A DNA stretch of 64,000 nucleotides from Tribonema minus (Eukaryota > Sar > Xanthophyceae > Tribonematales > Tribonemataceae), in assembly GCA_017506865.1 (NCBI GenBank), contig JAFCMP010000554.1:1-64000 (forward strand). Reading direction: 5' to 3'. Of this stretch, positions 1-64,000 are shown one piece after another (position 1 is the stretch's first letter; the number at the start of each line of letters is the position of its first letter). A model generated the notes under the pieces. The model had not been told where the DNA came from, did no database searches, and worked only from the letters and a program-made list of their open reading frames with translations. Both the position numbers and the translations under genes were made by a program.

Positions 1-269
1 TACATTGCAAATATACTGGAGCATTCGTGTGTGATGTCTAGGCTGTGAGCGGAGACGGGAGACATCACCCCCCCTGACACCCCGAACCCCCCTTTCCCCC
101 TTCAATCCAAGTTTGCACGCACTCTCGCGTGCTCCTACGCTGCATGTACGCTGTACTGCTCACTGCAGGGGCTGACGCGCATGCGGTTGTTTTGCCGCAA
201 ACGACCAGTACCATGCCTCTTGAACTTTTAAACCTACTTCATGTGGTGATGTGGCACGCGCTCGCCTCG

Positions 270-1081
270 CAGTCAACAGGATCCGCTGGCAGAGCACCAG
301 CTTTCTGCAGCTTCTATCGCCTGCTTCACACGGCGACGTACGCTTTACATGCGCTCGCATCACACTGCTGGGCTTACTTCAACACTCATTCATCGCTCAC
401 TTCCTGCGGTGACCTGCCAATGCTCTCCCCTGTGGCGAACAGGATCTGCTTGCAGAGCATCACCTCTCTTAACTACCTATACTTGAAGTAGCTTACTTCA
501 CACGTTGACGTACATGCTCGGCTGCGCTTTCCTCAATCATTGTCGCTTACTTCATGTGGTGACGTGCCATGCTCTTCCCCTTGCGGCGAACAGGATCTGC
601 TGGCGGAGCATCACCTTTCTCCGCTGTGTATCGCCTACTTGACACGGGGACTCACACTTTACATGCGTGCATCTCACGACCGCGCATTCTTCAACACTCA
701 TCATTTACTCGCGGTGACGTGCCATGCCCTCCCTTTGCTGCGAACAGGATCTGCTGGCAGAGTATCACCTTCCTCTTCAAATATTTACTTCTATCGTCTA
801 CTAGGCGACGTACGCTTCACATGCCCCCGCATCAAGCTGCTCCTCCTCCTTCAATATTCATCGCTTACCTCACGTGATGACACGATACGCGATGATCATT
901 GTGCGAGCAGGATCTGTTAGCAGAGTATCACTTTTCCTCACTGTCTTCAGCTTACTTCACACGATGACGTACACGCGTTCGCACGGCTGCGCTTTCTTCA
1001 ACATCCCACCGCTGCGCTTTCTTCAATGCTCATTGTTACTTCATGCGGTGACGTGCCATGCTCTCCCTTTTCGGCCAACAG
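270..1081 (+). repeat. Five copies of IWS1 exon start (acceptor-side array)
   Basis: Five degenerate direct copies of the intron end plus the first ~20 bases of the exon at 1082 begin (GATCTG-type core) at about 280, 443, 594, 748 and 911, before the real exon at 1082. Spacing is 150-170 bp. Each keeps the acceptor-like 'aacag' followed by GATCTGCTGGCAGAG-like sequence and then diverges, and each is preceded by a related 'tcatgtggtgacgtgcca' block. Only the last copy reads on into a long open exon. The stretch before 270 holds no gene I can support. Confidence 0.85.
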
Positions 1082-4000
1082 GATCTGCTGGCAGAGTATC
1101 AGGGGGATGGCCCCCGTGATGCCGGTCCCGACTCGGAGGCAGAGGAGGAGAAGCCCGGTCAGCGCGAGAAAGAGGAGGTCAACGATCTTGATGTGGTGAG
1201 TTCTTTTGTCTTTTGTTTTTCTGGTACTTGTAGTGCCGATAGCGCTTGTGTTCCACTGTATGAGTCCACGCGTGACACGAGCACAAGAGTTGTGTATCTA
1301 CGGTTGATGTTTGGTTTACTTTATTACCTACATATGGTACCATTGTGTATGCGAGAAAGAGGAGGTCAACGATCTTGATGTGGTGAGTTTCTGCTCTGTT
1401 TCTTTGTGTACTCGTGGGTAGGGGTGTTGTGGGCAGCACGCGTCATCGTTTGTTGTACCACGAGCATGTGTGAGCTCTGGTGAAGTTACTCATTAATTGT
1501 GTGCATATGGGCGTGATGGGCATGAATGGTTGGTGGTAGTACCGTGTGTAAAGGCACATGACGCTGGGTACCCCGAAGGTCCCCTTAATCCTATGCCAAA
1601 TGTGTGGGATGTGAGCTTTGGGATCCTTGATGTGGCGAGTATATTTGCTGTTTTGTGCTGGCAGTGCTTGTAGTTAGTTTAAAGTCAGGGGCATGCACAT
1701 TTTGATAGCACCGGTGTATGTGTACGTTTGTGGAAACGAATCAAAAGAGCGCCGATCTGCAGGTGATATCAGATTCGATCGATGTCCTACATGGTACCAG
1801 TATGCATGTGAGCTTTACTGTTGTGTAGTATCTCTGTGTTTGGGGGTCATGGGAAAGCACTTTTGAAATGACCTCGCTCTACGGGTGTCCGGGGTATGCA
1901 CGTATGCACGAGTGTGGCGCACTGTGCCAGCAAACCTCTTTTGGCGCACCATGTGACAACAGTTTTCAACCGTGATTTACGTGCACACGCCAAAGTTGAC
2001 GACAGGCCACATCAGAAGTCGCCTGTGACCTACATGTGGTGCGTTGCCACAACGGTACCGTTGTTTGCCTAACCTCAACCCCAAGCTTATCTCAAGACCC
2101 GCCATCATCCCGCAAATGAGCGCTGCCGACGTGATCGCATCAATGCAGATGCTTACCCCCCCCCCTCCCCCTCCCCCTTTCCCCCCCTACCCCTCGTGCC
2201 CCCCCCCATTATCGCAGGTGCTCAAGTCGATGAAGCGCATACGCGGTCAGCAGCTGTCCATCGCAGAGCGCGACACCTTTGCGCAGGACTTCATGCACTT
2301 CATGGACACGGCCGCCGCGGAGGTGAGCGCGCGGCTGTTTCACTTTGCAAAACTGTCACGCCTGTAACAGACTTTGTCGCACTGCAAGTGTACACCTTTG
2401 CGCAGGACTTCATGCACTTCATGGACACGGCCGCCGCGGAGGTGAGCGCGCGGCACAGCTGCTTCACATCCTGAAAGTGTCATGCCTGCACTACTCCTGT
2501 ACAAAAAAAATGAATCAAAAGATCATAGAGCACTAGGTGACGAGGTGTAGTTAGCCGTCAAACTGAATGCCTTCCACCAATAACCGTGGTCGCCACTGCT
2601 GCGGCAACTGGCCACGAGTCAAACAGTGCCACCATATCCACAGCAGTCCAAAAGACTTCATGCACTTCATGGACACGGCTGCCGCGGAGGTGAGCGCGCA
2701 GCCGTTTCACTTTGGAAACTGTCACGCCTGTGACAGACTACGTGGCACTGCGAGGGCAATTGCTTGTGTGTGCGTGTCTGTGTGCGTGCGTGCGTGCGTG
2801 TCTGTTGTGCCGTGTGCTTTCGTGTGTCGAAATGGCCCTTTGTGCTGAGGTGAGCTCGCGGCTGTTTCACTTTGCGAAACTAACAAAAGGTGTTTTTGTT
2901 TACTGTCTGCCAAAGGCTGAAGCAAACCAAACTGGCCAACCACATCAGGCCCTCTTCTACGTTGCATTGCTGCTATAGTTTTTGGTTCTGCTAGCGTACG
3001 TTAAGCCACACCAGTGAGTAGTGGGATAATAACCCCAATACATCGAATGAAAAACGCAAGTGTTGGCTCATCATGCCTGTAGTGCAACTTCACACAGTCT
3101 GGCAGGGCCATCACTTGTGTGTGACACAGAACGCTCACAAACGCGGTGAACTTCCTCACTCGTACTGTGAGGGGGAAGGTCAGCACGTGCGGCCAGCTCC
3201 CTTCCCTCGAACAGATCGCCGCAATCAAACAGCAGTTCGATTCGGACGTCGCGCTGCGACTGGGCTGGACACTGCCCGCATCAAATCCCTCCCCCCTCTC
3301 CACCGCCCACCCACCCCCTTTGTCCCCCCCCTGCAGGACGAGAGACTGGTGCGCGAAGGCAAGCCGGCGTTCGCCAAGATCAAGGCGCTCAAGGCCGTGC
3401 AGCGGACGCTCAGGTCAGTGCTCAGCGCTCTTGCGCTTCGATGTGTGCGTATGGCAGCGCTCAGCGCGGTGGCAGCGCTCTGCATGCGCGCCACGATGCC
3501 AATGATCAAGGCGCTCAAGGCCGTGCAGCGCACGCTCAGGTCAGTACTCAGCGCTGGTGCCATACCGAGGCAGCGCATCTCGCGCGGTAAGGTTAGGGTA
3601 AGGCTCAGGGATAGGGCTAGGGCTCAGGCACAGTGGCGCTTTGCTGGTCTTTGGAAGCTCTAGGGGGGGTAGTCAACACGGACGTCAGGGCTCAGCGCAG
3701 TGACGCCGCGATACAGCAGCGTCCCTCGCCGTGACGCAGTGGCAGCGCTCGCGACGCTCAGGTCAGTGCTCAGCGCTCATCGCGCAGCGACTCTGCAACA
3801 ACGCCGTTCTCCTCATGTGTGATGCGGTGGCAGCGCGCTTCGATGTGTGCGTATGGCAGCGCTCAGCATGGTGGCAGCGATCCGCAATGCGCGATGACAT
3901 GGCAGCACTCAGAGCGCAGCAGCAGCGCTCAACGCCAAGGTGCGATGCAGCGCTCAACATGTGGTATGTGGCAGCGCTCGACGTGTGCGTATGGCAGCGC

Positions 4001-7000
4001 TCAGCGTGGTGACAGCGCTCCGCATGCGCGCCATGATGGCGTGGCAGCGCTCGACGATCAGGTCAGCGCTCTGCGCAGCAACAAGCGGCGTACGCTCTCC
4101 CCAAAGCTCTCGTATCGGCGCCTGTTTGCTAAGCGAAACGAGGCTCCCCAGCCCCATGCGTAGAAGATGGTAGCTGATTTGCAAGTGCGTGATGCGAGGG
4201 CAGTGCTCAACGCCCCTGTCAGTGCCTGAGCGCTCAGCGCTCAGCTCAGCAGCAGCGCTTACGGTTAGGGCTAGGGTTAGATTTAGATTTACGGTTAGGG
4301 TTAGGATTGGGTCAGGGGTTAGGGGGGGTTTGGCCAGTGCTCAGCGCTCAGCGCACTGGCGACGCTCCGCATGTAGCTACCTGCCGACAGTTACACAAAA
4401 AGTGCCGCAGCAGCAGCTGCTCTGCCGGACGCCGACTACTGTGACAGTGCGCTGTGACGACCAGCAGTGCTCACATTGTCCGAACACCTGCCGCTGACGT
4501 TTATGCTCACTCTGGCTGTACACCCGCTGTGCGTTGCCACCGGGCTGTGCCGATGCGCGCTGTGCAGCAAGCAGGACCTGTGGGAGACACTGCTTGAAGT
4601 TGACCTTTTGACGGGCGTCAAGAAGTGGATCAGCCCGTATGAGGGGAGGGGGACGCTCCCCAGCCTGGACGTGCGCAAGGTCAGTGTACATACATGAAAT
4701 AGCATTATCAACAAGTTCTGTAAACATACTCGTTAAGAAGTGGATCAGCCCGTACGAGGGGAGGGGGACGTTTCCCAGTCTCGACGTGCGCAAGGTCAGT
4801 GTACATACATGAAAGAATATCATTGATATGTATTGCAAAGTAGAAGTACTTCTTATATAGATATATAGTGTGTGGATGTTTGCGCCAGGAAACCTGGACG
4901 TGCGCAAGGTCAGTGTACATGCGTGAATATCATATTTACATAATTACATGTTCTTCGAAGTACATTTGTCTATTGATGTACAGTGTGTACATGGAAACGA
5001 ATCCAAAGATCGTCGAGCTCTAGGTCATAAGGTGTGGTTAATTGCAAGTACCTTCCACCGATAACCGTGGTTGGCGCTGCTGCGGCAATTGGCCACGAAT
5101 CCAAAGATCGTCGAGCTCTAGGTCATAAGGTGTGGTTAATTGCAAGTACCTTCCACCGATAACCGTGGTTGGCGCTGCTGCGGCAATTGGCCACGAGTCG
5201 TACAGTGCCACCATATTCACAGGAGCCAAAATACTTCTGTGTGCATGTTCGTCAATGTGCATTTGTCTATAGATGTACATGTTTGCACCCCCTAGTATGT
5301 ATGCGTCTACCACCGCAAGGTCAGTGCACATACATGAACATTATTATGTGTACTCAAACGCGCCGCGCGCGTCCTGTGTGCCACCTGCACTGCCTGCCTT
5401 AAACCCTAACCCTAACCCTAAAGAGAGGGAGCTGGTGACGCTGCAGATCGGTATTTTGAACATCAGAATCAATGAATACAACAAAAAGAGAACTTCAACA
5501 AGCGAGCACCTCGGGCTCTACGCGTCGGTAGTGTACAGATTTGCTGACGTCGTCCGTGGAGAACGAGCACCTGCGGCGCTCCCAGTTGGGCAAAAGATGA
5601 ATTTTCACACACTTCAACTTCTTCAACTTTAACAAGCCCACAACTTCAACATCATGCACTTCCGTCCTCGCAGACGATGTAAGCGATCTTGCTGCCGCTG
5701 CCCGTGGAGAAAAAGCATCTGCGGCGCTCCACACTGAGCGCTGCAACTTGAACCTCCTACTTCAAATACAAAAAAACAACCAAAACAAAGATACACCTCT
5801 CTGTCTGTGCGTGCAGGCAATGTACGCGATTCTGTTGACGCTGCCTGTGGAGAAGGAGCACCTGAAGCGCTCCCAGCTGGGCATGACTATAATGGCCATG
5901 AAGCAGCACCCGGAGGAGACGGCCGAGAACAAGCGCACGCTCGCGCAGCTCATTGAGAAGTGGTGCCGCCCCATCTACAACAAGGGGGTGAGTTTCATCT
6001 GTAGACTTCAATTTGATCATACAAGTTCAAGCGCACGCTCGCGCAGCTCATTGAGAAGTGGTGCCGCCCCATCCACAAGAAGGGGGTGGGTTTTGTCCAT
6101 ATCAGTTGAAATTGTGCTACCAAGTTCAAGTGTGTGTGGTACGGCTCATTGAGAAGTGGTCCCAGTTTTAGCCCCTCGTATAGTTCTAGGTTGATGAACA
6201 AGTTCAAATGGTGTGTTACGCATCTGAAAATTCAACTTGAACTATCCATATATTTTCTGTTCTTGAGCCACAGCTTCGAAGTATGTGTATTACATTCAGG
6301 CGTCGTCGTGCCTACAGCCACAGCTCACATGCACATTGCACACTTCCGCAAGTTCAAGCGCGCGATCGCACAAAAAGGTGCTGGCCCATATAACAAGGGG
6401 GTTCAGCTTTTGTTCAGTGTGACAAACACGTGCAATTGTGTGGTATACCCACGTTGTACACTTGCGTGTGCCGCAAGTGCAGAAGCGATTGCCGGCCCAC
6501 GTGCATCCATAGTCAGCGAATGCCCCTGCTCGCATTGCCAGTGACACATCTGTCCTACTTCTGCTGACCTTGCCATGCAACGCAAGCTGTGCAGTCAGCG
6601 TTGCACGTGGCATTTGGCATGGCGCCGACCTACCCTTCACCTTAACGCTAGATACGAGCAGAGTGGTGCAATCAAACTTCAAGTGCTCATGCTGTGCAAT
6701 CAACTTCAACTACAACAAACTTCAAGTGCTCATGCTACCTACCCTTTTTGTGCCCCCCCCCCCCTCTCCCCCCAGACGGACCTGCGCGAGCTATCGCGCG
6801 TGCAGGAGGAGATTGAGCTGTCGCGCGACGAGCGGCGCCAGGCCATGATACCCAAGAAACAGACTTCCGCGCAGGTATGCATGTATGGACATGATTTGAA
6901 TGATTCTAGTATGTACTTTTTATCAATTCTCGCTCAGGGCGCGAAAAAGCCCAGATGAATGGCAGCTAACTTGAAGCTTGCTGTAAGGAACTACATGTCG

Positions 7001-9656
7001 TGTGACAGTCTGAAAGTGTCTCAACGACAACCACTCAAACGCCGCCGCCGCCAAATGGCATCTCGGGATCCTCCCCTACTTCCTCCTCCATGTGCCCCCC
7101 CCCCCAGTATGTACTTCTATGTTTTTATCACCTTCATTACACTTGACTGTTGGCGGTGGGGGGCGGGTTGTGGGGGGTCAGACCATGATACCCAAGAAGC
7201 AGACATCGGCGCAGGTATGTATTATGCATGTTTGTGTCATGTCAATCACACCCAACAGTTATGGCGGTGTGTGTAGGGGCAGGCCATGATAATCAAGAAA
7301 CACACTTCAGCGCAGGTATGGTATTGACGTATTATGTGTGTGCGTAACGCCTCAATCACAGTGGACTATTATGGGGGGTGGGGGGCGCGGGGTGTGTGGA
7401 GCCACGCCATGATACCCCAGAAACAGACATGAGCGCAGGTAGGTATGTACGTTTGCAGCACCTCAATTACGTTTGACTGTTATGAGTTGTAAATAAATTC
7501 ATTGCTGTCGCGTCGGCTCGTCTGATCATTGCGTCGGTGTTGCCGTTTTGTCGCCATTTGCGCGACAGGAATCGGTCAAGGGCGTCTTCCGGGCCGCATC
7601 GGCGGCGGCGCTATCGGGATTGTATAGTGCTCTGAATAAGTTTTTGTTGAAGTAACCCATTGTTACAGGAGTTGTTGTTATCCTCGATATGTGCTTGAAG
7701 TAACTCATTGACACAGCAGTTGTCACCTCGGCACCTCTGATCATTGCGCCGGTGTCGCCGTCTGCAACAGGAATCAGTCAAGGACGTTTTTCAGGCGGCA
7801 GCGGCGGCGGCGGCGGCGGCCGATACGGCAAAGCGCGTGCGCGTGCCGCGATCGCACGGTCTCGTCTTCCAGCACCGCCCGCAGAGCAGGCAAGTACTGT
7901 TGCATGCATATATTTTTGTATAAACATGTACTTGCCAATTTATCTGCATGTTGTCGTACCCAAAACACATATTGTTGAGGAGAGGCTGTGCTTGGGTGCA
8001 TGCATTCGTGGCTGACGTGGGGTTAGGGTTAGGGTTAGGGTTAGGGGTAGGTTAGGTGTTCGACAGTGATCGCACGGTCTCGTCTTTCAACACCGCCGCA
8101 GAGCAGGCAAGTGCCGCCGCATACACCCATAAAGTACACATATTAGCAGCAGTGTACACCTTGATGTACAACATATACAACAAACTTTAAAGTATGCACA
8201 TAGCAAGTTATATCGTGCCGCAATTGCACGGTCTCGTTCTCTCAGCACGGCTTGCAGAGTAGGCAAGTACTGCCGCATGCATGAATTCACCTATTCTTTC
8301 CAATTTGATATGCATGGAAACGAATCGAAAGATCGTAGAGCTTCAGATGACAAGTTGTGGTTAGTCGTCGCATTGAATGCCTTCCACCAATGACCGTGGT
8401 CGTTGCTGCTGCAGCAGTCGGCCAGGAGTCAAACAGTGCCACTGTATATTATCATACCTGAAGCACCAATGTAGTCTGCAAGGAGAGGATGTGCTTGAGT
8501 GCGTGCGTTCCTGGCCGACTTGGGGTTAGGGTTAGGGTTAGGGTTAGGGTTAAAGTTGCTTGATGTCGATTGCACGTCCTCGTCTCTCAGCAGCGCCAGC
8601 AGAGCAGGCAAGTGCCGCCGCATGCATACTTTGATATGTACTTCTCAAGTTCATTTTTGCTTGTAATCGTACCTTTTCAGCATACACTCCCAGACAAGGG
8701 CGTACTTGAGTACCTGCTTACGTGGCTGACATGGCACAGCAAAGCGCGTAAAAGCTCGCGTTTGAACGGACTCGTTTTCCAGCACTGCCCGCAGAGTAGG
8801 CAAGTTGTGCATACTTACAAGGACACATATGTGCACAAGCTCACGATTTGTGAGTTGTGACTCATGCCACGCTGTTACGGTCCAATCGCTTCTGCAGGGT
8901 GGAACGGAGATGTCAAACTCCAAACACGCGTGCGTACTTCGAAGTGTAGCTCAGAGTACACTTACATACTTCGAAAGTATACATATCAGCATGTACTGGT
9001 GTTGCAGTATGATTTATGGTTCAGAAAGGTATGCTGACAACATGTGAGTCGCGACCCATGTATGCTGCAGGGTGATGATCACGACAATTTGTGAGTCATG
9101 ACTCATGACTCATGTACGCTGTGACGCGCTATTTGCTGCTGCAGGGTGGACACGGAGATGATGAACACCACGCATGCGTGCATACCTAAAGTCATATCTC
9201 ACTGTACACATGTCAACATGTACTAGTGTTGTAGTACTACAGTATTGAAAAGTATGCACCATGAGTCGTGAGTCATGAGTCATGTACGATGTGATGCTCC
9301 AAACGCTGCAGGGTGGACACGGAGATGATGAACTCCACGATGTGTGAGTCGTGACTCATGACTCATGTATGCTGTTTTGCTTCAATTGCTGCTGCAGGGT
9401 GGACACGGGAGATGTTAAACTTCAAACATGCGTGCACACTTCAAAGTATATCACAGTACACTTACACGTACATCTCAGTATGTGCTAGTGTTGTACCATC
9501 TTTGAAATGTATGCCGCTCCTCGATTTGTGAGTCGTGAGTCATGTATGCTGTGATGCTTCAAACGCTGCAGGGTGGACACGGAGATGATGAATACCGGTG
9601 CCGGTGCACCCCAGGAGCCCGCCACAAGCCAGGCAAAGCTGACCAAGCGCATGTTG
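1082..9656 (+). CDS. IWS1/SPN1 transcription elongation factor (5'-partial in window)
   Basis: Exons read as 1082-1195, 2218-2322, 3337-3413, 4568-4679, 5817-5987, 6776-6874, 7771-7889 and 9572-9656; phases are compatible throughout, giving 294 codons. IWS1 (Spn1) binds Spt6 and RNA polymerase II and acts in elongation and mRNA processing in the nucleus. Evidence: an acidic N-terminal exon, then [12 protein letters not shown], then a TFIIS N-terminal/LW-type helical bundle ([70 protein letters not shown]), then the basic tail ([19 protein letters not shown]) in the order known for the family. The exon ending at 7889 uses a GC donor (gcaagt). The start codon lies upstream of the window; an extra exon between 1195 and 2218 cannot be excluded. 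The C-terminal exon is uncertain (see 10173). Every intron contains copies of neighbouring exon edges. Confidence 0.9.
2393..2880 (+). repeat. Donor-side copies of IWS1 exon 2218-2322
   Basis: Copies of the exon end (GACTTCATGCACTTCATGGA...GCGGAG followed by gtgagcgcgcgg) lie at about 2393-2455 and 2656-2705, and a short remnant (gaggtgagctcgcggctg) at about 2846-2880. All are in direct orientation and keep the donor site. Confidence 0.85.
2512..2655 (-). repeat. Dispersed repeat family A, copy 1
   Basis: About 145 bp beginning gaatcaaaagatc and ending gtgccaccatatccacagcag. Relatives lie at 4993, 8312, 33630 and 51103. Read on the minus strand the family encodes a conserved stretch starting MVALFDSWP; this copy carries one in-frame stop in it. 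Confidence 0.75.
3506..4080 (+). repeat. Donor-side copies of IWS1 exon 3337-3413 with AGCGCTC-rich filler
   Basis: A clear copy of the exon end (atcaaggcgctcaaggccgt, then cacgctcag/gtcagt) is at 3506-3545. Shorter remnants ending caggtcagtgctcagcgctc occur near 3755 and 4055. The filler is dominated by AGCGCTC words and continues to about 4370. Confidence 0.75.
4261..4325 (+). repeat. Degenerate interstitial telomeric tract
   Basis: Irregular TTAGGG/TTAGATTT-type repeats inside an IWS1 intron. A shorter, weaker tract of the same kind lies at about 3591-3632. Confidence 0.7.
4735..4925 (+). repeat. Donor-side copies of IWS1 exon 4568-4679
   Basis: A long copy (about 4735-4800) repeats aagtggatcagcccgta... 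through gacgtgcgcaag/gtcagt, and a short one (about 4892-4920) keeps only ctggacgtgcgcaag/gtcagt. Downstream intron text (gtacatacatgaa) is repeated with each. Confidence 0.85.
4993..5230 (-). repeat. Dispersed repeat family A, copy 2 (partly tandem)
   Basis: Two near-identical ~100-bp units in tandem (from 4995 and 5096), the second continuing to the usual family end near 5227. On the minus strand the frame [14 protein letters not shown]...VIGGR is open. Confidence 0.8.
5400..5422 (-). repeat. Interstitial telomeric tract (CCCTAA)
   Basis: Three and a half uninterrupted CCCTAA units within the IWS1 intron that precedes exon 5817-5987. Confidence 0.85.
5535..5740 (+). repeat. Acceptor-side copies of IWS1 exon 5817-5987
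   Basis: Two degenerate copies of the exon's first ~65 bases: about 5541-5600 (gtggagaacgagcacctg, cgctcccagttgggc) and about 5670-5735 (ctgcccgtggagaaaaagca). Both precede the real exon and are frame-broken. Confidence 0.75.
6025..6405 (+). repeat. Donor-side copies of IWS1 exon 5817-5987
   Basis: A strong copy at about 6028-6092 (aagcgcacgctcgcgcagct through caagaagggg/gtgggt), a remnant at about 6137-6165 (cattgagaagtggtccc) and a third, very diverged one at about 6353-6405. Confidence 0.8.
6912..7006 (+). repeat. Dispersed repeat B, copy 1
   Basis: 95 bp that recur in inverted orientation at 19675-19769 at roughly 90% identity by eye. The core ctcgctcagggcgcgaaaaa plus gccc contains a short stem (GGGC...GCCC). 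A third, partial copy of the core lies at about 10715-10750. Confidence 0.85.
7180..7440 (+). repeat. Donor-side copies of IWS1 exon 6776-6874
   Basis: Three copies of the exon end (catgatacccaagaagcaga through gcgcag/gtatg) at about 7180-7216, 7284-7320 and 7408-7442, each with a donor-like 'caggta' and similar following intron sequence. Confidence 0.85.
7565..7625 (+). repeat. Acceptor-side copy of IWS1 exon 7771-7889
   Basis: gacaggaatcggtcaagggc...ttccgggccgcatcggcggc resembles the intron end and first ~50 bases of the exon at 7771, including the alanine-coding GCG run. Confidence 0.75.
8020..8050 (+). repeat. Interstitial telomeric tract (TTAGGG)
   Basis: Four perfect TTAGGG units within the IWS1 intron after exon 7771-7889. 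Confidence 0.9.
8312..8450 (-). repeat. Dispersed repeat family A, copy 3
   Basis: Begins gaaacgaatcgaaagatcgt and ends gagtcaaacagtgccac. The minus-strand frame (VALFDSWP...TVIGGRH) is open in this copy. Confidence 0.78.
8521..8552 (+). repeat. Interstitial telomeric tract (TTAGGG)
   Basis: Five uninterrupted TTAGGG units inside the donor-copy array of the same IWS1 intron. Confidence 0.9.
8893..9571 (+). repeat. Acceptor-side copies of IWS1 exon 9572-9656
   Basis: Copies of ctgcag/GGTGGACACGGAGATG-type sequence occur at about 8895, 9139, 9307 and 9394, before the real exon at 9572; an incomplete one is near 9068. The spacer contains repeated palindromic gtgagtcatgactcatg words. Confidence 0.85.
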
Positions 9657-10172
9657 GTGAGTGCATTCGTTCATACATTCATTCATTTGTTCATTCATTC
9701 AGTCATTCCTTTGTTCACACATTCATGTTTGAATAATGCACTCGTGCATTTTTGGTGCCCCCCTGTGATATATACGGTACATTCAGCTTTGTTGAGATCG
9801 GCGGCCTGCATGACAACGCGACTGGTCTTTACCCGGGATTTGTCTTGGTTTCTGTACAGTGCAGGCAGTCATCCGACTGCCCTTGTTAGGGATTATTATG
9901 CAGTTATCGTACTGTACTGTCCCGTGAAGACATTATCATTGTTCGCCCGATGAAAGCACATCTCCTCGCTTCCGCGCTTTGCTTCGCTCACAAAAGCGGT
10001 AGACCGGCGACGCTCCTACGGGCATTGTTGAAGTTCGGCGCCTCGCAGCTGCAGCGCGTCAATGCTTGCGCGTTTGTTCTGTGTTCGTTATTGCTGACGC
10101 ACCAGAGCTCAGCATAGGATTGCTGAGGAAGCACGTAGCGGTCAGCACAAGTTGAGGTCGACCCCTTGGCAG

Positions 10173-10199
10173 ACAATGCAGCGCGTCAACGCATGTTGA
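10173..10199 (+). CDS. Candidate terminal exon of IWS1
   Basis: After an acceptor (ttggcag at 10166-10172) the phase-0 reading is TMQRVNAC then TGA at 10197-10199, which would complete ...KRML from the exon ending at 9656. Support: a degenerate copy of the same acceptor plus exon start (gcagctgcagcgcgtcaa) lies upstream at about 10048, as seen for genuine exons here. The resulting C-terminus is shorter than usual, so a further exon is possible. Confidence 0.35.
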   Translation, partial: TMQRVNAC

Positions 10200-12328
10200 A
10201 GTGTACAGCGCATATTGAAGTTACCCAGTGGTGGACGCTTGAGTGCACTGCTCGATCACTGGTGAATCATCTCTGGCACTGTGGTACGCTTCCCTCTGAA
10301 AGGCAATCGCGCTGCTGAAATCGCACTGATGTGCTGCTGCCGTTCTGTCGGTGCCTCTACGCAGGAGCTGGGCAAGAAGCCTGCCCAGAAGAGGGGGCGG
10401 TAAAGATGCCACACGCAGTCGTTGCCCATTTCACACAGCCAAGGCAGGGTGCCAAGATCTTGATCCGATAATGTACAGACTGTGAGCAATCATCATTGCG
10501 CTTTACAAGGTATCCCGTCTTGTCAACTTTGCCATTCTTGCCACTGCTGTGTGCCCGTGGCTTACAAATTCCGCATCAGCAAATGGCAACTTATAGCACC
10601 ATCCTTGCAACTTTCAAACACGGTGTGTATTCAATCTGCTTTGGGTTAGGTTTTGCTTTTCTGTGTGTTGCAATCGCTGTGATGAAGGTACAAGTACTTC
10701 TATGAGCTTTGATATCAATCACCTGGGCTTTTCGCGCCCTGAGCGAGGACAAAAAACAGCACAGTTGTGATATGCCTGTACTGCAACTGTGTGCTCGTAA
10801 AGTGCACTGTGACGTCACCTTAAAGCATGCGCAGGTATGAGAGCAGTTGCTGGGACTCATGCATGGCGGCTTGTTTGGACTTCAAATTCCCACGTGAACC
10901 GTCATACCTTCCTGTGGCGCAGAGTGCCGTACCATCCCTCATTAACTGTCTTGTGATCTGTCCACGACGGAGTACCACAGAGCAGTCATATTTTGGGCAC
11001 TGTGCTGCATGAGGACAGGCTTCATAGCGTCTGATGAAAGTAATGCAAGTATAAGCCCCTGGCTCTTGACAATTGTTGATTGGATCCACCAGCACTGCTG
11101 ATACGTCACAGCGCAACCTCAGAAGACGTTGGTGAAGGATCATGACCATGGTACATGAGCATTGTTTGGTGTCAGGCGAGCCTGCTTCTGCCACAGTAAA
11201 TGCCAACTGATGCACTTGTATGACCGAGTAGTTGGTCTGGTAGCATATACACACACTGGTGTGGTGAATGGCACGGCGTTCCATGACCGAATTTGGATGC
11301 AGCAACTACAAGAAGGCAGGCACCCTGATCAGTGAGCACTGGCAGTTTCTGCCCTCTGTTCACGACTCATCTGTATACACATCTAAGCTGTGAGGTACAC
11401 CACTTCCTGAACGCATCAGCCTCAAGTGAGGATGTATGTGTGAGGGAAAGCAGGGTACTACCAGGTGCAGGTGCAACTCTCATCGCGCAGTAGATGAGTT
11501 GCTGGCGCGAATGCAGACTTCAAGTTCAAGTGCGTGCTTGCATGATGCGTGCAGGTGCAACTCTCATCGCGCAGTAGATGAGAACTCATCTGAGTTGCTG
11601 ACGCGAGTGCAAACTTCAAGTTCAAGTGCGTGCTTGCATGATGCATGGTGGGCAGCAATGGACAGGGCCCTTTGTGACCACGGTCTGACGCTCTTCTCTC
11701 CGCATTGTCATGTCTGGATGGGCAGTGTGCCAAGGTATGTATAGTACCCGTCTGCACCAAAGCCGTTGAGTTGAACTTGAAGATGCAGTGGCACTGCGCT
11801 GCAACCGCTGCACGCATGCTCGCTTGGCACGCAGTGATTTTGCAGATGAAGTCAAGGTGCGGTGATTGATTCATGAGCACTGTCGAAGCGTGTAGGTGAT
11901 GTAGCATAGCAGTAGCGGAAGTGCACCATTGGCAATAGTACGTTCAGCGATGCCGCAGCGAAGTCGCATAGACGTGCATGGCTTCCTTCTATTTCAGCAT
12001 GTTCATTTCGGAAGGAACTGCGCCAGGTTGACCACAGAGCCTCGTATATGTACAACAACGAGCGGAGCACGCACACATGCATTTGACCAGAAGGGGCTAG
12101 CGTCGGCTTTCAAGTCTGTAACCCTCACTTCTCTCGCCATCTCACAGGGCGCAAAACATCAGTGTACACAGCGCGGCACGACGAACCGGCAACCGCCAGA
12201 GTGCGCAATTTCTACTGGGAGAGCGCCATGTTACGGCCCTTGGCACTGCAGGTGCCAACGCTGAGCGCACTGGCCCGAAACACTAGCTTATCAACTATGA
12301 CGCGGGGGGGGGGGGGGGGGGGAAGTGC
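10200..12328. other. Intergenic region, no gene recognised
   Basis: I see no convincing coding exon. It holds a partial copy of dispersed repeat B (about 10715-10750, minus orientation) and a tandem duplication of ~100 bp at about 11458-11645 (two copies of gcaactctcatcgcgcagta ... caagtgcgtgcttgcatgatg). A run of about 18 G starts near 12303, just beyond the stop codon of the minus-strand gene. Confidence 0.6.
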
Positions 12329-15300
12329 TCAGTACTGATTGCTCGTGCGGCTGCTGCTGCTGCTGCTGCTTGCGTCGTGCGGCGGCGCGCCCTGCGGCAG
12401 CTGCCGCATCGCATGAGAGAGCTGCGGTACCGCGGGCGTGGCCAGCATTCTAGGCCGCTGAGCAGCTGCGGCGGTAGCGCCAGCGCCGCCGCCGTCGCTG
12501 CCGCCGCCGCTGCAGCCCGCAGCAGCAAGCAGCGCCTCGCACATGACCTCGTGCTGCTGCTGCCGCCGCGACGACGGCGCAAGCGCGGCGGCACGCTGCT
12601 GCTGCTGCTGCTGCAGCTGGGCTCTCTCCTCGCCTGCCTGCTGCTGCCGCTGCTGCTGCTGCTGCTGCGGCGGCACCAGGCTCTGCATGGTCTGCATCTG
12701 CATCTGCAGCATCGCCTGCATCTCGGCACTCGCTGCCCGGCCGCCGCCAGCGCCGGCACCGGCGCCGCCGCTGCCGCCGCTGCTGCTGCCGCCGCCGCTG
12801 CCGTTGCCGCTGCGCGGACGCACGATGTTCGTGTGCCACTGCTGCTGCTGCTGCTGCTGCTGCTGTGGCGGCGGAAGCGGCGGCGACGCGCGCGGTTGGT
12901 GGTGCTGCTGCTGCTGCTGCGGAGCCTGCTGCGCAGCCAGCTCAGCGAGTTGCCACAGTTGGTCACGTCCATCGCGCGGAGCGGCGGCAGCAGCGGCGGT
13001 CGGCGGTGCGGGCTGATGCTGCGCAACCTGCTGCTGCTGCTGCTGCTGCTGCTGTGGCGGAGATGTGCGATGCTGCTGGCGCGCCTGAGGGTGATGCTGC
13101 AGTGGCTGCTGCTGCTGCCGTTGCTGCGCTTCGTTGCTGTGCTGCCGTTGCTGATGTTGTACGCCGTGCTGAGGCGGCTGCTGCTGCTGCTGCTGCTGCG
13201 GATGGTGTTGATGTTGGTGCTGGTCCTGCTGCGATTGTGGACGCTGCACCTGTAGAGGATGATTATACGACTGGTCTTGCTGTGAAAACTGCTCACGATG
13301 TAGCTGCTGCTGCTGCTGCTGCTGCTGTTGTTCTTGTTGGTGCTGCCGCGCCTGCTGCAGCAGCGAGTGCTGATCTTGTTGTTGCTGCTGCTGCTGCTGC
13401 TGCTGTTGTTGTTGATGCTGCCGTGCCTGCTGCAGCAGCGAGTGCTGATCTTGTTGCTGCTGCTGCCGCTGCTGCTGCTGCGCAAGGCGATGCTGCCGCT
13501 GCTGCTCCAGATGCTGCAGCATCAGCTGCTGCTGCTGCTGCCGCACGTGCTGCTGGCTGCCCGGTTCTTGGTGATTCAGTGCAGCCGCATGCTGAAGCTG
13601 CAGTAAGGGAACTGCCGCCTCCGGCACCGCCTTCAGCTCCTGGTACTGCTGCTGCTGCTGCAGCAGCTGCCGTGCGCGCTGCTGCTGCTGCTGCTGCTCC
13701 GCCTCCGCCTGCTGCAGCCTGACCAGGTGCTGCCGCTCCAGCGCTGCCAGTTGCTGCTGCTGCCGCCGCCGCAGCGCCTCCTCGTGCTTCTGCGCCGCGA
13801 GCTCTGCCATGCGGCGCTGCTCCTGCTGCTGCAGCACCGCTGCCGCCAGAGCGCGCTGCTGCTGCGCCTGCTGCTGCACCAGCGCCGCCCCTGGCGCCTG
13901 AGGCCAGTTCTGCAACTGCAGCTGAATGCCAACAGTCGCGTGTGGCGGCGTCGGCAGCGGCGGCACCGCGACCGCCGCTGAAGGCAGCGGCAGCGGCGGA
14001 ACCGCGGCGGCGGCGGGCACTGCCGCCTTGTACATTGCGCGCAGGCGCTGCTGGCGCGCCGCCTGCTGAGCCTCCGCCTGCTGCTGCGCTGCTGCCGCTG
14101 CCTGCTGCGCTGCTGCCGCGGCGACGTGGTCGCGCCCGTAAACGTCCCCCCCGCGGCGTCCGCGCTGCTGCTGCCGCTGCTGCTGCTGCGCTGCCGCAGC
14201 GGCGCCGCCTCCGCCGCCGAAGCCGCTGCGCGCGTGCAGCGGAAGGTTGTTCACGGCCTGCGCTGAGTGCGGCGGCAGCGGCGGAGCCCTGTCCTCGAGA
14301 AGCGAGCGCTCCGTCAAGAGCGACCGATTCGCGAGCAGCGACGTTTCGCCCAGCAGCAGGCGCTCGTGGCCGTGTGAGCCGGCGCGCGGCAGCGGCGGCC
14401 CTGGGAACAGCAGCTGCAGCTCCGCGGTGTCCGCTGCCACAGGCGCGCTGCCGCTGCCGCCGCTGCTGCTGCGCCGCAGGTGAGCGCTGCTGCCGCGAGG
14501 CAGCAACCCCGCCTGCTCCGCCACCTCGCCCCCAAAGCCCTCCGCAGCGGCGGCGCTGCCGCCGCCGCGCTGCTGCAGCTTCCGCTTGCCGCCGCCGCTG
14601 CTGCTGCGCTGCGCCGCCGCCGACTGCGGGGCCGTGTACGCGTCCGCTGCCGCTGCCGCCGCCGCTGCCATCGACTGCGATGGTCGCTTTACGACAGCAG
14701 GCGCCTTGCGCTTGCGCTGCAGTGGCGGCGGCGGCGGCAGCGCGGCGGCGCGGAGGTCGCGCGGCGGCCGCGTGCCGTGGTCCAGCAGCGGCAGCTCCGC
14801 AACGGCAGTGAGCGATGCTGCAATGGCCGGCGCTGCTGCTGCGTGCGGCGGCGGCGGCGCGTCAGCGAGCAACGCGAGGAAGTCCGGCGTGTCCTGAAGG
14901 GGGGGGGGGGGGGGGCGCAGGGGGGGGGCAAACAGGGGGGGGAGGGGGGATGAGTGCTGATGAGCGATGATGAGACAGCTTCGGGCGGGCTCGCGTCGGC
15001 CTTACACACTCGCCATCAATGCAGTGGAGCATCCTAAAGCAGACAGCTTGGAAGCATTGGATAGAGGGGGACGGGATGAGTGAGTGCTGATGATGGCACA
15101 GCCTTGCGCACTTGTGCAGCGGGCTGCCGTGGAGAGTGGCTGTGGGGGCAGCTGGCATGTTGTAGCGACAGGGGCTAGGGTTGCAGAAAGCAGGGCGGCC
15201 GGTGCTGCGGGAGGTGGGTGCACGAGCCTGCACGGGTGTGAATGCGGTGCAGGTCTGACTGTTGCAACTGCAGCCCCCAGTGCTGAGCACTGCTGTCGGC

Positions 15301-17300
15301 TGGTTTCGCGGCACGTGTCGACGTGGCAGGCGCACTGCAACGCCACGCTGGAGACGTGGGCCTGATGAGTTTTTCTGCTGGTCATTACGTGTGGTGCGAG
15401 TGCCTGCGCCTGTGCTGGCGCAAACGACGCGCGTTGCTGACACTGCTGCTGCTGCGATGCGCCGCGGGCTTACAGTGATGTGCACTATTGTTCAACGTTG
15501 TCAGCCCTTGTTGGAGCAACGAGCGAGATACTTTTTCAGATACATTCCTGCATTGCGGTCTTGATCAGGTTTTCCATGCTCCTGCACGGGTGCCTGCAGG
15601 TGATGCTGTTGCAGGCACTCGCACAAATGCGACTCTTACAGGGAGAGAGGGAGCAGATGATGTGGCAGAGTTGTTTTCCGTGATGTTGAATCTGGTGCAC
15701 AGTCTTTCTTTGTCAGCTGTTGCTGCTGGAGACTTCGGCGTGACGAAACATCACTGCGCTCTGCATAACTCCTGCGTACGCCCTTGCTTGCAAGAAGGCT
15801 GCTGTGACTTGTTGAGCGTCACCAATGCCGAATCGCCCTTGCCCTAGTAGGTACAAAAGGGTTGCCGCCGAGTCATGGCAGCGTGCTGTGCAGCCTCAAT
15901 GATGTGCCTGCCGACTTCAATTGGTAAATTCAACAACATGGCATGCCCGTAGCTGTTCGACCACACAGGATTGTCATGCCACTGGCAATGAGCAGCTGAT
16001 GTTGAAGGACGTACATGTGCTTACGAGAATGCGGGTGCCTTGAGAACCATCGCGGTTCCACGGTAAATGACGCCTGGACTTGCTTGCGCCGTGGCGCGCT
16101 GCGTAGCTACTTAGGGGTTTGGGTTACACCCAGCCAGATGCCCTAACTGGCTCTTGGAAACCACTGGTCGGGCGATGAGTCACTCATGCATTGAAGTGAC
16201 GTGTGCCGTACGAGACAAGCGCTGATATCCTCGATGTGCGCCTAGTGCCTAGCACCAACTGACGCACTTCAGCATCTCTGCTGAGTCTAAGAGAACCAGC
16301 GACAGGGGCCCGCATCATTCCATACACACCAATGGTGCTCGAGCTCAACCAAGAGCTCCGCTGATGCTCTTTTAATTGCAATGGGGTACGGCCATAAGAT
16401 GTAAGGTGTTGTGACAGGATCCATCAATGAACTCCGCCCCTGGGTCCCGTGACGCACGATCAGCGCAGCTCAGCTGCCAGAGGCCTGCACGGAACAGCTT
16501 GCTCATGTGCAACATTGCCTGACAGTTCTGTAAACAGCTTTGCTGTCTGACTGTCTGTTTGCGACATGCGCGCGCAAAAGCGCGTATCAGTGCAAGATTG
16601 AAGTTAAGGGTTGCAAATTTGGGGAGGGTTGCACCTTGTCAGCACCACTTCAGTGGCTTCGCCATCAATTGAAGATTGCTATAATGCTAAAAGGAAGGGC
16701 ATTCTTTACCTCAGAAACAGCCTCCACTGCCTCCTCTAGGCGCAACCTCCGCGCCCGTTGCACGACGCTCTCCTCCTCCTTGCTGTGATTCGCGAAGTCC
16801 CTCTTGGTCAGCAGCCTGGGATCGATCTCCAGATCCTCCTCGTCAGACTCCTCCAGCAGATTGACGTTATCATGGGGGCGCACGCCGACAGCAGCCGTTG
16901 CGTCGGCGTAGGCGAGAAACTTCCACAAACCCTGGCAGTAGCGTGGTGTCCACTTTAGTGAGTGCTTCTGCTGCAACTGCTGCGCTATGGCCGACCAGTC
17001 CAGCTGTGCAGGGCAGCGCTCGCGAGCGCTGGTCCCATCGAAACTGCTGCTGGTAGCATCATAGGTATGACATGATGTGTCGGTATTGTCACTTGACCTT
17101 TTGCAAGACAGGTCCTGTACTGTCTGCTCGAAGACGGTGGTGATGGTGTCGAGGAGAGCTTCGGCGTGATCGTATTCAAGTGTGCGGCCCAGGATGAGCG
17201 ATGTCGACTTGATGCGCTTGCTGCCGGCGCAGCTCCCATTGCTGACCAGCTTACTGCGCTTCCGCACTTCCGCTGCCAGCGTTGGCTGCATTTGGATCAT
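12329..17300 (-). CDS. SANT/Myb-like, glutamine/alanine-rich nuclear protein
   Basis: Two exons on the minus strand, 17300-16710 and 14893-12329, join in phase 0 to give about 1051 residues. Exon 1 (197 aa) holds a SANT/Myb-like segment around residues 100-135 (DWSAIAQQLQQ, KWTPRYCQGLWKFL) followed by an acidic stretch (LLEESDEEDLEIDP) and a basic helix. Exon 2 (854 aa) is dominated by Ala, Gln and His-Gln runs coded by CAG/GCG triplets, with a basic KRKRK-type patch near its start. A role as chromatin or transcription co-regulator is an inference from composition and the SANT-like motif. The donor is gtaaag and the acceptor follows a C-run. Extra small exons within the 1.8-kb intron are possible, and the ATG at 17300 is chosen as the first in frame. 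Confidence 0.7.
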
Positions 17301-17499
17301 GGCATCCCGCTACACATCGGCAGGACGGATGGGGCAGGCTGCTGCAGCGTTACGGCCAACTCACAGCAGGGCTTTTATGCCGCCGCTGCCACATACTTTG
17401 CCGCATGTCACCTCATCCTCTGTAGCGGCATAAAAGAAGAGACTTCACACTTCAAGCTGGGAACTTCAAACCGCGGAAGATCGATCAACCAAACTTGTG
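17301..17499. promoter_or_regulatory. Short region upstream of the SANT gene, possibly divergent
   Basis: About 200 bp between the minus-strand ATG at 17300 and a possible plus-strand small gene at 17500. No TATA-like element is obvious. Whether it is truly bidirectional depends on the weak plus-strand call. Confidence 0.3.
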
Positions 17500-17712
17500 A
17501 TGTTTCCGTGGGGAGCAGTGATTGTCGGTGGCGCCGTGTTTGCCGGACTCTCGCATATGGCGCAGACGCTGGCATCAACCCCGCTCATGCAGATGCAGCC
17601 GCCCGAGAGGGGCGTCAGCGTCAGCACTTCGGGTCAGCAATCTGTAATTTCTCCAGGCCAGCGTCGCGCGCCAGCGCCGCCGCGCAGGCGTGGAGCGCGC
17701 ACTGCTCGTTGA
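17500..17712 (+). CDS. Possible small single-pass membrane protein
   Basis: A 70-residue frame beginning MFPWGAVIVGGAVFAGLSHM, a plausible N-terminal transmembrane segment, followed by a polar, Arg-rich tail. The shape recalls small respiratory-complex accessory subunits of the MWFE type, but I cannot align it, and no splice or copy-array evidence supports it. It could be chance. Confidence 0.25.
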   Translation: MFPWGAVIVGGAVFAGLSHMAQTLASTPLMQMQPPERGVSVSTSGQQSVISPGQRRAPAPPRRRGARTAR

Positions 17713-17849
17713 GGAGCTTACAGACAATGAAGATTAGCAAGGGCGACGATGCGAAGGGAAGGGTCAAGAAGGCAAAGAATCTGCCAAGTGAGGGCCGGCT
17801 CTGTGCATGGCTGAGCCTGTGCAAGGTACTTGCAGTTGTATGATGTCTC

Positions 17850-20650
17850 GTTGCATCAATCAGCAATGAGATGATTACGGCTGCCATTCAATCGCGTTGT
17901 GCTTCGTTGATCCACCGTGCATGTGCCTCAGCCTCAAGCACCCCTGGGTACTTGGCTTAAGCAGATGGCACCAGTTACGTTTACAAGAAAAGGGACCATG
18001 ACAATCGTCACTGGCTGTAGCTTTACGATCTCGATTTGTCGCTGACAAGCGGTATCTGTTGATAGCCAAGCAGTTTTCGTGACTCGGCATGGCTTTAAAC
18101 CTTCACTGTTGTACAAGCACGCACCAGCAACTTGATGTGTGCTCGGTCGGCGCTACCCACACTTCATAGCACATGCCCCCCCTCCTGCCGCACTCGCTAA
18201 TATAAAGCATACTCATTTGACAGCAAGCTGCTTGTGCTTTTTTCGCGCATTATATGTAGCAGCATCTGTGACAGCCAGCTGCTTGTATTGGCTCTGCACA
18301 AAGTGCTGAACTACGCCATTTCTCGTAAATTAACGGTCGCCATATACGTGTGACCGCTTGCAGGTCCTTGTTGGTATGTTTCATTCTATCATAAATCTTC
18401 ACTGAGCTGGCAACTTGGGCAAGGGTTCCTTACTGTAAATTCACAACCTGTCAAAATCTGCGACGGAAGTGGTTTTTGACTACGTTTTTTTTTTTGCCTT
18501 GAGGCAAAGGGCTCCTGCTGTTGACTTTACAGCCCATCAAGCCTGCAAGCCACGTAAAGCGGACGCTGTGAGCGGGTACTCTGCGGAACTTAAAGCCAAC
18601 AAAGTCGCACTATCTCATGCTCCGAGCCTCACATGTGCGTGCTACTTCCACCGCAATCTGCTGGGCATGTTGTTCGTTAATGGCATACGCGCTCATTGCT
18701 GTGATCATTTCTTCAAACAGCTGAGAACACATTGAGCCTGCTGCAAGGTCGAGCCATGAAGTCAAGGACTTACCATTGATCACAAGTTCGGATAATGTTC
18801 GCTGTCGGACGGTTTCCTTGTTCTTGTGCTACTGCTCGAAGAGGTTCATGAACGTCGCAGGGCAGGGTCTGTGGGGGGGCGGTTATGTCAGGTCCTTTTG
18901 CAGTCATGGGGCAACTGGACTAGTGGTGACATGTGTGCAGTGCAGTCAAATGCCCATGTGTTTTGTGTGCCAGTGAGGTGCCAATGTGCCTGGCGATTTT
19001 GTGATATCTCATGCCATTTGCCATGTGATGACTGCGCGACTATGAAAATTTGCCTTGTTGCGCATTCCGCACCAGGATGCCGGCGTTCCACCACACGACA
19101 CATATCATCTGTCTGATGTACGCACTACGCATACCATGGCGTTCAGGTGCTTTTGACACGTTTGATGCTTCATGTTGCCTTCCACACAGTTTCATGCTGA
19201 GTGTGTTGATTTATCAAAATGTTTTCATTTTTCACAATGTTTTCGACCGAAAGCCTTCAAAATGTACCTGACCATGTCATACTAGATTGGACACTCCTCA
19301 AACATGTAGGCTGTCAGCATTGTGCTTGCGTTCTACAACGACAACTGCGCTTTGAGCGCAGCTTGCGCGCAGGCCCAGCCCCCAGCAGGGGGGGGGGTGA
19401 AACTATGGACCACAGAAGACCCCGAGCCACCCACTTTCTGTAAGAATACCCAGAGTCACTGGCAGAGTGGAACTGGCTGGCGCCGCCACTGCCGCATACT
19501 TTGTCGCATTCACCACTAGCCTTCATGGCATATGACCTTCGCACTTCAGCAAGCTGGAAATCCACTGTGCGGGGCGACAAATGATGCGAACGTGCCACGC
19601 ATGATTTGGCAATTGAGGGCACGTCATAATGGGGAATTGTGAAACCAGTTTTTGTAACGCATCGAGTACATCGAGTCACACGACATGTAGATTCCGTACA
19701 GCAAGCTTCAAGTTAGATGCCGTTCATCTGGGCTTTTTCGCGCCCTGAGCGAGAATTAATAGAAAGTACACCGAGAGATGGCGTCAGCACAGTGTACAAT
19801 CATGTTTTGTGAAAAAAACTGGACCAAATGTCAAGTGCGGCATTTTCATTGCTCCAGCACCTCTTCGTGTGTCCAACGCCATTTTCGTCGAGGATGCACG
19901 GCATCTACTTCAAGTATCAGAAAACGGAATATCTGTGTCACGTGTGACGATAGAATAAATGCGCTGTTGGCAGAAAGCTGCCTGTACATACTGCATGCGC
20001 TCCGCAGCAGCATCGCACATCCCCTGACGGAGGGGCGGTGACGCTGCAATGACAACTCCGCCCCATCCGCTGATACGGCGACTGCACTGTGTACATTGGC
20101 TTAAGGACACGAGTTCAAATTACTGTGATTGGGGTTACGTGTCATATGGGCAACCACTGGGAGAGGCGTTCACACGAGCATGTACCGCAGTTGCACAAGC
20201 TCCATTCAAAGCGCCGTCATTTGTGTTGCATCTCATTTTTTTTGCACAGTTGGACTGAACGCTTCCTGTGTTTTTGCGATGCACTGGCCTGCCACCACGG
20301 CGCGAAAGAAATGTATTCTACGAGTAAATAGGAAAGCAGGAGCTACATACACGCCCTCTGTCCCACAAGGAAACCGCCCTGTAGAACCTACACGCACAGC
20401 AGACAGCACGCAGCGGCTGCGGCTGCATCCCGTATGAACAACAGCGACTGCTGCTGCGCCAGCGAAACCGCTCTCTACACGCTGCGACGCCAAATGCCCC
20501 CTACGTTCACAACGACTGCACCACCGGCGCCGTTCCTCGCCTCCCCAGTTCACACCACGCAAAGGCACCGTCAGTGCGCAAAGATGCCCCCCCTCCTGAG
20601 CTGTGCCACACCACCAGACAGCAGCACTGCTCAACACAGCACCGTTCTCA
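17850..20650. other. Intergenic region, no gene recognised
   Basis: About 2.8 kb with only short unrelated open frames and no convincing exon. It contains dispersed repeat B copy 2 at 19675-19769. Short G runs occur at about 18872 and 19389. Confidence 0.5.
19675..19769 (-). repeat. Dispersed repeat B, copy 2
   Basis: Reverse complement of 6912-7006 over its whole length with only a few substitutions and one small indel. Flanking sequences are unrelated, so the ends are well defined, but no terminal inverted repeat is seen. Confidence 0.85.
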
Positions 20651-20790
20651 GTAGTGGTGGTGCTTGCTGGCGTCACCCAGCACGGACTTGGTGCCGATGT
20701 ACATGAACATAAAGCCGGCGACGACGAGCAGCAGTCTGTTGACGCCAGTTTCGCTGAGCCGTGCCACAGCACCAGACAGCAGCAGTGCTC
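20600..20790 (-). repeat. Copy of the transporter's terminal exon end and 3' flank
   Basis: A ~165-bp duplication downstream of the transporter stop: the minus strand repeats the last ~35 codons of the terminal exon (FMYIGTKSVLGDASKHHH then Tyr and TGA) plus adjoining 3' flank (gagctgtgccacaccaccag-like). It may act as alternative 3' sequence or be inert. Confidence 0.8.
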
Positions 20791-20824
20791 AGCCTAAGCA
20801 GCATGTGCAGCGCAGCGCAGTTCT

Positions 20825-23800
20825 CTAGTGGTGGTGGTGCTTGCTGGCGTCGCCGAGCACAGACTTGGTGCCGATGTACATGAACACAAAGCCGGCGACG
20901 ACGAGCAGTCTGTTGAGGCCAGTTTCGCTGAAGGCGCCGCCCTTGCGGCCGAGGCGGCGGAAGAGCTGCAGGTTGAGCACTGCGGGGATGATGAAGTTGG
21001 CGCCGCTCCCGAGCAGCGCGCCGATGAGGCCCACCACATCGGCGACATCCTGCGGCGAAAACGAATTTGGAGAAGGGAAGTGATGTGTTAAAGGGGGAAA
21101 AGTGGGATGGTGTTGGAGAAGAGAGCGCGCAGTGATGTGTTAAAGAGAGAGGAAGTCGAATGACGTCAGGGGAGAGAAAGCGCAGCGCCGCGTTGCAGGG
21201 GGTACATCACGGATGGAGTCATCTAGTGGGGCTAGTAGTAGCGCGCTGACGAGACCGACCGCGTTGGCGACATCCTGTAGTAAGGCTGGAAAAAATGTGG
21301 AGCAACGCGTCACAAAGAGAACGACACAATGGGAGAAGTGATGTCCGATGAGCGAACATGCAGCAGCGCAGTAGTGGCTTCCGAGAAGAGAGAAAGCAGC
21401 AACGCGGTGCAAGGAGGACGGCGTTGGGGACAAGCGAAAGAGTTACAAGGAGGCGGACCCGAATCAAGTCGGATGCGCAGTGATGTGTTACAGAGAGAGA
21501 AAGTCGAATGGCGTCAGGGGAGAGAAAGCGCAGCGCCGCATGACAGGGAGAAGGACATAGATGGAGTCATCTAGTGGGGGCTAGTAGTACAGTAACGCTG
21601 CCGAGCAGCGCGCCGATGAGGCCCGCGACGTCCGCAACGTCCTGCGGCAGTATTTTGAAAAAGCGGAGTGACGCGCTACAGGGGAAGGAGGCGAATGGTG
21701 TTGGAGAAGATGAAGCGCAGCGATGCGGCACGAGGAGAACAACACGCATGGAGTGATCTAGTGGGGGGGTGACGTAGTGGCACAGTTGAGAATATTTTCC
21801 GCGCCTCCAGCGAGAACTGCTTTCATTAACAATAGGGGGTAGTGGTGGGTGGTCCCTAGTTCGCTTTGAAACCTTTGCAATGAAAGTGAATGCGCCCAAC
21901 ACGTGTCGGCGACGTCCTGCGACGACGTTGGGAATGAGAACGCACTCGCACCTTTCTCAAGAAACCAAGTCAATGTGCTGAAGCCAGACTGTGCCAAACG
22001 GGAAGAGGCTAGACTAGACCATGCTGAAAGCAGCGGCGAGAATATGCATGTTCGGATCCACGCCGGATGCAGTGTGCATGCCTGTGACGGTGGGACGCAT
22101 TTCTGACAGGGGCGACTGCAGAGGCGGAGGCTGACAGCCTGTGCTCCATGGGCTGAGCGTTGTCACACACAACATCAGCGCTCAGCAAGGGCAATGCTCT
22201 GACCGTTGCAATGTTGTCGCACAAGTGGCAATGATGATGATGGCTAGCAGTCTTGCTGCCCCTGAGCTGCGAGTGTGGTTTTCACCTCCGCTTGAGGGGC
22301 GAATAACCTGACATAGACTGTTCTGCACCAAGTCGTATACAAAACGTATGCTTCTATGCAAGTGCTCTCACCCACTGATAAACATACTCACTTACCTGAC
22401 TCAAATCTACATGCTTGTCACGTGCCATGGCGATGATTGGCAGGCAGCAGATGCTGCGAGTGTACTCACTGACTCACTCACTACCGTAAATGCCCGAGTA
22501 AACGCCCCCCCCCATGTACAAGCCTGTCCCCCTTGTAAACGCCCATGGGCGTGCTTGCCAGGGCAAAGTGGGCAATAACGCCCACCCCCTCCTTGTAAAC
22601 GCCCCCTAGCAACCATAATGGCTGCAGGTCGGCACACGGGGCTCGCAAAATAGCCAGGAAAAACGAGTCAAGCCGAACTTCAAGCGAAGTTGAACTGATT
22701 ATCGTTATCCGAGTGCTTCTACTGCCGACGGATGGTCACACAGACAACAAATGCGCACTTGACTTGACAAGAGCTGTCGTAGTTGCAGCAGCTTCGCCAG
22801 CACCGCCATTGCCGTTATCAGAGATGTCCGCTATCGCCACCACAACTTTCGGGCTCGAACCTTGTAACCGCCCCCCCTCCGGGCCCTAGTAAACGCCCCC
22901 TCTGCCAGCTGGCAATTCATGATGGAGCAGCTAAGCCCCCCCCCCCCCCTGTACAGGCCCCTCCCCCATGTAAACGCCCATGGGCGTGCTGTGCAAAGGT
23001 CCAGATCCGCTCGCCCGGGGGGGCGTTTACTCGGGCATTTACGGTAATGTACATTACTCACATCTTCGCTCTTGTCGCATGCGATGGTAATGCTACTGCG
23101 AGTGTACTCACTGATTCACGCACTCATTTATGTACTTGACTCACCTCTTCGCTCTTGTCGCACGCGATGGCGATGCTACTGCGAGTGTACTCACTGACTC
23201 ACTCACTCATTCACATGACTCACCTCTTCGCTCTTGTCGCACGCAATGGCGATGATGACGGCCAGCAGTCCCACCGCCCACGCGGTGCGCAGGTTGGCAT
23301 CGGTGAGGAAGCGCTTGCCCAGCGCGCGCGTCTATGGCGGCGGTGCATGCAGAGAGTGCAAGTGCGACAGCAAGTGTGCGGCGGTTCATGAGAAGCTCTG
23401 CATGCATTGGTTGAAACGCGCAAGTGAACATGATGAGGTAGGTAGCCGCACTTCACATAGTGAAGTTCACAAGAGACAACACTGAATTCATCACGCCAAA
23501 ACCAGCAGTGCGCACGCAGCCCCTCACCGCGCCGAACTTGTTGAGGATCTCGTGCACGGCGTTCGTCGACGACGTCTTGAGCGCAGAGAACATGATGGGG
23601 TAGCCGCACACGATGGCGCAGCCCGTGGCGAAGCGCGCGACGCCGACCAGCGGGTCGGCGCTGCGGTGGTAGTTGTTGAGCAGCAGCGGCTGCGCGGCCG
23701 TGCCGAACGTGCGGAAGCCGAAGAGCATCATCGCGACGAAGACGCACATGGACGCCGCGACGCCGCCGCCGATGGCCTTGGTGTAGCGCCGCACCGTGCG

Positions 23801-26800
23801 GTGCTGCACAATGGCACGAGCGGGGGTCAGGGGATCAGGCGCAGCATGTGACGGCACACTAGTATGTAGGTAATCGTATACTGCACGCATACGTGTGCGT
23901 GCTATCATGGTAGGTTTGCACATGTACGCCGCCACGCCGCCGCCGATGGCCTTCGTGTAGCGCCGCACGGTGCGGTGCTGCACAAGAGGGTGCGCGTGTG
24001 CGGACAAGGATCAGGCACAGCGTGTGAAGACAGTGTGCTATACTGTGCGCATACTTCTGCATGCTATCATGGTGAAGGTGACTTCAAATGCCGCGGATGC
24101 CGCCCCCGATGGCCTTGGTGTAGCGCCTCACAGTGCGGTGCTGCGCGAGTGGCGGCACGAGCGCATGTGTGATGCGTCAGTGACGACACGCCATGTTTGC
24201 GGCCGGAATGCGGATACGTTGCGCATGTGGGATGCAAAAATGCTATGATAAAGTAGTAGACTCGCCGCCGCCGATGGCCTTGGCGTAGCGCCTCACGGTG
24301 TGGTGCTGCGCAAGGGGGGCGCGCGCGTGAACAGAAGAGCAGGCGTAGCGTGCAACGACACACTGAATTCGCGCGTTGCAGCCTGTGAGAAGTATGCAAG
24401 TCTGGTACTTCGCAGTATGCTATACGGTATGCACACTCCTGCATGGTTTCATGGTACACTTTGCACGCCATGCCATCGCCGCCGCCAGATGGCCTTGGTG
24501 TAGTGCTGCGCAACGGCACACGCAAGCGTGTGCAAGTAAGGACAGGGGATTGGGTGTGGCGTGCAATGAAACATCGTGATTGCGAGCAGAATGCGGGTAT
24601 GGTGCGCATATGGTATGCACACATGCTATCGTAGTAGATCTGCAACGCCATGCCGCCGCCGCCGATGGCGTTAATGCTGTATTGTGTGTGGGCGTTGGGC
24701 GCACGCGTGCCCTAACCCTAGCCCTAACCCCTAACCCAAACCCTAACCCTAAACCTAACCCTAAGGGAGCAGCCGCGGCGTGCGACGACTCGTCGTGCAT
24801 GCAAGCAGTATGTACATGTGGTACCCATGCGGTATGACTGTATGCCATCATTGCTACGGCCTTCACTCGACGTGCCGCAAACCGCTCCTCAGACTACCGA
24901 TGGCATCGGCAAGGCAAGGTTTGAGTCAGTCATCATTGAGCTCATCTATGTACTAGAGACGCCGGTGTATGTTTGGGGTCGGTATCACCCCCAGACCTCA
25001 GGGTTGGCGTGAGGGCAAGGTTAGGTCAGGGTCAGTCACCTCAAGCTCCTAGCAGTACTAGAGACGGCGTTTTACGTTTAAGGCAGGGATCAGCACCCGA
25101 AACCTCAGTGTGTCAGTTGGGCCTACTAGTAGATGAGTTTCTGATCAGCATAGGCTGCGGTGAGGGCAGGGAGTGCTGTAGCCTGCAAACTTCAGGGTTG
25201 GCGGTTGGTAGCGACTCTATGTTAGGGTAAGTCGCATCAAGCTCCTCGTACAGTAGTACTGAACGCCGTTGTAGAAGATTAGGGTTAGTCATTGTAGTAG
25301 GTTAGGGTTAGTACTTGGCGCTGTTGTAGCAGGTGATTGTTTGCCATTGGCGTCAGTCACCTAGAGCTCTTCGTAGTATTTGACGCCATTGTAGTGCGCC
25401 ATGAACGCGACACACGCCATGTTCAACAGCGTCACCGTGCCGGGTCGTAGTAGGTTAGAGGTTAGTCATCGTAGTATGTTAGAGTCCATCACCTCAAGCT
25501 CCTCATAGTATTTGACACCGTTAGGGTCAGTCATTAGTGGGTTAGGGTGAGTCACCTCGAGTTTCTCGTAGTACTTGACGCCGTTGTAGTGCGCCATGAA
25601 TGCGACGCACGCCATGTTCACAATGATGAACAAATGCAATTGCAAGGATATGTAATGGGCAGCTGCATAAACGGAATAAAACTTGAGAGTTGGTCACCTC
25701 AAGCTCCTCGTAGTACTTGACGCCGTTGTAGTGCGCCATGAACGCGACGCACGCCATGTTCATCAGCGTCACCGTGCCGGGCCCCACGCGCCACAGCCCC
25801 ACGCTCGCCCAAGGATCCGCCTGGGGGCTGCGATACTGCAAGCGGGGGGGAAGAGGGGGGGGGGGGGGGGGGGTAAGGGAGCAAGGGCTCGCATGTGGTG
25901 AGCATTGCCACTTTGTCAGCATTGAGTCGAGTCGGCGTACACTTGACTCTGTGAGGCGCATTTTGTGTGTCCATGGCGGGTAACATAGCACTGACAGTGC
26001 ACAGGGGGGGGGGCAGTGTGTGCGTGGGGGGGGGGGTGCACACGCAAGGTATGTAGGTATGCTGATAACTGCACCTACGGTATGTATGGCGGTGACTAAG
26101 GCACCAGCGCTCAGTCTTAAACGGAACCTGCGCCTATCAATGTGCAACAAGGCACGCAGTGTGCCCGAGTGCGCCGTGTCCGGAGTAGCACTGGATGACA
26201 CTACTGCACCAATTCTGTCAGCCAATCATCACCTGCTGGGTGCTGCTGGGTGCAGCGCTGCATTGCGAAACTGCCATTGCATCAGCCGCAGGCAAACACA
26301 GACTGTGTTGCATACCTGGTGCACCGTAAAGAAGCATTTGCTCTTGAATGACATCTGATTTCCGCAGCCCCCAGAGACCCCACCAACAACACGCATTTTG
26401 GCCAGATACAGCTTCAACTCTGACTTGCCGCAGGCATTTCATGCTGCGGGAGGCGCACGCACACACCTTGAGATCGATCCCCTCGTAGAACTCCCCGCCG
26501 GCCGCGTACGTGCCATTAAGACTGCGCTTCACGACCAACCCCACCCACCATCAACAACACGCATTCGCCCAGATGCAACTTCAACATTGACTTTCCCGGA
26601 GGCATGCTGCGGAGGCGCACGCACACACCTTGACATCGATCCCTTCGTAGAACTCTCCGCCGGTCGCGTAAGTGCCGTCGAGGATGCGCTTCACAGCCAT
26701 CCCCACCCACCATCAACAACACGCATTCGCCCAGATGCAACTTCAACATCGACTTTTCAGGAGGCTGCTGCGGGGGCACACACCTTGAGATCGATCCCCT

Positions 26801-27878
26801 CGTAGAACTCCCCGCCGGCCGCGTACGTGCCGTCGAGGCTGCGCTTCACAACCATCCCCACGCTATACAGCACACTCGCGAGGCCCCCCATGCTCGTGTA
26901 CTGCAGCGCGCTGAGGTTCTTGAGGAGGCACAGCGGCAGCAGTGGGAACACGCCGAGCGCGCAGAGAACTGCCCAGCGCGGCTTCAGGAACGCAGGGACG
27001 ATGTCCGAGGCCTGTGCCAGCGAGCTGAAGAGGTCGCCTATGAAGGCGCTGTAGAAGATGCAGCAGCCGAAGGTCATGACCGCGAAGGCGACCTCGATGA
27101 CCCAGGCGGACCCCGGGCTGATGAGGGTGCCCCAGAGGCCGCTGAAGGTGTACTCCCCTGTGAGCTGCGCCGCGCGGCCCAGGCTGACCAGCGTGTACGC
27201 GCTGATGAGGCCGAAGACGGCGATGATCGAGGTCGCCGTCAGAAGGCCTGTGCCCCCCCCCGCGGCTATGCCAAAGGCCACGGGCAGCATGCCGTGGGCG
27301 CAGAGATCGGTGACGAGGTTGAGGATTGCGGTGCTGAGGGGCATGTCCCCCTCGTGCACTGCGACATGGCTTGTGGCAGTAGCGGCAGGCGGAGGCGCGG
27401 CCACCACGCTGCGGGTCGGAGAGGAAGGAGCAGGCGACGAAGGAGAGACATGATCAAAACCTGCTTGACTGCATCAGTGCAGATGCAATTGACAACAAAT
27501 ATGGTGCTAGCGTGCCGAGCTATGAGGATTAGCTGCAGCAGAAACAGCGTGCAGGATCCAGACAGCAGGACAGATGTCACACAACGGCAATGAATGTTGA
27601 ACGTACAAAGCCAGAACGTAGGTACTTGATGCATCCGGCAAAATGCAAAGGCGTCGCTGATGTGCATTGCAGCCAAATGCACTGTCGGTCTAAAGTAAAC
27701 CTGATATTGTACACCCAACACACCTGCCAACAGCACCGCCCCGCAGTTGCCTGAGGGTCCTCCACTTGCTGGCGCCAGATCCGAACGCCACCAGGCCAGG
27801 GCTGGCAGACTGCTGCTCCGCTGAGACTGACAGGCAGCACACAGCCAGGCCGAAGCCCAGCGCGCTCAGTACCCGCAT
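20825..27878 (-). CDS. AAAP/SLC38-type amino-acid transporter
   Basis: Six exons on the minus strand: 27878-27724, 27408-26784, 25835-25698, 23803-23528, 23331-23224 and 21049-20825. Phases agree (509 codons including stop, 508 aa). After an N-terminal hydrophobic signal-like segment (MRVLSALGFGLAVCCLSVSA), the Aa_trans fold starts with GDMPLSTAILNLVTDLCAHG, followed by about ten or eleven hydrophobic helices (for example GLISAYTLVSLG, AVMTFGCCIFYSAFIGDL, VTLMNMACVAFMAHYN, CVFVAMMLFGFRTFG, VVGLIGALLGSGANFIIP). The family couples amino-acid movement to H+ or Na+. The predicted signal peptide is unusual for the family; its cleavage site lacks the Phe of plastid signals, so ER/vacuolar sorting is more likely than plastid. 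The protein ends in four His. Exon 1 is the least certain. Introns are full of exon-edge copies. Confidence 0.9.
21215..21930 (-). repeat. Acceptor-side copies of transporter exon 21049-20825
   Basis: Three copies of the exon start on the minus strand (CAG then GATGTCGC... reading DVAxxxGLxGALL) at about 21225-21280, 21590-21650 and 21900-21930. The middle one keeps DVADVAGLIGALLGS in frame before diverging. Surrounding intron text (gagaaagcgcagcgccgc) is repeated as well. Confidence 0.85.
22484..23044. mobile_element. MITE with 27-bp inverted ends and TA duplication
   Basis: A 561-bp element in the transporter intron between exons 5 and 6. Left end CCGTAAATGCCCGAGTAAAC (22484 on) is matched by its reverse complement ending at 23044, extending into a G/C run. 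TA dinucleotides at 22482-22483 and 23045-23046 are the likely target duplication, as in Tc1/mariner-type insertions. The inside contains repeated 'gtaaacgcccatgggcgtgc' blocks and no coding sequence, so it is non-autonomous. Confidence 0.8.
23050..23195 (-). repeat. Donor-side copies of transporter exon 23331-23224
   Basis: Two copies of the exon end (minus-strand CGATCGCATGCGACAAGAGC-like, ending in GAAGAG/gtgagt) at about 23058-23100 and 23142-23190, separated by ctcactgactcactcact-type filler. A third, weak remnant is at about 22417-22450, left of the MITE. Confidence 0.78.
23930..24680 (-). repeat. Acceptor-side array of transporter exon 23803-23528
   Basis: Five copies of the exon start (minus-strand cag/CACCGCACGGTGCGGCGCTA, reading HRTVRRYTKAIGGG) at about 23932-23982, 24098-24145, 24265-24308, 24470-24512 and 24648-24672. 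The first is nearly perfect; others decay with distance. Units are 110-205 bp apart. Confidence 0.87.
24711..24764 (-). repeat. Interstitial telomeric tract (CCCTAA)
   Basis: About eight CCCTAA-like units with interruptions inside the transporter intron, immediately beyond the exon-copy array. Confidence 0.85.
25360..25630 (-). repeat. Donor-side copies of transporter exon 25835-25698
   Basis: Three copies of the exon end (minus-strand ATGGCGCACTACAACGGCGT... GAGCTTGAG/gtgac-like): about 25363-25442, a short one at 25494-25523 and about 25553-25622. The first reaches back into GTGACGCTG...; relics of TTAGGG-like sequence lie between them. Confidence 0.85.
26455..26705 (-). repeat. Donor-side copies of transporter exon 27408-26784
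   Basis: Two copies of the exon end (reading GTYAAGGEFYEGIDLK or close variants, then /gtgtgtgc) at about 26462-26540 and 26627-26705. Their downstream intron (caccatcaacaacacgcatt on the plus strand) is repeated too, so the unit of ~165 bp spans the junction. Confidence 0.88.
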
Positions 27879-28274
27879 CTTGGCGTGTGTCAAAAATCTA
27901 ACTTTGATCCAGGGAGCAGCACGACTCGTTGTGCAGCTGAGTCTTTGCGGTGCTTCTCCTCTGCCGGCAGCGAGCCGTGCACCTGAGTGTGGGGCTCGTA
28001 GCACTCGAAGGCAGCTACTGGACTAGTCTGGCTCACTGTGCCGCGCCAGCGCCGTCTGCCTTGCAAGTGGCTGCACAGATTCCACAAGCCACTGGGCCTC
28101 AAACCAGGAAGGCACAGGAGAGGGGGAGACAAGCGAAGCACAGCAGGCATCGAGGCGGCGGCATGTTGGCGTGGGAGACTGCAGCATCCGCTTATAGCGG
28201 GCCTGCAGCAGCAGCTGATCGCCGCTAGTCCGCCCATTCCTCTCGTACCGAGAGTTTTTGGGGGTCTTTTGACT
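27879..28274. promoter_or_regulatory. Divergent promoter region, transporter / WNK kinase
   Basis: 396 bp separate the transporter ATG (minus, 27878) from the WNK ATG (plus, 28275). The WNK frame stays open upstream to about 28038 without a clearly better start. No TATA-like box is evident; the region is GC-rich and must hold both 5' UTRs. Confidence 0.5.
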
Positions 28275-31200
28275 ATGGCGTCTGCGCAAGGTTCGCCCAG
28301 CAACCGAGCGATCGCCAGCAAGCAGGACCCAGGGACTGCAGCAGCCGCCAGCACTGTGGGCGGGGAGAAGACTGCTCCAGCCAGCGGGGAGTCGCGGCCC
28401 CGCACTCACAGTGCCCACGAGACAGGCACTGCAGCAACTGGCGGAGGAGGGCTGTCGAGCTGGGCCGAGCTGCAGGCGCAGCGGAACAGCAGGGGGCTGC
28501 CGAAGAGGACTCATGTGGAGAGCAGTCCTCAGGGGAGGTACCTGCGGTTTGAGGAGAAGCTGGGGTCGGGGCAGTACAAGGATGTCTACAGGGCCTACGA
28601 CACATCGGAGGGAATAGAGGTGGCCTGGAATGCGGTCAACATCACTCTGCTGCCGCGGGAGGAGAAGAAGCGGATCATGAATGAGGTTCGGCTGCTGCAG
28701 AACCTGGAGCACAAGAACCTGGTGCAGTTTCATGGCAGCTGGGTCAACAGGGAGAAGGAGCAGGTGAGGCTTATTTGCATGTTCAGTTGAACCAGCCTTT
28801 GTCGCCAACACCTTGTATGGTGCTGCCGCGTTGCATCCTGGCTCAGCAGCTGTCGTGTATGAAAAAAACACGACAGCAATGCTGGCGTCAGCGGCGGAAT
28901 GCCTCCTGACTGCACATGATGGCTGACAGAAGCGAGAGGCGCACTTTTGGGCAGTTGATTCCGTAACGTCTCTAGTCTGTCATTAGTAACTCACACAGGA
29001 TCTAAGGGATCAGCATGCACAATATCCTGCTGGCAGAGCAACACACGGTGACCCAACGTGTTGGTGGGGGTTTCAGTCTCAACTTCCCAGTTGTCGGGCT
29101 CTCCAGCATCAATTGAGCCGCCAACGCCTTCGCGACCGCTGGCGTGCACCTTCTTCGAATCACGCGCACAGCCGAGAGACCACACACACGCTCAAAGGCA
29201 TATCAGCTGCAAAAGCAGTCGCCGCTGCCTCTGCAGCGTCACCCCCCCAACAGTTGAAGTCTGGGAAGTGAAGTCATCGCACCCCAACAATGCCCGAATC
29301 TGTCTGCGGCAGGTCATCTTCGTGACGGAGATCGTCGTGAATGGGTCCCTCAAGGACTTCATCAACAAGGTGGAGGTCATCCGCTGGAAGGTCATCAAGC
29401 GCTGGGCGCGCCAGATCCTGCGCGGCCTCGAGTACCTTCACACGCGCGACATTCCCATCATCCACCGCGACTTGAAGTAAGTGACTTTGACGCAACTCCA
29501 ATGGTGCAGTACAGACTCCAGCGCGGCCTCAGCCTGATCGTGATGACCTCGGCGCCTTGGCTTCATCACGCCAGTACAACATTGCGGTTAGGGTTAGGGT
29601 TAGTGGATAGGTGAGGGGTAGGGTAAGTGACGCAGCACGTGCCTCATCGTAGGCGCCCAGTGCAGCCGCGGCGATCAGCGGCCAATCCTCGGCTCTAAAT
29701 AGTTCGCACCTACATTCCTCGACAATGTGCTTCCCATAGTCTAGCCGTTGTGGCTGCAAATCAGAAATTCGTCATGTCAACTGAATGAAGCCCACGGTGA
29801 CTATGAAAAGCACGTTGCCGAGGAAACCAGAACGCAGACGATTCAGGATTTGGCCAGGCTTCAACTAAGTAGAAGCTGCCTCGGAGTAGCACGTACACTT
29901 CTACTGTATGCCGACTTCCATGTGTTTGCTGCCATTGCTGTACCCTGTATAGGTGCCACAACGTCCTTCTTAACGAACGTGTTTGCTGCCCTTGCTGTAC
30001 AGGTGCGACAACATCTTTATCAATGTGCACACGGGCGACATTCGCGTAGACAAAATAATGCCGTGCATGTCACAAGGGACATGATGTCATATGTGTTCTC
30101 ATTTGTTTTGCTGCAACTGCTGTGCGACTTGTAGGTGCGACAACATCTTCATTAACGGGCACACGGGCGACATCCGCATCGGCGACCTCGGCCTGAGCAC
30201 GAGCAGCACGCGCACCGACAAGAACATGAGCGTCCTCGGCACGCCCGAGTTCATGGCCCCGGAGCTGTACGACGAGGCGTACAACGAGAAGGTACGTAGG
30301 TATACATACAGTATGTTGCGTATCCTGCATGTACTCATCGTGTATCACCAGGAACACATGATCCAGTAGTATGTTATGCATGTGAATATGTCTTCGGTAT
30401 GCCCGAGTTCGTGGCCTCCGGGAAGCTGTATGATGAGGCTTACGACGAGCAGGTATGTATCGCGCATGCAGTTACGGTATGTATGCATCTCGCATGTACA
30501 CATCGTGTACATCACACTGTAAGATCATGAGCGTCCTCGGCACGCCCGAGTTCATGGCGCTGGAGCTGTATGATGAGGCGCACAACGAGAAGGTACGTAA
30601 GTATCGCGCAAGAACATGGTACAGTAGTTAGTTTGCCATGTATGTGTATCACATTACCATGAACACATGGCACAGTAGAGCGTCGTGTTTGGTGCATACG
30701 CTCGAGTTTGTGCGCGAGAGTTGTACAATGAGGCTTGCAACGAGAAGGTATGTATCGCGCAGTTGTAGATACGGTATGTATGTATCGCGTATGTACACAA
30801 CGTGTATAGACATGAGCGTCCATGGTGGATTGCGGCACGTGCAGCTGCAGCCATGGACCTCCGCACACCTGCTGCAGCCATGCCTGCAAACGACAAGGCA
30901 CTTCAGGAGGGTGGCTGAATGACCACCGTCTAGATGTATGACTTAAAGAGTACAGCATGTGTTGTCCGTGACTGCCGCTTGGCTGACACCTGCTGCTGTT
31001 GCCGGTGCGGTGCAGGTGGACATCTACGCCTTTGGCATGTGCATGCTGGAGATGATCACCAAGGAGCGGCCGTACAGCGAGTGCACCAACGCGGCGCAGG
31101 TGCGTCCATGATTGAAGTTGGTCTTGAAGTTGGCGGTGTGCTGTGTACATCTTAGGTAACTTGAAGGCGTATTGTGGTGCCACCGACTCACCCACATTGG

Positions 31201-34200
31201 TGCCCCACGTGCACTTCTCTTGCTACAACATTCAGGTGCGTGCCGCATACAAATTAGTACTGCTCCAACAGATGCCAATAACTGCTCTTCCAATGCGTGC
31301 GTGTGCCGCATACAAATTGGCTTTGCTCTACAAAGACCAACTCGCGCAATCCACCCGGTTCTATGGACTCCTTTGAACGTGCGCCGCATTGCAGTACAAC
31401 ACGTCAAGCGCTCTGTGTAGTGCGCTTACGGCTCAGCATGCGGCAGCTCGCTTCAGGTCTTGCCGTCACAAGCAAGGATTAGGGTTAGGTTAGGGTTAGG
31501 GTTAGGGCTAGGGTTAGCGTTGTCCTCACAAGCACACCGGATGACACAGAGCGCCCGGGTCGCCGCCACACGACGCAAGACGTTGCGCCCGCACGATCAC
31601 TACCTGGAAGTTGGCTCAACGAGAGTGTTGAGTTTGGCTCATCAAGTAGTGTTGACGTTGGCTCAACAGCAAACACTGTTGAAGTTGGCTCAATGCGACG
31701 CTCCGCCCGCGCAGATCTACAAGCGCGTGACGGCCGAGTGCGCGGTGGCGTAGCCTTGACTGCACTCCCCACTTCATTTGTTGACGCCCCACATAATGTG
31801 CCCCCCCCCCCTTTTCGCACGCGGGTGCAGCTGCGACGTCACACCCCACTTCATTTGGCGACACCCCATGCGATGCGCCCCCCCCCCTTCCGCACGCGTG
31901 CGCAGCTGCGACTTCACAACCCCACTTCATGTGGTGACCCCCCCCCCCACCCCCCACCCCACCCCCCCTCCGCACTCGCAGATCTACAAGCGCGTGACGG
32001 CGGGCGTCCTGCCGAGCGCGCTGTTGCGCGTGCAGCTTCAACTTCAGACCCCACTTCAAATTTCAAATGGTGACAACCATGCGATGCGCCCCCCCCCCCC
32101 CCCCCTTCCGCACGCGCGTGCAACGTCATGCTGTACTTCTTCATGCGGTGACGCCCCACGTGCCGTGACGCCCCACGCGCGCGCAGATCTACAAGCGCGT
32201 CACTGCGGGCATCCTGCCGAGCGCGCTGTGGCGCGTGCAACTGCGACCTTGTACTCTTCTCGTTTATGCTGTGACGCACCATTGTTCACGTGGTGACATT
32301 CCACACCATGCGTCGCGCGCCCCCTTCCAAACGCGCAGATCTACAAGCGCGTGACGGCGGGCATCCTGCCGAGCGCGCTGTGGCGCGTGCAGCTGCAACT
32401 TCACACCCCACTTCATGTGGTGACATCCCCCCCCACCCTTTTGCACGCGCGTGCAGCTGCGACTCCACACCCCGCTTCATTTAGTGACGTTCCACGCCAT
32501 GCGTCGCGCGCCCCCTCTCGCGCGCGCAGATTTACAAGCCCGTGACGGCGGGCATCCTGCCGAGCGCGCTGTGGCGCGTGCAGCTTCAACTTCACCCCCA
32601 CTTCATGTGGTGACACCCCACATGACCCCCCCCCCCCCCCCTTCCGTGCTTCATTGTTATGACCCCCCCTCCCCCCTTGCCACCCCCCCTCCGCACGCGC
32701 AGATCTACAAGCGCGTGACGGCGGGCATTCTGCCGAGCGCGCTGTGGCGCGTGCAGCTGCGCACGGCCGTCGACTTCATCCGTGAGTGCCTCGACTTCGA
32801 CGCGTCGCTGCGCCCGAGCGCTGCCGAACTGCTGCAGCACCGCTTCCTCGAAGAGCGCAACGACGACGAGGACAACATGGAGGTGAAGCTCGGGCCGCCG
32901 CTGCCGGAGGGGGAAATGCTGGGGGCGGGGCCTGGGGGCCCGGGGGGGCGGGGGGTTACAGGGGGGGGGAAGCAACAGCTGACGATGGGGGGCGCCGCGG
33001 ACGCGCTGCTGCCGGACGTGACGCACCCGGGGATGGTGAGTCACACTCTGAATGTTGAAGTTTCACTACCAGTGGACTGGACATGGGGGGGCGCCGCTGC
33101 CAGGCGTGACCATCCGGGGATGGCGAGTCCCGGTTTTGAAGTTTTGATGCATGTTGAAGTTTCACTAGTAGTGAGGGGCTGGACATGTGGGTGCCGCAGA
33201 TGCGCTGCTGTCGAGCATGGCGCTCTCGGGGATGGTGAGTCACGGGTTTGAAGAGGTTTGAATCGTGTTGAAGTTCACGGGGTTGAAGTTCTGATGCGTG
33301 CTGAAGCATCGCCATCTGCTTCCCCATGTGACACTCCCCTGGGGGGACGGCAAGTCACGGGTTTGAAGGTCTGAGGCGTGTTGAAGTATCATCAGCGGTG
33401 GGGGCTGAACATGGGTGTCATGTTCATGAAGAACAGTGACCCGCGGTGTGTGTCATGCATACAAAGAACAGTGCAGTTCTTCCTGCATTGGGCAGGCGCG
33501 CTGATTGGGCGTGGAGCAAAAAGCGCACTCGAGTTTGCAGCCGTTTCTGTACTGTCAGTCTGCAACTGACAGTCTCTGCCGTTGTTGTCGCATAGCTCCA
33601 GCACTCCACTCAAGGTCACCAACATGAAATACGAATCAAAAGATTGTTGAGCTCCAGGTGACAAGGGATGGTTAGCCGCAAGTGCCTTCCACAAATAACC
33701 GTGCTCGCCGCTGCTGCAGTCATTGGCCACGAGTCAAACAGTGCCACCATAACCACAGTAGGCAAAAAGACTTCCGTGTGCAAGCTTTTTAGCGTTCGAG
33801 GCATGGCATAACATAGTGTGAGTCGCCACATGCCTCTGCCAGGGTAAGGGATTTTTCATGATAGACAGCCGCGCTGTTGCTTGCTGCAGCGCCTGCCTCT
33901 CTGTGCACCATGTGATCTCTGCTGTTGTCACATAGCTAGGTCCATTACTCCACTCAAGGTCACTAGCATCATGTGTATCACAATTTGCCTCTGCCAGGGT
34001 TAGGGTCAGGGTTAAAATTTCTAAAAGATGGCTGCTCCTGTTGCTTACGGCAACGCCTGCTCCCTTGTGCGCCACGTGTGCCTAACCCTAACCCTAACAC
34101 CTCACCCCAACCCTTACCCTAACCCTAACCTGCAGCGTGGTGCACCGAGCCTGTCGACTATAGAGGAGGCAGCGCCAACGGAGCCGCGGAGCCGCGTCAG

Positions 34201-37200
34201 CTCCACCAACTCCATCCCCGAGGTAAGCACCATCAACTTCTAGGTCTCTACAAATCTGTAGACTTAATAAAACTCTTTTGAGAAAAGCCAGTGGGGTCCT
34301 GAATATGCGGGGCGTGTGCGTTAGCAGGCCGCAGAGCCGTGTCAGCTCCACCAACTTTATTCTGAGGTAAGCAAGCACGGGCGGTATGTATAGAGGGACC
34401 AATTCCATGGGGGGGGCATGTATGTTGGCAGACTGCAGAGCCGTGTCAGCTCCACCACCTCTATATTGGAGGTGAGCAACTGGCGGGGGTATACGTATAT
34501 GAACACCAACTTCATACGTAGGGGGGGCATGTATGTCAGCAGACCGCACAGGAGGCAGCGCTCATGGAGCCGCGGAGCTGCGTGAGCTTGACGCACTCCA
34601 TGCAAGTTGACGTGGCAGAGGGTTGTGAGCACCCACTTCATGCGTGAGATGAGTGCAGTAGGGGCAGGTACATCAGCAGACCTAACCCTAGCTTTGCAAG
34701 TCGTGCATGTGCGCAGCCGCTTCTTTTCAGCTCTAATCAATGGAAACGTGCACTCAACTGCCCACGCTACCCGTCTCAACTCGTTAGCCTTGGACCCTGT
34801 TTCCTGCGTGGTGCGCGGCGATCCCAGTTGAAGTTGTCAACTGTTGAAGTTGTCAACTGTAATTGCAGTACTATCAATCCCCTTAAAAGCTGGTCCCCCG
34901 CTTGCCGCACCATTCAAGGTTGAAGTCGTCAGCTGCGTTGCTTCAGATGATTCATCAACATTCCGTGCGGCCGTCTCTCAGGCGCTGCACATCTGCAGGC
35001 GCTCTGACGTCAAGTTGCTGCTCCTCTCATGTGGCATAAATCTCAGACCGTCCGTGCGCCGGGCTCTTGTGGCACGCCATTGCGGGCTCCCCAACCCTAA
35101 TTCTGGAAGGCGTGCAGCGATGGCGACGCGTTATTTCGCATCATAACAGCTCAGTGTATGGACATGTGTGTTGGCGGCAGTGCTGAGCGTCATCACCAAT
35201 GCACGCGCGCTTGTGCGAGCAGCTCGGGCTCGATGATGTTGGTAGCCCGTGGCGGCAGCAGCGCCCCCTCCACCTCCGCTGTTGCCCCATCTCCTTATGG
35301 CCGCAAGACCCTCCCCCCCCCCCCCCTTTTCCTTGTGACAGCAGCAGCGCCCACCAAGCCCCCCGCCCCTTCACCTCCCTCAATCAATCCCCCCCCCCCC
35401 CCTCGCCCCGTTCACCTCCCTCATTCATTCTTGCTTTCGCCCTGCTGCAGGGGCAGGACGGCGCCAGCTCTGGCACGCCCAAGGGGTCCACTGGCACCAC
35501 GTCCTCACGCAGCGACTTCTCAACGGGCGACAGCTCAACGCCGCCATCGCCATCGGAGGTGTCATCTACGGACGCAGGCGGCGGCAGCAGCGGCGGCGGC
35601 GGCGGCAGCAGCGGCGGCGGCGGCGGCGCGCCGACGTTCACACGCCACCGCAGCTTCAGCTTCAGCGGCTCGCCCGACTTGACAGGTGAGAGCGCGCCGC
35701 CGCTGCTGCTGCTGCCGCTGCTGCTGCCGCTTCTGCTGCCGCTGCTGCTGCTGCCGTCGTTGCTGCTGCTGCTGCCGCCGTCGCGTCGCGCCGCGTCTAG
35801 TGTCGGCAGTGCTGTCTGCGGACGGTCACCTAGTGAACGCGTTGGTAGCACAGTGCCCTGAAGCAAAGCGCGCGTCACCTAATGACGGCGCGCGACGCTG
35901 CTGGTGGGCACTGCCGCACAAACTTGGCCGTATGTTCGTGGTAACATAAGTATGGTAATGTGCATGGACGCATTGCGTCATGACTTGAGAGGTGAGACGC
36001 TGCGTGTCCTGGGGTGCCTCTGCCGGTGAGCGCTGCCACGCTGTGCGTGCGTGCTGAGGGAGCGTCACGTGTTGAAGTTTAGTGCCGCGTGACTGCGCGT
36101 GCTCTGCGGCTGCTCCCCCACCACCACCACCACCACCCGTGGCATGCGGCGATGTACTTCCATGAACTGATGTAAAGGTGTCGGTCGAAAGTGGGTACGC
36201 ATTGCTCAGCACGCGTGTAAGCATGTCAGTGGTCAGCAGCGGACTCTTTATATATCAGCCATTGTGCGATCGCGCATGTGCGCTGTGCCCTGCTGTGGCG
36301 CTCGTGCGCACCCGTGTCGCTGCGTCATGCCTGGCTCGCCCCACGCTTCCTCTGCATGCAAATTCACCTCTAACTTCACCTCCGCCCTGCCGCGCGCAGG
36401 CCCCAGTTGCGGCGGCGGCGGCCCCATCCTCCCGCGCATGATGCGCTCGCAGTCGCTGCACATACAGATCCTTACCATATGCTGTTTGCTACCTCGGTCT
36501 GCGTCTCTGCGTGCAACTGAAACTTCACCTCAACTTGTACCTCATTCAGGCCCCGGCAGCGGCAGCGGCAGTGGCGGCGACGGCCCCATCTTCCCGCGCG
36601 TGACGCGCTCGCAGTCGCTGCGCGGGCTCGGCCTCGAGACGCGCCACCTGGCGAGCAGCTACGCGAGCGACGACTCCGACTCGGACCACGAGTCGCTGCT
36701 CGCCGCCATGCCCGACAGCGAGGCGAACATGCGCAGCCTCGTGCTGCCGGAGGGGCGCGAGAAGCGCGAGCGCGAGGGCAGCAGCAGCGCGCCGCCCACA
36801 GTCGCCGCCACCGCCGCCGCCGCCGCTGCTGCTGCGGCCAGACCGGCGGCGGCAGCGGCGGCGGCGGCGACAGCAGCGGCGGCGGCGAAACCCGCAGAGG
36901 CGCCACTTGCGCGGCGCGGGACGCCGCCCGCTAGCCAGCAGCAGCAGCAGCAGCGAGGATCTGCTGCGGCTGGCGCGCCCGCCGGCGGCAACGGCGGCGG
37001 CGGCAGCACGGGCGGCGCGGAGCTCCGCTCGTCGCTGACGAAGCAGCAGCAGCAGGCCAAGCTGCCCACGTTCAAGAGCTCGCCGGGAGCTCTGGACAGC
37101 GCAGGCGACAATGGCCGGCGTGGCGACATGGAGGGACACGGCGCTGCAGCTGCCTTCGCGCACAGCACGGCGCCGAATCTGAACGTGGGTACGGGCGTGG

Positions 37201-39515
37201 GGGAGGAGGTGGTGGTGATTGACGGTGGCGGCGGCGGCGATGGCGGCGACGACGACGAGGAGGCGCACGCGACGCAGATCAAGTACGCGCTGTCGCAGGG
37301 CACGGAGCGCGACGTGATGCGCCTCGTCATGCACACGCACGTCGAGGGGCGCCTGCAGGAGGTGGAGTTCGACTTCAACCTCGAGCGCGACGCCGCGGAC
37401 GAGGTCGCGCGCGAGATGATCTCCGAGCTCCACCTCCCCGGCCACGAGCACGACCAGATCACGCAGACGATACGCGCGCTCGCGGAGCGCGCGCGCAAGC
37501 GCCGCATGCGCCGCACTCCCAGCGGCGCGGCAGCGGCGGCAGCGGCGCCGGGCAGTGGCGGCAGCGGGCCGCCGTCGCGCACGCCGTCGCAGGACGACGT
37601 GCTCGGTCAGGAGGCGGCGGCGCCGCAAGCGCAGCAGCAGCAGCAGCAGCGCGTGCAGGCGGCCACGGCGCAGCAGCAGCAGCAGCAGCGGCAACAGCAG
37701 CAGGCCCAGCAGCAGCTGCAGCAGGCGCAGCAGCTGGCGGCCGCCAAGGCTGCGGCTGCCGCCGGCGGCGGCGCGGCGCCGAGCCAGAAGCCGCCGCCGC
37801 AGTCCGGCCCGCAGCAACGCCAGCTGCACGGCAGCAGCAGCAGCGGCGGTGGCAGCGGCGTGTACCAGAAGGCGCAGCTCGCGGCGACAGCCACAGCCAG
37901 CAGCGTCGGCGGCAGCGGCGTCTACCAGAAGGCGCAGCTGGCAGCGGCGGCGGCGACGCAGGACGCGCGCGCCGCGGCGGCAGCAGCAGCAGCTGCGCCG
38001 GCGCAGCAGCAGCCGCCGTCACTGACGGGCTCAGCGCACTCGCTGGGCGCGACGACGACAGCATCGCTCAGCGCTTCGGAGGGCGGGAGCGGGGGCGGCG
38101 GGGGGTCTGCGGCGCTGGCGGCGGCGCTGTGGGAGCAGGCGTGGGCGCCGCGCGACTCGCCGGGCTCGGACGACTCGGACACGGACCGCGAGCAGGACGG
38201 CGAGTTTGAGCGCGCGCGCGAGGCGTACCGGCGCAAGGTGCGCCAGGCGCAGAAGGTGTACGAGGTGCGCCAGTCCAACCTCAACAAGGCGCTGGACGAG
38301 TGCATCGAGGTGAGTCACCCTAATTCTAACCCGTAACCTCAACTTCTAAAGCTAACCGCTAACCGTAAGTGCGAAGGGGGAATTGCTCGTGGGGTGTGGG
38401 TCGTGCGCTGCTGCTGCAGCGGTGCTGCTGTCGCTGTTGCATGTTTGCTGCCCTGAGTGCGTGTGTCTGCCAGCACGTCTGCCTTATTCAACGCTTGTGC
38501 GGTCATTATTTGTGCAGGGGCTCGTATCGCGAACGATTTGTTGAGCAGGTTTTGCTCCAAGTGGTGTCTTCGGGAGGTGTGAGCTTGTTGTAGCTGTGCA
38601 CTTTGGTATCGTGCACATGTGTGTGTCACCGCCCATGTTTCACCGGCACCGGCACGGGACCGCCTGATGGTTGTGCATTACAGCGTTCAAGTAGTGGATG
38701 CAGCATGCAGGACATCACAGGAGACTATGCAATCGTTTACGGCGCGGCATGCGAAATGCCCAAGTGCAAGTTGACAGCGGCACTGTGCCTTTCGCTGGTA
38801 GGTTCGATTGCAGCAGCTTCAGCTGGCGCGGATGCAAGAGGATAGCAACTTCAACCTGAGGATAGCAACTTCAACATGATGATATCAACATTGATTATAG
38901 AATGATTGATAGCAACTTCAACATTAGGATACCAACTTCAACATAATGATAGCTCTTCATTACGATCGCACAAGCGTCACGTCACGCTGCCTCGCAGAGC
39001 CTCACCCTCTGCGCAACTGGCACCGCATCGCGCCCTGCCCACCCTCTCACCAGGAGAACCGCCGGCAGCAAGAAAAGTTCCGCAAGGACTGCGAGGAGTT
39101 CGAGCGCAAGAAGATCAAGATGGAGGCGGAGTTTGAGGTGCGCATGCGCGACTTCTGCAACGAGTGGCGCGACATCGAGGAGAGGATGCGCCAGGCGCGG
39201 CGTGGCGCGCGGCAGCACACGCACCAACAACGGCCGCCGCCGCAGCAGCAGCCGCAGATGCCGCCGCCGCCACCAGCGGCGGCGGCAGCAGCGCGCGGCG
39301 GCGGCGGCGGCGGCAGCGGCAGCGCAGATGGACAGTTTATGGGCAAGGGCGGGGAGCCCGGCCGCGGGGGTTTAGGTACAGGGGGAGGGGGAGCTGACTT
39401 GAAACGGCAGCCGCTGCAGCACAGCCGCAAGCCGTCGATAGGGGGCCCCGGGGGGGGGGAGGGCGGGGGCGGGGGGAAGGAGCCATTACAAGGCGCGCAG
39501 CAGGATAGCTCGTGA
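28275..39515 (+). CDS. WNK-family serine/threonine kinase
   Basis: Nine exons: 28275-28763, 29313-29476, 30135-30291, 31016-31099, 32703-33035, 34136-34222, 35451-35685, 36550-38309 and 39054-39515; phases fit, 1256 aa. The kinase domain (about residues 90-310) has the WNK hallmark: Lys in the glycine loop ([13 protein letters not shown]) and none in strand 3 (IEVAWNAV). Also visible are [20 protein letters not shown] (a GDLG variant of DFG), GTPEFMAPE and [12 protein letters not shown]. An OSR1-type CCT domain follows near residue 680 ([18 protein letters not shown]), then poly-Gln/Ala segments and a charged coiled coil ([20 protein letters not shown]). WNKs sense chloride and osmotic stress and activate SPAK/OSR1-type kinases in animals. 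Exon-edge copies fill the introns. Start chosen as MASAQGSP, before the conserved kinase region. Confidence 0.95.
29585..29605 (+). repeat. Interstitial telomeric tract (TTAGGG)
   Basis: Three TTAGGG-type units in the WNK intron after exon 29313-29476. Confidence 0.8.
29940..30060 (+). repeat. Acceptor-side copies of WNK exon 30135-30291
   Basis: A degenerate copy at about 29950-29978 (aggtgccacaacgtccttct) and a good one at about 29998-30045 (caggtgcgacaacatcttta...acgggcgacattcgcgta) precede the real exon. The intron text tgtttgctgc...gctgt repeats before each. Confidence 0.87.
30395..30760 (+). repeat. Donor-side copies of WNK exon 30135-30291
   Basis: Three copies of the exon end, at about 30397-30455, 30522-30600 (gagcgtcctcggcacgcccg through gagaag/gtacgt) and 30700-30752. 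Each keeps the donor and the following 'atgtatcgcgc' intron words. Confidence 0.88.
31477..31517 (+). repeat. Interstitial telomeric tract (TTAGGG)
   Basis: About six TTAGGG/GCTAGGG units in the WNK intron before the exon-5 copy array. Confidence 0.85.
31700..32610 (+). repeat. Acceptor-side array of WNK exon 32703-33035 (five copies)
   Basis: Before the real exon at 32703, five copies of cgcag/ATCTACAAGCGCGTGACG and the next ~40 bases start at about 31713, 31981, 32188, 32338 and 32529. Most keep the reading [19 protein letters not shown]. After ~55-60 bases each turns into intron text (cttcaacttcacaccccact, tcatgtggtgac) and a new C-run leading to the next acceptor. Spacing is 150-270 bp. 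This is the clearest array in the window. Confidence 0.95.
33050..33380 (+). repeat. Donor-side copies of WNK exon 32703-33035
   Basis: Copies of the exon end around GGGATG/gtgagtcac lie at about 33070-33130 (ggcgccgctgccaggcgtga, ccggggatggcgagtc) and 33185-33245 (gccgcagatgcgctgctg, ggggatggtgagtcac), with a last weak one near 33340. The gttgaagttt...tgatgcgtgttgaag intron text repeats with them. Confidence 0.8.
33630..33790 (-). repeat. Dispersed repeat family A, copy 4
   Basis: Starts acgaatcaaaagattgttga and ends near gacttccgtgtgcaagc. The minus-strand frame (MVALFDSWP...CGRHLRLT...CHLEL) is open. It continues on the minus side into a segment shared with 51420-51480 (agctttttag, gttcgaggcatg). 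Confidence 0.8.
34081..34130 (-). repeat. Interstitial telomeric tract (CCCTAA) at an acceptor
   Basis: CCCTAA-like repeats run right up to the acceptor of WNK exon 34136-34222, so they serve as its pyrimidine-containing tract. Confidence 0.8.
34325..34580 (+). repeat. Donor-side copies of WNK exon 34136-34222
   Basis: Three copies of the exon end (cgcagagccgtgtcagctcc, then accaac...gag/gtaag or gtgag) at about 34329-34372, 34434-34475 and 34540-34600, sharing the intron words ggggggcatgtatgt. Confidence 0.82.
34826..34862 (+). repeat. Short tandem repeat GTTGAAGTTGTCAACT
   Basis: Two perfect 16-bp units containing the octamer TTGAAGTT that recurs throughout the introns of the window. Confidence 0.8.
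36390..36462 (+). repeat. Acceptor-side copy of WNK exon 36550-38309
   Basis: cgcag/GCCCCAGTTGCGGCGGCG through ATGATGCGCTCGCAGTCGCT repeats the first ~70 bases of the exon, reading [16 protein letters not shown] against [16 protein letters not shown], then turns into intron. In-frame use of this acceptor would still meet a stop or require a donor. Confidence 0.85.
38855..38955 (+). repeat. Minisatellite, unit about 20-28 bp
   Basis: Four to five units of the type gatagcaacttcaacatnan in the last WNK intron. Confidence 0.75.
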
Positions 39516-40220
39516 CCCCCCGAGGCAGTGCGTTGCAGCGCCCGCGGCGGTGGGGGGGGGCGGCGGCGGCCGGCGGCGCCGCCGTTGCGCGCGCCGCCGC
39601 TGCCGCCGCCGCCGCTGCTGCCCTTGCGGGCCGCTATCCCGATAGATGTTTGCGATGAATTCCCTTGTTCTAACACACACAATTGGTTGCATGAAGTGCG
39701 CATTGTGGGTCCCCCCCTCTTTGCGCCGCCGCCAAGGAGTTGTAAGTGCACGCATAATACCTTACATTCGTGCCGCACGCCCTCTGACAAGGTCAGGACG
39801 TGGCTTTGTCACCATAGCGCGCCTGTGCAGCGCGTTTTTTGCCGTTTTTATGGTGTTTCTGCTCCTCATGCTGCCCTCCTGCCTTCATCATGAGCTGTGG
39901 TTATGCAGCGTTTGTTGTAGGCAAAAACATGATGGCCATCATACAGGCATGAATTTGAAGTTAACAGTCAGTTTGATTGGATTGTATGAGCCGTTGTCTG
40001 GTGTCGCATCGGTAGGTGTACAGGTCCGTTGGTATAAGGTGGTTGCCCACACCACAAGCTAAGGTATGCTGCACCCCACAACGTGACACCTAATGAATCT
40101 CATTCTTCCCGGGACTGCAGCGCGTTCCTGGTTCCCGGCTGCTCCATCTGCTTGACCAACCTTTTGCAGCCCGTGAGCTGCTTCTCCACCGTTGCTGTGC
40201 CTGGCAAGCTTCGATCTGCA
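39516..40220. other. Intergenic region between WNK and PPR-EngB
   Basis: 705 bp with no recognised gene, on the same strand between the WNK stop and the next ATG. The first ~100 bp are GCC/GGC-rich; the rest is of ordinary composition and must hold a 3' end and the next promoter. Confidence 0.5.
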
Positions 40221-43200
40221 ATGCCAAGAAGTCGGAAGGGCGCGAGATGCAGCACTCTTGCTGTTGCGGCCGCCGCGGCAGTGGCCTGCCAATCTTGCGG
40301 CTGCCATGCCTTCTGTCCTAGCGGTAGACCCCAGCGAGGCCATGCTGCAGCTTCAGGTGCGTGAACCAGACATAATGTTTCGTTGACAAGTTGTGCTCGG
40401 AAGCCTAGTGTTTCTGCTTCTCAGGTCCTCTACAAAAGTACTGTCGTTGCGTTGATGCTGCTGTCGATGGGGACCATGGGGACTATGGGCGAATACCAAA
40501 TCCGCACCACCACTGGCAACGGCCCAGTACCTGCTGCAGCAGCATGATGCTGCTAGTACAGCGCAACATAGCATCGCATCGCAACATCAGCCCAACAGAG
40601 CATCTGTCTGCTGCAACCTCTGCTCTGCTGCTGCTGCCGCCCAACCTCCGTTGATATGCGCCATCACCTGCGTCACTTGACAGATTTACCTATCGCCATC
40701 ATCCTTACAGGCTGCGCCGCCAGATCAAGCCGCAGATACGACAGCAACAGCGGCGCAGACACCAGTGGCAGCGGCAGCAGTGAACAGCTTCTGAAGCAGG
40801 CAAAGCTCGCCGAGTGGCGCCAGATGATGGCGTCGGGCAAGCTGCAGTCTCTGGCGGCGATGATAGAGGAGGAGGAGCGCGCCGAAGAGGAGGCGGCCGC
40901 GCTGCAGCAGCTCGCCGCGGAAGATGCCGTCGGCGCCAAGGCACGCGGCCGCCGCCAAAAAGCGCGCCTGCGGTCCTCCGCAGCCGCCGCCGGCGAAACC
41001 GAAGACGAAGGCGACGACGAGCTGAATGACGCATCTGATGACGATGAAGAGAAAAGCGGCAATGATGACGAGGACTTCAACGCCAGCATGCTCGAGCTGC
41101 GCGCCGGCAGCGACGACAGCGCTGCGCAGCAGCAGCAGCAGGCGGCGGCGGCGGAGGACTGGCGCGGCGCGTTCCCCGTCGCGCGGCGGCGCGCGGTGCC
41201 GGCGGCGCCCGCGGCGGCGACGCCGCCGCCTGCGCTCGCCACGGCGGCCGAGTGGCAGCGCGCCATCGACAGGCTGGCGGCCGTGGAGCGCGACGCCGCG
41301 GCGCTGCTGGCGCTCGCGCGCGCGCTGCCGCCGCCGCGCGACGACGCGCTGGCGTGCCGCGCCGCGCGCGCGCTTGCGCGCCTCGGGCGCCTGGACCTCG
41401 CGCTGGAGGCGCACGCGCTGCGCGACGCCGCAGCGGCAGTCGGCAGTGCTCCGCTCACCGCGACGGCGGCGGCGGCGGCGGCGGCGGAGGACGCGCAGCA
41501 CGAGGGCGCGGGCGCGGCGTTCACACTGGGGCTCGCGGTGGCGTGCGTGCGCAACGGGCGCGCAGACGACGCGGCGCGCCTTCGCAGCGCGCTGCTCGAC
41601 GCTGCGCCGGCCGCCGCCGCCGCCGTGGACGGCGCGCTGCTGCCGGAGGCGGCGGCGGCGGCGGCGGCGGCGCTGGCGGCGGCGCGGCGCGCGGGCGACG
41701 CCGCGGCCGCGGAGGCGGCGCTCGGCGCCATGGCGGGAGTCGTGGCGCAGGCGCATGCGCGGCTGCGTGAGACGGGGCTGGCGGCGACGGCGTGCAACGC
41801 GCTGATACGGCACCTGGGGAGGGTGGATCTGCTGAGCGATGTGTTTGCGCTGCTGGATTCGATGCGCGCGGCAAAGGTGAAGCCCGATGCGGAGACGTGG
41901 GAGTTTGTTGCGAATGCGGCGGTGAAGGAGGTGGCGTTCGAGTGCAGCGCCGTGAGCATGAAGACGCTGCCGCCGCCAGGTGCGCCTAACCCTAGCACTA
42001 ACCCTTACCCTAGGGTGCGCGGCGTGCACGCAGAAAGTCGGCAGGCGCCGCTGCATGTTTGCTTATATGGTGTGTGCTTTGGTGGTGAATTGCTGCTGGC
42101 AGAGCCGCAGAGTGGGCCACACTCCACCTGGGCCGTTGCTCAACATGCGTGTGTGTGGTGCGGTGTTTCCCCTTTATGAGCAGCAAGAATGGTACAATCA
42201 GAAGCTCATGTACGTAATCTGTAGATTATTCTACTGTTGGTCAGCATAGGAACGCTTTTCAGTGGGTGTCGCCATCAGCCTCTTCTCTGGATATGCAATA
42301 TCTGTGTCAATGCGCTATCCACAGCCGAGGGCATGCACTGCAAGGCACATGCCTTGCGGATCAAGAATGATAGGGTTTTTTTGCCGCCTAGTGGATGATG
42401 AGTATGTGAAGAGCGGCGCTGTGGAAATGCCCTGCTCTGTACTTTTTACACTTTGTACATACATTAAAGTGAAATGAACCGCGGCTTGGTATGCCTGTCA
42501 TCCAGGTCCGCCGGAGGTGCTCTTTGTGGCCAGGTCGAAAAGGCGCTAGGTACATGCATGTAGACTGAAAATGAGCACACACATGTAGACTGAAATGATA
42601 CGCTACCTTGTATGGGTGTCCTCCAGGCCCGCCGGAGGTGCTCTTTGTGGGCAGGTCAAGAATGACACTTGTGCATACATGTGGACTGAAGTAACACGCC
42701 ACCTACCTTGTATCTTTGCCGCAGGCTCTTTTTGGGCAGATCCAAATTGACACATTGTGCATACATGAGAACTGAAATGAACCGCTACTTTGTATGGGTG
42801 TCCTCCAGGCCCACCGGAGATACTCTTTGTGGGCAGATCCAATGTCGGCAAGTCCAGCCTGGTCAACATGCTGGTGAACCGCAAGGCCATTGCACCCACG
42901 TCGTCGAAACCGGGCTTCACGACGGAGTTGAACTTCTACTCCGTCAACGCCGGGCGCAAAAGGTGAGCGATGTGACTCTCCGTCTATCGCCATGATGTGA
43001 CGGCCCAGTGTGTGCTGTAGGACGCTTGCATGCAGCTTGTCGTATGCGCTCATGTGGTGTGCTGCGGTTGAGGTGCGTTGTAACCCCACCTCTAAGGTGT
43101 GGTGGTGGTGCGTTCGTGGCTACAATGTGGCAAGGCCCGTCGCTGCGAAGCCAGGCTCCCTGCACCGTACCCCCCCCCCCCCTCCCCCCACAACACACAC

Positions 43201-44286
43201 CCAAACACACGCACACACACAGACCCTCCGCTTACGCCCCCCCCCCTCCCTCCCCCCAATAACCCCCATCTGCACCCCACCGCTCGCGCAGGGGCCTGCG
43301 CTGCCGCCTCGTGGACCCCGGGCTCGGCTTCGCGGAGGCGGACGCGGGCCCCCTAAACAATCCCCCTCTCCCCCACCCCTCAACCCCCCCAAAACAACCC
43401 CCATCGCTCGGACAGGGGCCTGCGCTGCCGCCTCGTCGACGTCCCCGGCCTCGGCTCTGCGGAGGCGGCCGCGGGGCCCCTAATATAGCCCCCCCACACA
43501 CACACACTCAAGCATGCACAGACTTGCCGCTTACCCCCCACCCCACCCCCCGCCCCCCCCCCAAAAAAGCCCATCGCTTCGACAGGGGCCTGCGCTGCCG
43601 CCTCGTTGACGTCCCGGGCTCGGCTTCGCGGAGGCGGACGCGGGGCCCCTAAACCAGCCCCCCCCCCCCCCCAACACTCAAACACGCACAGACTTGCCGC
43701 TTACGCCCCCCCCCTCACTGCGCTTCGCAGGGGCCTGCGCTGCCGCCTCGTGGACGTCCCCGGGCTCGGCTTTGCGGAGGCGGACGCGGGGCGCGTGGAC
43801 TCGTGGCGCTCCACGCTGCAGCGCTACCTCGCCGTTCGCGCGCCGCTGCGCTGCGCCTTTCACCTCATCGACGCGCGCGACGGGCCGCAGCGCGCGGACC
43901 GCGACCTCATGGCCATGGCGGCCGCGGCGGCGGCGGAGAGCGGCAGCGGCGGCAGCGGCGGCGGCGGCGCGGAAGGCAGCGGCGGCGGCGGTGATGGCGA
44001 GGGCGGCAGCAGCGGCGGCGATGTCGATGGCAGTGCGGAAGGCAGCGGCGGCGCAGGCGGCAGCGACTACGTGCGGAGGCAGCCGCCGGCATACGTGATC
44101 GTGCTGACCAAGGCGGATAGGGTGGCGGCGCCGCGTCTGCAGATGGCGTGCGCGGAAGCGGCGGCGGCGGCGGCGGCGGCGGGGCTGGGCGGCGACGTGC
44201 CCGTGCTCGTGAGCAGCAGCAAGACGCGCACGGGGCGCGACGTGCTGTGGCGCCGCTTGTATGACGTGCTTGGCGAGCAGTGCTGA
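40221..44286 (+). CDS. Plastid-targeted PPR-EngB (YihA/YsxC) fusion GTPase
   Basis: Four exons, 40221-40356, 40711-41979, 42809-42962 and 43731-44286, join in frame to 704 aa. The N-terminus ([10 protein letters not shown] then a hydrophobic core ending [15 protein letters not shown]) is a signal peptide with Phe at the expected cleavage point, the bipartite plastid signal of complex red plastids. Exon 2 is acidic and Ala-rich and ends with PPR-like helices ([40 protein letters not shown]). Exons 3-4 hold an EngB G domain: G1 [11 protein letters not shown]2 region [12 protein letters not shown]3 [13 protein letters not shown]4 TKADR and G5 SSK, with a long Gly/Ser insert before G4. EngB GTPases act in large ribosomal subunit assembly, so a plastid-ribosome role is likely. 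Copies of both G-domain exon starts lie in the introns. Confidence 0.93.
42495..42750 (+). repeat. Acceptor-side copies of EngB exon 42809-42962
   Basis: Three copies of the exon start: about 42502-42545 (tccaggtccgccggaggtgc), about 42620-42665 (ctccaggcccgccggaggtg, ctctttgtgggcaggtc) and a short one at 42721-42750. They repeat the P-loop-coding start [10 protein letters not shown], then decay; tacatgtagactgaaatga-type intron text recurs between them. Confidence 0.87.
43285..43655 (+). repeat. Acceptor-side copies of EngB exon 43731-44286
   Basis: Three copies of cag/GGGCCTGCGCTGCCGCCTCG, reading [20 protein letters not shown] or variants, start at about 43292, 43416 and 43587; the real exon starts at 43731. 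Each stops being exon-like after ~65 bases at 'gggccccctaa' and is followed by a C-run and acaca tract. The first copy has CCCC for the DVP codons. Confidence 0.93.
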
Positions 44287-45044
44287 GGGAGGGGGGAGGG
44301 GGAAGGGGCGTTGGGGGGGGGGAGGGGGGGGCTTTTTGAGTGATCACACAATCGTTTTTAATGATCGCACAACTGTTTACAGGAGTGGCATCACGCACCA
44401 TCTTGCTTTGTGGAGTCAGTGGGCACTTTGTCGCTGTCAGATTGTTGCTCTTGCAAGCTATTGACTGAATGTGTATTGAATTTTTGCACTGTGTTAAGTG
44501 GTCTGCTTGCGCATGGATGCTCTTGCACGCTATGAACTGAATAATAATCGACTCTGTTTAGATGAGGCCCATCCTTGCACATGTCTCAGTGCTCAATGAG
44601 CACCCTGGTGGCAGCTGTGCGCTGTGATAATGAGTGCAGCAGGTGCAGTGCGCAGGATGTGCTCAGGGCAGCGGAGCAGTGGCAGTAAAAGGACCTGCCT
44701 TACAGCATGCTGGATACTGGATTACAACAACACACCAGCTTTTTATCCCAATGGCTCGTTTCTCCACCTTTGACACAGAAAACTGTCGCATGTATGCGCG
44801 CGCTGGGGATGTCGGGGGTAAGGTAAGTACTTAGGGTTAGGGTTAGTATTGGGCGCGCTAACCTCGACCAATTTTGATCTTGAAAGAAACCAAGTTGGTG
44901 CTCTTGCTCGGGCGTGTGCACAGGCTGGAAGCGGCTGGCGAGGCTTTGCCTACTGGGCGCGACAGTCGTTTTGAAGCGCTGCATCAACTTTCCGGTCCCG
45001 CTTCGCACCAGAGCCACGGCTCCATTTTGAGTAGCCAGTACATC
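44287..45044. other. Intergenic region before the SAM-domain gene
   Basis: No gene recognised. It contains two related stretches around gctcttgcaagctattgact and gctcttgcacgctatgaact (about 44450 and 44520) and a short TTAGGG tract near 44832-44847. An open frame runs into the next gene from about 44880, so its true start may be upstream. Confidence 0.45.
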
Positions 45045-47795
45045 ATGGTGCACGACCTGTCGACGAGGGATGGCGTCCTCGCAGCCCTAAAGAGTGCCTG
45101 TACAGTGACGGAGCTCGATGAGGCGATGCAGGTAAGCCTTCGTGCCCAGATGACAGCCGTCTGCCTGTCAATTACGGCATCGTTCGTTCGCACTCATCAA
45201 GAGTCTAACTGGCTGCGTTGCTTTCTGTTGCCAGGCCTCCAAGTCATTCCCGGCGACTCGAGAAGCTAGGAAGGAGGCAAAAAAGAGGAGGGGAAGCCTG
45301 TCGGCGCATGCTGAGCAGCCTGAGGAGGCAGAGGCCGGCCCCCTCACCTGGTCTATCATGCTCTGGAAAAGGTGGGCGGTGAAGTTTCGAAAAAGCCTTC
45401 ATGTCAATGCCAGGCGACGCTCTGCTAAGCATGGCGCATTACCGTCGCCATAATGATGCAGGGGGATGGTTCACGAATGCTAATAGCCTCACGACCTGCC
45501 GATTCCGCCCCGTACAGGGTGACGAGGGCGAGCTCTCAGCAGCTGCCTCTGCACCTGGCGCGGTACTTTCATGGGCACAATGGAGCCGTCCTGGTGCGCA
45601 TGAAAACGGAGCTGCAGGATGCAAACCCAGGAGCAAACGTGCAGGTGAGGTTTGAAGACCTGATACGGGGGGGGGGGGGAGGGGGGAGGGGGGGGGGCAC
45701 CTCACTTCTCAGAGCCAAACTGTCGGTTTCTGGCAGGGCGCAGCATTTGAAGTAGGTGGGGTGCTCGGCGCCAGAGCGCGGCAAAACGTTGACTGTGCAT
45801 GCTCGCTTCCTTTATTGTCGAGGACAGATGCCGGCGTTCGCCCACCTGCCAGACAGCATACAGCTGGCTGCCTCCTCATCAGTAATCGTCACAGAGTGCA
45901 GGCGACGACAGCACCGCCGGCACACACGGCCTTCGGGCTGCGTCGAGCACATTGCAGCCCAGCTTTGTGTGATCAAACTTCAACTACTTTGCCTGCTTCT
46001 GTGTCCCCAAGTTGTCGCAAAGCGCGTGCACACGCATGGTGCAAAGTCAAGGTAGCTGCCCTTCGGCAGTGTCGCTTGAATGCTTCACCGATGCACCGCG
46101 AGCTCGGCTCTGCTTGTCTGCTGGTTTCGAGCGCCATGAACAGCATGAAGGCGCTTGCTTGCAGAGTCAGAGTCTCGTGGGCAGCACCAGCATCTATGCA
46201 GCAAGGCGGCTGGCTTACGTAGACATCCTTTGCAACACTTTTCTAGAAGGATGTTCGTCGTTTGGCAGTACATGCATGTTTGTAAACATCTACAGCACAT
46301 GTTGGCGCTTTCATGTCATGCGGCGGCGCACTCACACACGCCGCGACCCCGCCCACCCCCCCCCCAGATCTGGCTGGACGTCTCGGGCGAGAAGCTGGAG
46401 GTGCAGTGCGAGTACGCCGCCGCCGTCGACCGCTGCACGGCGGAGTTCAACGCGTTCGCGCGGCGCGCGCAGGCGGCGCTCGCGCTCACCCCCGCCGGCG
46501 CCGACGCGCAGCGCCACCCGCGCACCGTCCCGTGCCCGCCGCCGCTCGCGCTCTCCATGCCGCGCCTGCTGCGGCGCCTCGCGCGCGAGCTCGGTACCAG
46601 CGTCGAGCTCGCGCACCACGCGGCGACGCGCGTCGTGGCGGTGCTCGGCGCGACGCCCGGCGGCGCGGACGATGCGGCGGACGCGGTGGCGCGCCTGTGC
46701 GAGACGGCGCGCGGCGCCGCGACGCCGGCGGAGGAGGCGGAGGCGGAGCGGCGCGAGGCGCACGCGGCGCGCGAGGCCGCCGCCGCGTCCGCCGCCGCCG
46801 CGGAGCGCGCCGCCGCGGCGCACGCGCTGCACGCCGCGGCGGCGGCGGCGGCGCCAACCGCGGCGTCCGCAGCGTCGCGCGCCCGCGCGCACAGCACCAG
46901 TAGCAACATGGCCGGCAATGGCGGCGGCGGCACCGTGCGGCAGCGCGCGCGCCCGCCGCTCGCGCCGCTGCGCACGGACAGCAACGATCAGTCGGGCGGG
47001 CCCGCGAGCGCGACGAGCGTGGCGCGCTCGGCGGACGGCGACGACTCCCCGCGTGCGGCGTCCGTCGTGTCCGTCGCCTCGTCCACGGCAAGCTGCAGCG
47101 ACTCGGTGCGCAGCACGAGCAGCGCCAGCAGCTGCGCGAGCGGGCTGAGCTGCGTCGGCGGCAGCGTAGCCAGCGCGCTGAGCGGCGCCAGTGGCAGCAG
47201 CGGCGCCAGCGGCGGCGGCGGCGGCGAGCGCGCGCTGCGGCGCGTGTCCTCGAGCTGCTCCCTGTTCAGCGAGAGCAGCGCGCCGTGGGATGGCATGCGC
47301 GTGAGCGCCGCCGCCGCGTCGCCCTCCGCGGCGAGCTGGGACTATTACCGGCAGGCGTGGGTCGGGCGCGGCGACGCCGCCGACCTCGCCGACGACCCCC
47401 CTATCAAGCTCGACCTCGCCGCCATTTCCTTTGTGCCGCCGCCGCGCCGCAGCCACATCATTGCCGGCGCCGCGGCGCGCGAACCGGCAGTGGCGCGGCG
47501 GCAGCGGCCTTCGGCGGCGGCGGCGGCGCGCGGCGGCTCGGGCCTGGAGCCAGGGCTGGAGCGGTCGGTGTGGGCGCTGCTTGTGGAGCTGGAGCTGACC
47601 AAGTACGCGGCCGCGCTGAGCGGTGCGGAGATGGACATGGCAGCGCTCCGCACGCTGGGCGACAAGGACCTGGAGGAGGTGGGGCTGCCGAAGGGGCCGC
47701 GCGTGAAGCTGCTCAAGGCGCTGCGCCAGCAGCAACAGCAGCAGCACCACCATCAGCAGCAGCAGCAGCAGCACCGCCCGCACCAGATGCAGTGA
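45045..47795 (+). CDS. SAM-domain protein, possible KH-like segment
   Basis: Exons 45045-45131, 45235-45371, 45518-45644 and 46368-47795 join in frame to 592 aa. The C-terminus has a SAM domain (about residues 515-575: SVWALLVELELTKYAAAL, DMAALRTLGDKDLEEVGLP, RVKLLKAL) followed by a His/Gln tail. Near residues 95-145 the sequence VRMKTELQDANPGANVQIWL ... AVDRCTAEFNAFARRA has the beta-alpha pattern of a KH-like RNA-binding fold; this is tentative. The middle is Ala/Ser-rich and low in complexity. KH plus SAM proteins such as Bicaudal-C bind mRNA, but I do not assign that function. MVHDLSTRDG is chosen as the start; the frame remains open upstream. Unlike its neighbours, its introns show no clear exon-edge copies. 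Confidence 0.75.
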
Positions 47796-48099
47796 CTCCT
47801 CGAGCGACCTGAGCACTGATATTGCCGAGCACTGATATTGCTGCCTGCTTCCCGCCCGTTTCTGTAGTACACTTCTATCGCGGTGCGCTGACTTGATGGT
47901 GATGATGCCGCTCATACTGGACAACTATGCAGGAGGCTTCCCCTGGCTTGCTGTCGGCGTCTGCGTGTCCATGTGACCGGAAGCGGATGCTGGCTCCATT
48001 GTAGGTGTAATGGATGGATTGCACACCACCACTGTCCTTGTTGCCTCTCTCCTTTTGTGTCTGTTTTGCTTTGTTGTTTGCGCCATACAATGAGTAGAC

Positions 48100-48355
48100 G
48101 ACAGTGAATTTGTTCACAATTTTGTGCTTGCGACGTGTTAACTGTAAGGATTGCGGGCTTTGCTGAGATGCTGGATGATGATGTTGCAACTGCAAAAGCT
48201 TTTTTAATCCTTCAACGGTTGCCGCTTCAAGACGACAAGTGAATTCAAACACAAAATTGTGGTTGCGACGCGTCGACTGTAGGGATTGCGGGCTGTTTCT
48301 CATGCTGGATGATGATGGTGTTGTCACTGCAAAAGCTGTGAAAAGCTTGCATTTT
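48100..48355 (+). repeat. Tandem duplication upstream of TRMT10
   Basis: Two ~110-bp copies, about 48115-48215 and 48255-48355, sharing ttgcgacgcgt-like, gggattgcgggct, atgctggatgatgatg and actgcaaaagct words. It lies in the 48-kb intergenic stretch between the SAM gene and TRMT10 (47796-48458), where I see no gene. Confidence 0.8.
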
Positions 48356-48458
48356 ACTTCAACGGGTAATAACGTTACTTTCAAGTGCACTTCAACTTCA
48401 AGTACAACTTCAACGTCTCAGTTGGTGTGAAAATGTGAGTGTGTGTGTGGTAGCTTAG

Positions 48459-51400
48459 ATGAGGTCCGCCGCCGTGCTTCTCACTGCCATGCGGCTGTGC
48501 GAATGCTGCGCACAGGCCCTGCTCATCTCGATGGATTGCAAGGACAGCGTCACAGTGGACGTGCAAAAATACATGGACAGGAGACGAGCCAAGGTGCAGC
48601 GATTCGCTGACAGGGAGGCAACCTTGGCTGCTGCCAAGATAATCAGAAAGGACAAGCACAAAGCTAAGCGCCAGCGACAGAGGTATACTGTTTGCACGTG
48701 GGTGTACAATGACAACTTTCGATTTTGCTCATGATCATGTCAATATGCCCAGAGCAGCATCAACCAACAGAGGTGCACAATGTGTACAACAACTTCCGAT
48801 TGTGCTTATGATCAAGTTATCGTGCCTAGAAGCAGCAGCAGCCAACAGAGGTGCACACAGTTTGCGTGTTGATGTGCAACAATTATTTTGTGATTCAAGT
48901 CGACAAAACTGCTCGTCATGTTGCTATGGTTTCGATTATGCTTTTGTGATTCAAGTCAACATGACGCCGCTGTGCTACCACAAACTGCTTGTCATGTTGT
49001 TATGGCAGGGAAGAGCTAGGCGATGACGAATTCGTGCAGCAGCGAGCCCTCAAAAGGCTCTCGAGGCAGCAGGGCGAGGAGCGATTGCGAGTGGCGTTGG
49101 CCAACCCGTACGGACCGCGCATTGTCGTAGATCTGGCCTACTCAGATCAGCATCGTCCTGAGGTACGTACACCATACACACCACCATACGCCACAAGCCT
49201 TGCAGGACAGGGCCTGCAGAGGAGTTTGTCAGCCCAGCAATGTAACTGCCTTGCACCACAAGCCTTGCAGGACAGGGTCTGCAGAGGAGTTTGTCATCCC
49301 AGCAAGTCACTACGTAGTGTGTACCGACAGTAAGCGGGGGGCATGCTCACATAGCGCCGCCCCCCCCCCTGCTCTGCGCGATCGCCCCCCCCTCACGCTC
49401 TGACTCGTCACACTGTGACTCACACGTGACAGGTCGCAGTGCATCAGCACCTGAGCCGAGTACAAAGCCAACCCTCTTGCACCATATCGTCCGCGTCCAT
49501 CAAGCTCTTCGACGCCACACGCGCTGCTGTCGGCCTTGACCGACTCGGTCGCGTATGCTGACAGCATCAATGTCCACGCAGGTCACATCTAGGCCCCCGC
49601 CCCCTCCCAAGGCTGTGGCCCATGGCTTGCGGCAGCGCCCCGTGCATGGGTTTCCGCGCTGAGCATCAGCAGCTTCACTCTGCGCTGCCTGATTTTCATC
49701 TACTGAGCGCTGCCCCATCTCTTGAATGGCGCCTCATCTCCAGCGCTGCCTGCCCCCCCCGCCCCCTGAGCACGCTCTGCCGAGCACCACATGCGCTTCT
49801 ACAAGTGTCCTGTCTCCTGAGCAAAGCTTTCCCCAATCTCCTGAGCACTGTCTCACTGCCTCATCCCCTGAGCGCTGCCTCATCTCCGCTGCACTGCCTC
49901 ATGTCCTCAGCGCTGCCCACTTTCCTGATCGCTGCCCTCCCTCCTCTGCAGAGCACTGCCTCATGCCATGACCGCTGCCTCCGCCTCCTCCACACAGGCG
50001 CTGCAGTCGCTGGCTCGCCAAGTCGGCCGCCCTGCGCGCGCTGACTCATCTACTGAGCGCTGCCTCATCTCCTGAGCACCGCATGTTCACCCCCTGAGCG
50101 CTGCTGCCTCACCCCTGAGCGCTGCCCTCGCTCCTTGAGCACTGCCACATCTCCTGAGCGCCGCTGCCGCATATCGTGAGCGCTGCTGCCTAATCCCCTG
50201 AGCGCGCGCTGCCTCATCCCCTGAGCGCTGCCTCCGCCTCCGCCGCGCAGGCGCTGCAGTCGCTGGCCCGCCAGGTCGCCCGCGCGCGTACGGCGCCCTC
50301 CGCGCGTGCAATGCCCCCCCCCCCCCCCACGCTCTGACTCACATCGTGCGGCACCTTATCTCCTGAATGCTGCCTCCGCCGCAGGCGCTGCAGTCGCTGG
50401 CGCGCCAGGTCGCCTGCGCGTACGGCACCCTCCGCGCGCGCGCGACATTTTCCTGAGTGCTGCCTCATCTCCTGAGCGCTGCTGCTTCATCCCCCTGAGC
50501 GCTGCCTCAGCCCCTGAACGTTGCTGCCTTATCTCCTGAACGCTGCCTCCGCCGCAGGCGCTGCAGTCGCTGGCGCGCCAGGTCGGCCACGCGTACGGCG
50601 CCCTTCGCGCGAGCGAAGACGCCCCCCCCGCGTTGTGGCTCACGTCGTGCGGCGCCGCGGCGGCGCGCGCCGCGTTCGCGGAGCAGGGCTGGGACGCATG
50701 GGCTGTGGAGAGGAGGGAGGAGAGCGTGTTTGACTGCGTGCCGCGCGAGAGCATTGTGTATCTGAGCCCTGACGCGGAGCACGCGCTGGAGGGGGTGGAA
50801 CCGGGGGTCACGTACGTTGTGGGGGGCATCGTGGACAGGTAGTGAAAGCGCTGCTTGTGCACGCATGCATACTCAAATGCGGACTGCATCAAGAACAGAC
50901 GATGGCTCATATTCCAGTTCATAATCCCATTGAAGTCGTCCATAGTCTTAGGTAGTCAGTAGAAGGAACACGCAGCAGTGCCGCCTCATTTTCATGCAAC
51001 TTCAACTTCTGGAGGGGGTGGAGGCGGGGGTTTACGTATGTTGTGGGGGGCATCGTGGACAGGTGATGAGAGCTCTGCTTGCGGCCTTGGGTGCTACTGG
51101 AATCGAATCAAAAGATGGCAGAGCTCTAGGTGACAAGGTCTGGTTAGCCGCAAATGCCTTCCACCAATGACCGTGGTCGCCGCTGCTGCGGCAATTGGCC
51201 ATGAGTCAAACAGTGCCACCATATCCACAGCAGTCAAAAGACTTATGTGTGCATGTGTGCTCTATTCTGTAGAGCGTACTCTAATATGTTACTAGACTGA
51301 ACAATATAGTAAAGCTGTCGAACTCTACACAACAAAGGCAGCTCATAAGGAGCGTTGTCATACTCAACTAAAAAAGTGCCTGCCAACTGGAGTGCTACTG

Positions 51401-52702
51401 AAGTTCAAAGAGTGCCATCATATCCACGGTAGTCAAAAGACTTCTGTGTGCAAGCTTTTTAGTGTTCGATGCATGTGTTACACTGTGTAGTGGTAGTGCA
51501 GGTGCAGCGCAACACCCCCAGTGCTGGCGTGCGCAGCTGTGCGCTTCCGAAGCGCTTGGGCAGATGCTTGGAGCATCAGGTGCAGTCATATGGTATTATG
51601 ACTCGTTCCTGCTGATGTCAATGGCTGATAATAGTACTTGTGCGGCACTACGGTCATTGCGCGTGTTGGCAGCATAATGGACAGCTTCATGTCCTGCTGC
51701 TAGCCATGAGTGCTGATAGTGGTGGCAGTATCACACCACTGCTGGCGTGTGAAGGTGGAATGGGGGACAGTCTAATGCCTCCGCTCATGCCGAGCGCCGA
51801 AAGCGGTGCTGCAAACTGGCATTTCCCCTTGTGTCGAGGGCGATCACCGATGAACTAACCCTAACCCTAACACCGCACATGCCACTGCAGGAGCGTGCGG
51901 CACGGAACAGCATCGCGTCGGAAAGCTGTTGTTCAACTGGCACTTGTCCTTGTGTTGAATTGGCAACCAATAACGTCACTGTACAACATTTCCTGCTTGA
52001 GCTACCGCAGGAGCGTGCGGCGCGGCACGTTTCTGATACGCGCAGCAGCACTCAACCATCGCCACAATGCTAACCCTTTCAAACACTCTTTACCCTCTGC
52101 GTGCTCCTCCTGGCCGACCTGCCACAGGAGCGTGCGGCGCGGCATGTCGCTGGCGCGCGCCGCAGCGCACGGCGTCGCCTGTATCACTTACTACAAAATG
52201 TCTACGTCTTTCGCACTACCTAATGCATTCGAAATCAGCTGAACAGCATCGCGCGGGAAAGCTGTTGTTCAACTGGCACTTGTCCTTGTGTTATATTGGC
52301 AACCAACAAAGTCACGTGTATTCTACTTGCCACTGCAGGAGCGTGCGGCGCGGCATGTCGCTGGCGCGCGCCGCAGCGCACGGCGTTGCCTGCGCTCGCC
52401 TGCCGCTGCACTGGGCGGAGGAGTACGCGCGCGCCAGCGGCGGCACCAAGCGCGTTCTCAACGTGGACACGGTGGTCTGCATACTCGCAGCAGCGCTCAG
52501 AGACAGGCCGAGCAGCAGCATTGGCAGCCTCAGCGGTAGCAACAGCGATAGTGACAGTGCTGGTGTCGATGGCGCTTGCTCTGGCAGCAGCGGCAGCAGC
52601 AGCGGCAGCGGCGGCAGCAGCGGCAGCGGCAGTGAGAATGGCGGCCTGGCTGCGGCAATGCGCGCAGTGCTGCCGAGCAGCAGAGGCTTTGCTGGCTGCT
52701 GA
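48459..52702 (+). CDS. TRMT10-type tRNA (guanine-9-N1) methyltransferase
   Basis: Four exons, 48459-48682, 49009-49162, 50558-50838 and 52339-52702, in compatible phases, 340 aa. TRM10 SPOUT enzymes methylate N1 of purine 9 in tRNA using S-adenosylmethionine. Family marks in order: a Lys/Arg-rich helix before the domain (KDKHKAKRQRQR), IVVDLAY, LARQVGHAYGALRAS, VYLSPDAEHALE, TYVVGGIVDR, the junction RSVRRGMSLARA, VACARLPLHW and RVLNVDTVVCIL. A Ser/Gly-rich tail follows. The first ATG is used; Met at 48531 is an alternative. The introns before exons 3 and 4 carry copies of those exon starts, and a donor-side copy of exon 3 lies near 51030. Confidence 0.94.
49190..49310 (+). repeat. Tandem pair in TRMT10 intron
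   Basis: Two ~60-bp units sharing caagccttgcaggacagggc and tgcagaggagtttgtca, about 65 bp apart. I cannot tie it to an exon edge. Confidence 0.75.
49990..50445 (+). repeat. Acceptor-side copies of TRMT10 exon 50558-50838
   Basis: Three copies of cag/GCGCTGCAGTCGCTGGC and the following ~25 bases (ALQSLARQV) start at about 49998, 50251 and 50384. They are separated by many 'cctgagcgctgcctcatc' words, a low-complexity filler running from about 49700 to 50550. Confidence 0.9.
51000..51070 (+). repeat. Donor-side copy of TRMT10 exon 50558-50838
   Basis: ctggagggggtggaggcggg ... gtggggggcatcgtggacag/gtgatg repeats the last ~55 bases of the exon and its donor about 200 bp downstream. Confidence 0.88.
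51103..51250 (-). repeat. Dispersed repeat family A, copy 5
   Basis: Starts cgaatcaaaagatggcagag and ends cagcagtcaaaagactt. The minus-strand frame [14 protein letters not shown]...VIGGRHLRLTRPCHLEL is fully open. A truncated relative (agtgccatcatatccacggt) follows at 51411-51480. Confidence 0.85.
51855..51873 (-). repeat. Interstitial telomeric tract (CCCTAA)
   Basis: Short CCCTAA tract directly before the first acceptor-side copy of TRMT10 exon 4. Confidence 0.7.
51885..52195 (+). repeat. Acceptor-side copies of TRMT10 exon 52339-52702
   Basis: Three copies of cag/GAGCGTGCGGCGCGGCA start at about 51891, 52011 and 52128. The third extends ~60 bases (MSLARAAAHGVAC) before diverging. The intron text gggaaagctgttgttcaact is repeated with the first copy and before the real exon. 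Confidence 0.9.
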
Positions 52703-53769
52703 TGCTGGTACTGTGCAGCTGGTCTGTTGCCAGATGTATGTACATTCTTTGTTTTAACGGTGTTTCCATTGTCATTGACCCTAGATGTTGTCATGTTGTG
52801 ATTCTGCCAAAATGTGGCAAGTCTGCTGTGTGGCACTCGTGTACCATGTGGGTTTTTAAGGCAATACACGGGACTCTGCCAGGTTCTGTTGCAATGCTTT
52901 CTGCTTCAACAACATGAGTTTTTCTGCCTGCCATGCGCTGTCCTGATTGAGCCCGTGTTGCAGCAGCCAAAGGCCAGCAGCGATGGCCATTTTGCCAATT
53001 AATCCGCAGCAAGGACAACATCTTGACGACGTACTGCTTCCTGGGATAGGATCATACGACTGCACCGATAAGGGTCGCAGGTGAAGGACGGACTTGCTGT
53101 GGGAATTGTAACAAAATGAGACAATCGCAGCGAACTCTGATGCAAACTTGAACGCAGCGAGGTCGTTCAGAGGTTTCCCATTGTGCTTCTTCAACTGACA
53201 CATTTTGCACACCTATGGTATGGACCGATATTTGTTTACAACAAATGGTAGAGGCAGCCCACAGTCCATGATGGCACAGCGTTGCCGCACGAACCACATT
53301 TGTGCAGAACATGTTTATTTATGAATAAATTAATTACGCTGCACCCGAAACAAGAATCAATAGAAACGACACTGGCACAGTCACATCTCAACCCATGAGG
53401 TGCGCCTGCACCTTCCAGGTTCATCATTTGAAGCATGCAACCAGGCAGCCAGAACTGCAGGCCTTGAAGCCATGGTGAGCTCGCAGCAAGCGGAGAACGT
53501 GTTTTCTTATTACATGGCACTAAAGGTGCAAATAACTTGTGAACCTGATCCATCCATCGAATACAGGGTCAGAAAGGCCAGGACCCTGGTGGAGCTCATG
53601 CCCGCTTAGTGCGTTTCCTCACGGGACTGCTGCCCCTCGTGAGCATAATGCGCACGCTTCCATTAGACTACATGGTGGCTGTGGTAGTGGACGCGCATCG
53701 TGCTATGCCGCTGCAAGTGCCGCCGCTGCGGCTACGGTAAGAGGCGCCGCCCCCGCGCTGCGACAGCGC
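52703..53769. other. Convergent intergenic region, TRMT10 / FabZ
   Basis: Between two stop codons on opposite strands. An open frame at about 53420-53609 (+) reading GSSFEACNQAARTAGLEAM looks protein-like but matches nothing I know and has no supporting exon structure. Confidence 0.4.
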
Positions 53770-56700
53770 TCATTTGTCCTGCACCAGCGCAAAAGTGAAC
53801 TCCTTAACTTCAACTGCCAACTTCCCGTCCACGTAGCCCCGCCCCGCCATCTTGGCGATGCCGAAGCGCTGCTTCCACGCGGTCAGCTCCACCTGCGCAG
53901 TGTGCGCAGAGACGCGCATAGGGGGCACTGTTACTTCAACGTTTCAGCTACCAATGAGTGTTCTCGTTGAAAGTGGCCAACTTGCCATAGATTAGTAGGT
54001 GGGGTACATGATCTTCAACTGAGGACGGATGGTGGCACGCCAGACTGCGGCACCAGGCACAGAGTGGGTTCAAGTGACGCTCCTCATGCATCTTCAAATA
54101 CCTACGTCAAGACCTGGTTCCGCTGGCCAAAGCATATCCCTTTCTAAAATCGTACAGAAGATCTGCACACTCATAGTAGCAAAGAAACGAAACAAAGCTC
54201 ATGCGCCCCATCAAATTCGCACTTAGTTAATTCCACCGTGAATCGAGCGGACACCCTTGAAGTTGGCAACTTCGCTTCGTTGTTGAGGCAGTGACCCTCT
54301 GCAATCTCGAATTTCTCAGCAACTGCAGAGTGTGATAGCAACTTCAATCCAGACTGGTTGCTGTACAACTTGCTCGATAACTGGCCTGCCTGCGATGTAA
54401 TGGTACTGTTAGCAGTAACTTCAATGAGTGTTGTTGCTTAATCAAAGGGCAAACCATGGTGTCTATTTTTATATAGAACATTGCAGAATTTGCTGCAATA
54501 TGGTTATGTGCGCTTGACCAGACGACTGCACCGTGCAGCAAAGTCTTTTTCTCTTTACACATCTCATGTGCAGCCAGTCAGAGAGCCGTCTGTACTGCAT
54601 GTACTGATGGCTCGCGTGAGGGTATTGCAACCCAGCAAATGGCAATGGAGCCGGTCATACCGACACCTGATAGCAAACAGGGCTGTTGCTGTGCATACAG
54701 TGCTCTTCAGTATTTCTGCACCAGACGAGCAGTTTGAGCAGATCTCAACTGGGGTGAATGACAACTTGACAAGCATGATACTAGCAGTATGAGCAGATCT
54801 CAAGTGGCCACTGGGGTGAATGACAATTTGACAAGCATGCTACTTCTATTCACCAGTTTGCGTTGGTCAGCCTACATTTCCACTGTACTTCAAGTCAACT
54901 ATCAAGCTCACCCAGGTCGATGTACTTCAAATGTGACTGTTATTCGCGGCGAAAACATAGTTCCATCGTCTTCCAGCTGCAAACGTAGCACTTCATGTTC
55001 TAGAGCAAAGCCCAGATTACAGCCACCACGAATGCTCGCACATGCATGCGACATTAGTGCACAACCGCGTGTGTACCCTGCAATTGTGACAGTACGCGGT
55101 CCGCGATTCGACTGAGCCCAGTTTGATCGTGCCTGCCACCTACTATCATAGTTCGAAATGGCACCATATACTGTGCATTGAAGTTGAAGTTCAGCACGGG
55201 CCAACTTGGCTCCCTGGCACCAACTGCTCACCGCCCACAGCTTCTCCAAAAAAACACACGCTTTTGCTAGAGTTCCGAGCCGGAACCGGCTAAGACGGTT
55301 CCGGCTCGTCTAGACGGCGAAGACGCAAAGACGGAATGTCAACACACCATCTTTTCCGTCTTTTTTCAAAACAGCTTTTATGGCTTTTATAACACTCCAG
55401 CAGGCATGTGGCTCACGTACAATGCCAAGGCAAGAGTGCTGATGCACCGCTACTACGCACTGCTGCTTGCTTCACTTTTTCCGGTCTGACTCACTTCAAG
55501 TTTGAAGTGCAGTGTGTGGTCGTTATCGGTTATCGCGTGCAGGAGTGTTGTGCTTTGCTGTGTAGGTTCCCACGAAAGCTGTGTTGCCCCTACATGCAGT
55601 AATCATTTGGTTCACGGTCAAGATGAAAGTAGGTGAGTCGGCGTGGCAAGGCCATCTTCGACCGTCTTTTCCGTCTTGTCTTTTCCGTCTTGGACGTAAA
55701 AGACGGTCGAAGACGGTACAGCCCGTCTGGACGGCTCAGACGGACGGCGGGCTAAGCCGTCTGCAATTAAGACGGTTTGTGGGACCGGCTCGGAACTCCA
55801 GCTTTTGCGCTTTTAACTTCAAGTTGGAGTTCACCATGACCAAGTGACGTGCCACGATGCGCCCAGGCCACTGACCTCCATGACCCGCACATCCCCGGGC
55901 ACCACGGGCTTGCGCCACTTAACGCCGTCCACACACCCTTCTTGAGACCACACACACACTTTGAACTTCAAGTTCAAGTTCACCATCGCTACTGTGACCA
56001 AGTGACATGCCACAACGCGGGCCACATGTGACCAAGTGACAGGCACGAACGCGGCCTCTCACCTCCATGACCAGCACGGCTTGCACCACTGCACGCTGTC
56101 CACCCGCTTCAAATTTCAACTTGAAGTTCACCACCCAACTAAGTGACATGCCACAACGCCACTAACCTCCATGACCAGCACATCCCCGGGCACCACGGGC
56201 TTGCGCCACTTAACACCGTCCACCCCCCCGAAGAAGAATGTCCCCTTGCCATCCGAGATGGGCGCCTGCAGCGCGATTATCCCCCCCAGCTGCGCCATGG
56301 CCTCGACCTGCGCGGCAGCAGCAGCAGCAGCGGCGGCAGCGGCAGCAGCAACAGCGGCAGCGGCGGCAGGTGGGCTCAGAGCGGCGACACGAGCGCCGCA
56401 GAGCCGCAGACGCTACTAGTAGGTGTACGCTGAGCCGCGCATGCAGTGCGCAGGTTTTGACGACGAGATGCTGTGTGCCGCCTTGTGCAGGCCTGCAAGC
56501 TGTTTTGCGTTGGCAATGCGACACATGCCAAGTTCACATTTGCGATTTGCAATGCCAGTGGAGATGGTCTAAATGGGTGAGAGCTCGGTCTGAGCTGTGC
56601 TGTGTCTCATGCGAGCATTCCTGTTTTGAGAGCGATGGGAGAGCCGTCGCACATTGCTCAACTGCACGAAGAGCAACAGCTCAACTAATTATGTGGCATA

Positions 56701-57790
56701 GATCCATGGGGCGATCATCATCTCTGCCGAAAGGTACTATGGCTGCTGCGATTGTTTCCATAGTCTGTGTGACATGCAATCGCAGCATGTGTGAGCTGCA
56801 CGCGCGTTGCGGTGCGTTGAGGGCCACACCTACGTCAAATCCGTCACCACCAACACAAACTTCAAGTGGTATCCGCGCAGCACCTCGGTGAAAGTCGGTG
56901 CGCTCCGTCACCCATGTGCATTGCTGAACGGTCACGACTCGGCTCCCGCCAACCAGTGTGCATGCCACCGAAGTGCAACGACACCATGGTCACCTTCACA
57001 CACATGCCTGCCCCGACACGAGGCCGATTAGCCAGCAGCCGGCTAATGATGTCTCATGGGTCCCTGCCAGCATGGAGTGCACATGACTGCCACGTGGCAG
57101 CACAACTCAGCTTAGAGCGCACAAATCCGATTGTTTGCTTGTCCATGGCATGTGCGTACCTGCAGCACACCAGGCATGATGGGGCGGTCGGGAAAGTGAC
57201 CCGTGAACTGGGGCTCGTTGTTGGTGATGCACTTGATGCCGACGGCGCGCTTGCCGGGCTCGAAGTATATCACTTTGTCTACCAGCGCGAAGGGGTAGCG
57301 GTGGGGCAGGATCTTGGCGATGTGCTCGTCAACTGTGAAGATCGCTTCGGGGTGGGCTATGCCCTTGCTGCAAAGCACAGCATGAATGCATCGCTTGAGC
57401 ATGGCTGATGCAATGTTTCGATCTGACAGTATGGTCGGCAGCAGTTCAGGGCTTCCGCATGTGCTCGGACTGCCGTAAGACACGCAAGATCTGGTGTCCG
57501 CTCGTGTCCCGACAAACGGGCTTCCTACTGCAACATGCACGATGGCACCTGACATCGGGCACTGCATGCAATGCGGATCTCTGCAGCCTATACTTCCATA
57601 CTGACCTGAACTCCGCAGCAGTCGTGCCGGGAGCGGGGCCCTCAGCGGCGGCGTCCTCGGCCATGCGAAGGGCAGCCTTGCTGTTGACCGACACATGTTT
57701 GGACGCGCTTGCAGCAGACGGCACCACAAAGCCGTGGCACAAGCAGCTCAGGCAGCCAGCCACAACTGCGAGCAGCGCGAAAAACTGCAT
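53770..57790 (-). CDS. Plastid 3-hydroxyacyl-ACP dehydratase FabZ
   Basis: Four minus-strand exons, 57790-57606, 57367-57160, 56307-56167 and 53892-53770, join in frame to 218 aa. FabZ removes water from 3-hydroxyacyl-ACP to give trans-2-enoyl-ACP in type II fatty-acid synthesis in the plastid. The N-terminus ([20 protein letters not shown] then [11 protein letters not shown]) is a signal peptide plus transit peptide with Phe at the cleavage point. The hot-dog domain shows [14 protein letters not shown], the catalytic His in [13 protein letters not shown], the catalytic Glu in [30 protein letters not shown] and the final strand [20 protein letters not shown]. Intron 3 (2.3 kb) contains a hAT-like insertion and two copies of the exon 3 end. 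Known relatives have ~150 residues after the targeting part, as here. Confidence 0.95.
55268..55800. mobile_element. hAT-like non-autonomous transposon
   Basis: A 533-bp insertion in FabZ intron 3. Ends: TAGAGTTCCGAGCCGG at 55268-55283 and its inverted match (15 of 16) at 55785-55800. An 8-bp direct repeat, GCTTTTGC, flanks it at 55260-55267 and 55801-55808, the target duplication length of hAT elements. The regions inside both ends are rich in AAGACGG/CCGTCTT subterminal repeats. No transposase frame is present. Confidence 0.9.
55865..56115 (-). repeat. Donor-side copies of FabZ exon 56307-56167
   Basis: Two copies of the exon end (minus strand GACGGCGTTAAGTGGCGCAA ... GTCATGGAG/gt) at about 55871-55935 and, shorter, 56060-56105. 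The first reads [17 protein letters not shown]. The neighbouring intron words acttcaagttcaccatg and gaccaagtgac also repeat. Confidence 0.88.
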
Positions 57791-58156
57791 GGTTGCTTTG
57801 TTTGCAGCTCGTGCTATGCAAGGGTGTTCTGCTTTTCAGCGTCAAACCTCAAAAACGTCATCCTAGGGTTAAGACCTAGATGATATCGTGCCCCCAACTT
57901 TTTTTGTCTCTTCTGTAGGTGGCCGTCGACGGCGAAGGACTAAGGAGGGAGGGCATTAAGCAGCAGGGAGTCACCAGGGTAGCCACACAACTCAAGTTGC
58001 TGCCGAAAATAGAGGATCGACATTGGCTCGCTGAGCGACTGGATCGCGAAGCCAAACCTTGTTGAAAATCAGACACTGTTGGCATAGCACTGGCGGTCTC
58101 AGAAGGCCATCTAGCTGCTTGATTCACTGCCCGGGTGGCAGTGTCGAGACACTGCC
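57791..58156. promoter_or_regulatory. Divergent promoter region, FabZ / SF3A1
   Basis: 366 bp between the FabZ ATG (minus, 57790) and the SF3A1 ATG (plus, 58157). It includes a palindromic-looking cctaggg...acctaga stretch near 57860 and no evident TATA box. Confidence 0.5.
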
Positions 58157-61100
58157 ATGAGTGCAGCCGTGGCCAGCAGCCTGCCGGTGCCGGGCCCTGG
58201 CGCAGCAGCGCCGGAGCAGGATGGGAGCAGCAGCAATGGAGGTGCGGCGGATGTCGAGGCGGCATCCCAGGGGAAGGTCAAGGGCATCATCGTGCCGCCA
58301 CCCGAGATCAGGGCCATTGCTGACAAAACCGCCCGCTTTGTGGCCAAAAACGGCAAGAGCTTTGAGCAGAGGATTTTGAATAGCGAGGAGGGCAGGTGCG
58401 TTTTAAACTTCTAGCAATGTGATTGTACAAAGCCTAGCATAGCAGTGTTTAGCATTCGAGGTAGTGGATTTGACATTGTGAATCTTCTCTCCGGACTGCT
58501 CATATGTGCGAATGACGCCCGAAGGTTCAGTCTGTAGCCGGATAGCACCATGGCTGAGCACAAATCACGGCAGCTGCACAGAGGCTTGGTTGTAAGAATC
58601 AGGAATCGCATACGTCCGCTGAACAATCGCGTAAGCCTCTCTGTTCTCTCTCATGTGTCTGTCTGGCGCTTGGCAGGAGCGCAAAGTTCAACTTCATGCG
58701 GCCGCACGACCCCTACTACGCCTACTATGAGTACAAGATTAGAGAGGTGGAAGAGGGGAGGGATACCCCCGCAGGTGCGCCGGCTGCACCCGCGCCGGCA
58801 GCGGCAGCGCCAGCGGCGGCAGCAGCAGACGGCGAGGCGAAGGAGCCGGGGAAGGCGACGGCGGCGGCGGCGGTGCAGAAAAAGGCGGTGATGGCGCCCA
58901 TTGCCAAAGCGGCGCGGACCATTGCAAAGGACGTCAAGCCTCCGCCATTTGTTTTCAGCCATGGGTGAGTTTGAATCCGCTGCCCATTTGTTGGTGCTGG
59001 TGTGTGCAGAGCGTTGGCTGTGGTGCATGGAAAGCATGACTGCGCAGCCGAGACGCATTGCTTGTTGAAGTTACTCAGGTTGTGATGGCACCTACTGCCA
59101 AGGCAGCGCGGACCATTACAAAGGACCTCAAGCCTCCGCCGTTTGTATTCAGCCATGGGTGAGTTCGTATCCGCTGTCTATCTGCTGATGGTGCTGTGTG
59201 CGGAGCGCTGCGGTGCGCGATGCGCAGGCCGGATACACTGGTTGTTGAAGTTGCTCAGGTCGGGACATGCAAATAAATTTACGGCAGAATCAGTTTATGA
59301 TTCATCATCAGGGGAAGCCAGTGGCAGTTGTCTTGGCCGTTCTCACGTTCTTGCACTTGCAGGGTGTTGTGTGCGTCAGTGCAGTGACCTGCCGGCAAGC
59401 TGGCGACTTCCGTATATGGCCCTGCAGAGACAACGTGCCGCACCTACATGCTCTGCACAACACTGAATACTCATCAAATGATGAGCTTGCAAACGTACGC
59501 AATCTGATCAGTTGCTGGTCAGGGCTGCTTGGCCCCTGTTGGGCAAGAGTCACATGCGCAAGTGTAACATAACTTGAAGTGTTACCTCGCGCACCTGAGC
59601 TTCAGCGTGTTGTCGGCAGTGAGGGGTTACTTGTCACGCCCTGTTGGTGTGCTTCCGAACCACTGTCGATATTTGGCTTGCCGCGCAACAGAGTCGAAGT
59701 TATGGGGGTGATGGTGTTGAGGTTGCATGCTGCGAACAGCATAGCCACAGGGCTCGCCACTGTGGCACGCGAGGTCGCAGACGTGAGAGTGTATGCAGGC
59801 TACATGGGGGAATGCTGACGCCTGCATTGCCGCCGGTGCCATCTGTCACCACAGGCACCCGACAGGTCTCACTGCGCACGATCTCGACCTGATTAAGCTT
59901 ACGGCGCAATACACGGCTGCGGGCGGGAGGCAGTTTCTGGCGACGCTGGCTCGGAAGGAGGCGCAAAATGAAATGTTCCAGGTGCGTTTCAGAGGCTGTT
60001 GCCAATGTCCTGCGCAAAAACCATGCCGGCAGGGCAGCGTTGTTGGGACGCCTTGCTTGGTCATTGGGGGCACGAGTGCATGGCAGTGAGACGCGACACG
60101 TGGCGCTGAGGTCATCTGCGTCGATTGCACAGGTGGGCTGCAGTCCGCTGTGCCTATTGGGGGCCGACGCACTGCCCTGTGGCATCGCATCACAGTCGCT
60201 GCTGCAGCAGCGCGGCACCTGAGCGATGCTGCAGAGTCCATAGTACATAGGTATACATGCGTCATAGTCAGGGCGCATGACGCGCAGAGCTGCGCTCCAG
60301 CCCTCGGACGGCGAGCCATGCGGCCATTCATCAGATGCTGCAGCGTTGCGGCATCCCAGTCAGCGTTGCGCGGCATTGGTAGAATCACGGTCGGTATGTA
60401 TGTCTCGCAGTCAGGGTATGTGACGCGCCAGCGTCTGATGACCGGGCGTGCTGCAGCCTGCTTTCAACTGCGTCGTGGTGCGTAATTGCAGTGCTGAGTG
60501 CTGCACCTCTGCCGACAGTGAGCCGTGCTGCAGCCTTCTGCTGCACCTGAGCCGTGCTGCGTCAGTCACAACGCTCAGCAGCGCTGCGTCCTTGTAGGTG
60601 ACGAACCGTGCGGCAGCCTGCTGTGCCTGAGCCGTGCTGCGCCAATTGCAATGCTCAGCAGCGCTGCATCCTTAAAAGCATTCAACTTCAAGTCGTGCAT
60701 CTTTGATAGTGATATCATACGATCGATTTTTTTTAACAGCGACCCCTGAACCTTTGCCTATCAAATCTGATGAAATTTGTCGGTGATGAGCCGTGCTGCA
60801 GCCTGCTGCACCTGAGCTGTGCTGCGTCAGTTGCAATGCTCAGCAGCGCTGCATTCTTGCCATTTTCCTGCAGCTCCTAAAGGGCGCGCACGCGCTGTTC
60901 AGCTGTGCTACTCCAGTTGCAATGCTCAGCAGCAGGCCTGTACCCTTGCCAATGTCCTGCAGTTCCTCAAGGGCATGCACGCGCTGTTCAGCTACTTCGC
61001 TTCACCTGAGGCGTGCTGCGTCAGTTGCAATGCTCAGCAGCGCTGCATCCCTGCCAATGTCGCGCAGTTTCTCAAGGGTACGCACGCGCTGTTCAGCTAC

Positions 61101-64000
61101 TTCGCTTCGCCTGAGCCGTGCTGCGCCAGTTGCAATGCTGAGCAGCGCTGCATTTTTTATAACCTGCAGTTCCTCAAGGGCACGCACGCGCTGTTCAGCT
61201 ACTTTACGAGCCTGGTGGATGCGTATACGAAGGTGCTGCAGCCCACGGAGCAGCAGAAAGCGGCGGCGAAGGCGGGGTGCTCGCGACAGGTCAGTTGAAG
61301 TTTTGCTTCATCGATTCTCGCTGAGATGTATACCTCTGCCACTCGCAGGCAACAAGGACACGCCGACTGTGAGCATTGAGTAGTGACAGTCCCTGCATGT
61401 TTGAAACTGGGAAGCCGGTAGCTGATACCGTGGAAAGGTGTTTATTTCTGTGAATCTGACCACAGCAGATGAGTGCTTGTTCGTAACGGAGGGATGCTTG
61501 CGGGTGGCCCGAAAAGTGTACCTGCGCCAATCGTCACAGTGGAAGAGTGTGGTTGATTCAACGGGCGGGATGGTACAGGCCACTTTGCTGAACTTGAAGT
61601 GGTGCATAGCTGACGTTGAAGTGGTGCTCGCGGCAGGTCAGTTGACGTGTGCTTTCATTAATTCTCGCTGATGATGTATACCTCTGCCAATCGCAACAGT
61701 GTTCGTTTCGTTTCGTCTGCAACGGTGCAAGCCAGTTCCTATCTTCGTGGGGGACTGTGTTTTGGACTTGAAGCATAGCTGAACTTGAAGTTCTGTACAT
61801 GTGTGACCTGTTGCGGCGTTGGAGGCACTCCGATGTGAGTTTGAAGTTTGAAAGGCCATGCCGCACCACGCAAATGTGGCACGTGCACTGAGCAATTAGT
61901 GTGTCATACAATGGCTTTTGTTGGCAGGTAACACTGGAGCGTGCGGGTCACCTAGGAGCATTGCTGAAGTTGAAGTTCCCACAAAGCATTTCTCAATGTA
62001 CATCCCTGACACAATCGTGCGGTTCAGGCACTCTGGTGCCCTTAAAAGGGCCATGGCGCACCACGCAATCGTGATCGTCTTGTGCATGTGTTCTGAGCAG
62101 TTGCTGTGTCGTGCGATGGCTTTTGTTGGCAGGTCATGCTAGAGCGCGCAGTCCACCGCTGGGAGTACGACAGGGCGGAGCAGGAGAAGCGAAGAGCGCA
62201 GGTGAGGGTGCCTCTTATAAAAGCGACTATAGTTGCCACTTCAGTGTATATGCTGATGTAAATGCAAAGGTGAGCGTGCCCATGCTGCAGAGTATCACAG
62301 TCATGCTAGCAGGAGAACGAAAAGCGCAGGTGAGGGTGCCTCTCATCAAAGCGAGTATACTCTGCCACTTCAATGTATGCTGAAGTCATGCAGAGGTTAG
62401 CGTGCACATCTGCAGAGTACCACCGTCATGTTATTGCAGATGTGTTGATGCTGTAAAGCACCAGGTGCAGTGCTGTCCATGCCGTCTGGCCTTGATGCAT
62501 GTCATAATGCACTGCCACAATCACTCAGGTGATACTCCGTGCAATAACTACGCTCTGAAGCTGATGTGTTTTGTGAATGCAATTCAACAACTCAGCGTTT
62601 CATGACTCGACTTGATGTTGGCAATCTACGTCACTACCCGGTGCGTTGCATTCATGAACTTTTTCATGCGTCGCTGTGGCTCTTTGCAATGCCAGGAAGC
62701 GGAAATGGACGCAGACAAGCTGGCGTTTCGGAGCATTGACTGGCAGGACTTTGTGGTGGTGGAGACCATTGACTTCCCAGAGGATGAGCTTACGGGCGTT
62801 ACCTACGGCACCATGGACGAGGAGCAGGACGTGGAGATGGACATGGTATGTCACTTGTTGAAATTTATACAGTCGTAGAAGAGGCGGAGTCAGTGCCGGT
62901 AATTTCTGGAATGTCACTTGTTGAAGTTCGCGTACTTGTAGAAGGAGCAGGACTTTGTGGTGGTGGAGACCATTGACTTCCCGGAGGATGAGCTGACAGG
63001 CGTTACCTACGGCACCATGGACGAGGATTAGGACGTGGAGTGGACATGGTACCTGCCGGAATGTCACTTGTTGAAGTTCATCTGATTGTAGAAGCAGCGG
63101 GGTCAATGAACCGTGGACGAGGAGCAGCATCATGGAGATTGACTTGGTAACTGTCACTTGTTGAAGTTCATTGAATTGTTGAAGAAGCGGTGTAAATGAG
63201 GCGCCGTGATGCGCCGTGGAGATGGACATGTAACTTATGGAGTGTCACTTGTTGAAGCTCATGTGCTTGTAGAAGAAGCAGGGTCAATGCAGTATGGACG
63301 AGTAGCAAAACGTGGAGAGGACAGGGTAACTTATGGAGTGTCACTAAGTGTAAAAGAAGCGGTCAATAAGGCGCTGTGATGCGCGGACTGCACCTCCTCG
63401 TGCTGATGACCAGCATGTCTGGCGAAACAGCATGTCTGGCAATACGGACATTTGCACCGCATGTGACTCAAGCATCATGTATAAGCAGGGTGCCGCCAGC
63501 GGCGTGAAGATGTAGGGTAAGGGTTTAGGTAAGGTGGCTGTGTTTATCTTCATGGATACATTTGGACTGTGTATCTGAAATAGCATGTGTCTGAGTGTGT
63601 GCTGCACGGATTGCTCCTTCACGCCATACCCTGTGCCATGATTCATGTCGCACTCTGGACGAGGCGCCACCAGAGTTCATGAAAGTAACTTTCGAAGTTG
63701 AGCTGCCCACTACTGGCTCCAGCTGAAAGCAGCCTGTCCTGTCCTAGCACGTGCGGGGCTGTGATGACAACGAGACGCTTCCACACGTTTGCAGGATCAT
63801 ATCGCTCTGCTTCAGAGGCCTTCGCACCTGCAGGTTTACTCATACGCCGCATCAATCAAAGCCACTGCTTCTTTCACAACGACACCACGACGAGCGTCTT
63901 CCGCCCCCCCCTCCCAGGACGAAGAGGACGTGTCCGGCTTCCGCGTCGACCAGCTGCGCCAGGAGCACGCGGCGCGCACGGAGGTCGACGTCGACATGGA
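58157..64000 (+). CDS. SF3A1/PRP21 splicing factor (3'-partial)
   Basis: Exons 58157-58395, 58677-58964, 59855-59981, 61170-61289, 62133-62201, 62696-62845 and 63918-64000 (runs off the window) keep one frame. SF3A1 is a subunit of the SF3a complex of U2 snRNP. It has two SURP modules: SURP1 with IIVPPPEIRAIADKTARFVA, FEQRIL and FNFMRPHDPYYAYYEYKI; SURP2 with DLDLIKLTAQYTAAGGRQFL and, on the next exon, FLKGTHALFSYFTSLVDAYTK. The segment WEYDRAEQEKRRAQ and then IDWQDFVVVETIDFPEDE match the conserved centre of the family. A low-complexity Ala/Pro stretch sits after SURP1. The C-terminal ubiquitin-like domain would lie beyond the window. Exon-edge copies occur in most of its introns. Confidence 0.95.
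59075..59200 (+). repeat. Donor-side copy of SF3A1 exon 58677-58964
   Basis: gtgatggcacctactgccaa through tcagccatgg/gtgagt repeats the last ~85 bases of the exon, with 8 or so substitutions, plus about 60 bases of intron (cgctgtctatctgctgatgg). The unit is ~195 bp. Confidence 0.92.
60790..61115 (+). repeat. Acceptor-side copies of SF3A1 exon 61170-61289
   Basis: Three copies of ctgcag/TTCCTCAAGGGCACGCACGC-like sequence start at about 60873 (ctcctaaagggcgcgcacgc), 60962 and 61068; the real exon starts at 61170. Each keeps gcgctgttcagctacttc (the first in shortened form), then falls into gagccgtgctgcgtcagttg / caatgctcagcagcgctgca, which repeats from about 60520 on. Units are about 90-110 bp. 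Confidence 0.92.
61290..61700 (+). repeat. Duplicated intron start after SF3A1 exon 61170-61289
   Basis: The stretch caggtcagttgaagttttgc ... attctcgctgagatgtatacctctgcca (61287 on) recurs at about 61633-61700 with the donor-like ggcaggtcag, about 350 bp away. Confidence 0.75.
61905..61945 (+). repeat. Acceptor-side copy of SF3A1 exon 62133-62201
   Basis: atggcttttgttggcag/gta...ctggagcgtgcg repeats the intron end and first ~20 bases of the exon about 215 bp upstream. Confidence 0.8.
62300..62375 (+). repeat. Donor-side copy of SF3A1 exon 62133-62201
   Basis: caggagaacgaaaagcgcag/gtgagggtgcctct and following 'aaagcgagtat' repeat the exon end and its intron about 125 bp downstream. Confidence 0.87.
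62940..63330 (+). repeat. Donor-side copies of SF3A1 exon 62696-62845
   Basis: A long copy at about 62946-63050 repeats caggactttgtggtggtgga through the exon end but carries an in-frame TAG (gaggattaggac). Progressively shorter remnants, each followed by gtcacttgttgaag, lie near 63110-63150, 63205-63235 and 63290-63325. Confidence 0.9.

Follow-up and report, generated by a model that had tools for sequence, protein, structure and literature searches.

Serial copies of exon edges in Tribonema minus introns and their bearing on intron growth

Introns of Tribonema minus carry serial, degenerate copies of the edges of their flanking exons, and such edge copying is seen at about one in three of the splice sites examined. 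These copies are old DNA decaying near-neutrally, and their number rises with intron length. They very probably stem from repeated short local duplications across exon-intron boundaries, the copies decaying inside lengthening introns. The sample comprised 33 stretches totalling 262,273 bases, among them the window, that is, the whole 64,000-nucleotide stretch of contig JAFCMP010000554.1 analysed here (positions 1 to 64,000).

Exon-edge copies within and outside the window

An edge copy was called when the terminal 40 exon nt reached a Smith-Waterman score of at least 30 against the adjacent intron. Among the 23 window introns whose gene models could be checked, copies were found at 13/23 donors and 10/23 acceptors, whereas the same 40-nt edges matched introns of other genes in 0/3596 comparisons, and their own intron on the reverse strand at 1/46 junctions. 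These data confirm the copies that an earlier note had read by eye from the window, at 23/46 junctions. The note's figure of more than 25 junctions is slightly above the number confirmed in this list, which covers neither TRMT10 nor the SF3A1 exon ending at 62845. Copies were detected at 10/16 junctions of IWS1, 5/6 of the transporter, 3/8 of WNK, 2/4 of EngB, 2/6 of SF3A1 and 1/6 of FabZ, the latter being a weak signal (Table 1). The SF3A1 acceptor 62133 (score 13) and donor 61289 (score 23) appear duplicated by eye and fall below the threshold. With 60-nt edges, 56 copies reached a score of at least 34 in their own window introns. Compared with the 23/46 splice edges, copies were found at 1/5 stop codons and 0/3 presumed start codons. 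Self-BLAST of the window showed mainly local repeats: of 152 direct-repeat pairs, 139 lay less than 6 kb apart and 134 less than 1 kb apart.

Table 1. Exon-edge copies in the window. Junctions are given by the last exon base (donors) or the first exon base (acceptors).
Gene	Junction	Exon base	Copies	Span	Strand	Remark
IWS1	donor	1195	1351-1382	1195..1382	+	one copy
IWS1	donor	2322	2392-2441, 2654-2689	2322..2689	+	
IWS1	donor	3413	3498-3539	3413..3539	+	
IWS1	donor	4679	4735-4794	4679..4794	+	
IWS1	acceptor	5817	5532-5585, 5677-5730	5532..5817	+	upstream copies
IWS1	donor	5987	6028-6085, 6144-6163	5987..6163	+	
IWS1	donor	6874	7179-7214, 7280-7315, 7398-7438	6874..7438	+	three copies
IWS1	acceptor	7771	7569-7610	7569..7771	+	
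IWS1	GC donor	7889	8068-8106, 8214-8262, 8567-8607, 8757-8799	7889..8799	+	four copies
IWS1	acceptor	9572	9145-9169, 9312-9332	9145..9572	+	shorter ones by eye near 8898, 9403
Transporter	stop-codon edge	20825	about 20757-20650	20650..20825	-	last ~105 coding nt copied in 3' flank
Transporter	acceptor	21049	21274-21237, 21641-21596	21049..21641	-	
Transporter	donor	23224	23175-23145, 23087-23063, 22252-22214	22214..23224	-	
Transporter	acceptor	23803	23977-23918 to 24672-24645	23803..24672	-	five serial copies
Transporter	donor	25698	reaching 25040	25040..25698	-	five serial copies
Transporter	donor	26784	26688-26629, 26526-26467	26467..26784	-	period ~162
WNK	acceptor	30135	30003-30045	30003..30135	+	
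WNK	donor	30291	30390-30452, 30533-30592, 30698-30747	30291..30747	+	three copies
WNK	acceptor	32703	31715-31734, 31982-32037, 32187-32245, 32339-32396, 32530-32585	31715..32703	+	five copies
PPR-EngB	acceptor	42809	42508-42539, 42627-42657, 42726-42745	42508..42809	+	three copies
EngB	acceptor	43731	43292-43348, 43416-43475, 43586-43644	43292..43731	+	three copies
FabZ	donor	56167	55932-55876	55876..56167	-	
SF3A1	acceptor	61170	60875-60904, 60963-60997, 61068-61102	60875..61170	+	three copies
SF3A1	donor	62201	62308-62329	62201..62329	+	
SF3A1	donor	near 62845		62743..63282	+	degenerate downstream copies; outside tested list

Edge copies recurred outside the window, at 35/120 junctions of 60 introns from dynein, CCT and kinesin genes (17/60 donors, 18/60 acceptors). 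Controls gave 6/4484 matches in introns of other families, five of the six with dynein edges, and 0/120 on the reverse strand. The excess of edge recurrence over a control, which the earlier note had proposed to measure, is present both in the window and in this outside set. Since only the adjacent intron was searched, the polarity of the copies (upstream of acceptors, downstream of donors) is imposed by the test; it nevertheless agrees with the near-absence of intron copies of inner exon sequence. Indeed, exon 40-mers stepping inwards by 40 nt had intron copies in 27/94, 9/93, 1/90, 0/61, 1/42 and 0/27 cases (dynein and CCT genes).

Window junctions were taken from a purpose-built gene model, hand-corrected against the conserved protein reading; the raw model, which wrongly called some copies exons, was replaced by hand. 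The window count covers neither TRMT10 nor SAM and stops short of the later WNK introns; transporter intron 23528 and the SF3A1 exon ending at 62845 are likewise excluded. The splice and codon model applied to the CCT, kinesin and window junctions had been trained on the 30 dynein introns. About four of them were placed by hand (C146 876427, C146 186739, C531 176290, C522 1585170) and two are less sure (C90 58957, C514 492960); dynein junctions lacking a placed partner exon were left out, as were stretches of N. The CCT set omits introns lacking a good fit and C135 209687, the acceptor of which sits within an array of near-identical copies. The kinesin set omits C101, two C141 gaps and two C479 gaps, and includes the hand-placed C479 313525 and the poorly fitting C516 752060. 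Overlapping domain matches were rejected as the sole copy count, as they seemed too insensitive for copies shorter than about 30 codons. Among solved structures, the nearest to one dynein exon were Tetrahymena chains and the nearest to FabZ a Plasmodium chain, a hint, though no proof, of a flagellate with a red-type plastid.

Structure and decay of the copies, and intron length

The repeated unit spans the junction, as judged from 50 outside-window copies in which, on average, both the splice hexamer and the following intron resemble the real ones: hexamers matched at 4.82 of 6 positions, and the next 40 intron nt were 66% identical to the real intron, compared with 34% at random places of the same intron. 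Copying of the exon part alone, suggested by short BLAST alignments, was on average not borne out. Copies were spaced by a median of 150 bp (quartiles 115-176). Clean head-to-tail pairs were few, and at C508 two segments (333750-333825 and 333948-334023) are 98.7% identical across a gap of 122 from which the matching intron is absent. Such recent-looking pairs count against simple tandem duplication.

Exon-copy mismatches at codon positions 1, 2 and 3 numbered 57/766, 51/762 and 106/763 outside the window, and 49/804, 43/812 and 117/796 within it, where frames were taken from codon scores; the significance of these differences assumes independent mismatches, and copies within one array have a common history. 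The pattern is roughly the 1:1:2 to be expected of a copy that mutates freely beside an exon that changes only synonymously. In the window, the position-3 value (14.7% vs 5.3-6.1%) exceeds 2:1, which may reflect mild constraint on the copies or more mutable third positions. A neutral simulation, at the setting used, yielded an exon local identity of 0.895 and a next-40 identity of 0.634, similar to the observed 0.908 and 0.656, so that gene conversion from the exon need not be invoked. The copy nearest to the exon scored best in 14/25 arrays, including 3 ties (8.9 expected), and at the transporter acceptor 23803 copy scores drop steadily with distance. Copy order weakly favours a conveyor belt.

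Longer introns tended to carry more edge copies (rho 0.63, p 2e-10, n=83). Introns averaged 542 bp without a copy (38 introns), 740 bp with one (19), 770 bp with two (9) and 1158 bp with three (9). The earlier description of introns as assembled from junction copies is supported as regards growth and is strong in its wording, since 38/83 introns have no detectable edge copy. Local repeats covered 38% of 24,437 intron bases, and 0, 0, 0, 0 and 9.6% of five stretches taken, on weak grounds, as non-intronic. Coverage was, however, 37% in the unassigned stretch 48000-49000 and 44% in the transporter 3' flank. Of four coding stretches, one, a glutamine-rich repeat region, reached 32%, and the others 3, 0 and 0%; the edge claim does not rest on these figures. 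A pairing of intron ends through the complementary motifs TTGAAG and CTTCAA was also considered and rejected: although each is in excess and the two favour opposite intron ends, the right order occurs in only 6/83 introns.

Origin of the copies

We propose that duplications of mostly ~60-200 bp, most simply tandem, would recur across exon-intron boundaries. The copy would be placed downstream of the exon-attached donor or upstream of the exon-attached acceptor. The exon-attached site, presumably the spliced one, would stay in use, leaving the protein unaltered and the extra copy as harmless intron. This copy would decay while further rounds add more, so that the intron lengthens and comes to hold a series of degenerate copies. 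Candidate mechanisms at the DNA level are slippage and unequal exchange, as well as the filling-in of staggered breaks. The growth by local duplication across junctions put forward in the earlier note is thus supported by junction-spanning units, near-neutral decay, the length correlation and recurrence in independent genes.

Whether duplication is aimed at the edges is a separate matter. Tandem duplication could be uniform along the gene, in-exon events being purged and conserved exons keeping copies recognisable. Such a process would explain the polarity, the neutral decay and the transporter stop-codon copy with no edge-specific step, and deep intron 40-mers do often match elsewhere in their own intron (12, 20 and 24% in three outside sets, 35% in the window). 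In a first simulation, the edge-to-deep ratio was 1.6 in the sparsest setting, as observed outside the window (~1.6), and 0.8-0.9 in three others. However, the junction-anchored share of arrays averaged 43-47% over 48 uniform runs with a maximum of ~60%, against 38/50 (76%) observed, once low-complexity matches had been removed, outside the window, where junction-anchored arrays were ~3- to 5-fold above the uniform-duplication simulation. With window intron lengths, the maximum over 24 runs was 51%, against 25/26 observed. Matched uniform runs gave slightly fewer edge copies (21-31 vs 35 of 120) and far more deep matches (31% vs 12-24%). We therefore regard uniform duplication as rather unlikely, and the edge bias as probably arising in duplication, not in retention. 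The broader proposal, that duplication is aimed at exon edges, that introns grow ring-like from their ends and that this process, rather than transposons, is the main genome-wide setter of intron length, is offered tentatively, at somewhat under an even chance.

The copies could instead be functional, serving as alternative or decoy splice sites or as alternative exons. GT, GC or AG is retained in 91/97 copies, slightly more than a per-site divergence of ~6-7% gives, and the window position-3 excess above 2:1 points the same way. By contrast, unit lengths are not biased towards any reading frame (17, 19 and 16 of 52 for remainders 0, 1 and 2 modulo 3), outside-window codon-position mismatches fit free decay of the copy, and some copies carry indels or stops seen by eye, making a functional role improbable. 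Introner elements, which belong to one repeat family present at many sites, also contribute intron sequence, and dispersed repeats are present in this genome, some within introns. A mobile family inserted into many introns is nonetheless very improbable: instead of near-identical sequence in many unrelated introns, the edges match their own gene, with 0/3596 and 6/4484 matches to introns from outside the gene or family, in agreement with the distinction from introners drawn in the earlier note. An assembly or sequencing artefact is equally hard to credit, even though repeats are a classic site of errors, as copy and exon diverge by ~5-15% depending on codon position, and the excess at position 3, present in two separate sets, is not what errors would produce.

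Relation to described systems and significance

Local duplication across exon-intron boundaries thus remains our preferred reading, and the earlier note's statement that no such system is described is not supported. As set out in the available part of the paper, "mirage" minisatellites occur in amphioxus Adh3, with units of 10-72 bp, and in the globin genes BflGb6 and BflGb9, where the units measure 150-160 and 157 bp (PMC3087553). Mirages form several serial copies, 81-100% identical in BflGb6, many including splice signals; regular splicing is described as undisturbed, haplotypes as differing in copy number and clusters as evolving in concert, and they concern few genes of one animal lineage, possibly being general in cephalochordates (PMC3087553). 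The present repeats resemble them in that the unit spans the boundary (exon part, hexamer and intron being homologous on average), both donors and acceptors are affected, and arrays are direct and minisatellite-like, with some pairs not clean head-to-tail. Unlike mirages, they affect 35/120 junctions outside the window in an unrelated lineage, and their number goes up with the length of the intron. Intron gain by proto-splice-site duplication, in the available portions of two accounts, likewise involves local tandem duplication of splice motifs within a gene, but places a new intron inside an exon, whereas here existing introns seem to lengthen at their ends (PMC2891723, PMC4974935). Lipomyces stwintron formation also duplicates the donor region of an existing intron, with fill-in of staggered breaks proposed; those events, as far as the accessible text goes, involve 4-7 nt at one intron position, compared with ~150-bp units in many introns here (PMC7138796). 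The accessible part of a study of Chlamydomonas intron length describes no edge copying of this kind (PMC8226300). Judged against these partial sources, the kind of repeat is already described as amphioxus mirages; its frequency, lineage and link to intron length are new.

Lineage differences in intron length are usually ascribed to transposons and drift. In this genome, about one third of the splice sites sampled preserve legible traces of a local process that is simple, can be counted and goes along with intron length. Should it hold genome-wide, it would make mirages, a curiosity of few lancelet genes, measurable at scale, provide a large, naturally occurring collection of duplicated splice sites on which to study spliceosome choice, and allow intron growth to be dated against the exon.

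Exon-edge copies in window genes and independent genes

Window junctions were defined with a small gene model (dynein-exon codon use plus splice sites) and then corrected by hand. Across 23 introns of six genes, a degenerate copy of the terminal 40 nt of the exon was found in its own intron at 13/23 donors and 10/23 acceptors. The clearest example is a transporter intron, where the donor edge recurs five times towards the start and the acceptor edge five times towards the end. The same edges gave 0/3596 matches in the introns of other genes and 1/46 on the reverse strand of their own introns.

An outside set was chosen solely by conserved Pfam domains, to stay clear of the discovery set, from a eukaryotic genome of 158,181,000 bases on 554 contigs (the window being C551:1-64000). 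Introns were fixed for dynein (30), CCT chaperonin (17) and kinesin (13), and edge copies were present at 8, 6 and 3 donors and at 10, 3 and 5 acceptors, respectively, that is, at 35/120 junctions. Controls gave 6/4484 against introns of the other families and 0/120 on the reverse strand; within the dynein set alone the control reached about 1.2%, because of paralogous introns. The genome is rich in dynein heavy chain genes, one dynein domain giving 59 exon matches. From the dynein and CCT edges inwards, copies of successive exon 40-mers fell from 27/94 to 9/93, 1/90, 0/61, 1/42 and 0/27. In these sets the copied sequence originates near the junction.

Direct repeats in the window were strikingly local, with 134/152 pairs less than 1 kb apart. 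Over 33 stretches, most of them too short to reveal long distances, 168 pairs reached 80% identity and 40 bases; 159 of these were separated by less than 1 kb, and the 1-3 kb range held none.

Other elements were also seen. A repeat about 100-125 bp long occurs at dispersed sites, could be a SINE or introner-like family, and includes two exact tandem copies of a 98-base unit at 4997; genome-wide, this unit gave 452 first-look candidates, of which 40 were scored, with at least 41 matches among those listed. The octamer TTGAAGTT occurs at 55 places in the window (1.1 expected), and across 83 introns TTGAAG is found more in the first half (38/66) and CTTCAA more in the second (43/70). Short interstitial TTAGGG arrays, several within introns, account for 16 12-mer matches (0 expected). 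GC-AG introns are common: GC donors occur in 5/30 dynein introns, three of the five sharing one conserved position across different dynein genes.

Positions of individual features (window coordinates unless a contig is named)
Feature	Position	Strand	Remark
Transporter intron with serial edge copies	25698-23803
Transporter coding-region end copied into 3' flank	20825-20650	minus	only edge copy found without a splice site
Dispersed repeat, IWS1 introns	2508-2632, 4997-5192, 8318-8442
Dispersed repeat, near 51.1 kb	51104-51200		single occurrence
Octamer, examples	31112, 33055, 38847, 61295
TTAGGG arrays	5404, 8023, 8526, 24741, 29588, 31490, 34086, 44831, 51859
GC donor	7889
Second Med26-domain (IWS1/TFIIS-type) gene	C136:150349-150498		400-codon open frame

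Structure and decay of the duplicated unit

In 50 copies outside the window, 4.82 of the 6 bases of the splice hexamer next to the copied edge matched, as did 66% of the next 40 intron bases, against 34% at random places in the same intron. On average, then, the unit spans the junction; the adjoining intron fails to match in a few individual copies. Successive copies are spaced by a median of 150 bases (quartiles 115-176, all four sets), and unit lengths display no reading-frame preference. Units at acceptors include a longer piece of intron than those at donors (smallest 57 versus 24 bases; rank test p=0.035), weak evidence that a surviving acceptor needs its branch point and pyrimidine tract.

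Exon and copy differ at 7.4, 6.7 and 13.9% of sites in codon positions 1, 2 and 3, respectively, outside the window (p 2.8e-6) and at 6.1, 5.3 and 14.7% within it (p 1.2e-11). A ratio of about 1:1:2 is expected if the copy drifts freely and the neighbouring exon changes only synonymously; the position-3 ratio in the window exceeds 2 and is not fully explained. This pattern makes assembly error a very unlikely source of the copies, and their coding use unlikely.

Probable preference for the junction

Edge copies are already predicted if duplication is uniform and events inside exons are purged, an explanation we consider less likely. In simulations of it, in which the decay used gave identities close to those observed, 44.5% of arrays were anchored at junctions over 16 runs (highest 59%); four earlier settings, each run 8 times, gave 43-47% (highest about 60%). 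By contrast, 38/50 arrays were junction-anchored outside the window, above every uniform run; a 3- or 5-fold higher probability of junction events brought the share to 65 or 73.5%, respectively (8 runs each). With window intron lengths, the uniform maximum was 51% (24 runs) against 25/26 observed, and even a 20-fold bias averaged 81.5% over 12 runs. Several points weaken this comparison: the simulation is simple, and several of the 12 intronic-only arrays come close to a junction without including 12 exon bases. Moreover, deep intron 40-mers often matched elsewhere in their own intron (12, 20 and 24% in the outside sets, 35% in the window), partly because the arrays include them as well, and an initial simulation of a cruder kind had edge-to-deep ratios of 1.63, 0.78, 0.84 and 0.89, compared with about 1.6 in the outside sets. 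Taken together, an edge preference likely exists, of uncertain size, and either mutation or survival could be its source.

A copy was found for 1/5 stop-codon edges and for 0/3 presumed start edges; given the former, the duplication process need not depend on splicing.

Intron length and known systems

Edge-copy number correlated with intron length (rho 0.63, p 2e-10, 83 introns): mean length rose from 542 bases in the 38 introns lacking a copy to 740 (one copy, 19 introns), 770 (two, 9) and 1158 (three, 9). The greater room in longer introns hardly accounts for this by itself, because chance matches are near zero. The earlier note had proposed that introns grow by such duplication; since 38/83 introns have no detectable copy, it is not all of intron growth.

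The earlier note knew of no described system of this kind. Our literature searches, of openly licensed papers, found no report at this scale. However, a few amphioxus genes carry "mirage" minisatellites across exon-intron boundaries. According to PMC3087553, these seem not to disturb regular splicing, differ in copy number between two haplotypes of BflGb6, and have been proposed as a source of intron gain. Every structural feature of theirs that was tested was found here. We conclude that the Tribonema edge copies are a known type of duplication rather than a new kind; what they add is how often they occur, their presence in an unrelated lineage and their association with intron length.
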